A DNA stretch of 37,299 bases from Candidatus Aquidulcis sp. (GTDB lineage: Bacteria; Chloroflexota; Anaerolineae; Anaerolineales; UBA4823). Below are positions 1-37,299 of this stretch, piece by piece. Every line of letters starts with the position of its first letter. The stretch's first letter is position 1. The notes below the pieces were generated by a model. It was not told the origin of the DNA and searched no databases. It worked only from the letters and a program-made list of their open reading frames with translations. The stretch covers positions 1 through 37,299 of the forward strand of contig DYIZ01000051.1 of the NCBI GenBank assembly GCA_020723385.1, given 5' to 3'. The translations under genes were made by a program, and so were the position numbers.

Positions 1-61
1 AAATCTCGCCTGCGAAAGCGGCAGCGAAAGTCAGCCGAAACTTGACTTTGTCAAAATAGTA

Positions 62-726
62 TCAATGTAAGAGCAAATTCCAAAGAGCGACGCAAAGGGC
101 AATGGCATCGTCTTCCATATTGGCCTTGCGATTGCGAAAAGCATGCACCAGGAGGTTGAAACGCCTTATGCCTGCAATCGCATTTTCAAAAAAATGCGGT
201 TACAGCTCAACGCTTGGTTTTTAACTTTTTGCTCATCGGTTAGCTGTGCTTGAGGCTTTTTCTTGCTCTTGCGTGGCTTTTGTGCGGTATATGGTCTCAA
301 ACCAGGGATGTTCTGGCGGAAACAGAAACTCGGTTTTGAGCATGGCGAAATCGTGTTCATGGCCTGAAAATGTTTTACCCACGAAAATAATCCATGGTTA
401 CCGTGGATATGCTGGTATTCTTCAGGGGGTGTCGTTTTTTTACCGCTGTACAATCCCTTTTGTCTCGCATCATCCGTTGGACGAGTATACGACGTTCTGT
501 AGCATCAATCAGCAAATCTTCGATCCATTCATAAGCTGCCCGAAATTCTTCTACAGTCTTGAGTCTTGAATTCTCGATGCGGTATGACATTCAAGTTCTG
601 CAAGGCTGTGAGCAATACCGGAAACAGCCCATGAACATTCTCGCACGCTTTGGACCGACTCAGGCTAAACTGTGTCCCCAGTACATCAAAGGTTGGATAC
701 ACTTTATTCAGGAACAGCCCTAATCA
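62..726 (-). pseudogene. Frameshifted, 5'-truncated IS5-group (DDE_Tnp_4-like) transposase remnant
   Basis: Read right to left, three frames carry successive parts of one transposase. From about 720 to 590 the protein contains YPTFDVLGTQFSLSRSKA, like the N-terminal helical part of ISL2/IS5-group transposases. From about 590 to 455 a second frame has the catalytic-core segment LLIDATERRI followed by VKKRHPLKN. From about 450 to 62 a third frame has YSGKK, KPRKSKKKPQAQLTDEQK and then, reading on past 166, a C-terminal IAGIRRFNLLVHAFRNRKA segment ending at a TGA at 64-62. Family members run these blocks in one frame (DGTERxI, YSGKKKRHTxKN, ELTxEQKxxN, IxGIKRFxxL), so at least two frameshifts and loss of the N-terminus make it dead. 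The exact breakpoint near 726 is uncertain. I did not identify terminal inverted repeats. It lies about 30 bp beyond the last cluster gene. Confidence 0.82.
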
Positions 727-758
727 TCCACCCGATTTCTGATAAATCTGTAAATCGT

Positions 759-2618
759 CTACTTCACGGTGGTAGATACCACTTTTGGGGTAGCGTTCTT
801 CTTTTCCCAAAATTCCCAACTCGACCAGCCCAGGCGTAAAATCAGCGCCGCGACTGATGCGATGACAGGAATCATAAGCAGTGATGGTATTTGTTTGGGC
901 AGATCAGAGGTAGATTTAATCAGAGGTATTAGTTCATGCGTCAATTTTACCAGGACCCATGTGGTTATCGCTGTGTCGAACAGTAGTATTATTGCTCGGG
1001 GAAACAAGATCGCGAACTGTCTCCAAATGCATTCCAAAGCATCCTTAACCCTCCTGCCTAAAGCTTGCCACCAATGATACCGTCTTTTGAATGACTCTTC
1101 ACCACTTTTTATGTCCTTCATTGCGTAAGAGAATATCAATGCGAATATGATAATAGCTAGGGCAATAATGGCAAAACAAATTTGCGTAGAACTCGGCAAA
1201 TATTCCCAGACCTGAATCCCTCTCTCGCAGTCTGGAAAAAATACCGACATCCAAACTATAAAGAAAATGAAAGTGATCAACATCCAATGGATATTTCGGA
1301 TCTGGTGCAGCAAAACGGCGACAATAACCCCGTTCAAAAGGATAATAATGGCAATTTCACCCCATGTACCTGTCCATAGAGACCGCCAACACGAAAGGTT
1401 AAATCCCAGTATCACACTAATGGCGAGAATAAACGCGCTCACATTCAGGATTACCCGGATGAAGTACCCTATATCGAAGGCATCACTTTCGCCCACTACC
1501 GGGATTTCAGGAGGAATACCTGGTTTATTCTGATCAACCGCCGGAGCGATAGGAGCTTTGTCGCGACTGACCTCTTCTGCATCAATAGTATTTTGGGGAC
1601 GCGATTTACCACACACAGGACACTGTTTTTCCCCATCTAGAAAAATTCTCCTGCACTTGGGACATTTATTGTTGGTTTGCTTGGGTAATGAGGGTACATT
1701 TGGCGTTGATTGATCGCTGCCGGGTTGTGGATCGCTTTCTCGTGAAGAGATGGAGGAATTCTCCTTTTCTTTTTTTATTGCAGGTTTCTGGATACTGCCT
1801 TCCAGCAGCCAGATGATCGCAACGACCACTGCTGGGATCACCCCATTCGACCAGGGCGGCAATAATAAATTTTTAATCGCCGAATCACTAAAGGATTTGG
1901 CGCGGTCGATGCACAATTGGATCGAATTGTCTGGCGGATTGTGTTTGACATCTTTGCCGCCATTCGCGCGGGGAGAATAATCATCTCCCGCCGTGCAATC
2001 GAAGACGCTGTCATCCCAATTAAGTGGCTGGAAAGAATCATCGGGGCGGTAGCGCCACCAAAATGTCAGAGCAAGGAGTTGATCCTCGCTTACACGGTCG
2101 GGAATGATCACGTTAAAAACGATATGCGACTGAGTACCAGGATACAGTAATTGCTCAGCATGACCTGACCAGAGTGAGTTGTCTTGGCTATCTGCCAGTT
2201 TCAGGGTAACGTGCTTCGAGATGGATTCCCCTGCCTGATCCTCAATCTCGGCTGCAACCAGAATTTCTACTAACATTGGGGACGATGGAAGAGATTTTGC
2301 CGGATCTGTTCGGGGTTGATACTTCAGCTCTATATCTACCTCACGCTCGACGAAATCGCTGACATATTTAGGTACTCGGATCGCAACCGCCAAGGAGGTT
2401 TCTTGTGTAGTGGCGATTATATCGGGCGAGGAAGTTTCCTGAGTATTGGTTATTGGGGATGGAACGGAGGCTAATGTAACATCTTGCCAGAACTCCGAAC
2501 GGTAAATCGAATTAATACACGGGTAGATCACCAGATAGTAAAGTATGAAAGCCATTCCACTCATCAGAATAGCCACGATCCAGCTCTCTCGACGCAGCAA
2601 TTTTGGAGTATCTTTCAC
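759..2618 (-). CDS. g1: polytopic membrane protein with cytosolic zinc ribbon (function unknown)
   Basis: A 619-residue membrane protein with no function I recognise. One membrane segment (about residues 13-33) precedes an extracytoplasmic, probably beta-rich domain (about 40-265). A second segment (about 268-286) and a polar linker follow. Then comes a zinc ribbon with Cys319-x2-Cys322 and Cys333-x2-Cys336, and about six further hydrophobic segments in the C-terminal third. I chose a GTG start at 2618 because GGGGAGG lies 5 bases upstream and the preceding gene's TAA at 2623-2621 sits in that spacer. An in-frame ATG 26 codons further up (2696) lies deep inside that gene and has no such site. 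The protein ends at a TAG, just before transposase debris, and its tail looks complete. It is the last gene of the cluster and is visibly AT-richer than g8-g11. A membrane scaffold or adaptor is possible but inferred. Confidence 0.8.
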   Translation of the reverse strand: MKDTPKLLRRESWIVAILMSGMAFILYYLVIYPCINSIYRSEFWQDVTLASVPSPITNTQETSSPDIIATTQETSLAVAIRVPKYVSDFVEREVDIELKYQPRTDPAKSLPSSPMLVEILVAAEIEDQAGESISKHVTLKLADSQDNSLWSGHAEQLLYPGTQSHIVFNVIIPDRVSEDQLLALTFWWRYRPDDSFQPLNWDDSVFDCTAGDDYSPRANGGKDVKHNPPDNSIQLCIDRAKSFSDSAIKNLLLPPWSNGVIPAVVVAIIWLLEGSIQKPAIKKEKENSSISSRESDPQPGSDQSTPNVPSLPKQTNNKCPKCRRIFLDGEKQCPVCGKSRPQNTIDAEEVSRDKAPIAPAVDQNKPGIPPEIPVVGESDAFDIGYFIRVILNVSAFILAISVILGFNLSCWRSLWTGTWGEIAIIILLNGVIVAVLLHQIRNIHWMLITFIFFIVWMSVFFPDCERGIQVWEYLPSSTQICFAIIALAIIIFALIFSYAMKDIKSGEESFKRRYHWWQALGRRVKDALECIWRQFAILFPRAIILLFDTAITTWVLVKLTHELIPLIKSTSDLPKQIPSLLMIPVIASVAALILRLGWSSWEFWEKKNATPKVVSTTVK

Positions 2619-2620
2619 TA

Positions 2621-4663
2621 TTACCTCCCCAGCTCGCACTTTAGGTCTTTCCCCCATAAGTCGCAGCTTACAGACGAAATTGGAGTTATTTCCCATTCAG
2701 GCCAGGATATCCGAACACGTTCACAATCTTCGAATAGATGATCAGCTATCGGCTTATAAATTTTGAGCGTGATCGTGATTCCATTTGTATCTTTGATGCC
2801 CAGCTTAACCCCATCGTCTCCATAGCTTGTTGCATACGTTCCTAGAAGGTAACAGTCGTTTCCTGTGAACTGAAAACTCGGTTGGGCTTTCTCGTATAAA
2901 GCAGGTTGGTATCTTTGATCTATGTATTTGAAAGTCAAGGCAAATCTGACATAATTTGCGGCTCCGCCTAGAGGATCATCCAATCGCTCGATAGGAGAAT
3001 GAACAGAGGGTTGATAGTAGACGGGTAGAGTTTGGGTAATCTGTGTGTATATTTGAGGTGAGCTTGCCCAATCATAAATCTGCGCGCCAAGGTCGATCGT
3101 ACCGGTTAAGGGAGGCTGATCGAGTAAATGAGTATCGGTTATCGTTGGCGACCATTGAATCCTGGGGGATAGAGGCAAATCACTGACTTTGGGTACTGGG
3201 TTTACCTCAGCCCACGACAAATCCATATTCGCTCGATAGCACTCGTTCAACTTATCCCAATCTGGGTCATTGAAATCTGTAACGCTTAAAGAGAGCGTGA
3301 AATCAATTTGATGGACCGGTAAGGCGATCTGGTTGACGTCGAGCCGATCAAACTGAATCTCGCTGCGTTTTGCCGTCCACCAATAGAAATACAAAGCGCC
3401 TTCGGCAAATTGAAATCCTGGAGGGGGACCTATCTGCCAGGTATGCGTCATACAGGACGGTAAAGGGAAGAAGCCGAACTCTGGAAGACGATGGATTATT
3501 TCCAAGGTGTCATCCTGATCTAGTTGACGATGTTCTCCATTATCGCCGGTAAATTCGAAGCCTGTCCAATTATGGATAACATCGGCCACGTAAATGGCAG
3601 CATGTCCCCATTTTAGAGGCATCTCGATACTCGCCGTTGGTTGATCTTTTGTCAGCCATCCCCAATGCCATGAGTCGGGACCATTTTCATAAGCCGGCAG
3701 CACATGTTCAGTAACGAGTTGATCGATCAACTCGCCCATTTCATTTAATAAACAGCTCAAGTTTTGGGAGATACCCCCGGAATCTATAGAATACAGCCCA
3801 TCAATATTATGATCTACATTAGCTCGATATTTCCACCAGTTCAAATTACTGTCGCCAATCACTTGCGAACAAATCAGCACAGAAAGGATCTTCGTTTTGC
3901 GATCCGAACCCAGTTGGTTAAGTGCATTTAAGGCTTCACCCTGGTAATCTAACAAACTCATACGCTGTTCATTAGGAAGGTTGCGGGTATAGTTTTGTGG
4001 ATCGAAGTTACCGTCTCCGATCAGGATGACCACACGATCTTCTTTGTTCTCAGTGATCGGCCCCAGGGTGAACTGGTCGGAAACCCGATGAATTCTGACA
4101 TAATCATTAGGAGTAAGCTTTTGGTCGAGTTTGGTATGGCTGGCTTTCTCCCAGACATCATCGTTGAACTCGATAGCCTGGAATTGTTCTCCGGCCTCAG
4201 GAGGTTTATTCAGTAAAGCTTTGCCATCATCTGGCAACGGCTGGCTGGGTGTTTCCCCGTCTCGCTTATCCAGGTGAAGCACCCGTACTTGGGCAGAGGG
4301 CGACTGAAATTTTATGACTGTTAGCAGGTAGCGAGCAATTTCGAAACGGAGGCCGTCAGGGTCACAAGGTTGGTCTTTATACTCTTCCACACTTGCTGAG
4401 CTGTCAATGATCATCACAATTTCTGGCGGCGCGGGCGGCGGTTGGGGAGTAACAGAATTGTCAAAGGTAAAGCTCTCCGACGTTTCAGGTGGTGGGGACC
4501 AAATAAAAATCCCCTGAGGAACTGGGGTCGGCGTTGCCATTGGTGCGGTGGGAGGCAATGAAGTTGCGACAGGCGTGGTGGGCACAGGTGTTGGTGTTGT
4601 TCCACCACATGACCTCAGTACGAAAAGGAGCAATAAACAACCCCTCAAGTATTTTTGGAGCAT
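2621..4663 (-). CDS. g2: vWA-domain lipoprotein
   Basis: A 680-residue predicted surface lipoprotein. The N-terminus is hydrophobic and ends in an LRSC lipobox-like site (Cys19), followed by a Thr/Pro-rich spacer (about 22-50). A von Willebrand factor A domain begins near residue 80. Its MIDAS motif D87-x-S89-x-S91 is intact, and VVILIGDGNFD near residue 210 fits the later Asp-containing strand. The C-terminal 400 residues are beta-rich and unassigned. vWA domains usually bind protein ligands through a metal ion. Start: AGGAGAGGG lies just upstream of the ATG. The gene ends inside the ribosome-binding site of g1, so the two are probably translationally coupled. It is the second vWA protein of the cluster: g14 opens it, this one is near its end. 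Lipidation is predicted from the lipobox only; the residue before Cys (Ser) is acceptable but Arg at -2 is unusual. Confidence 0.85.
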   Translation of the reverse strand: MLQKYLRGCLLLLFVLRSCGGTTPTPVPTTPVATSLPPTAPMATPTPVPQGIFIWSPPPETSESFTFDNSVTPQPPPAPPEIVMIIDSSASVEEYKDQPCDPDGLRFEIARYLLTVIKFQSPSAQVRVLHLDKRDGETPSQPLPDDGKALLNKPPEAGEQFQAIEFNDDVWEKASHTKLDQKLTPNDYVRIHRVSDQFTLGPITENKEDRVVILIGDGNFDPQNYTRNLPNEQRMSLLDYQGEALNALNQLGSDRKTKILSVLICSQVIGDSNLNWWKYRANVDHNIDGLYSIDSGGISQNLSCLLNEMGELIDQLVTEHVLPAYENGPDSWHWGWLTKDQPTASIEMPLKWGHAAIYVADVIHNWTGFEFTGDNGEHRQLDQDDTLEIIHRLPEFGFFPLPSCMTHTWQIGPPPGFQFAEGALYFYWWTAKRSEIQFDRLDVNQIALPVHQIDFTLSLSVTDFNDPDWDKLNECYRANMDLSWAEVNPVPKVSDLPLSPRIQWSPTITDTHLLDQPPLTGTIDLGAQIYDWASSPQIYTQITQTLPVYYQPSVHSPIERLDDPLGGAANYVRFALTFKYIDQRYQPALYEKAQPSFQFTGNDCYLLGTYATSYGDDGVKLGIKDTNGITITLKIYKPIADHLFEDCERVRISWPEWEITPISSVSCDLWGKDLKCELGR

Positions 4664-4729
4664 AGATTCCCTCTCCTGACATGAATTCGACTTATTTCGG
4701 CGTTATCAGTATCAGCCATAACTGCCAAG

Positions 4730-5557
4730 TTAACGATGCGTGGAACGTCGCGGAGGCGGTCGGCGAACGATAGGCCGACGCACAATCGGGCGGCGAGGAA
4801 CTGGCCTCCGCGGTAGAGACAGACGGGATAAGTGGGGTTTGGGCGTCAAGGTGATCAATACATATACAATTCCTCCAACCAGCCCTGCTCCCGCGATTCC
4901 CAATCCAACGACTACGGCTGGGGAAACCGGCGAGGCCGGTGTCAGCACAGCCTCTAGTGTGCCTTGAGTCCCATTCCATGTCGCTACGCCGCCGCTTACC
5001 CGCCGGCTGTTGCTGGAAATAATCTTGCCTCCGTGCAGGCGAAACGTGACCGGCATCAATGCGCTCATACCGGTAGTGTCTTGTGGCACAATCATCACGA
5101 ATCGCAGTTGCCCGTCCCCGATATCTGAAACCGTAAGCGCATAGGGCCAGTTTTCACTCCCGGTCGTTCCAAGCTGGCTCATCATGGCCGGGTCCGGCGT
5201 TGCCAGCCGGGATAACTGGTTCCAGCCTTGCCCTTTGATAGTGACCTTGTAAGCTGTTTCGCTGCCCCTTTGTCCACGCCCGCTCGCCCACGAGGCCTGC
5301 AAGCCTTGGTTTTCGCAATAAATCACCATCTGATCCAGGGTGGTTTCCACGGCCAGGGCGCTGATCTCTCCAGTGTCGAAACTCAAGCCAATTCCTACAA
5401 TGTCTCCTCCGACATCCGGCATCACCCCCAGGTTGAGCGAGATCGTGGTTTTCAATTCCCATCGCTCATTGGTTTGGAGCGTCAGGTCCGTTTCTTGTGA
5501 ACAAGCAGCCAGTAAGAGGCTTAATACTATTATCAGGAATAAACTGTGGTTTCTCAT
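4730..5557 (-). CDS. g3: lipoprotein with C-terminal TM and Arg/Pro tail
   Basis: A 275-residue protein with a clear lipoprotein signal (LLLAAC, Cys19) and an extracytoplasmic alpha/beta domain of about 190 residues. A C-terminal membrane segment (about 217-240) leads into a short Arg/Pro-repeat tail (RRPIVRRPIVRRPPPRR). With a lipid at one end and a membrane helix at the other, both anchors would sit in the cytoplasmic membrane and the basic tail would face the cytosol. The external domain resembles LppM/DUF3153-type domains in its order: an early VD/TDLT strand after the Cys, a central amphipathic section, and a late GKIISSNS...ATW motif. That family link is tentative. It is a paralogue of the adjacent g4: both share HxGKIISSNS followed by ATW and then the TM plus tail. 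Start: first ATG after the upstream gene, with only a weak GGGG-type ribosome-binding site. Confidence 0.82.
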   Translation of the reverse strand: MRNHSLFLIIVLSLLLAACSQETDLTLQTNERWELKTTISLNLGVMPDVGGDIVGIGLSFDTGEISALAVETTLDQMVIYCENQGLQASWASGRGQRGSETAYKVTIKGQGWNQLSRLATPDPAMMSQLGTTGSENWPYALTVSDIGDGQLRFVMIVPQDTTGMSALMPVTFRLHGGKIISSNSRRVSGGVATWNGTQGTLEAVLTPASPVSPAVVVGLGIAGAGLVGGIVYVLITLTPKPHLSRLSLPRRPVPRRPIVRRPIVRRPPPRRSTHR

Positions 5558-5597
5558 TGGCTTACCCCATAAGGTCTATTTATGGACTATATGAATA

Positions 5598-6356
5598 TTA
5601 TCTCCGGTGTGGCGACGGCGGTCGCCTGGGACGGTCCTTTGGCCGGCGAGCGCTGCCCAGGCCAAGTATCAGAACCAGCGCGCCCACTCCCACTGCCAGA
5701 AGTATCATCCCGCCTATTGCCCACGGCAGGGCAGTTTCCACAGTGACCGTAGCCCGTTTTACAGGCGTGAAAACCACATCTATCTCCCGCGGATTAGGCC
5801 AGGTCGCGGTGTTTTTCCCCTGGTGAGGAGAATTGCTGGAGATTATCTTGCCAGCGTGAAGCGTAATGTCCTGCTGATAGAGCGCCCTGGCAAAAACGTT
5901 GGCATCGCCAAGCAAGATGTACAGGTGGTATTGGCCAGGTATGGTCTCCGTCAAGGTGATCGTTTCGGGCAAGAGTTGAATGAACTGATCGTAGCTTCTC
6001 CCGCTGACTGATACCAGGTAGGAAGTCTCACTCGCCAATTGGGGACTGTTTCTTTGATACTGAATATCAATCGCTTTCGTGCCGTAATAGGAAACGAGTG
6101 TCTCTAAACCTCCTTCGACAGCATCATCCTCCACACCGCCGAAGTCTATCGGCAGCTCGAACGGCAATCCGATCCCTTCCAGCACTTTGGGCAGATACTG
6201 CCCCGCCACTTTCAAGATGCCCCCGTTGTAAACGATTTCGGATTCCGCCTTCCAGGTTCGATCATCGAAGAAAGTAATGTCAACCGTATGCGAGCAAGCC
6301 GTCATAAACAAGCTGCAAATCATCGAGATGGGCAATAGGAAGCGCGTGATTTTCAT
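5598..6356 (-). CDS. g4: lipoprotein with C-terminal TM and Arg/Pro tail, paralogue of g3
   Basis: A 252-residue predicted lipoprotein (FMTAC, Cys21). Its external domain carries the same closing signature as g3 (HAGKIISSNS then TATW). A C-terminal membrane segment (about 207-230) and a basic RRPKDRPRRPPSPHRR tail follow. g3 and g4 are therefore a tandem duplication that has diverged strongly at sequence level while keeping its architecture. The spacing to g3 is 40 bp; the gap to g5 upstream is only 6 bp, so g5 and g4 are very likely co-translated. The ribosome-binding site is weak (GAGG close to the ATG), which fits dependence on translation from g5. The function is unknown. A membrane-proximal partner of the tubulin assembly, with its tail contacting a cytosolic component, is inference. 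Confidence 0.82.
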   Translation of the reverse strand: MKITRFLLPISMICSLFMTACSHTVDITFFDDRTWKAESEIVYNGGILKVAGQYLPKVLEGIGLPFELPIDFGGVEDDAVEGGLETLVSYYGTKAIDIQYQRNSPQLASETSYLVSVSGRSYDQFIQLLPETITLTETIPGQYHLYILLGDANVFARALYQQDITLHAGKIISSNSPHQGKNTATWPNPREIDVVFTPVKRATVTVETALPWAIGGMILLAVGVGALVLILGLGSARRPKDRPRRPPSPHRR

Positions 6357-6362
6357 AGCGCC

Positions 6363-6884
6363 TCACGAAAAACGCCCATAAATCAAACCGCCAATAATCC
6401 CTGCCCCGACACACAGGGCAAAATCCACGATCAAAAACAAGGCCATTGGCGCTGCTGCGATGGTCAGGAGCAAGCCTACACCAGGTATCAATGTCGTGGC
6501 GGCTGCGCCAACCAAGAAATATACGATTATTCCAACTATTCCCAACACCACACCAGCCAGCGCCCCTTGAGCCGCGTAATTGGGGTGCCTGGAGCGCACA
6601 ACTTCATGATGTTGGCCAACCGTCCGCGTCGCCTTGTTATAAGATGACCGCGCCTGCGCCCCAGCGATAAAACCATTGAGCACGTAAGCCAAGAGCTGGA
6701 TGGGGTAGCAGATCAGACTGGCCGGAACTGTGGTGGAGGAAAAAATAGCAATGCCGACGCTGTTAACCAGAAACAGTACCAGCAAGATGGGAGTGGAAAT
6801 CAGGGCTGCTCGCAGGCCAGCCGGGGTGCGATCCCAAGGGCCAAGCGGACGCCCTAATCGAGTGGGGCGGCGATAAGTGGGCAT
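6363..6884 (-). CDS. g5: small 4-5 TM membrane protein
   Basis: A 173-residue integral membrane protein. A basic, Pro-containing N-terminus (MPTYRRPTRLGRPLG) is followed by hydrophobic segments around residues 25-47, 55-78, 105-128 and one or two more in the last 50 residues, which are rich in Gly and Ala. Start: the ATG at 6884 has AAGGAG eight bases upstream. A longer reading from 6944 would overlap g6 and lacks this site, so I reject it. The N-terminal segment recalls the Arg/Pro tails of g3 and g4 and the N-terminus of g6, and by the positive-inside rule would be cytosolic. The loop between the second and third segments (ARSSYNKATR...) is also basic. No family recognised. It sits 41 bp after g6 and 6 bp before g4. 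Confidence 0.8.
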   Translation of the reverse strand: MPTYRRPTRLGRPLGPWDRTPAGLRAALISTPILLVLFLVNSVGIAIFSSTTVPASLICYPIQLLAYVLNGFIAGAQARSSYNKATRTVGQHHEVVRSRHPNYAAQGALAGVVLGIVGIIVYFLVGAAATTLIPGVGLLLTIAAAPMALFLIVDFALCVGAGIIGGLIYGRFS

Positions 6885-6925
6885 TGATACATCTCCTTGC
6901 GGGACGAGCTCCGAGCCGTCCCGCT

Positions 6926-7420
6926 TTATGGAATCACTGGACATTCGACATCGGCAGCCGGCACGTAACGCGGCAGGCCGCCTAACAAAACTTGATACCA
7001 GAGAATCCCTTCCTGGTAGATCTTCCCTGTCACTGAGAGCACACGGCCTGACGCGATTGGCTCCTTGATGGTAACCAGCTTTGGCTCGGTATGGGCCTGG
7101 GTGTCACGACTCGCAGTGCAAGGGATAGGGGTTGCAGTAGGCAATGGCAGAGGCGTCTGAGTTTCGGTGGGCAATGGGGAGGTGGGTTCAGATTCCTGTG
7201 TCGCAGCGGCTGGCTGCGTGTTGACTGGCAACGTGGGTGTAACGGTAGGTTTGGGCCGGGAAAGGAAGATGCCGGCAACCAAAGCTGTAATGACCACGAG
7301 CAACAGGATGCCGCCCCCAACCAGCCAGTGAAAGGGAGTCACACGGAAGCGCGCCGCAGGCGGGCGAGGGTGTCTGGCGCGTGCTATTCGATAGGTGGGA
7401 CGTTCAGGTTGTCTGGGCAT
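6926..7420 (-). CDS. g6: single-pass protein with external SH3-like domain
   Basis: A 164-residue protein with a basic Arg/Pro-rich cytosolic N-terminus (residues 1-30, RPTYRIARARHPRPP) and one membrane helix (about 33-53). A Thr/Pro/Ser spacer (about 57-100) and a 60-residue C-terminal domain bracketed by Cys101 and Cys160 follow. That domain looks like a bacterial SH3-like (SH3b) fold: short strands, GRVLSVTGK, a Trp-Tyr-Gln-Val strand (LWYQVLL) and a closing YVPAADV strand. g8 ends with the same order of TM, Thr/Pro spacer and Cys-bracketed SH3-like domain. Bacterial SH3 domains often bind peptidoglycan or surface peptides, which would suit a wall-facing module; this is inferred. Start: GGTGAG upstream of the ATG, overlapping the stop of g7, so translation is coupled. 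Confidence 0.82.
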   Translation of the reverse strand: MPRQPERPTYRIARARHPRPPAARFRVTPFHWLVGGGILLLVVITALVAGIFLSRPKPTVTPTLPVNTQPAAATQESEPTSPLPTETQTPLPLPTATPIPCTASRDTQAHTEPKLVTIKEPIASGRVLSVTGKIYQEGILWYQVLLGGLPRYVPAADVECPVIP

Positions 7421-7423
7421 GGC

Positions 7424-8404
7424 TCACCAATCCGCATCGGAAAAACGATCACTCAGTGTCTGCACTGTCCTTGGCGCTAAATCGTGATATTCCTCTTCTA
7501 GCATATCCCCCAATTCGCTTCCTTTGATTTTAATCGTGCTGATAAATTCAGCCACCGGATACTCGACCCGGTAGAAAGTCACTGTGCCAGAAGTGTCATA
7601 GACTGCATAACTGGAACGCCAATCCCCATCGCGAGGCTGGCCAACACTACCGGGATTTACTAAGGCTTTTTTGCCGCCGCTCAGATCCAGGGAAATAGGT
7701 TTGTCCACCTCGACCGGGATTTTCTCAACGTTGTCGAAACCAATCTCGGCTGACTTCTGCTGAAATATGGTAGAAAGATGGGTGTGTCCAAAGAAACAGA
7801 GCGGCGTCTCCTGGTACAAAAAGGCTTCTTCGGCGTCGGCCTCATCCCGCAGATAATTTCCGTTCATGCCGCTTGGCTCGCATGGACTGGCGTGAAGTAA
7901 TGTGACATTCCCTTCATTGCCCAATAATCGCTTAGAACGGCGAGACAAAATTTCCAACGCCCCGATGGCCTCGGGAGATGCGCCAACCGTTTTACTGGTC
8001 CATCTATATACCATCATAATTGCTGTCCAGCGGAGACGCATTGTCGAGTCCTTTTGCAATGCTGTTGCAAGAGAAGCGATAGTATTCTGGTCAAACGTAA
8101 ATAGAGACGACGCAGCGTTGATACTTTTTATGGTCTGGACGCCAGTTATCAAGGTATCAACGAATTCCTTGGCGTCAATGTGTTGACTTATGGCGAAATC
8201 GTTATTGCCGCCAACACAATGTTCCAGAATGCCCTCTTTTTGGAGTAAGTCGAGCGTATCCAGGGGATAGATACCATAGACCACCAGATCGCCCAGGCAC
8301 CAAATTTGATCTACAGCCGGCTTGAGCGTGCTGATATGCGCCAATACAGACTCGAGAGCGTAGAGGTTGGCGTGAATATCGGATAAGATAGCGTAACGGG
8401 TCAT
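7424..8404 (-). CDS. g7: calcineurin-like metallophosphoesterase
   Basis: A 326-residue cytosolic enzyme of the calcineurin-like phosphoesterase superfamily. The metal-binding motifs are in order: SDIHAN (Asp9, His11), LGDLVVYG (Asp39), GNND at 66-69 (family GNHD or GNCD), LLHASP near 170 and GHTH at 206-209. The set is complete, so an active dinuclear metal phosphoesterase is likely. The substrate could be a phosphoprotein, a nucleotide or a phosphodiester, and cannot be told from sequence. The length is normal for YfcE/MPP_PAE1087-like members with a C-terminal extension. Start: the ATG at 8404 has AAGGAGG seven bases upstream; a reading from 8515 would run into g8. It lies 16 bp after g8 and 3 bp before g6. 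In this cluster with two kinase-like proteins, a role reversing phosphorylation is an attractive but unproven idea. Confidence 0.92.
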   Translation of the reverse strand: MTRYAILSDIHANLYALESVLAHISTLKPAVDQIWCLGDLVVYGIYPLDTLDLLQKEGILEHCVGGNNDFAISQHIDAKEFVDTLITGVQTIKSINAASSLFTFDQNTIASLATALQKDSTMRLRWTAIMMVYRWTSKTVGASPEAIGALEILSRRSKRLLGNEGNVTLLHASPCEPSGMNGNYLRDEADAEEAFLYQETPLCFFGHTHLSTIFQQKSAEIGFDNVEKIPVEVDKPISLDLSGGKKALVNPGSVGQPRDGDWRSSYAVYDTSGTVTFYRVEYPVAEFISTIKIKGSELGDMLEEEYHDLAPRTVQTLSDRFSDADW

Positions 8405-8420
8405 AGAACAGCCTCCTTCA

Positions 8421-11400
8421 TCAAGGCGCGTGCGGGAAACAGGCGTCTGCAAAAGCCTCGGTAGGCAGGTACAAGTATGGATTTTTCCTGATACTGTACG
8501 CATCGGCGCTTGCATTCGGAACTTTGAACCATAGTTTTCCTTTCACGTCAGTCACAATCTCTTGAATTTCCACCGGCCAGCCCACCGGATACTCCCATAT
8601 CCACTTGCCCAGGAATGTGCTGTTTTCGTAAGCGACGCTATCGAACCCCCAGCTTTTCCTGATCACCGTGCATACCCAGGGCGTCGGCGAGAGCCAGGGG
8701 GTTGGCGTGACAGTTGGGGTTGGCGTCGGCGTCCAGGTGGATGTGGGTGTGGGTGTAGAGGTCAGTGTCACGGTGGCCGTCGGCCGGGGTGTGCTCGAAG
8801 CGGTAGCGGTAACAGTCGGCGTGGGCGTATAGGGGTTCGACACGCCTCCCGGCCTGAACGTAAAGAATCCCAGGATTGCCAGGAGCGCCAGAACCACCCC
8901 AAAGCCCAGCAAGGCTCCGTTTCTCTGAGCCCCGGCGCGCTGTCGGCCGATCTTGCGCCCCAGTTCCAGTTTCCGGGCGCGAGCGTCATGATCGAGCGGG
9001 TTGCGGCTCAATATCTGCTCGTACAACCCCAGGGCAATCTGAGCCGCCTTGGGATCGAAATCGCTCCTGGCGTAATTCTCGTCGGCATCCTCGCGCAATG
9101 TGTATAATTCTGAAAGCATTTCACGGGCGCTTTGCCCCTGGCTCTCGGCGGAGGCGCGCGCCGATTTGCACTCATCCATGACTGGACCGCATAGATCATA
9201 CAGCCGGCGCAGGGACGGCACGAGATCGGCCGAAGTCTTCAAAGGCTCGACCTGGCGGATCGCTCCTTCGTATTCTTGTGCGGCTTGCTCCCACAGGTTA
9301 ATGGCATCCTGTATTTCCTTGTCAGAAACAGCCTCCTTGCGGGTTTTGACCGCCTCTTCCAGATGCTGCCTGGCCTGCATACGCAAACCCAGCGCCCTGG
9401 GCAGCGCCTCGCTGACCGGCTGCTGGGCGCTTTGTTGCGTTTCGATGAAAGTCAGGTCAATTGCCAGGGGGTCGCGGTTGGGGTTATTCCTTTCCGGCCA
9501 GTTGCGCAGCAGATAGATATTCTGTGGGTCCAACTCCAGCAGTTTGCGGTTCAGGTTATATGCGGTTTGCAGCCGCCGTCTGGTTGCATCACTGATGTCG
9601 GTCACATCTTTGGGGGTAGCGTATTCGACAGCCAGCGGGGCGCGCTGATCGGGTGGATTCATCAAAACCTGCATGGCGGTCGCGTATTCCCCGGTTTTAC
9701 CGCTGGTTTCGTTACGCAGCCTTGTATGCTTGTTCAACTCGTCCCACATTTGGCCCGTGCGCGTGCGTTGGGCTATCGGAGTCACATTGGTGGCTCTATC
9801 CAGGTAGTTCTTGGCTTGTTCGAACAGCGGCGTCGCCATCCCAAAGCTCTCGGACAGGAGGGCGGCATCCAGCTCTTTACGAGCGTTATCCAGGTAGGTC
9901 CCGGCGTCGAGGATGCTCTTGCGGCGCTCTTTGAGGGCATCGAGATACGTTGCGACGGTGCTTTTCTGTCGTTCGGGATCCTTTTTCGATAGATCATTCA
10001 ATTCTGTTTCCAGCCTGAAGCGTTCTGGCTCGGTCAGATCGTTATTTTCGAGGGCGCGGGACGCATCGTTGAGCTTGTCGCGGAAGAGGCTTTCCAGCAG
10101 ATTGTTGACCGCTTTCTCCCCGGCTGCGGCGCGCGTGTACGTCTCGCCTTCTCCCTTTTCCCTGGCCAGGCCGTAATATTTGAGCGCCGAACGATAATCG
10201 CCATTCTCGGCGGCCTTATCGGCGCGTTGCAGCGCCTGGTCGAGGATCTCGGCGCGCCTGGTCTCGGATGGCGCGTATCCTTTGCGATGCTGCAAGGCGG
10301 CGTCAACCGCATCCAGCGCTTCGGGCAGATAGACATGGCTGAATTGATGATCGGCCTCGACCAGATACCTTTCGATAGCGCCCAGCGTCTCGATGAGCGC
10401 CGCAACCCGTTTTTCACCGGCGGGCAGGTTCCGCAAGGCTGCCCGCGCCTCGCCCACCGGCTTGCCGGCGTTCAGCGCCTCCTCGCACGCTTTCAGCCCG
10501 GCCTCCAGCCTGGCGGAGGCCAGCTTAGCATCCACTTCGGCGCATTGCGCCTCGTCCTCGGGCGGAATCAATGCCAGGGCCTCTTCGAGCAAGGGAATCG
10601 CAGCCGCGTATTGGGTTTTTGCGTCCAGGATTCCTTCGGCCTCCCTGCGCTTCTCGGCCAGCAGTACTTTCTCGAAAAGCAGCCGCACCTCGCGGTCGCC
10701 CGGTCGTTTTTCGGCCAGGGTCTTCAGCTCTCGATTGGCCAGGTCAATGTGCTTCTTTTTGAGGTAATCGCGTCCCCGAACGATGCGCCTGGCGCGGTCG
10801 AGATCAGCCTCGACTTGCTTCGAGCTATCCTGCGCTTCCGTCAGGCGTAGGTGAAGCGCTGGTCGTTCCTCTTCTGAAAGCTCTTCTAACTCAACGTCGT
10901 TGAGGGTCAGCTCGGCGACGGCGTTTTGCAGAGCCTCGGCGGCTATTTCGGCCTCTCCCAGGGCAGTCTCCTGCATTTCACGCGCCGGGTTGAGCCGATC
11001 TTTGATCCGATGCACCAACTGGACGCGGGCGTCTTGCGCCAGGCGGCGAGGGCTTTCCTTCGATGGAAGCTTGCACAGGGCCTGGCTGGCTTTGACCAGC
11101 ATCACATCCCAGGACTGCGTCTGCTCGGCTGCTTCGGCCTGGGCGATCAAATCGTCGTAGCTGGTCTGCTCCGCCAGCCGCTTGACCACCTCGGCGCGCA
11201 GCGCCCCCAGGTAAGGGCTGCGAGGGTATTTGCGGCGCGCCTCTTCGAGAATCGACTGGGCGGCTGGCCAGTCGTGAGACTCCATCTTCGGCGCAATTTC
11301 TGCGTCAGCGAAATGCAAAATGGCCTGCGCTTCGAGCTGGATGCGTTTTGCTCCCCCATCGGCCGGGTCGTCGGCCAGCACGCGGGCGGCATGTTCCAGG

Positions 11401-13940
11401 GCGGCTTCGTAGTCTTCGCGCCGCTCGCCGCGATGATAGGCGGCCAGCATGTCGTCGCGCGCCTGAGCCAGGGCCTGGCGCTCCTCTAGCTTTCGGGCGG
11501 CTTCGATCTGCAAATCGGACGCTTCAGGATGATCGGGCGATTGCTGCAGCGCCGCAGCCAGGTATGCCAGGGCGTTGGAATACTGCGTCGCGCTGCGCGT
11601 TTCGTCGCCTTTGCGGATCGCTTCACGCGCCCGCGCCACGTACTGGGCGGCTTTCTCGCGTTTTTCGACCTCGGGGCGTAGTTTTTCCTGGTCAGTCTTA
11701 GCCCATCGGCTGCGCCCATCCTGGCCGATGATTTCGCTCAGGCTGCCCAGGGCAGCCGCGTAATCGCGCCGGTCGCAGGCCTGTTCGTAGGCGGTCTTCA
11801 ACTCGATCAGCCGCGGCAGCTTGCTCAACCGCTCGGCGACTTCCTTGCTCCACGGGCCATCCGCGGTGACACTCTTATAGAGACTCTCGGCCTCGCCGTA
11901 ATCGCCGCCCTCGATGGCTTTGTGCGCCTGCAGCAATAAATCGTGGTCGCGGCGCAGCTTCTCGATCTGCTGGTAGAGGGCTTCTACCTGCGGGCCGTGA
12001 TCTCCGGCAGCCCAGGTCAGGCGCTGCCACTCGGGGGTGATCTGCTCGAAGCGCTGGCGCAGCTCGTTTAGCAGCCGGCTGCCCTCGAGCGCGGCGTAAG
12101 CGCATTGGAAGGCTTTATCCAGGTCGCCCAGGCCGCGCCGTCGTTCCGCCTCGCGCAGATTGTTCTGCACATCCTGGTCAATCTGCCTTGCCCACAGCCG
12201 CAAGACGCGCTCGAGGCGCGCCTGGAGAGTCTCTTTGACCCCTGCCAGGGCCGCCTGCACCCCGCTCTCTTGACGGGCGATCTCTTGCAGCGCCGCATCG
12301 TAATTTCCCCGCGCCTGGGGATATTTATAGCTGTTGAGATTCGCGTCGCCGGCCTGCTGGTCAGGCTCGATAGCGGCGTAAGCCTCTTGCGCCCGCCGGG
12401 TCATCTCACGCTGCCGCTCGACGATGGTCAGGCGCGCTTCCACCGCCCGGCGGCGCAGATCCGTGATCAAGGGTGGGCCGGCCTCGCGTTTCCAGATTTT
12501 CTGTGTAGAAAGCACCCAGGCCCGCTCATCGCGCCACTTTGTGATGGCTTCATCGTAACGCTCCAAAGCCTCGGAGAAACGCCCCGCGCGGGATAGGGGA
12601 ATGGCGTGGTGAGAGATGAAATCGCGCAGCTTGTGAGCTGCAATGTGGCCAAAGCTCTCGCGGATGGAGTCGGCTACCGTTTGGCCCAGGTCTCCCTTCA
12701 ACTCCTCTGTCATCTTTCCGGCAGCCATATCTGCTGCGCCGGGAGTATCAAAACCCAGGTCCAGCTCGAAAACGGTGGCCGCCATGGCTTCTGCAGCGGC
12801 TTGCTGGCGCGCCGCTTCGACCGCTTGCAGGATATCGGCGTCCTCAGGCGCCAGGCTCAAAGCTTCCCGATACTTAGTCAGGCGGTCGAAGGGATTTTTG
12901 AACGCGGCGGCCTCGTTACGGATACGGCTGATACGCTGGCGCGTCTCCTCTCCTTGAAGCGCCTGGGCGCGCAGATCAGGCAAATCGGCGTTGTCGGGCT
13001 CCAGTCCGGCGATCTCGTCTATCAGGCGCTCGGCGTCGGCCCACCGCCCGCCGCGGATGGCCGCCTGAGCTTCTTTGACCCGCGTTTGCACGGCGCGCTG
13101 CTGTTGGGTCTGTTTCTCCTGGATATCCTGACGCAGTCGTTCCAGCTCGCCGATTTGCGTCGCCCAATTCAACTCCTGGGCCACCTCGATAGCGGTCGCC
13201 AGGTTTTCCAGGGCGCGGGCGAAATGGCTGGTCTTTGCATCTTCCTCGGCGTCGCCGCGCAGGCGCAGCGTCTCGCCGGCCTTTTCAACCTGGGTCTCTA
13301 GCACCAATAACAGATCTTCGGCCTCCTCTGGCGATTCGGGAAAGCGGATTGCCGCGGCCGCGGCTGCCTTTAGAGCTTCGTCGAACTCGCCTGCCTGCTG
13401 GCGCTCGACCGCCAGCTTGAGCAGCTCGTGATATTCGGCCTGGCGTTGGAGAATCTTTTCGTTGTCTTTCCTGGCCGTCTCAGCCTGTTGCCGCACGCCT
13501 GCACTGGCGTATTCGATGCTCGCCGCCTGCTCGCAGCTCTGCGCCGCGGCGGCGTAATCCTTTTGCGACCGGAGATCGCGGCCATCCTCCAGCGCGGCCA
13601 TAACCCGCTGGTCGGCGTCCTCGCCGCGCCTGGCCTCCCATTGTTCGAGGCGAGCGCGCAAGTCGTAGCGCTCCAAATCGTAACGCAGCTTTTTCTCATC
13701 CAGCGCCTGCTGAATGAGCGGAATAGCAGTTTGCCAGTCGTTGGCGGCGGAGATCGCTTCGAGCAGCTCGTGCTCTACGGCGTGGCTGCGCAGCTCATCA
13801 GCCTCCGCGACCAGCTCGGAGCCGCGCGGCGCGTTTTCGATCACCTGATCGCAGACGTCCAACGCCTGTTGGAACTCACCCTGGTCGAATAAGGTGTTGG
13901 CTCGCTGTAATTGGTCAGTCAGATCCATTGTTTCGGGCAT
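8421..13940 (-). CDS. g8: giant TPR-type scaffold with C-terminal TM and external SH3-like domain
   Basis: An 1839-residue protein. The first roughly 1670 residues are almost entirely alpha-helical and rich in Ala, Glu and Arg. They contain many TPR-like helical pairs, for example LFDQGEFQQALDVCDQVI near residue 17 and other 'A-x2-gdyaeA' units throughout, and probably some coiled coil. A membrane helix (about 1674-1695, GFGVVLALLAILGFF) is followed by a Thr/Pro spacer (about 1700-1755). A C-terminal domain of about 80 residues is bracketed by Cys residues and resembles the SH3-like domain of g6 (strand LWFKVPN, closing YLPTEAFADAC). A huge cytosolic scaffold would thus be fixed to the membrane and display a small domain outside. 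TPRs normally bind proteins; the tubulin-like g13 or kinase-like g10/g11 are plausible partners. Start: ATG with AGGAG nine bases upstream. Confidence 0.88.
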   Translation of the reverse strand: MPETMDLTDQLQRANTLFDQGEFQQALDVCDQVIENAPRGSELVAEADELRSHAVEHELLEAISAANDWQTAIPLIQQALDEKKLRYDLERYDLRARLEQWEARRGEDADQRVMAALEDGRDLRSQKDYAAAAQSCEQAASIEYASAGVRQQAETARKDNEKILQRQAEYHELLKLAVERQQAGEFDEALKAAAAAAIRFPESPEEAEDLLLVLETQVEKAGETLRLRGDAEEDAKTSHFARALENLATAIEVAQELNWATQIGELERLRQDIQEKQTQQQRAVQTRVKEAQAAIRGGRWADAERLIDEIAGLEPDNADLPDLRAQALQGEETRQRISRIRNEAAAFKNPFDRLTKYREALSLAPEDADILQAVEAARQQAAAEAMAATVFELDLGFDTPGAADMAAGKMTEELKGDLGQTVADSIRESFGHIAAHKLRDFISHHAIPLSRAGRFSEALERYDEAITKWRDERAWVLSTQKIWKREAGPPLITDLRRRAVEARLTIVERQREMTRRAQEAYAAIEPDQQAGDANLNSYKYPQARGNYDAALQEIARQESGVQAALAGVKETLQARLERVLRLWARQIDQDVQNNLREAERRRGLGDLDKAFQCAYAALEGSRLLNELRQRFEQITPEWQRLTWAAGDHGPQVEALYQQIEKLRRDHDLLLQAHKAIEGGDYGEAESLYKSVTADGPWSKEVAERLSKLPRLIELKTAYEQACDRRDYAAALGSLSEIIGQDGRSRWAKTDQEKLRPEVEKREKAAQYVARAREAIRKGDETRSATQYSNALAYLAAALQQSPDHPEASDLQIEAARKLEERQALAQARDDMLAAYHRGERREDYEAALEHAARVLADDPADGGAKRIQLEAQAILHFADAEIAPKMESHDWPAAQSILEEARRKYPRSPYLGALRAEVVKRLAEQTSYDDLIAQAEAAEQTQSWDVMLVKASQALCKLPSKESPRRLAQDARVQLVHRIKDRLNPAREMQETALGEAEIAAEALQNAVAELTLNDVELEELSEEERPALHLRLTEAQDSSKQVEADLDRARRIVRGRDYLKKKHIDLANRELKTLAEKRPGDREVRLLFEKVLLAEKRREAEGILDAKTQYAAAIPLLEEALALIPPEDEAQCAEVDAKLASARLEAGLKACEEALNAGKPVGEARAALRNLPAGEKRVAALIETLGAIERYLVEADHQFSHVYLPEALDAVDAALQHRKGYAPSETRRAEILDQALQRADKAAENGDYRSALKYYGLAREKGEGETYTRAAAGEKAVNNLLESLFRDKLNDASRALENNDLTEPERFRLETELNDLSKKDPERQKSTVATYLDALKERRKSILDAGTYLDNARKELDAALLSESFGMATPLFEQAKNYLDRATNVTPIAQRTRTGQMWDELNKHTRLRNETSGKTGEYATAMQVLMNPPDQRAPLAVEYATPKDVTDISDATRRRLQTAYNLNRKLLELDPQNIYLLRNWPERNNPNRDPLAIDLTFIETQQSAQQPVSEALPRALGLRMQARQHLEEAVKTRKEAVSDKEIQDAINLWEQAAQEYEGAIRQVEPLKTSADLVPSLRRLYDLCGPVMDECKSARASAESQGQSAREMLSELYTLREDADENYARSDFDPKAAQIALGLYEQILSRNPLDHDARARKLELGRKIGRQRAGAQRNGALLGFGVVLALLAILGFFTFRPGGVSNPYTPTPTVTATASSTPRPTATVTLTSTPTPTSTWTPTPTPTVTPTPWLSPTPWVCTVIRKSWGFDSVAYENSTFLGKWIWEYPVGWPVEIQEIVTDVKGKLWFKVPNASADAYSIRKNPYLYLPTEAFADACFPHAP

Positions 13941-13970
13941 AAATAACCACTCCTGCAGTCAGGCGTTTTT

Positions 13971-15623
13971 TCATTGAAATTGTATATCCTGTTTCCACTG
14001 GTAGACAGGCGTCTGGCGATCCTCCAGCCAGATCCCCATCTCAACGGTTATCTTTTCGCAGATATTTTTCAAACAAAAATAATACAGGCGTATCTGTATG
14101 CTCTGGTTGGGGCCGAGAGGCGACAAGGTCACGAACCCCTCGTCGTCAGGCTGTAATTGATTCTTCGCCAGATCGGGCGGCGCGGTGATATAGACATTCC
14201 AGCCATTCGTCACGGTGAAAGGCGTGTACGAGATGGCGAGCGTCACGCTGACGCGATTGGTATTGGTGATCGTACAGGTAAAGAACGAGGAGGGGGAAGC
14301 GCTGAAATCCACACCGATTTGGCCAGCCCACGCCGGGTCAACGAGCGGCGCGGCGGCCGGAGAGGTTGCGGTCAGCGTCTCCGTTGGCGTTACTATCTCC
14401 GTTGGGGATGCTGTAGGGGAAGGCGTCGGCGTTGCGGCCGCCTCGAGCGGGTTTTGGATTACGAAGTCCTTCTGCCACTGCGCGCCCAGCTCGATCACCG
14501 ATAGCCAGACGGTGAGAGGCTGGTCACATTTTGTGGCGCGGCAAATGATGATTGCCTGAATGGTAACTTGAGAACCGGCTTCGAGCTTATCCAAGCGGAT
14601 AGGGTCTTCGACTGTACCAGTTTTCTGCTTGAAAATCAACACATCCTGAGATATATCCGGTTTAAACCTAACTTGATACGTATCGCTAAAATAAGCCGCG
14701 GTGCTGCTCCGCCCTTGGGCCGGGGAGATGACCACTCCCAGCTCGAGGGGCGCGCGGCCGGTGTTCGTCATCGTACAGGTCCACAGCCAGGTGTTGGTCT
14801 CTTTCGGATCGAGAACCGGCGGTTCTCCACATGCGTCGGAAAAATCGAGCGAGGCTTCTACGATGGGTGCCGTGGGCGTCGCTTCTGTCGGTGTTATCGT
14901 GGCAGAAGGCTCCACTGCCGTCGTAGTAACCGTCATCGTCCCTGTGACCGTCGGCGATTGGGGGGATGTAGCAGGCAGCGTGGGCGTCGCTTCTGTCGGC
15001 GTTATCTTGGCAGAAGGCTCCACTGCCGTCGTAGTAACCGTCATCGTCCCTGTGACCGTCTGCGTTTGGGATGCGGCAGACGGCGGTATCGTTGGATTCA
15101 CTGCAATCGCCTGCGTTCCCGTGGGAGTGGGCATCCCTCCCGTTGCCCGCCCCAGGATGAACCCTCCGCCACAAAGGAGGAACACGGCCAGCAACACGCT
15201 GATTCCTATACCCATCCACTGCAGCGCGGTGGGCGTTGACCGCGCCCCCCCGGGCGTTTCAGGCGCGTCGTCTTCGGGCGCGCTGGCGCCGGTTTGCGGC
15301 GCGAGGCGCTGGACGGCCTGGAGAATGTCTTGCGGATGACAGCCTGCCAGTCTGGCCGCCTGCCTGGCATCCGGGGCGGGGCGCTTCAGCCAGCTTTTCA
15401 ACAGCTTCTCGATGGGCGCCGCCGCTTCAGGGTCGGGCGGCCATTCCAGGGCGGCGGCCAGCTTGGCCAGCTTCTCGTCGTCCAGCGCCTGGCTGAGCGA
15501 CGCCACGTTCTCCGACTTCGAGCGCCCCGGCTGCACGGCCGAAGCGAGCCTGGCTTTCAGCAGGTCTTGCAGCGCGCCGGCGATTTCGCGGCGCATGGGC
15601 TCGGTGAGGCGTGAGGCTGTCAT
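13971..15623 (-). CDS. g9: single-pass protein with cytosolic helical domain and two external Ig-like repeats
   Basis: A 550-residue protein. An N-terminal helical domain (about 1-110) precedes a membrane helix (about 136-158). A Thr/Pro spacer contains a 36-residue repeat present twice (about 180-255). Two related beta-sandwich domains (about 265-400 and 440-550) follow. Each has a CTMTNTG or CTITNTN strand, a Cys-x6-Cys pair (CRATKC or CLKNIC) late in the domain and a final WQKDFVIQ or WKQDIQFQ strand, so they arose by duplication. The pattern is like NEW/CARDB-type extracellular Ig-like domains. Start: the ATG at 15623 overlaps the TGA of g10 (ATGA) and has AGGAGG upstream. A longer open frame to 15980 is only the shadow of g10. 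The helical N-terminus has no recognised fold and probably docks to a cytosolic partner. Confidence 0.85.
   Translation of the reverse strand: MTASRLTEPMRREIAGALQDLLKARLASAVQPGRSKSENVASLSQALDDEKLAKLAAALEWPPDPEAAAPIEKLLKSWLKRPAPDARQAARLAGCHPQDILQAVQRLAPQTGASAPEDDAPETPGGARSTPTALQWMGIGISVLLAVFLLCGGGFILGRATGGMPTPTGTQAIAVNPTIPPSAASQTQTVTGTMTVTTTAVEPSAKITPTEATPTLPATSPQSPTVTGTMTVTTTAVEPSATITPTEATPTAPIVEASLDFSDACGEPPVLDPKETNTWLWTCTMTNTGRAPLELGVVISPAQGRSSTAAYFSDTYQVRFKPDISQDVLIFKQKTGTVEDPIRLDKLEAGSQVTIQAIIICRATKCDQPLTVWLSVIELGAQWQKDFVIQNPLEAAATPTPSPTASPTEIVTPTETLTATSPAAAPLVDPAWAGQIGVDFSASPSSFFTCTITNTNRVSVTLAISYTPFTVTNGWNVYITAPPDLAKNQLQPDDEGFVTLSPLGPNQSIQIRLYYFCLKNICEKITVEMGIWLEDRQTPVYQWKQDIQFQ
14872..15060 (-). 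repeat. 81-bp direct repeat in the g9 spacer, 108-bp period
   Basis: The units 14872-14952 and 14980-15060 are the same apart from about two bases, and are separated by 27 bp of related but diverged sequence. The 108-bp period equals 36 codons and encodes VTGTMTVTTTAVEPSA-[KT]-ITPTEATPT twice. It is a recent in-frame duplication that lengthens the extracellular Thr/Pro spacer. Such a repeat could change copy number by slippage. Confidence 0.93.
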
Positions 15624-18600
15624 GACGGCTCCTCCTGGGTTTTTGGCGTATCCTGATCGCCCTGGGGCGGCCGGTCTTCCTTCAGGCTGGCGACGATGCG
15701 CAACATGCGGTCGTAATCGTGATCGCGGCGCGCCTGGCGCAGTTGACAAACCCAAATCTCCTCCTGCAGCTTCTCTTCCACCGCTTCCAGTTTCCATTCC
15801 GGATGCGCACAGATCTGCTCCAGGAGGCTCGTGATCTTCTCGAGGGGAGGCTGCTCCTTCAGCCAGTCTTCGATGCTGCCTGGCAGGCGCTTCAGAGCCT
15901 TCGCGAGGGGCAGGTCCAACGCGCGCACATGGTCTTGCAGACGCTCCCGCCACGGAGCGGGCAGGCGCGGGTCGTCCCATGTCCGGGCGTCAGAGGCTTC
16001 GCGGATCGCGGCGAGCAGCGCATCGAGTACACCTTGTTCCAATTGCTCTTTGATCTCCGCGAGCTCCAGCCGCTGTTGGCTAAAGCGCTCCAACAAGCGC
16101 ATCTGCCATGCAACGCCCTGATACACGTCGGCGCCGCCAACCGCGGCTAGAGCTGTCTCGAACTCGGCTTTGGCGCGCTCGTAACGCTGCGGGTCAGAGG
16201 CGGCCAGCTCGAATTCCAGGTAGCCGCGCTGAACGGCGGACAGGCCGCTCAACAGGCGCAAGGCGTCCGGGTTGCCCGGCCGGTAGTATAGGGCGTGGGT
16301 AACATCCTGTGTGGCGCGGGCCAGATCGAAATCTTCTTTCCTGGCCTCTGCTACAGCCTGGTCGAAGAAATGGCCGGCCAATCTCTGTTTCACAGCTTGC
16401 CGGCGCTGCTCGTAAGCGACCGGCGTCTCGGGGTTGGCGACTGGAGACCCCTGGGGGGCCTCGTCGGGCAATCCCGGGGAAAGTGGGACAGACGGGCGAG
16501 GGGATGCCCTCCACAGGTCAGGGTAAGCTGCGGCGACGCGATCGTAATAGGCCAGGGCCGCCTCCCAGGAGGCAAAATCATCCTTTACTGCAGCCAGATC
16601 ATCGGCCAATTGGAGCAGGGCGCGACACCGCGCCAGGCGGGAGTACCGCTCCATATCTTGGCGAGCGGCTTCCAGTTCTTCTTTACTCAATAGATCAACG
16701 TAGGCGTCATTTTTCTTCTCGAACTCCCGGATTGCTTCTTCGAGCCTGGATACGGCCTCGACGCAGGCTGAATCAGCATCGTTCTCCTCCAACTTTTCCG
16801 CAACCGGCAGCAGGCCGCCTTCGCAGCGCTGCGCCTCGACGCGCCATTCGCCGATCAATTTCGATGACTCCCTGGCGCGGTCGAGACGCAGGGTCGTCTC
16901 CAGGTCTTCTATGGCGGCGTCAACCCCTGCCAGGATGCGGGCGCGCAGCCGCAAAGCTACCAAGGGGCGGCGCACCGCCTCGGTCAGACGCCCTTTCTTT
17001 CTCAGCAAACCTTCAGCGCGCTCCAGGTCGGCGGCCGCGGCGGCGTAAGAGCCGGCTTCGAAGGCCGTCAGCGTTTCTCCGAGGCGGTAATTTTTGAAAC
17101 CCTCCGGCTCGGCGACCAGCCGGGCGAGCTCGTGCGCCAGCAGCGACCAGCGGAAGTAGGCGTCTGCGTAGCTGCGGGCGGCGGTGCGCAGCAACACTAG
17201 CGCCGAAGAATACCGCCCGGAGCGATCCAGCTCGGCCAGCGCCCCGCGCAGCAGCTTGCCCTCGTAATCTGCCTTATCCTGCGGCAGGAGCCTATCGCCT
17301 TTGGCGGCAATCTCCAGCCAGGCTAGGCGAGCCGCCCCGCTCTCCAGCCGCGCCCGCCGCGCAGGGTTCGCCTCGGCCCAACGCTCGCGCTGCTCTTCGA
17401 TGGACCTGGCCAGGGCAGTCAAAACGGCAGATGCGCCCCCCTCGAAGCCCTCCCGCAGCAACACCCGCCGGATCAGGTCGCGCGTCCCGTAGGTCAGCGC
17501 ATCCCACTGCTGCACGCCGATATCGTCCGGCGCGCCGGCGGCCAGCTCTTCCAGGGGGGCCGTGTCGGTCTGGCGGTTGACGCTGAAATTCAGGCCGGGA
17601 GCGAAAATGCGCGTCATCACCTCGCCGAAGCGGATCAGCGTTTTCTCGAGGATATTGCCCTCGTTGCTCGTGTACACGTTCCAATCCACCAGCCGCGCCT
17701 GGAAACTGCCGCTGCCGCCCTCGATGAACACGCCGTCGGCTTTCAGGCTGTCGGTAGGGATGATGTCGGGAGCGTAACCGCGCGCCTGCTGCAGGAACGC
17801 CGCCAGCCGGGCGCATACTTCCAGGCCATCTTTCTCGATGAAGGCCTGGCTTTCGCTCAGCTTGCGACCCTTGACCCATTCCATCGCCAGGCAGGGGAAA
17901 TCGGGCGTTTCCATCCCGCTCTCGGGATAGTACAGGCGTATCACCTTCAGGCGCTGCAAAGCCCGCAGCTCAGACTTCAACGCCTCCTCGTTTTCCCGCT
18001 TCGGATAGGCGATCTTGATGGCCGCCTCGTCGCCCCGGCCGGGGTCGGAGAAAGACTGCCCGGCGGCGCCCATCTGTTGCCCTTTTCCGATGAGCTGCTG
18101 GCGCGTCTCGGCCGAAGGCGAGAGGATATTATAGGAAGCGAGATCGAATCCGGCAGGCAGGAGGCGCGTGCGCCAGACCATGGCGGTGCTGCCAGTAGTA
18201 TAGGGTTCGATCAGGGCGTAGGTTTGTCCGCCGAGGCGGAGAGCCAGGCGCGGCCCGGCGGGCGCGGTGGAACCTTGCACGGCGGGAGTAGCAGCTTGTC
18301 CCTGGGTAACAGGATGCTGCCCACCTTGAGCGCCAGTCTCTTGGCTGGCTGGCGACTCAACAGGCGTTGCTGCTTCGACAGGCGCGGCAGCGCGCTCCTC
18401 CGCAGCGGGAGGCTGCCCACCTTGAAGAATAGGCTCTCCGGTTGGGGTTTCAGCGGACGCTTGTTCGGCAGGCACGGCAACGGCGCCGCCAACAGTGGGT
18501 GCCTGGTCAATTGGCGAGGCAACACCCTGGGCGGCATCGGCCGCGTCGGGCTGTGGCTCGATGGGTGCGTCAACGGATACCTCGCCAGCAGGAGACCCCC

Positions 18601-20236
18601 CACCTTGTGGCATGATCTCTCCGGCTGGAGTCTCAGCGGAGGCTGATTCGGCAGGCTCAGCAGCCAGAGCGCTGGCAGCGGAAGCCCGGTCAACTGGCAG
18701 AGCGATACTCTGCGCGGCGGCGAGCGCGGCAACGGATACCTCGCCGGCGGCAGGCTGTTCGGCTTTGGGCGCAGCCTCCTCGCCAGCGGAAGGCTGCGCC
18801 GGCGCTTCGGCGGCCGGCGGCGCCAGCAATCGCCTGACCGCATCCTCCACCTCCGCCGTTTTCGTCCTGTCGAAAAGGATCAACAGGTAGGGACGCGCGC
18901 CTCCCGTCTTGACCCCATCCAAGACACTTTTGTCGCTCTCCTTGAGCAGGCGCTCGAAAGACGCCTCTTGCGCCTCCTGGGCGGCGTAAACGATGAAAGG
19001 CTGGCCGCCCGGGGGAGGCGTGAAGGATTTCTCGCCGTAGGCAAAGACCCGGCTGCGAAACTCCGGCGTAGAGAGCATTTCGACCCCCTCTGGCTCCCCG
19101 GCGAAGCGCTCGGTCTGGCAAACCTGGATCGGCGTACCCGGCAGATCGTTCACCGCCCGCAGCGCGTAGTATTCGCCGTGAACCTTGAAGGCAGGGGGAC
19201 GAGGGATGGCCGCCTCCGGCGCGGCGGGAGAAGCGACGGGAGACGGCAGCGCGGCCGGCGCAATTTGCGCCGCTGGCGCGCCGGGCGCGCCGGCTTTCTG
19301 CTTATCGAGCGAGGCCCCCCCTACCAGCGTGACCTCTGCGCTCTGCGGCGCAAAAAAGGCCCTCACCTGCCCGGCCAGCCACTGGCGTACTGGCAGGGGG
19401 GCGTCGTAGGGACAGAGCAGCAGGTATGGCTCATCCGTCTCCTGATCTGCGAGAATGTGACTGGCGTAGCCCTGATTCTGCGCCAGCCGCCCGATCACCC
19501 CCAGGGCTTTGCGCGCCTCGCGGCCACGCGCGGCGAAGACGGAGACCGCCGGAGCATTCGCCTCTTCCACAGGCGTCACCTCAATCGAGGCGGAAAACAG
19601 GTCTTCGAGCCGAACCTTCTCGAAACGGCGCTCCCATTGGTCGAAGACATCGAGGCGAGCCGCATCGAGATGCCTGACGTTCCCAATGTAATCTTTGCTC
19701 GACCGCAGGGCGTAGAGCTTCCCGCGCAGCTCGAAGGCGAGCGGGCGGCTGCTGCGAGCTGGCGACAGCTTACGCCCCTTCTCGCCAGACAGAGGCTGTA
19801 CCTTTACAGTGAGCCGGACGGTTTCGGCCTGCGTCCGAATTTCATTCTGCAAGTTTTCTACGATCTGGCGCGCCGCTTCGTAAGGCTTGAGCACCGCCAT
19901 GGCTATATCCGCCGGGAAAAGGATGTCGGCGCGGGGGGACTGCTGGCAGTAGCGAGCGAATGGCGCCAGAGGGTTCTTCCTGGTATCTGGCTCGATGGAG
20001 ACGTAAATCGTGACCTCCTCGCCGCCAGCGACCTCCGGGAGCCTGATACTAGGATTCCGGGTGTCGCCCACGATTGTCTGGATAGAAACATCTGAGAATT
20101 CTTTTCCTGGTGATTGGTCGAAACGCCGGGCGCGCCAGGCTTGCAGGTTGAGGATACCCTGCGGCGGCTCAGCGCGCTGCTGCAAAACGTAGAATTTGTC
20201 AGCGTGCTTGAAAACGTGAGGGGGGGTGTCAGACAT
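15620..20236 (-). CDS. g10: soluble kinase-like/TPR protein with three N-terminal repeat modules
   Basis: A 1538-residue protein without a membrane segment. Three related modules of about 140 residues start at about 8, 165 and 345, each opening with a strand like F-K/E-x-x-G-x-x-YAL. An Ala/Pro/Gly-rich linker (about 473-665) follows, then a protein-kinase-like domain (about 665-950) and a helical TPR-like C-terminus. Kinase features: Gly-rich loop TTGSTAMVW, beta-3 Lys in AAIKIA, helix-C Glu in LKSELRAL, hinge AMEWVKG. The catalytic loop reads PTDSLKADGVFI in place of HRDLKPxN, so the catalytic Asp and the metal-binding Asn look lost, and DFG is replaced by DWN. I call it a probable pseudokinase. 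It is a paralogue of g11. Start: ATG with GAGGAA upstream, 21 bp after g11. It ends in an ATGA overlap with g9. Confidence 0.86.
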   Translation of the reverse strand: MSDTPPHVFKHADKFYVLQQRAEPPQGILNLQAWRARRFDQSPGKEFSDVSIQTIVGDTRNPSIRLPEVAGGEEVTIYVSIEPDTRKNPLAPFARYCQQSPRADILFPADIAMAVLKPYEAARQIVENLQNEIRTQAETVRLTVKVQPLSGEKGRKLSPARSSRPLAFELRGKLYALRSSKDYIGNVRHLDAARLDVFDQWERRFEKVRLEDLFSASIEVTPVEEANAPAVSVFAARGREARKALGVIGRLAQNQGYASHILADQETDEPYLLLCPYDAPLPVRQWLAGQVRAFFAPQSAEVTLVGGASLDKQKAGAPGAPAAQIAPAALPSPVASPAAPEAAIPRPPAFKVHGEYYALRAVNDLPGTPIQVCQTERFAGEPEGVEMLSTPEFRSRVFAYGEKSFTPPPGGQPFIVYAAQEAQEASFERLLKESDKSVLDGVKTGGARPYLLILFDRTKTAEVEDAVRRLLAPPAAEAPAQPSAGEEAAPKAEQPAAGEVSVAALAAAQSIALPVDRASAASALAAEPAESASAETPAGEIMPQGGGSPAGEVSVDAPIEPQPDAADAAQGVASPIDQAPTVGGAVAVPAEQASAETPTGEPILQGGQPPAAEERAAAPVEAATPVESPASQETGAQGGQHPVTQGQAATPAVQGSTAPAGPRLALRLGGQTYALIEPYTTGSTAMVWRTRLLPAGFDLASYNILSPSAETRQQLIGKGQQMGAAGQSFSDPGRGDEAAIKIAYPKRENEEALKSELRALQRLKVIRLYYPESGMETPDFPCLAMEWVKGRKLSESQAFIEKDGLEVCARLAAFLQQARGYAPDIIPTDSLKADGVFIEGGSGSFQARLVDWNVYTSNEGNILEKTLIRFGEVMTRIFAPGLNFSVNRQTDTAPLEELAAGAPDDIGVQQWDALTYGTRDLIRRVLLREGFEGGASAVLTALARSIEEQRERWAEANPARRARLESGAARLAWLEIAAKGDRLLPQDKADYEGKLLRGALAELDRSGRYSSALVLLRTAARSYADAYFRWSLLAHELARLVAEPEGFKNYRLGETLTAFEAGSYAAAAADLERAEGLLRKKGRLTEAVRRPLVALRLRARILAGVDAAIEDLETTLRLDRARESSKLIGEWRVEAQRCEGGLLPVAEKLEENDADSACVEAVSRLEEAIREFEKKNDAYVDLLSKEELEAARQDMERYSRLARCRALLQLADDLAAVKDDFASWEAALAYYDRVAAAYPDLWRASPRPSVPLSPGLPDEAPQGSPVANPETPVAYEQRRQAVKQRLAGHFFDQAVAEARKEDFDLARATQDVTHALYYRPGNPDALRLLSGLSAVQRGYLEFELAASDPQRYERAKAEFETALAAVGGADVYQGVAWQMRLLERFSQQRLELAEIKEQLEQGVLDALLAAIREASDARTWDDPRLPAPWRERLQDHVRALDLPLAKALKRLPGSIEDWLKEQPPLEKITSLLEQICAHPEWKLEAVEEKLQEEIWVCQLRQARRDHDYDRMLRIVASLKEDRPPQGDQDTPKTQEEPS
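17559..17652 (-). repeat. 94-bp near-identical tract shared with g11 (copy 1)
   Basis: This tract matches 23166-23259 at 89 of 94 positions by eye, and all five differences are synonymous. It encodes residues 862-892 of g10, just after the DWN motif in the kinase-like C-lobe (around RFGEVMTRIFAPGLNFSV). The surrounding sequence is clearly more diverged. Confidence 0.9.
18241..18817 (-). repeat. Low-complexity Ala/Pro/Gly linker with imperfect repeats in g10
   Basis: It encodes about 190 residues between the third N-terminal module and the kinase-like domain. Imperfect units such as SAETPAGEIMPQGGG, SAETPTGEPILQGGQ and QETGAQGGQHPVTQG recur, as do AGEVSV blocks. It is probably a disordered tether. 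The high GC and repetition make it prone to length change. Confidence 0.75.
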
Positions 20237-20257
20237 AGCAATTCCTCATACGAAACA

Positions 20258-23200
20258 TCATCCGAATATTCTGAGAAACACATACACTAAACCGCCGATC
20301 AATCCGGCGGCGATCAATGCAGGCGACAAGATAACCGGCCACAAGGCCAGCACCATCACCTGCATTCCAGTGGGGGCCAGGCGGAGGGCGTCGGCCAGCT
20401 TTTGCCAGGCGTTGCGCCAGCGTGAGAGTTGAATGAAACATTTGAGGTTATCCCGCCGCGCGAAGGTCAAGGTCGCCTGCCCTGGCGAAAACATCGCGAT
20501 GGCCGCCTGGCGCAGTTTTTCTCTGGACAGAACACGCAGCAGCCCTTCCACTTCGCGGTGGATTGCGCCGTATTCCTGCGGACGAACGCTGGCCCAGCGA
20601 GCGGCAAAACGCTCTGCACGTTCTGCGTCCCTGGCTTGCACGGCTTCCACGATTGCCATCGAAACTACATAGTGAGTACCAGCCCGCGCATCGGGCGCAG
20701 CCAGGGTCGCTAAAAAGACGTCTGCCAGCCGGGTCAAATCAGGCTCGTTCCTCACCCACTCTGTCGCCGATTCAATCGTCTGCGCCAGGATGCCCTTATG
20801 CGCCTGGTAAGCCTCCAGCCAATATCCTTGCAGGACCTGGGCCAGCGCGGCGCGCACCCGGCAATCGGGGTCGAATTCATCCGGTTTCTCCATATTCGCG
20901 CCCACCATCTCGACTGCCACGTCGAAACGTTCTTTCGCGACCAGGGCAGCCATGCTTTCAGGCTGATAGAACCAGTATTTGCAGTCTCCTGGCCGGAGGC
21001 GGGAGAGCGCCAGGGCGAACTCGGCCAGGTTTTGTCCTGATTCTGGCGCAAGTAAATATGCCAGGGCCTGCTGGACGCCCTGGCGTGCCTCGTCGCCGCG
21101 GCGCAAAAACAGGTTGCCCATTTCCGCCAGGGGGCCTGAAAAAGAGCCTTTTGCAGTATCTTCGAAGCGGGTGAAACCTTGCGCCAGCGCAGTGGGGATC
21201 GAGGCACTGCAGGCCTCGCGGTAAACGTGCTCCCACCACGGGCGCAAGTGGATGGCAACCAGGTCGGCGACCTCCGCGCGCAGATTCTGCACGGCTTTTT
21301 CCTCGATTTCTCCTGGCTCCTGAAAACGGATGGCCTGATGAGCGGCGCTGGCAGACTCGATGGCCGGGCAATACTCGCGCGCTTTGACGTGCGATTCGGC
21401 TTGCTCGTATTGATCCAGCGCCTGGGCAACTCGTTGCAGCCAGTCGAGGGATCGATCCAGCCTGGCCAGGGCGTCATCGGCGGGCAGTGGGCCGTCCCTG
21501 GGCAGCGATTGCCAGGCCATTTCCAGGCATTGGATCGTCTGCTGCGCCTGAAGCGGGCGGTTGTAGCGCTGCCCGCTTTCGATGAGCCTGCGCCATTCTT
21601 CGACATGGGCATGCAGGGTCAGGTAAGCTGCTTCCCACAGACCGTTGGCGTGCAAGCGCCACTTCGCTAGTTGTCCTTTCAGGCTCGCCGGGACTGGATC
21701 CAGCGAATCGGCCTGGTTATATACAGGGACCGTCAACTGAATGACTTCGAGGGCAGTTTTGACGTCTTTCGGCCACAGACATTGGTCCCGGGAAGCGCGC
21801 TCCAGTTGTTCCCTTAGCCTGACGGCCCGGCGCCAGCTTTCGAGCGTGGGCTGGATTTCGGGCCAGCTAACCTCCTGGGCCATCTCGATCTCGACCTGCG
21901 CCTGCTGAAAACGGCCTTCGACAAGCGATTCTCCTGCCCGTTGGAGAGCGCGCAACACCAATGAGGTGGCCGAGGCCTCGGAGGAATCAAGATCGAAGCG
22001 CCGCGCGGCCTGCAAGGAGCGCCGGACGCTGACATAGGCGTCGTCTTTCCCGTCCTGAAGATCTGCTCTGGCAGCGCGAACGTGGCGGTCCCTTCCCCAA
22101 CAGCGCAAGTCCGAGCAATGGGTTTCCAGTTTCTCGATCTGCTCTTGCCAGAGATCGGGGAACTGGTCGGCGCAAAGATCGTACAACGCTAACGCTTTAA
22201 GAGCCAGATCGTCTTGCGTTGACTGGCGAGCGATATCATCCAATCGCAAGGCGCGCCCGGTGAGGTAATCGAAACGCTGTCGCCGCGCGGCTGAAAAGGG
22301 GTCGGGGCGTTCAGCGGCATACTCATACTGGCCGAAACGAGCATTGAACTGATCAACTGCTTCCTGGAGGCGAGCCAGGGATTGCTCACACAGCGCATCA
22401 GGCCAGGGCAAGATGTCCTGTTCCAGGCGAGCGGCATCATTGTTCAATTGTCGCAAGCTCGCTAACGCGGCATCAGCATCCTCGATGCGGAAATCTCCTT
22501 GCAAGGACTGGTATGCGGCATCGGCCTTCTGCAGGATCTCGATACGATACGTTAGGGCCAGGGCCAGTTGGCCCGCCTTTTCTGAAATGTGATCGGGCGC
22601 CGAAAAGTAGCCACGCCGTGCATCCCACACGGCGCGGGCGACTTCGTATTCTTTCGCCTCCAACGCCTCCAGCACCCGCCCCAGGCGAAAGTATTGATAA
22701 GCCTGGGGGACGCCGCTCTGCCGCGCTATCTCATGAGCCAGCAGCGCCCAGCGAAAACGGGAATCCTGCGGGCGGCGGCGGACTGTGGTGCGCAGCAATA
22801 CCAGGGCCGAGAGGTCTCGCCCGGCGCGATCCAGGTCGGAGAGCGCTCCGCGCAGCAGCTTGCCGTTATAGTCTTCCTCGTCTTGGGGGAGAAGGGCCTC
22901 GCCTTTAGCGGCGGCAATCTCCAGCCATATCAGGCGCGCAGCGCCGCTCTCCAGGCGCGCCCGTCGCAATGGCGCCGGCTCGTTCCAACGTTCACGCTGG
23001 ACTTTGATGGCGTCCAACAGGGCGCGTCCAATGGCAGTGGCGCTGCCCTCGAAGCCCTCGCGCAGCAGCACTCTCCGGATCAGGTCACGCGTCCCATAGG
23101 TCAGGGCATCCCACTGCCGCACACCGGGATCGTCCGGCTGGCCGGCGGCCAGCCTTTCGAACGAGGCCGTATCGGTCTGGCGGTTGACGCTGAAATTCAG

Positions 23201-24946
23201 GCCAGGAGCGAAGATGCGCGTCATCACCTCGCCAAAGCGAATCAGCGTTTTCTCGAGGAAGCTGGCCTCGTTTTCAGAGTAAAGCCCCCAATCAACCAGT
23301 CTAACTTTGTAACCGCCGCGCCCATCGCTCTCGATGAACAGGTTATCGGCCTTTAGACCGTCGGTGGGAATAATTTCAGGGGCGCGGGAGCGGAGGGTAA
23401 AGAGCAAGTCGGCCAGACGGTAGCATACTTCCAGTCCATCTTTCTCGTTGAAAGCGCCCCACTCAGCGAGGCTTCGGCCAGCAACCCACTCCACGACCAG
23501 ACAAGGGAAATCAGGCGGCCAGGACGGTCCGCGCCCAGGGTACTCGACTCGCAGAGCGACTTCGCCCAGGCGTATCAGCGCTTTCAACTCCTGTTCGAGT
23601 ATTTTTTCGCACGCCGGGCGGGCCAGCTTGATCGCTGCCCAACTCCCCTCGCCGGAATCCGGATAGGCGGCTGGCTGCTCTTGTAGCAGTTGCCGATAGG
23701 TATCTGGACCAGGTTTCAGAAGCTGGCAATTCTGTTCATCCGGCAATCTCGTCAACTGGCGCGCCTGCCAGACGATTGTCGTGGCTCCCGTTGCGACGCG
23801 GTTGACCAGCGCGTATCGGCGCTCGCCAAGCGTCAGGATGACAAGCTTTGACCCCGAGGGCGTCTTGGCGGCAGACGCGGCAGAAGATTCGGCCACCGGC
23901 GTTTCCATAGCCTCCGCTTCTGGTGTCTTCAGCCAGTCGGGAATCTCATCATCAACCAGAGCGGTTTCTTGAGCAGGAGGGGGAGGAACATCAGGAGGAG
24001 TTTCCGGGGTTTCGTGCGCCCAGGCAGGCAGGGCAGCCGGGCGCTCTTCGGGTTTAGTCATCAATTCCTCTTGCGGGGCGCCGCGCCTGGCGGCCAGGCC
24101 TTCTAACCAGGCCACGGCCTCATCCACGTTTTCCGGGGCAGGGGGCGGCATGGCAGGCGTTGCAGCCGCTGGCTGCGCCGTTTCCACGGGCGGCGTAGTT
24201 TTGGCTTTGGGCAACTTGGCCTCGAACGCCCCCGACTCGTCAGAGGATTCCGCGGCGAGATGTTCGGCTTTCACTGCCTTCAGCCAATCCGGGATCGGGG
24301 GCGTTTCGACTTCCCGACTGGCTTCGACAGCTTTCTTCGACTCCCGGCGGCGGTGTGAGCGGGATTGTTTCTTGATCTCAGGCTGTGTAGGGGCTTTCGG
24401 CGGCAGAGTCTCTCTCTCTTCCGGCAAATCGTCAGTCGGCGATGGCAGATGGAATGCATCCCCTAGCCTTTCTTCTACCGCTCGTTGTGTCTTGGACAAA
24501 TCGTCGAGCAAGATCAGCATATAGGGGTAGGCGCTCCCGGCGCTAACCCCATCCAAAACGGTTGCCATCTCTCTCTGAATGCTGCGGAATTTTTCTTCCT
24601 GGCCCTGGCTGGCGACATAGATCAACATACGTTGGCCGCCGGGGCGGATGGGGTAGACTGCGCCAGGGGATGCGTTCAACGCCCGGCTGCGGAATTCAGA
24701 CGCGGCGCTCATATCCACATCTTTCGGTTCTTGGGCGTAGCGCAAAACGCTGCATACCCGAACCGGCCAATCGCGGTCAACGGATTGAAGCGTGTAGTAT
24801 TCGCCGTGGAGCTTGAAGGTCGGGGGAAACGGCTCAGCCGCTTCCGGAGCGGGGGGAGGCGCGGCGGGAGGCGGGGGTGCGAAAGATTCAGCAGGTTGGG
24901 TGTCATGCTTTTTTTCTTGGTCGAAAAAGTCAGGCGCATTGCTCAT
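20258..24946 (-). CDS. g11: tail-anchored kinase-like/TPR protein, paralogue of g10
   Basis: A 1562-residue protein. One N-terminal module (about 42-170) matches the third module of g10 (FKLHGEYYTL, EFRSRALN, YPYMLILLDD). A charged, Pro-rich linker (about 175-370), a kinase-like domain (about 372-653), a long helical TPR-like region and a hydrophobic C-terminal segment (about 1527-1560) follow, so it is probably tail-anchored. Kinase motifs: TGATTIVW, AAIKLA (Lys near 440), EQELKAL, VVEWVAG, PTDGLKADNLFI and VDWG. Asn of the catalytic loop and the Asp of DFG (as DWG) are kept, but the position of the HRD Asp appears to be Gly, so activity is doubtful though less so than in g10. Start: the ATG at 24946 has AGGAAG seven bases upstream, overlapping the stop of g12; a reading from 24997 lacks such a site. 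Confidence 0.86.
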   Translation of the reverse strand: MSNAPDFFDQEKKHDTQPAESFAPPPPAAPPPAPEAAEPFPPTFKLHGEYYTLQSVDRDWPVRVCSVLRYAQEPKDVDMSAASEFRSRALNASPGAVYPIRPGGQRMLIYVASQGQEEKFRSIQREMATVLDGVSAGSAYPYMLILLDDLSKTQRAVEERLGDAFHLPSPTDDLPEERETLPPKAPTQPEIKKQSRSHRRRESKKAVEASREVETPPIPDWLKAVKAEHLAAESSDESGAFEAKLPKAKTTPPVETAQPAAATPAMPPPAPENVDEAVAWLEGLAARRGAPQEELMTKPEERPAALPAWAHETPETPPDVPPPPAQETALVDDEIPDWLKTPEAEAMETPVAESSAASAAKTPSGSKLVILTLGERRYALVNRVATGATTIVWQARQLTRLPDEQNCQLLKPGPDTYRQLLQEQPAAYPDSGEGSWAAIKLARPACEKILEQELKALIRLGEVALRVEYPGRGPSWPPDFPCLVVEWVAGRSLAEWGAFNEKDGLEVCYRLADLLFTLRSRAPEIIPTDGLKADNLFIESDGRGGYKVRLVDWGLYSENEASFLEKTLIRFGEVMTRIFAPGLNFSVNRQTDTASFERLAAGQPDDPGVRQWDALTYGTRDLIRRVLLREGFEGSATAIGRALLDAIKVQRERWNEPAPLRRARLESGAARLIWLEIAAAKGEALLPQDEEDYNGKLLRGALSDLDRAGRDLSALVLLRTTVRRRPQDSRFRWALLAHEIARQSGVPQAYQYFRLGRVLEALEAKEYEVARAVWDARRGYFSAPDHISEKAGQLALALTYRIEILQKADAAYQSLQGDFRIEDADAALASLRQLNNDAARLEQDILPWPDALCEQSLARLQEAVDQFNARFGQYEYAAERPDPFSAARRQRFDYLTGRALRLDDIARQSTQDDLALKALALYDLCADQFPDLWQEQIEKLETHCSDLRCWGRDRHVRAARADLQDGKDDAYVSVRRSLQAARRFDLDSSEASATSLVLRALQRAGESLVEGRFQQAQVEIEMAQEVSWPEIQPTLESWRRAVRLREQLERASRDQCLWPKDVKTALEVIQLTVPVYNQADSLDPVPASLKGQLAKWRLHANGLWEAAYLTLHAHVEEWRRLIESGQRYNRPLQAQQTIQCLEMAWQSLPRDGPLPADDALARLDRSLDWLQRVAQALDQYEQAESHVKAREYCPAIESASAAHQAIRFQEPGEIEEKAVQNLRAEVADLVAIHLRPWWEHVYREACSASIPTALAQGFTRFEDTAKGSFSGPLAEMGNLFLRRGDEARQGVQQALAYLLAPESGQNLAEFALALSRLRPGDCKYWFYQPESMAALVAKERFDVAVEMVGANMEKPDEFDPDCRVRAALAQVLQGYWLEAYQAHKGILAQTIESATEWVRNEPDLTRLADVFLATLAAPDARAGTHYVVSMAIVEAVQARDAERAERFAARWASVRPQEYGAIHREVEGLLRVLSREKLRQAAIAMFSPGQATLTFARRDNLKCFIQLSRWRNAWQKLADALRLAPTGMQVMVLALWPVILSPALIAAGLIGGLVYVFLRIFG
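23166..23259 (-). repeat. 94-bp near-identical tract shared with g10 (copy 2)
   Basis: The partner of 17559-17652. It encodes residues 563-593 of g11 with the same amino acids. A second, shorter block of high similarity lies about 60 bp away on the lower-coordinate side and encodes WDALTYGTRDLIRRVLLREG in both genes. Confidence 0.9.
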
Positions 24947-24956
24947 AGGATGCTTC

Positions 24957-27900
24957 CTACCAAATTCCATCGCCGCCCTCCAGGCGGCGTAGCTCATCCT
25001 CCAGACAGACCTGCAGCATTCTTCCTAATTCCAATGTTTTTTCGCTATCGAGCAAGGGTTTCATTTTGCTGTCTAGCGCGTCCTCCAGGCAGCGCTCACG
25101 CTGGCGAGTCGGCGTGCCAGGGGGTAGCGCCAGGGCAGATTGTATGACAGGCGTTGACCCGCCGGCGCCGCCCAGAACAAAGGCTATCGCTGCCTCCCAT
25201 AAAGAGGGCGACTCGTCGCGCGGTTCGGTCAGCTTCCATAGCCGTCCCTCGGTTGGAAATTCCATCACGTAATAGCGCACGCTTGCCAGGCCGGGCGCCG
25301 CTTCTTCCATGACACGCACATAGCCCAGCCCGTACGCCAGCCAGAAAAGCCGTGCGCGCAGGGGATCTTCGAGGATCAGGCATGCCGCCGAGGAGAGCAA
25401 CGGCAACGCCACGCCGATTTGGCTCGATGCGATCTCGATCTGGACGGCATTGCGCTCAGCCGGAAAAGTGTGCAAACAGGCCCGCCGGCGGGAGGGAGTA
25501 TTCAGGTAAGCAGCGCGCAGGGCACTCCATTGGCTGATTCCAGAGCGCCGCAGCAAATCGAGCGTCGCCAGGGCAATCACGCGATAGGGATCAGCGAGCT
25601 CGACGCGTTTCTGAGTCCGCTCCCATACTTCTGCTTTCTTTAGCGCCGCCAAAATCTGGTCGAAGTAGGCCACACGATCGCTCTCTTGCCCTGCCAACCG
25701 CGCGAACAAGAACCGGTGGATCTGCCGCTCTGTCTGCTCGTGAGGAATGCTGCCAATCAAGGGGGTAGAGCCACCCTCACAAGCATGGATAGCGTCTGGC
25801 TCAGCGATCCAATTCGTCATCACCTCAGCAATCTTCACATCGCGCAATGGTTCGGCATACCAGCGACATAAATCGAGCATGGCGGTCTCAGCAGTGGTTA
25901 GCGTCTCAGGCGGCGCTTCTGTAGCGGCAGCATCACACGTCAAGGTGATCGGGTACTCGTGGGTTGTCAGAATGGTCAACGCCCAGTCGCCGGTCAGGTC
26001 GCGATGCCAATACAGGCGTTTACCGGCCTCCTGGGCGCGCCTCGCATCCAGATAGCGCTGATAGAGAGAAGCCAGCAGATCTTTCGATTCCAGATATCGG
26101 CGGGTGCGGATTTGTCCGGCTTCCCGCGCGGCCATCTCCAAACGGGTTTCCTTCTCCGAAAAGGATTCCAGCAATTTCTCGGAGATCGTCACCCAATTGC
26201 GGAAAGGCACCAAAATTCTGACCAATTCATCATCGAAAGCAGCCAGAGTTTGCTCCCAGGTGTTGTAGAGATCAGCCTTGATCCGGGCTTCCAGGTATGT
26301 CTGGCGCTCATTCAAGAAGGTTTTCTCCAACCCTGGAATGATCTGGCGCGGGTGGGCTTTGCGCCACGACCACCAGCCTCCCAAAACGCCGCAGATCAAC
26401 CCAAGCATGAGCCAGATCCACAGACCAACTGCAGCAAAAAAGCCAGCCAATATACCCATCAAAACTTCACTGGTGATGGCCGGCAAGATGCCTTGCAAGA
26501 TGGCAGCCAGCAGCGAGGGCAGTCTTTCAGCAGTTTCCTGGTTCGATTCCAGATCTTTTTTATGCCTCTCGACGTTTACCGTCTGATCGGCGGCTTTTTG
26601 CGTCCACTCTTTGGCGCACTGCGCCACGATAGCGCGCTGTTCGGCAATGATGACGCGCATGGCCTCGACGAACGCTGCCACACGACCAGCGCTCATCACT
26701 TCGGATTGATGCAGCACTTCTGGAATAGAGGCGTTGACCAACCGTGAAAAGATTTGCGGCGTTTGGAACTGCCCGCACACTAGGCGATTGAATATCTTCA
26801 GGTGAATCTCGATCTCAGCCTTCATCCAGCGTTCGAGCGCCGCCTGCTCCTGGTCAACCGCCTCGGCTTCGCGGATCACGCGTCGAATATCGGGGCCATA
26901 ACAGCCATCGTAATCGCGACCGCGCCGCCCATCGCTGGTTCGTACAGCGCGCGGCAGGTAGTTCTCGATCAAAGTGCGGATATTCTTGATCGCCTGCTGG
27001 CTGTCGGCGCGGCTACGATCCGAGGCGATGAAATCGGCCACCAATGCGCCCAGGTCAGCGATCGGCGGAAGCTTTGGGTCCCCCCGCGCCCGCCCGGCGA
27101 TTTCACGGATCAGCGAGGTAATCTTGACGCCAGAGGTCAGGCTCTCCTGTTCCAGGCATTGCAAAGCTTCCTCGCGCATACTGTTGGCTGGCGGCGTAGA
27201 TTGAGCCTCCAGGATTGCCTTCGCGAAGCGCAGGGCGCCGCGCTCGACCATCCGTTCGACCGGTAGAACGCAGGCAAAGGCACCCAGGCTGTTGTAAAGC
27301 GGCTCGTTCAGCCGGCGCTGGGTGTTGTTGCTCAGATTGTCGGTGTTGTGGGCAACAGCATCCCACTCGAGGCGCGCTTGCGGGTCCAGCCATCCTAAGA
27401 TCGCGTCGGCAATAGATGGATAAATACCCCTCTCAGGCATCTCCCCGGCGAGAGCAGCCTGGGGACGATTGGGACTGAACCAATATACGCGCTCGAACAA
27501 CTTGCCGCGTCGAACAGTTTGCTCGTCAGGATGAGGAAAGGGATAGGGATAATCGAAAGCCAGCTGGAAACGATCCAATTCTCTCCAGGCGGCAAAGGAG
27601 TTTTGCTCCGCGACTGTCATCTGCTCGGAGGTGTGAGATTTCTGGAAAGTATCTGGCAGGATCAGGCAACCGTAAACGATTAGCTGCACTTTCAGCCTCT
27701 CGGCTTCCAGGCGAAGCAGATGAACGATATCGGGCAGCCAGGCAGCCTCAGCCTCCCCTGGCGCAACAATTACGAAGAGGCTCATCGCCCTTTGAGCGGC
27801 TTCGGCAAGGGACAGGCGCTCCAGTTCGCCGCGCAGTCGCCGGCGAGTTTCCTGAAGATGCACCCACAGCGCCAGGCGTTGGCGGGCGCGATTTCTGGTA

Positions 27901-29588
27901 TCACTGTCCCCCGCCAGCCAGGCGCTCCATGCAGGGAAATCCTCCGGCGCGCGGGCAATTTCTGCCGCGCGTTGTTCAACTGGCTCATCCACCGGCGCTA
28001 CCAGGATCACGATTTCGTCGGGCTTCACATCTGGCTCCCGATCAACTATCCCCAACATCCGCACTTGCGAGGGAATGCCATCGTACGATTCGCGAAGAGT
28101 AGCGGAAATCACATTCAGCGCGCTTAACCCGGCGGTGCCAATGCCCAAAACCAGGGCTTTGCCAGAGGATCGCGGCGGCTGTGCAGGCCGAGCGGGCAGC
28201 AGCGGCGGAGGCGAGGTAATAGCAACATCCGGCAAGCTGCTCCCGGAAAACGGCGTCAACCGCTCCAGGTTGGGCACAGTTCTTTGGGATAATGCGACCT
28301 CATCCGCTAACCAACAACGCAGCAGCCAGAGCAAAGCGATCAGAGGCAATAACAACAGCAAGCAAACCCACCACGGCAGACCCATCCAGCGACAAGGAAA
28401 CACAATTGGCCCCAGGCACGTGTCTAAGGAGCCGATCCCCGTGAAGACCACAGGGGTCTGGGTGGGCGAGGGCGTAAGCGATGGGGTGGGAGCAAGGGTC
28501 GAAGTTGGGGTGTGGGTTGGAGGCAGCTGGGTTGCCGTAGGAGAAGATGTGCGGGTAGCTGAAGGCGAGGGGATAATGGGAGTAGCAGTCACATCAGGCG
28601 GCAGGCCCCAGGCCGGCAAATGTTCGAAATCGGAAGTGTTCGCGCCAGGGAAAGGCATGACCTCGCCCGATTGGCCGTCCGGTCCAATTCGGGTGACGAA
28701 AATATCGTACTGCCCATTCCGCTCCGAGTTGAAAGCCAACCATTGCCCATCCGCCGACCACGATGGCCAGGAATCGCTGCTGTCGCTGTTGGCGTTCATG
28801 CGAATGGCTGTTCCGCCAGCGAGCGGGAGCAAGTAGATATCGGCAAATTCGCTTCCGTAACACCCCTCGTTGGCGCTGTGGTGGGTAAAGGCCAACCAGC
28901 GACCATCGGGTGAATATGCCGGATAGTAATTCCGACCGGTCGGCACACCTGACAACACTTCCGACGCGCCGCCGATGGCAGGCGCGACAACCAACTCTGA
29001 GTCCCCGTCTAGCTCGAAACCATCCGGGGCTGTGCTGGAGCGTACAAAAATAATTTCCTTCCCGTCGGGCGACCAAGCCGGCATCGTTTCGATCATGCCT
29101 GGCGCGCTGGCGCCCGAAAGCGGCGTCAGTGTTTGCTTTTCCAAATCTATGATGTAGATATCTTTATCGCCGTATGAAATTGCCAACTGGTCTCCATTCG
29201 GAGACCAAGAAAGGTAAGATGCGTTAGCAGATGGAAGCAGGATTTCTTGGCCGGTTCTCAAGTCGTACGCGACAACCGGCCCGGTAGCCGTATCCATTAC
29301 CGCCGCAATCCGCCCAGCCCGATTGGAAACGACATGGCAACCCACGCACCCTGACTGATTTAGAGAAGACAAAGGTTGCGGCGGCTGATTGGGCCGGGCG
29401 TAGTAGATTCCACTGTCTCCCCCCGAGATGCGCCAGAAATAGATTGTCTCGCTGGAGGCAAAGACTGGGTTCGGGGAGGAGGTAATCGTGGGGGATGCAG
29501 GTTGAACCTGAATTTCCCCTGTCGAGAGAGAAACAGTGATGAAAATCAGGCCAATACAGATCAGCAGGAAAGATGAAACTCGCGCCAT
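24957..29588 (-). CDS. g12: PD40 beta-propeller - TM - degenerate tubulin-like domain - TM fusion
   Basis: A 1543-residue protein. An N-terminal signal-anchor (about 7-23) precedes a TolB/PD40-type propeller (about 45-330) with repeats WSPNGDQLA, WSPDGKEII, YSPDGRWLAF and WSADGQWLAF. The propeller also holds a CVGCH motif (Cys81, Cys84, His85). A Thr/Pro spacer (335-380) and a membrane helix (about 406-427) lead to a cytosolic domain homologous to g13. It starts LGIGTAG (481-487) and continues with NSFAAWRELDRFQLAFD near 663, like NSFAAMREMDRFLLVFD in g13, then LYNSLGAF...LPVERM. The tubulin GTP signature GGTGSG of g13 is replaced by PGEAEA (610-615), so it probably does not bind GTP normally. 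Two more membrane helices lie near 1020-1070, before a helical C-terminus. The ATG has no clear ribosome-binding site and follows a strong hairpin. Confidence 0.86.
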   Translation of the reverse strand: MARVSSFLLICIGLIFITVSLSTGEIQVQPASPTITSSPNPVFASSETIYFWRISGGDSGIYYARPNQPPQPLSSLNQSGCVGCHVVSNRAGRIAAVMDTATGPVVAYDLRTGQEILLPSANASYLSWSPNGDQLAISYGDKDIYIIDLEKQTLTPLSGASAPGMIETMPAWSPDGKEIIFVRSSTAPDGFELDGDSELVVAPAIGGASEVLSGVPTGRNYYPAYSPDGRWLAFTHHSANEGCYGSEFADIYLLPLAGGTAIRMNANSDSSDSWPSWSADGQWLAFNSERNGQYDIFVTRIGPDGQSGEVMPFPGANTSDFEHLPAWGLPPDVTATPIIPSPSATRTSSPTATQLPPTHTPTSTLAPTPSLTPSPTQTPVVFTGIGSLDTCLGPIVFPCRWMGLPWWVCLLLLLPLIALLWLLRCWLADEVALSQRTVPNLERLTPFSGSSLPDVAITSPPPLLPARPAQPPRSSGKALVLGIGTAGLSALNVISATLRESYDGIPSQVRMLGIVDREPDVKPDEIVILVAPVDEPVEQRAAEIARAPEDFPAWSAWLAGDSDTRNRARQRLALWVHLQETRRRLRGELERLSLAEAAQRAMSLFVIVAPGEAEAAWLPDIVHLLRLEAERLKVQLIVYGCLILPDTFQKSHTSEQMTVAEQNSFAAWRELDRFQLAFDYPYPFPHPDEQTVRRGKLFERVYWFSPNRPQAALAGEMPERGIYPSIADAILGWLDPQARLEWDAVAHNTDNLSNNTQRRLNEPLYNSLGAFACVLPVERMVERGALRFAKAILEAQSTPPANSMREEALQCLEQESLTSGVKITSLIREIAGRARGDPKLPPIADLGALVADFIASDRSRADSQQAIKNIRTLIENYLPRAVRTSDGRRGRDYDGCYGPDIRRVIREAEAVDQEQAALERWMKAEIEIHLKIFNRLVCGQFQTPQIFSRLVNASIPEVLHQSEVMSAGRVAAFVEAMRVIIAEQRAIVAQCAKEWTQKAADQTVNVERHKKDLESNQETAERLPSLLAAILQGILPAITSEVLMGILAGFFAAVGLWIWLMLGLICGVLGGWWSWRKAHPRQIIPGLEKTFLNERQTYLEARIKADLYNTWEQTLAAFDDELVRILVPFRNWVTISEKLLESFSEKETRLEMAAREAGQIRTRRYLESKDLLASLYQRYLDARRAQEAGKRLYWHRDLTGDWALTILTTHEYPITLTCDAAATEAPPETLTTAETAMLDLCRWYAEPLRDVKIAEVMTNWIAEPDAIHACEGGSTPLIGSIPHEQTERQIHRFLFARLAGQESDRVAYFDQILAALKKAEVWERTQKRVELADPYRVIALATLDLLRRSGISQWSALRAAYLNTPSRRRACLHTFPAERNAVQIEIASSQIGVALPLLSSAACLILEDPLRARLFWLAYGLGYVRVMEEAAPGLASVRYYVMEFPTEGRLWKLTEPRDESPSLWEAAIAFVLGGAGGSTPVIQSALALPPGTPTRQRERCLEDALDSKMKPLLDSEKTLELGRMLQVCLEDELRRLEGGDGIW

Positions 29589-29636
29589 AATTTTTGGAGA
29601 GGAGCGGGATAGAGAACACCCCCGCGCCCTAAGGGT

Positions 29637-29677
29637 ACCCTGACCCTAAAGAGCTTTATCGCCTTTAGGGTCAGGGT
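29637..29677 (-). promoter_or_regulatory. Perfect 15-bp hairpin between g13 and g12
   Basis: Arms 29637-29651 and 29663-29677 are perfectly complementary around an 11-base loop. It begins 16 bases after the g13 stop on the minus strand. No run of U follows the stem in that direction, so it is not a textbook intrinsic terminator. It may be a partial terminator, an mRNA 3'-end stabiliser or a processing site that sets the ratio between g14-g13 and the downstream genes. The spacer before the stem contains a T-run (six T) directly after the stop codon. Confidence 0.7.
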
Positions 29678-29693
29678 CGTATGGTAGAAAAAA

Positions 29694-32600
29694 TCAGCTT
29701 GCCGCCATGCGTTCCAGTCGCTCGATTTCGTCCCACAGGATCAAGTGGATAATCGAGCCGAGATCATGTGTCAATTGATCTGGGTCGCTACGCATCGGCA
29801 ACACCTTGGCCCCAATATAATCTTCCAGGATGCGTACCAGTGTGCTATAAGAAGCAGACTTGACCTTAGAGATTTTTTCTTTGAGCAAATCCACCGTGAG
29901 CCTGGTCAAAGCGTTGCGCAATGCGGCCTCTTGATCTGGATTACCTGGCTCGACTGCTAGACAATCACGATTATCGTCAAGAAAAGCTTCGATGTATTTC
30001 TTCAACCCCCTATCTTCACTTTGTTCCTCCTCATTTTCCCCTTCTACTTCCTTTTGCCTGTCCAAGCCGTCCAGACGCGTCTCACGGTCATATTTATCGT
30101 AATCGGTTAGCAGAAAACGGCGCAGACCGTTGACCAGGATTGCGCGAGCATCAGCATGACTACTGTTCAGCAGGCTGGCATTTTTCTCCAACAGCTTATT
30201 GTATTCGAGAGCCACCATCTCGCGTCCATTCAAAATCGCTTTCTGCCGCAATTCAATCGCTTCGTCAACGCTCTTTGGCTCTACCTGGAAGTTTACCCCT
30301 GCTGTAACGTCCTGTATGTAGCGTGCGCCGGTATCCTTGTCAATCTTGACAAAGACAAAACCCGTCATTGCATCCAACTCCTTGGGCTTGTCGCTGGATG
30401 GGGGGGTCAGGCATACACGATAAGCCAGATCGCGCCTTCCTTTGCGGTCAAGGGTAAGCACCCATTGGGTTTTGTTGGGATCATTCTGAGACACTTCCTC
30501 GCGGATCATATTGAATACCCGACACAACACATAGCGGCGCGCCATGTCCTTATCTTCTAGAAGAGCCACCAAGCTAGGCGTAAGCAAGCGACGCGCCTCG
30601 CTGATCGGCGGCCTAGTAATACGATCTTCGAAACCGCTAGCGTTGACTTCCGCGGGGAAATTGTGAAGCAAACGATGGTCCCCGATGTAATCGAGATATG
30701 CCTTGCGAGAGGCCATCACTGGATCGATATCCTGGCCGACGATCAAATCCAGCGTAGAAAGGACGACGCAGCGATGCTTGTTAGTCAGCCCAATGACCTG
30801 GTTATCTTGATCGTTAGGAGCCTCTTTCTTCAGGCCAATGCCCAGATCGTTGAAGTAATCTACCTGAATGCCACGATTGACGCATACAAAATTGTGGCGC
30901 TCCAGGTAGTTCTGTTTGGTTGGGTCAAAGTTGACCAATGCGCCTGTATTATCAAGCATCTCCTTTGCCACGCCTTCTGCTCGGCGGAGCTTCTGGAAGC
31001 GATCGGCGATGGTCTCGTTACGGATGTCGGCAAAATAGGGGCGTAATTTGTCAACCAAGAAACGCGCATTTGCTTCACTTGCGGAAGTCTGGTAAGAAGC
31101 CAGGTTATATAGCAGTTGATCGCTGTACAAACAGCGGACGATGAAATCTGGCTTGTGCTCTTTCTCCCATACATAGCGATAACGCACCTGGCCATCTTCA
31201 GCCATCTCGGCAGCAATATTGGCATCTTCGTGCTGGAAAGCGATTTCCCACTTGAAACGCTTGAGCACCTCACCCCATTTCCCATCGATCATCTGTTTGT
31301 AGAGATCAGTCTCATATTCCTCATCGGTCAGGTATTGGTAAACCTTGATCGTCTGCTGTTCATCGCGGCGGCGCTTGATCTGCGCAGCCCGATCCAGAAG
31401 CAGCGTATATGCGCCGGATTCCTTTTCCTTGCTTTCCACTGGACCACCCAGGGTAAGCACATGTGCCCAGCGGTCGAGCTGCGTCTTGGCGTCTTCCACA
31501 ATGTCGCGGAACATATCGTTGTACTCCACCAGGGCCCGATATAGCACATCCTCGCGCTCCAAGGCAAAAAGGTAATCCTCCGCGGCAATGTAATCTTCTT
31601 GGGCATGGGTAGCAGTCTTTTTGAGGCGATCCAGAAAACCGGTAAGATCTTTGGTCTCATCCATAATCTGGCGGGTGCGGATAGCATCATCGCGAGCTTG
31701 ACTCATCTCGCCGCTCTTGGCGCGGTAATCCCACACGCGTTTGAGAAAGCCGCCAAATTCATCCAAACTCTTGATCATCCAACCCAGTACTTCCTGGACG
31801 TAAGGCATTTTGCCGCTCTTGGCAACCACTGGGTCGCTATTCTCTCCGTTAAGAATAATGCTCATTAGTTCGGATAGGATACGGCGGAAACGACGTCGGT
31901 TGAGAAGCGCATACTCAGCAATGCCTTTCTGGAGTTCGCCTGGGATCCGCCCGCCAGCATCTTCATAGCCGAGTTTCTTTTCACGAAAGCGTTTGATATC
32001 GCGCAAGATGCGGTCAGCTCCGCTATGGGTATCATCTCTTTCGATCTCACTGGTAACCACCTCGCTGGCCAGTGAGGCATCAATGATGGATTGGATGCTC
32101 TGGGAGATCAGGTTTACCGCATCGTCTTTTTCCACCGGCGACAGCCACGAGAGCAGCTCGATACCACGCCTGGCAAAGTCCCCGATATACTGGGGATCAT
32201 TCAAATTACCGCCTTCCAGCGTCAGCATCATCTGCTGGAAATACAAGATGTTCGGCGTGCCGCCCGGCGTTTTGTCGCTGTGGAAGGAAACCTTCATCGC
32301 CTCCAAAGGAACATCCCGCAGTTCGCGCTGGCTTTCGATGGTAATGCGGCGCGCTCCCGTGCGTGGATCCTCAACGATTTTGAAGAGACGATCGCGTAGC
32401 AACTCTAGCGCGGCGCGGTGCGCCGCGGTCTCGAGCATATCTTCCACAGGCAAGATGTATGTGTAAGTGCCCAAGCTGCTGTAGAGCGCCTTGCCCAGCT
32501 TTACCTGATTTTGCGCTACTCTATTGTTGACATTCTTGTAATGTTGGGCGAAGGTATCACCAGTTTCCGGATCCAGCAGAGCTGTGATACACTCAGCGAC

Positions 32601-33485
32601 CGCTGGGAACATCCCCAACCAGGGCTTGGTGCCATCCAGGGGTAGGTTTTTGCGCCGCGCATCCAGGATATAGCAATTATCGAAGAGCTTACTATTGTAA
32701 ATGCTCCGATAAACTTGCAAAGGTTCTCTTTGGGCTTTGTCTTCAGCGTAGTAAATTGGATACTCACGATCGAAAACAAGCAAGAAACGATCCATCTCGC
32801 GCATCGCAGCGAATGAGTTTGCCAAAATCAGGTTGATATCTATGACAGACTGGAAGGCATTCTGCAGCACCAGAAAAGCTCGCATAGCAAATGGCACTTG
32901 AGCCTTCTCAGCCAACTTGCGAGTCATATGCGCTATGTCAATGAACATTCCCGATCCGGTGCCGCCAGCCAAAGAGCAAACAATGTAAATCTCGATTGGC
33001 TGTCGCCGCTCATTTTTGCTCATGACATCGGTGATAGTTTGTTCGATCTTGCCAATGATTTGGGGAGGGTGCTGAATCAGATCATAAAATACGGCCATCC
33101 GGCCAAAGGGTCGACGCTGCCCGGCTCCTTTCGACAATTCGAAGGAATCATCATCGAGCGAGGTCAGGTAATAATCTGCTTGCAGCCAGGAGCTGATCTG
33201 GTTGTGGCGTTTTTCTTTCTTGATTTCGCTGCAGATGCCGCGAATGTTGCCGCCCAGGTAAACGAACTCACCCGCTTCGAGCTGGATATTACCAACGCGG
33301 GCATGTTCTTCGCCTTTTTCGACTTTGACCTCGGTCTTCTCGCTGGTCGTATCGAACGACAACAGCCTGACTGTGGGTGGCACCTCACCATAGGTATCCA
33401 GCAGGTTCTTTTTTACATAAGTCAGAGCCCACTGTCCGGTGCCGCCGAGGCCGATAATAATTGCAGGGTTTGAAGGTTTAGGCAT
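29694..33485 (-). CDS. g13: tubulin-like GTPase (Tubulin_2 type)
   Basis: A 1263-residue cytosolic protein with a tubulin/FtsZ-like NTPase domain at the N-terminus. It shows a Rossmann-type start IIIGLGGTGQ (10-18), DTTSE at 45-49, SKGAGQRRPFGR at 118-129, and the tubulin signature AGGTGSGMF (173-181) after strand IYIVC. This combination is typical of the Tubulin_2 family (Pfam PF13809), whose members are large and often sit with vWA genes. They have been proposed to remodel membranes. The remaining 1000 residues are mostly helical and include an acidic patch (EVEGENEEEQSED) near the C-terminus. No membrane segment. GTP binding is likely; polymerisation is unproven. Start: the ATG at 33485 has GGAGG five bases upstream; the ATG four codons earlier has none. 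It lies 124 bp after g14 and is followed by the hairpin. Confidence 0.92.
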   Translation of the reverse strand: MPKPSNPAIIIGLGGTGQWALTYVKKNLLDTYGEVPPTVRLLSFDTTSEKTEVKVEKGEEHARVGNIQLEAGEFVYLGGNIRGICSEIKKEKRHNQISSWLQADYYLTSLDDDSFELSKGAGQRRPFGRMAVFYDLIQHPPQIIGKIEQTITDVMSKNERRQPIEIYIVCSLAGGTGSGMFIDIAHMTRKLAEKAQVPFAMRAFLVLQNAFQSVIDINLILANSFAAMREMDRFLLVFDREYPIYYAEDKAQREPLQVYRSIYNSKLFDNCYILDARRKNLPLDGTKPWLGMFPAVAECITALLDPETGDTFAQHYKNVNNRVAQNQVKLGKALYSSLGTYTYILPVEDMLETAAHRAALELLRDRLFKIVEDPRTGARRITIESQRELRDVPLEAMKVSFHSDKTPGGTPNILYFQQMMLTLEGGNLNDPQYIGDFARRGIELLSWLSPVEKDDAVNLISQSIQSIIDASLASEVVTSEIERDDTHSGADRILRDIKRFREKKLGYEDAGGRIPGELQKGIAEYALLNRRRFRRILSELMSIILNGENSDPVVAKSGKMPYVQEVLGWMIKSLDEFGGFLKRVWDYRAKSGEMSQARDDAIRTRQIMDETKDLTGFLDRLKKTATHAQEDYIAAEDYLFALEREDVLYRALVEYNDMFRDIVEDAKTQLDRWAHVLTLGGPVESKEKESGAYTLLLDRAAQIKRRRDEQQTIKVYQYLTDEEYETDLYKQMIDGKWGEVLKRFKWEIAFQHEDANIAAEMAEDGQVRYRYVWEKEHKPDFIVRCLYSDQLLYNLASYQTSASEANARFLVDKLRPYFADIRNETIADRFQKLRRAEGVAKEMLDNTGALVNFDPTKQNYLERHNFVCVNRGIQVDYFNDLGIGLKKEAPNDQDNQVIGLTNKHRCVVLSTLDLIVGQDIDPVMASRKAYLDYIGDHRLLHNFPAEVNASGFEDRITRPPISEARRLLTPSLVALLEDKDMARRYVLCRVFNMIREEVSQNDPNKTQWVLTLDRKGRRDLAYRVCLTPPSSDKPKELDAMTGFVFVKIDKDTGARYIQDVTAGVNFQVEPKSVDEAIELRQKAILNGREMVALEYNKLLEKNASLLNSSHADARAILVNGLRRFLLTDYDKYDRETRLDGLDRQKEVEGENEEEQSEDRGLKKYIEAFLDDNRDCLAVEPGNPDQEAALRNALTRLTVDLLKEKISKVKSASYSTLVRILEDYIGAKVLPMRSDPDQLTHDLGSIIHLILWDEIERLERMAAS

Positions 33486-33609
33486 ACGTTCCTCCATGTA
33501 GAAAGGTTATGGTGTTGAGGTTGATAGGGTTTAACAGAGCAAGTCGTTGTTTATCTTGCAAAAATTTCCCGGGTTGCACTCCGGTTGTTTCACCACGAGT
33601 GGATTGAAC

Positions 33610-36558
33610 TTATAGTTTCAGTTTAAACTGATAGCTCTTCCCCTCGGCATCTTTCTGTGCACAGGTGATTTTTATTTCGTGAGTGCCTCTAGGTCTTTGG
33701 TGTGACTTTACCGCACCACGCGCAGCGGGCTTACCATCAATTCCAATAGCCTCGATACTGACACCGATCTTTTTCTCTTCATCTTGCTTGCCTTTGTTGA
33801 TAACTACATTCTCGACGCCCAAAATCTTGAGCCTTTTAAGCTTCAACCCGCCCATAGAACGCTCTCGTATGACGACTGTATGACGTCGAAAGCGAGTCAG
33901 GGGAAAAGACTGTATCTCTTTTCCTCCAACACCAATCCGCTCTGCGACCAATGCTCCGCCAACCTTAGGTAAGATGAAAAACTCCAGCCCAATCCAGATT
34001 GCTGCCGCTAGAATAACCGCAATAATTAGAACTATGCTGCCTCCCCACACCCATAACACCCAGCCCGGATCACGGCGAGCGAAAATTACCTCCACATCCG
34101 GCCAAAGATCCTTCGTTGGTACCCCGCCAACCACATCTCCCTGAAAATGGAATGTGGCTGTATAAGTGCCTCTCTCTGTTAAGACCAAGGTCTCAAATTC
34201 TAAAGAGGTCCCATCTTCTGCTAAAGGCAAAGTTTGGGTGATCACTGGATGATTCCCTGGTCCAAGTACTTGCATAAATGCTATCGCATTGACGTCGCTA
34301 GTAAAAGCATCCTTTACGAGGATAGCATGGTCACCGCGCCAGACCTCAACACGAAATTTCATCGGATTATCGATAGGCAACAATCCCTTATGCAAAGAAT
34401 GGGTGTTTTGCGCTATAGGTTTTCCATTTTCCGGAGAAACCACATTGAAATATGGCAAATTGGACGAAATCCGCAGAGGAGCTGGATAATCAAATGCCAG
34501 CGTTTTTTCTCCAGAAGGAAGCAAGAAGAAGCCACGGACCTGCAAAGTGTAATTACCTTCATCCACCAGCATCCAGTTTACGTGCCCGCCATACTTTCCT
34601 GCCTCATTCATTGGAAAGAGCGCCACTGGCCCCAACTGTGTTGAGTTGTTTGGCCAAAACAACTCAACCTCCAGACTCAAGGGATAATTTGCTTCAGGTG
34701 AAACAGGATTACCACTCTTATCTGCCAATTGGATTTGAATTTCCGTGAGGGGCGAAAATGCCGGGTAATGGGTGAGAGGCTGAATTACTCGAGGGTTGAC
34801 AGCGGTCTCGAAAGAGGTTTGGGCTGTATACAAGACCGTTCCAGTGGCCGGATTGCGCAACGTGCCGACTAGGGTATATGTACCCGTTTCAGGGAAGATG
34901 ACTGGATCCGAAATCGTATAGGCCCCCTGGCTCAACTTAGGCGATGGCAGTGGTGTTTTAACCCCTGATGGCGATATAGCTTCCAGATCCAGTTTCCAAG
35001 GAGTATCATCTGGGATAAGGATCGGCTGGTTATTAGAATCTAGATAATTAACAGTGATGCCTCGTACAGGGTAGTATTGAAAGAAAGGCTGTTGTGGATC
35101 CTTGACCTGAAAACTAGGGGCAACCACCGGAATTGTGTATGGATTCTCAAAGACCCGTATTGGTTCTGTGGATGTTAAGCAAGGCAGCTTGCCTAAATTC
35201 CGAGGATTAGTATATCCCTTGAGAGATAAGGTGTATTCCCCCAATTGGCCGATAGTAGGAATACCCTCCGACACATATCGCCCAATCGCTGGTTGACCAT
35301 CATCATCCAACTCGCGCTGGAGATCTATAGATTGTTGCTTGCCATCAGGTCCTGTAAGAGTGCCCTGAATTGTTATTGGAAAGTTAGGATCCTCATCTAC
35401 AAGATTTCCACTTTCATCTCGCAATTCAAACACCATCTTGAGAGGCGTCACAATCGGGTGGGCTGTTGCCGGCTCAACAAGTTTCAAATCGTTGAAAGCC
35501 ACCTGAACAATTATATCTACTTTCCCTTCCGTTCCACCTTCACTATACCAGCAACCAGCTTGAGGATATGCTAACACGACCATTTCATCGCGCGGAGTAA
35601 AGCTATGTTTTATTACATCTGGATCGGCTGGATCTAATTTGACTGAACTCCCATCGGCCCGTTTAAGGGTGATGTTTTCATTAGTGGTGTATTTGAAAAA
35701 ACTGAATGCAACCGATTTTGCGTATGGTTGGATAAAATGCCAACCTAGGCTACCAATATCACAATTGGTTTTGCTGCCAGATGGATTTAGATATGCACAT
35801 AATTTCTCAGCAACATATTGATTGACCTGATTGACATCATCAACTTTTTTATAATCAGCAACAAATTCCTTCCAGAATGGAGATACAATAGGGTCATAGC
35901 GATTAGCATCATCAATCGTAATTACGTAAAGAGGGTAGTAAGTCGCCAAGTTATATGTTTTGAAATAGGCATCCTGGATTTCCTTAAAAAGTTCCACTGG
36001 GCCACGGCCATCGCCTAAATCAGGTCCCCCATCGGTAATAATTACAATCAATCTTTGACGGATGCCGCTTTCTACTTCGTTCTGATCATCTTGCTCTGAA
36101 AAAACTTGCCTGACTTTGGCTAATGCTTCAACAAAGTTTGTAGCATCTAAGTTTTCTGGTTTTACCCCCTGTTTAGCCGCGTCCACAGCGTTCTGATCCC
36201 ATAGTGCAGTAAGCGGTACCTGAATTGTCGCGTGCATTCCGAAACCGATGACGACTACACGATTTCTGCGCTGCTCATTGATAAATTTATTGTCAAAGGC
36301 TAGATAATCGATTAAGTACTGTGTAGTGTAAACACGACGGTTATCAGGATCCGTCGGCTTATATGGAATCCCGCAGTTGAAACCGCACATACTGGAAGAG
36401 TGGTCCAGAAGCACAATTAGATCAAGACCTGGCTGAATTTGATCCTCATGAGCAGGTGCCGCAATAGCATTGTGAATGCCATTAGGTACAAGCTTGAAAG
36501 CCAGAATACCTGTAATTGCTATAGATACAAAAAAAACTATGGGAAATTTACGAATCAT
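33610..36558 (-). CDS. g14: single-pass surface vWA protein
   Basis: A 982-residue protein. An N-terminal signal or anchor (about 5-25) is followed by a vWA domain (about 45-270) with MIDAS residues Asp52-x-Ser54-x-Ser56 (DHSSS), a Thr-containing loop (DATNF) and VIITDGGPD. Several beta-sandwich domains follow (about 290-830; repeated 'Y-x-L-x-G' strands such as GEYTLSLKGYT, GTYTLVGTLRN, GNYTLQVRGFF and GTYTATFHF). A C-terminal membrane helix (about 834-864) and a basic cytosolic beta-rich domain of about 118 residues end the protein. The architecture resembles a surface receptor or adhesin: external vWA and Ig-like stalk, internal domain that could touch the tubulin-like g13 encoded next. 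Start: ATG after AGAGGATT. It is the first large gene and is visibly less GC-rich than g8-g11. The ligand is unknown. Confidence 0.88.
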   Translation of the reverse strand: MIRKFPIVFFVSIAITGILAFKLVPNGIHNAIAAPAHEDQIQPGLDLIVLLDHSSSMCGFNCGIPYKPTDPDNRRVYTTQYLIDYLAFDNKFINEQRRNRVVVIGFGMHATIQVPLTALWDQNAVDAAKQGVKPENLDATNFVEALAKVRQVFSEQDDQNEVESGIRQRLIVIITDGGPDLGDGRGPVELFKEIQDAYFKTYNLATYYPLYVITIDDANRYDPIVSPFWKEFVADYKKVDDVNQVNQYVAEKLCAYLNPSGSKTNCDIGSLGWHFIQPYAKSVAFSFFKYTTNENITLKRADGSSVKLDPADPDVIKHSFTPRDEMVVLAYPQAGCWYSEGGTEGKVDIIVQVAFNDLKLVEPATAHPIVTPLKMVFELRDESGNLVDEDPNFPITIQGTLTGPDGKQQSIDLQRELDDDGQPAIGRYVSEGIPTIGQLGEYTLSLKGYTNPRNLGKLPCLTSTEPIRVFENPYTIPVVAPSFQVKDPQQPFFQYYPVRGITVNYLDSNNQPILIPDDTPWKLDLEAISPSGVKTPLPSPKLSQGAYTISDPVIFPETGTYTLVGTLRNPATGTVLYTAQTSFETAVNPRVIQPLTHYPAFSPLTEIQIQLADKSGNPVSPEANYPLSLEVELFWPNNSTQLGPVALFPMNEAGKYGGHVNWMLVDEGNYTLQVRGFFLLPSGEKTLAFDYPAPLRISSNLPYFNVVSPENGKPIAQNTHSLHKGLLPIDNPMKFRVEVWRGDHAILVKDAFTSDVNAIAFMQVLGPGNHPVITQTLPLAEDGTSLEFETLVLTERGTYTATFHFQGDVVGGVPTKDLWPDVEVIFARRDPGWVLWVWGGSIVLIIAVILAAAIWIGLEFFILPKVGGALVAERIGVGGKEIQSFPLTRFRRHTVVIRERSMGGLKLKRLKILGVENVVINKGKQDEEKKIGVSIEAIGIDGKPAARGAVKSHQRPRGTHEIKITCAQKDAEGKSYQFKLKL

Positions 36559-36620
36559 GGGAATCCTCTCAAATCAGAGATCAAAAACAGGGTAGTGGTC
36601 CGGTTCAAATGACGATGTAA

Positions 36621-36755
36621 ATGCGATATGGTAGCGAAGCAGATCGCTTATACTGGTTGGTGAGTGGTAGTGCGACGATGGTCAAGAACAAGTACAATGC
36701 CAGTGGCAGTCAACAATATGAATGCAAGGCGCATGGACATTATGTTGCTCTAAAA
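36621..36755 (+). pseudogene. Remnant of IS1-like transposase zinc-finger (InsA-type N-terminus)
   Basis: The plus strand encodes GSATMVKNKYNASGSQQYEC followed by KAHGHY, which matches the N-terminal zinc finger of IS1-type InsA proteins (pattern CPxCGSxxxVKNGxxxxGxQxYxCxxCG). Here the first two Cys read as Trp and Ser (WLVS for CPxC) and the fourth is His, so the finger is broken. Only about 45 codons are recognisable. It is the only coding debris in the gap between the HTH gene and g14. Confidence 0.7.
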
Positions 36756-36758
36756 CGC

Positions 36759-37010
36759 CTAAACGCTTACCAACTTTTTAGAATCTTGTTCCTCCATAAC
36801 AAATATTTTCTTGAGAGCTGATCGTCTAAACCGCCACACTCTCCCGATTTTCACTGCAGGCAGCTCACCCCGTTTCGCCATATTTCTTACAGTGCTAGGT
36901 TTCAGTCGAAAATACCGCGCCACTTCTTCTACGGTCCATAAGGGATCCGTTTCCGGCGAGGGCAATTCCATTACATTATTCTGTTGAGGATCGTGAATAA
37001 CCATCTTCAA
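36759..37010 (-). CDS. Excisionase-type HTH DNA-binding protein
   Basis: An 83-residue protein whose centre (about residues 24-70) is a winged-helix/HTH domain of the excisionase (xis/HTH_17, MerR-like) family. The recognition part reads WTVEEVARYFRLKPSTVRNM, followed by the family's GELPAVKIGRVWRFRRSAL wing. Such small proteins act as excisionases of mobile elements or as transcription regulators; the sequence alone cannot decide. The flanks (residues 1-22 and 72-83) are unremarkable. Start: ATG with GGGAGGG seven bases upstream. It is the most upstream gene seen on this strand, 200 bp before g14, with a candidate promoter and palindromic operator about 110-130 bp before its start. It may regulate itself and the cluster, or may be a leftover of an integrated element. 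Confidence 0.85.
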   Translation of the reverse strand: MKMVIHDPQQNNVMELPSPETDPLWTVEEVARYFRLKPSTVRNMAKRGELPAVKIGRVWRFRRSALKKIFVMEEQDSKKLVSV

Positions 37011-37116
37011 GCCCTCCCAGCTACAGAACTGTCCGCCCGCTTTATCGAGTCCATGGCTGCCCCTTTCGATGTGTATCTATGTTGTTATGAAGTTTGATAT
37101 TGAAGTCTATGACGGT

Positions 37117-37132
37117 TAGTAAACTTTTACTA
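37117..37132. promoter_or_regulatory. 16-bp palindrome, candidate operator
   Basis: TAGTAAA-CT-TTTACTA is a perfect 7-2-7 inverted repeat. In the minus-strand direction it begins at the last base of a TATAAT box, so a bound protein would cover the transcription start. That layout is classic for repression. The HTH protein encoded just downstream is the obvious candidate binder, but this is inferred. Confidence 0.5.
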
Positions 37133-37137
37133 TTATA
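37132..37137 (-). promoter_or_regulatory. Candidate -10 box (TATAAT) upstream of the HTH gene
   Basis: A perfect TATAAT on the minus strand, preceded by TTTGCA, about 122 bases before the HTH start codon. No good TTGACA-like -35 box stands 16-18 bases upstream (the sequence there is AAACCG-like), so it would need an activator or a different spacing. It is the best promoter-like element I can see at the head of the cluster. Confidence 0.4.
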
Positions 37138-37299
37138 TGCAAACCCCCAAAAATCGGTTTTAGGCAGTTGTAATGATTTTAACCAGTACCCCCTTTGCAG
37201 TTCTTTTCTTGTAATGCGGAGAATTGCGATGAGGTCTTTCACTTCTTTTCATTCGCTGAAAATTCTGGCTAAATCGCGAATTTCCTGGTAATCTCAGGG

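Follow-up and report, generated by a model that had tools for sequence, protein, structure and literature searches.

FtsZl1/Tubulin_2 proteins are found across bacteria and archaea. The locus described here, in which such a protein is encoded among many membrane and surface proteins, raises the question of how a cytosolic tubulin-like GTPase could be coupled to the outside of the cell, and by which genes. The window (the whole stretch of DNA that was analysed, 37,299 nucleotides) is contig C157 in its full length, from a genome of 6.43 Mb in 239 contigs that falls by kinship in the class Anaerolineae of the phylum Chloroflexota. A preliminary description of this DNA had proposed that 14 genes on one strand, a Tubulin_2 GTPase among them, form a single machine with no obvious named counterpart. 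The gene set itself was confirmed, since all 14 ORFs lie on the minus strand (759-36558) and g13 is a Tubulin_2 protein. Signal, transmembrane (TM) or lipoprotein segments were counted in 11 of the 14 products, and not in 12 as previously stated, those devoid of them being g7, g10 and g13. The cluster is a Chloroflexota branch of the FtsZl1 (Tubulin_2, PF13809)/vWA predicted operons. Scans for promoters and terminators at the cluster ends gave signals near the shuffled level. Although the genes all run in one direction, the GC content swings from 45% at both ends of the window (1-37299) to 66% near 18-20 kb, which points to the cluster being of mosaic origin.

Six genes constitute a conserved core neighbourhood: those for a vWA protein (g14), TubA (g13), TubB (g12), two kinase-like proteins (g11 and g10) and a phosphoesterase (g7). 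Their features are the following:

33610-36558, minus strand: g14, surface vWA protein, core gene (VWA_2, E 7.5e-9)
35839-36426, minus strand: vWA domain of g14 with a DHSSS MIDAS motif, preceded by a signal peptide
near 33994-34071, minus strand: TM segment of g14, which together with an Ig-like region and a cytosolic tail follows the vWA domain
29694-33497, minus strand: g13 (TubA), Tubulin_2 (FtsZl1) GTPase (Pfam E 1.7e-47)
32949-32969, minus strand: intact T4 loop of g13, AGGTGSG (residues 177-183)
32385-33470 and 30570-30917, minus strand: the two pieces of the g13 tubulin fold, flanking a helical insertion (30918-32384)
24957-29588, minus strand: g12 (TubB; PD40 E 1.9e-21, Tubulin_2 E 2.8e-11)
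28584-29513, minus strand: TolB-like propeller of g12, preceded by a signal
29334-29348, minus strand: CxxCH (CVGCH), c-type haem attachment signature within the g12 propeller
28314-28391, minus strand: TM segment of g12, before the tubulin part
27207-28166 and 25374-25736, minus strand: degenerate tubulin of g12, flanking a coiled-coil insertion (25737-27206)
26379-26489, minus strand: hydrophobic membrane hairpin of g12 (about residues 1034-1070), forming the tip of a long antiparallel coiled coil
20258-24997, minus strand: g11 (1579 aa), with a kinase-like domain (22928-23872), a helical C-terminal part and a C-terminal TM segment
15620-20236, minus strand: g10, paralogue of g11, with a kinase-like domain (17312-18274) and no TM segment
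7424-8404, minus strand: g7, calcineurin-like metallophosphoesterase (Metallophos_2, E 2.2e-14)

Used as a query against 150 genomes of the class, g13 found a match in 27, and 80 named loci were drawn from GTDB contigs. The closest locus, that of Chloroflexi bacterium B30_G15 (QMOC contigs), has the same gene order spread over two contigs, with identities of 36% for the vWA protein, 54% for TubA, 32% for TubB and about 29% for the kinase-like gene. Counting Chloroflexota-type loci that have a readable neighbour at the position concerned, a vWA gene lies directly upstream of TubA in 35 of 40 and TubB directly downstream of it in 32 of 41, while a kinase-like gene directly follows TubB in 15 of 25 and the phosphoesterase directly precedes the vWA gene in 9 of 17. 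Without locus L076, the kinase count detected none but the genes of the window; the addition of L076 bridged the family. In 20 random regions of 20 kb from such genomes, with 333 ORFs in all, the TubA, TubB, kinase and MPE models gave no hits, and 3 vWA and 2 propeller hits were obtained. Dozens of Chloroflexota loci show the same core order, which is more than chance would give. Co-occurrence in related genomes, which the preliminary description had named as the check on its proposal, was in this way established for the core. The order varies, since the phosphoesterase gene of the window sits at the opposite end of the core.

A phylum-wide search with the full TubB alignment was overwhelmed by matches to the vWA and propeller domains, and for this reason Tubulin_2 was counted phylum-wide by its own model; it exceeds the Pfam cut-off in 24 of 201 Chloroflexota genomes, a patchy distribution. 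Outside this phylum, the TubB partner was recognised in Acidobacteria loci only (L133, which the model matched, and L131, recognised from its size and TM pattern), with models that may be too narrow. Chloroflexota-like versions of the operon also occur in contigs labelled as an Acidithiobacillus ferrivorans MAG (L083) and as Cyanobacteria bacterium M5B4 (L075), both of which are probably mislabelled or mis-binned. Sulfidibacter corallicola, with a complete genome and apparently outside Chloroflexota, encodes a TubA that shares 30% identity with g13, and genes for a kinase-like protein and a phosphoesterase lie close to it (L079); this operon possibly arrived by horizontal transfer, and the species could possibly serve as an experimental host. 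The operon is also present in the cultured Longilinea arvoryzae (L109). At one locus (L038, SSC4, G030:C1 4504527-4528182) TubA is intact, but of the vWA, TubB and kinase-like genes around it only separate short ORFs are seen, which looks like frameshifting or decay.

TubA and TubB are homologous along their length, and the Tubulin_2 model scores 162.8 bits for g13 and 43.7 bits for g12, against a curated PF13809 cut-off of 27. The GGTG[S/A]G T4 loop is present in TubA at nearly all loci and lost from the partner at nearly all. AF2 models of the two proteins were built separately, with the window and locus sequences as the only input, and reached a pLDDT of 80.6 for g13 (residues 1-1200) and 82.7 for g12 (from residue 440). 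The secondary structure of both models comprises an N-terminal FtsZ-like domain, an extended coiled coil and a mainly helical C-terminal part. Aligned by means of VIA-align, the TubA model matches CetZ1 with a Z of 24.4 over 310 of 330 residues (rmsd 3.9, model range 10..939) and the TubB model matches Methanosaeta CetZ with a Z of 24.7 over 312 residues (rmsd 4.4, model range 36..955); against CetZ, BtubB and tubulin, both give Z values of 20-25 over 310-345 residues, in ranges that skip the insertion. Alignment to almost all of CetZ over such a range points to a tubulin fold that is complete but interrupted: both proteins are predicted to retain the GTPase and the C-terminal domain, split by a helical insertion of ~480 residues. 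Judging from the order of secondary structure elements, this insertion (about residues 372-860 of g13) would lie between H8 and S8, within the C-terminal domain. Foldseek alone gave E values of 1e-3 to 1e-2, probably because the fold is split, and VIA-align then resolved the match. An iterated profile of the C-terminal piece matched near the C-termini of 17 of the 42 Tubulin_2 proteins that do not belong to the main set from Chloroflexota, weak evidence that the split fold may be general.

The catalytic acids of T7 show no clean conservation in either protein, which counts against the main reading presented below: one alignment column is acidic in 16 of 23 TubB and 8 of 31 TubA sequences, and the position three residues on in 9 of 23 and 20 of 31, respectively. 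These counts speak clearly neither for nor against a complementary T7, in which TubB would provide the acid missing from TubA. No FtsZ_C domain was hit by Pfam in g13 or g12. Two ordinary FtsZ genes are present elsewhere in the genome (C59 and C163), indicating that the g13/g12 system is not the division FtsZ. An apparent TubA-TubB fusion in G393, an ORF of 3513 aa, is an artefact, the two genes being linked by nothing but a stretch of N that marks a scaffold gap. At the same locus (L165/L166, G393:C83:99298-109839), the C-terminal end of TubA consists of tandem near-identical zinc-ribbon repeats (CAGSDHHPLAEGVNFCPICGK).

The preliminary description had regarded g12 as a degenerate tubulin fused to a propeller. 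Pfam supports both parts (PD40/TolB propeller and Tubulin_2), and the GTP-binding loop is lost, the T4 position reading VAPGEAEAA. The term degenerate is not strict for TubB as a family, because the loop is nearly intact (GATGSG) in L076, the closest relative. In relatives, the TubB proteins have TM peaks in pairs at the corresponding site of the insertion, and their ectodomains vary, the architectures being CAP-vWA-TM-TM-propeller-TM-tubulin, vWA-TM-tubulin or none. TubB lacks both TM segment and ectodomain in L081, L083, L088, L098 and L101, so membrane anchoring is not universal. The proposed link between a cytosolic tubulin and the cell surface is embodied in one polypeptide, since g12 and its relatives run from ectodomain through TM segment to tubulin.

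Apart from the haem motif, the propeller of g12 is TolB-like. The CxxCH signature occupies the same position in 12 of 12 propellers of the system and is absent from 4 other propellers matched by the same model; a Met and a His further along the system propellers are as conserved as the CxxCH itself. The genome carries two cytochrome c assembly proteins. The g12 propeller combines the signature with a predicted extracytoplasmic location, in a genome with maturation machinery, and on these features, those expected of a c-type haem protein, it probably binds haem.

The kinase-like proteins g10 and g11 share 50% identity over about 600 aa. Pfam gave no hit with either protein alone, while a profile of 14 sequences (g10, g11 and orthologous domains) matched PknB with an E of 2.5e-26 and, as best solved Ser/Thr kinase, one with 2e-30; the earlier designation as kinase-like is borne out by these matches to PknB-type kinases (E about 1e-26). 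The protein of 346 aa encoded directly after TubB in G128 belongs to the same family as the g10/g11 domain according to an iterated profile, and hits ABC1 at 2.9e-5 (just over the Pfam cut-off) and Pkinase at 5e-5 (below it). In the alignment of g10 and g11 the Lys, the Glu and the DFG-type Asp are kept and the catalytic Asp is one residue out of register in both; g10 also has the catalytic-loop Asn and the DFG Gly replaced. Given these changes both proteins may be inactive, and g10 is probably a pseudokinase. The start of g7 was over-called, the ORF opening at 8515 and the probable start being at 8404, behind GGAGG.

The remaining genes are accessory and mostly lineage-specific (g1-g6, g8 and g9):

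13971-15623, minus strand: g9, with a helical cytosolic N-terminus, a TM segment and a Thr/Pro-rich outside part
8421-13940, minus strand: g8, repetitive-helical (TPR-like) cytosolic protein of 1839 aa, with a TM segment (8865-8927), a Thr/Pro linker and a small outside domain
6926-7420, minus strand: g6, with a single TM segment, a Thr/Pro linker and a small outside domain resembling the g8 C-terminus
6363-6944, minus strand: g5, four-TM protein, weakly DUF5518-like (E 0.0014, below the Pfam cut-off)
5598-6356, minus strand: g4, lipoprotein with a C-terminal TM segment, tandem paralogue of g3
4730-5557, minus strand: g3, lipoprotein with a C-terminal TM segment, tandem paralogue of g4
2621-4663, minus strand: g2, secreted protein whose DSSAS motif is vWA-like (region 3674-4420)
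759-2696, minus strand: g1, with multiple TM segments and a motif resembling a zinc ribbon (Zn_Ribbon_1 at E 0.07, which is below the Pfam cut-off)

The view of all 14 genes as a single machine finds no support in this part of the cluster: no homologue of g1, g2, g6 or g9 occurs in the related neighbourhoods, and those of the other genes are sporadic there, with three homologues for g8, one for g5 (downstream of the G029 operon) and one for g3/g4 (beside TubB in G091, C69:51003-51425). The proteins g3 and g4 are 27% identical and end in a basic tail after the C-terminal TM segment. Two earlier assignments stood in part. The description of g8 as a TPR scaffold of 1839 residues is right in length and in the repetitive helices, and the match to TPR is weak (TPR_1, E 0.011). 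As for two vWA surface proteins, g14 is VWA_2 by Pfam, whereas g2 is so called from its DxSxS-like motif (DSSAS) alone and Pfam returned nothing for it even at E 5. The small outside domain that follows the Thr/Pro linker is similar in g6 (6926-7180) and g8 (8421-8750), with an E of 2.9e-4 in an iterated search, and no Pfam family was found for it. No Pfam hit was obtained for g9, whose start was over-called (the ORF opens at 15980, and the probable start, behind GGAGG, is at 15623).

The reading that we prefer, for which we consider the chances evenly balanced, is that of a transmembrane sensor that controls the GTP-driven assembly of TubA, is tuned by the kinase-like proteins and the phosphoesterase, and has local membrane remodelling as its output. 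TubA, a soluble GTPase whose nucleotide loop is intact, would assemble in a GTP-dependent manner on membrane-anchored TubB. The latter, with its decayed nucleotide loop, would be held in the membrane by the TM segment before the tubulin and by the hairpin at the tip of the coiled-coil stalk, and its outside part would act as a sensor-like ectodomain, here the propeller with the c-haem signature and in relatives also vWA and CAP domains. The state of this ectodomain, be it one of redox, of ligand or of contact by way of the two vWA proteins, might control the nucleation or release of TubA, which TubB would nucleate or cap. The kinase-like proteins and the phosphoesterase would tune the TubA/TubB system, and the output would be the remodelling of the envelope or membrane at a local scale. 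Gene order, domain order and the presence or loss of motifs can be read from the sequences, whereas fold and topology are predictions. In favour of this reading are the recurrent gene order, the loop pattern of the pair, the fusion architectures, the matches of both models to CetZ, the kinase-like profile and the CxxCH; against it, besides the T7 acids, are the TubB proteins that lack TM segment and ectodomain, the nearly intact loop in L076 and the shifted catalytic Asp of g10 and g11. We put forward more tentatively that TubB could be a tubulin-based transmembrane receptor, its haem/vWA sensor being outside and its cytosolic tubulin fold nucleating or capping a GTP-driven TubA filament, with no separate transducer. 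If this were true, an external signal would directly switch a cytoskeletal polymer. These readings and their rivals are not mutually exclusive, and the confidences given to them need not sum to one.

FtsZl1 proteins might not polymerise at all, and TubA, TubB and the kinase-like proteins could instead constitute a discrete GTPase signalling complex, a doubtful but conceivable solution for which Makarova and Koonin left room when they allowed for the absence of filaments (PMC2875224). The poor conservation of the T7 acids agrees with it and the large insertions could block a filament lattice; however, the whole tubulin fold is predicted to be kept, including the domain that makes the longitudinal contacts. 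A role in conflict (anti-phage defense or cell suicide), in which the ectodomains or the kinase-like proteins would sense invasion and the tubulin pair would oligomerise as a threshold switch, as has been suggested for GAP1-N2/DO-GTPase systems, seems unlikely to us. The Firmicutes systems of that group share two tubulin and two vWA genes as well as membrane parts (PMC7159879), the distribution of Tubulin_2 is patchy, as stated above, and a gene for an nSTAND1-WD40 NTPase lies between TubA and TubB within the G137 operon (L043:2942-6583, plus strand), a possible hint of such a role. However, DO-GTPase2 and GAP1-N2 are absent from this genome, no DO-GTPase2 passed the threshold in 22 related genomes, and the window yielded no effector domain. 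PADLOC gave no convincing match, the best one (E 0.0085) being a weak similarity to PD-T4-6 in g11 only that is due to the kinase-like domain, and an anti-phage identity on this basis was rejected.

Finally, the tubulins could be a mere scaffold for a surface appendage, an adhesion or a secretion apparatus, with the vWA, propeller and CAP domains as exported adhesins on a cytosolic ring, which we regard as distinctly unlikely. Many outside domains are indeed carried on Thr/Pro linkers, and PilY1 of type IV pili also combines vWA and propeller, with a separate noncanonical cytochrome c (PMC8833165). Nevertheless, Pfam detected no secretion gene in the window, be it for a pilin, a secretin, a secretion ATPase or another component, and ectodomain and tubulin belong to one and the same chain.

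A complete fold split by a long stalk, as predicted here, makes testable the question of filaments that was left open in 2010. A tubulin that spans the membrane and has, on the outside, a probable haem sensor would couple an environmental signal to a cytoskeletal GTPase in a new manner, of which we know no earlier case. What is new is the predicted complete split fold, the membrane hairpin and outside domains of TubB and the CxxCH in its propeller, this kind of operon being already known since 2010.

With respect to known tubulins, the predicted fold of g13 and g12 is like that of CetZ, FtsZ and tubulin (Z 20-25 over 310-345 residues), but both proteins differ from these in the lack of an FtsZ_C hit, in the insertion of ~480 residues in the C-terminal tubulin domain and in an identity of 8-19%. 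As in BtubA/B and the alpha/beta-tubulin heterodimers, two paralogous tubulins are encoded side by side; unlike in those, one partner has lost the GTP loop and spans the membrane. The pilus-tip protein PilY1 also has vWA and propeller outside the cell, a functional analogy only, and no pilus genes are present here; its maturation in Myxococcus involves a cytochrome c (PMC8833165). In the open-access literature, which leaves out most subscription journals, no paper was found on a transmembrane tubulin with an ectodomain, and no experimental study of an FtsZl1/Tubulin_2 protein was found.

The statement that the cluster has no obvious named counterpart was too strong, since two groups of systems are close to it, the FtsZl1/vWA/kinase operons of 2010 (PMC2875224) and the two-tubulin, two-vWA GAP1-N2 systems of 2020 (PMC7159879). 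The GAP1-N2/DO-GTPase systems of the Firmicutes type encode two tubulins, two vWA proteins and membrane components, while a kinase is present in another type (Kaur et al. 2020, PMC7159879). The present cluster has all of these in common with them, including the membrane location. However, DO-GTPase2 (PF19993) and GAP1-N2 (PF20013) gave no hits in the whole genome, the C. glutamicum control being positive for both, and the second tubulin is here a transmembrane protein with an ectodomain. Because both marker families are absent, the cluster is not a GAP1-N2/DO-GTPase system.

The FtsZl1/vWA/kinase operons have been described with membrane proteins and with a predicted role in membrane remodelling (PMC2875224), in agreement with the preliminary description, which had taken Tubulin_2 genes beside vWA genes as known. 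They share with the cluster a Tubulin_2 protein with a coiled coil and a helical C-terminus, a MIDAS vWA neighbour, kinases (frequent but not universal in these operons) and many membrane proteins. Unlike in the operons of 2010, the regular second partner is here a membrane-spanning degenerate tubulin fused to vWA, CAP or a CxxCH-propeller, and a phosphoesterase is linked; the diverged P-loop GTPase and OmpA, both frequent but optional in FtsZl1 operons, were not found by Pfam in any of the 14 window proteins. Makarova and Koonin (2010) did not detect one half of the FtsZl1 tubulin fold and left filament formation open (PMC2875224), whereas structure prediction here recovers the missing half. 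A reviewer of that work raised the question of how vWA proteins located outside and a tubulin in the cytosol could act together (PMC2875224), and the fusions of ectodomain and tubulin in TubB offer a physical answer.
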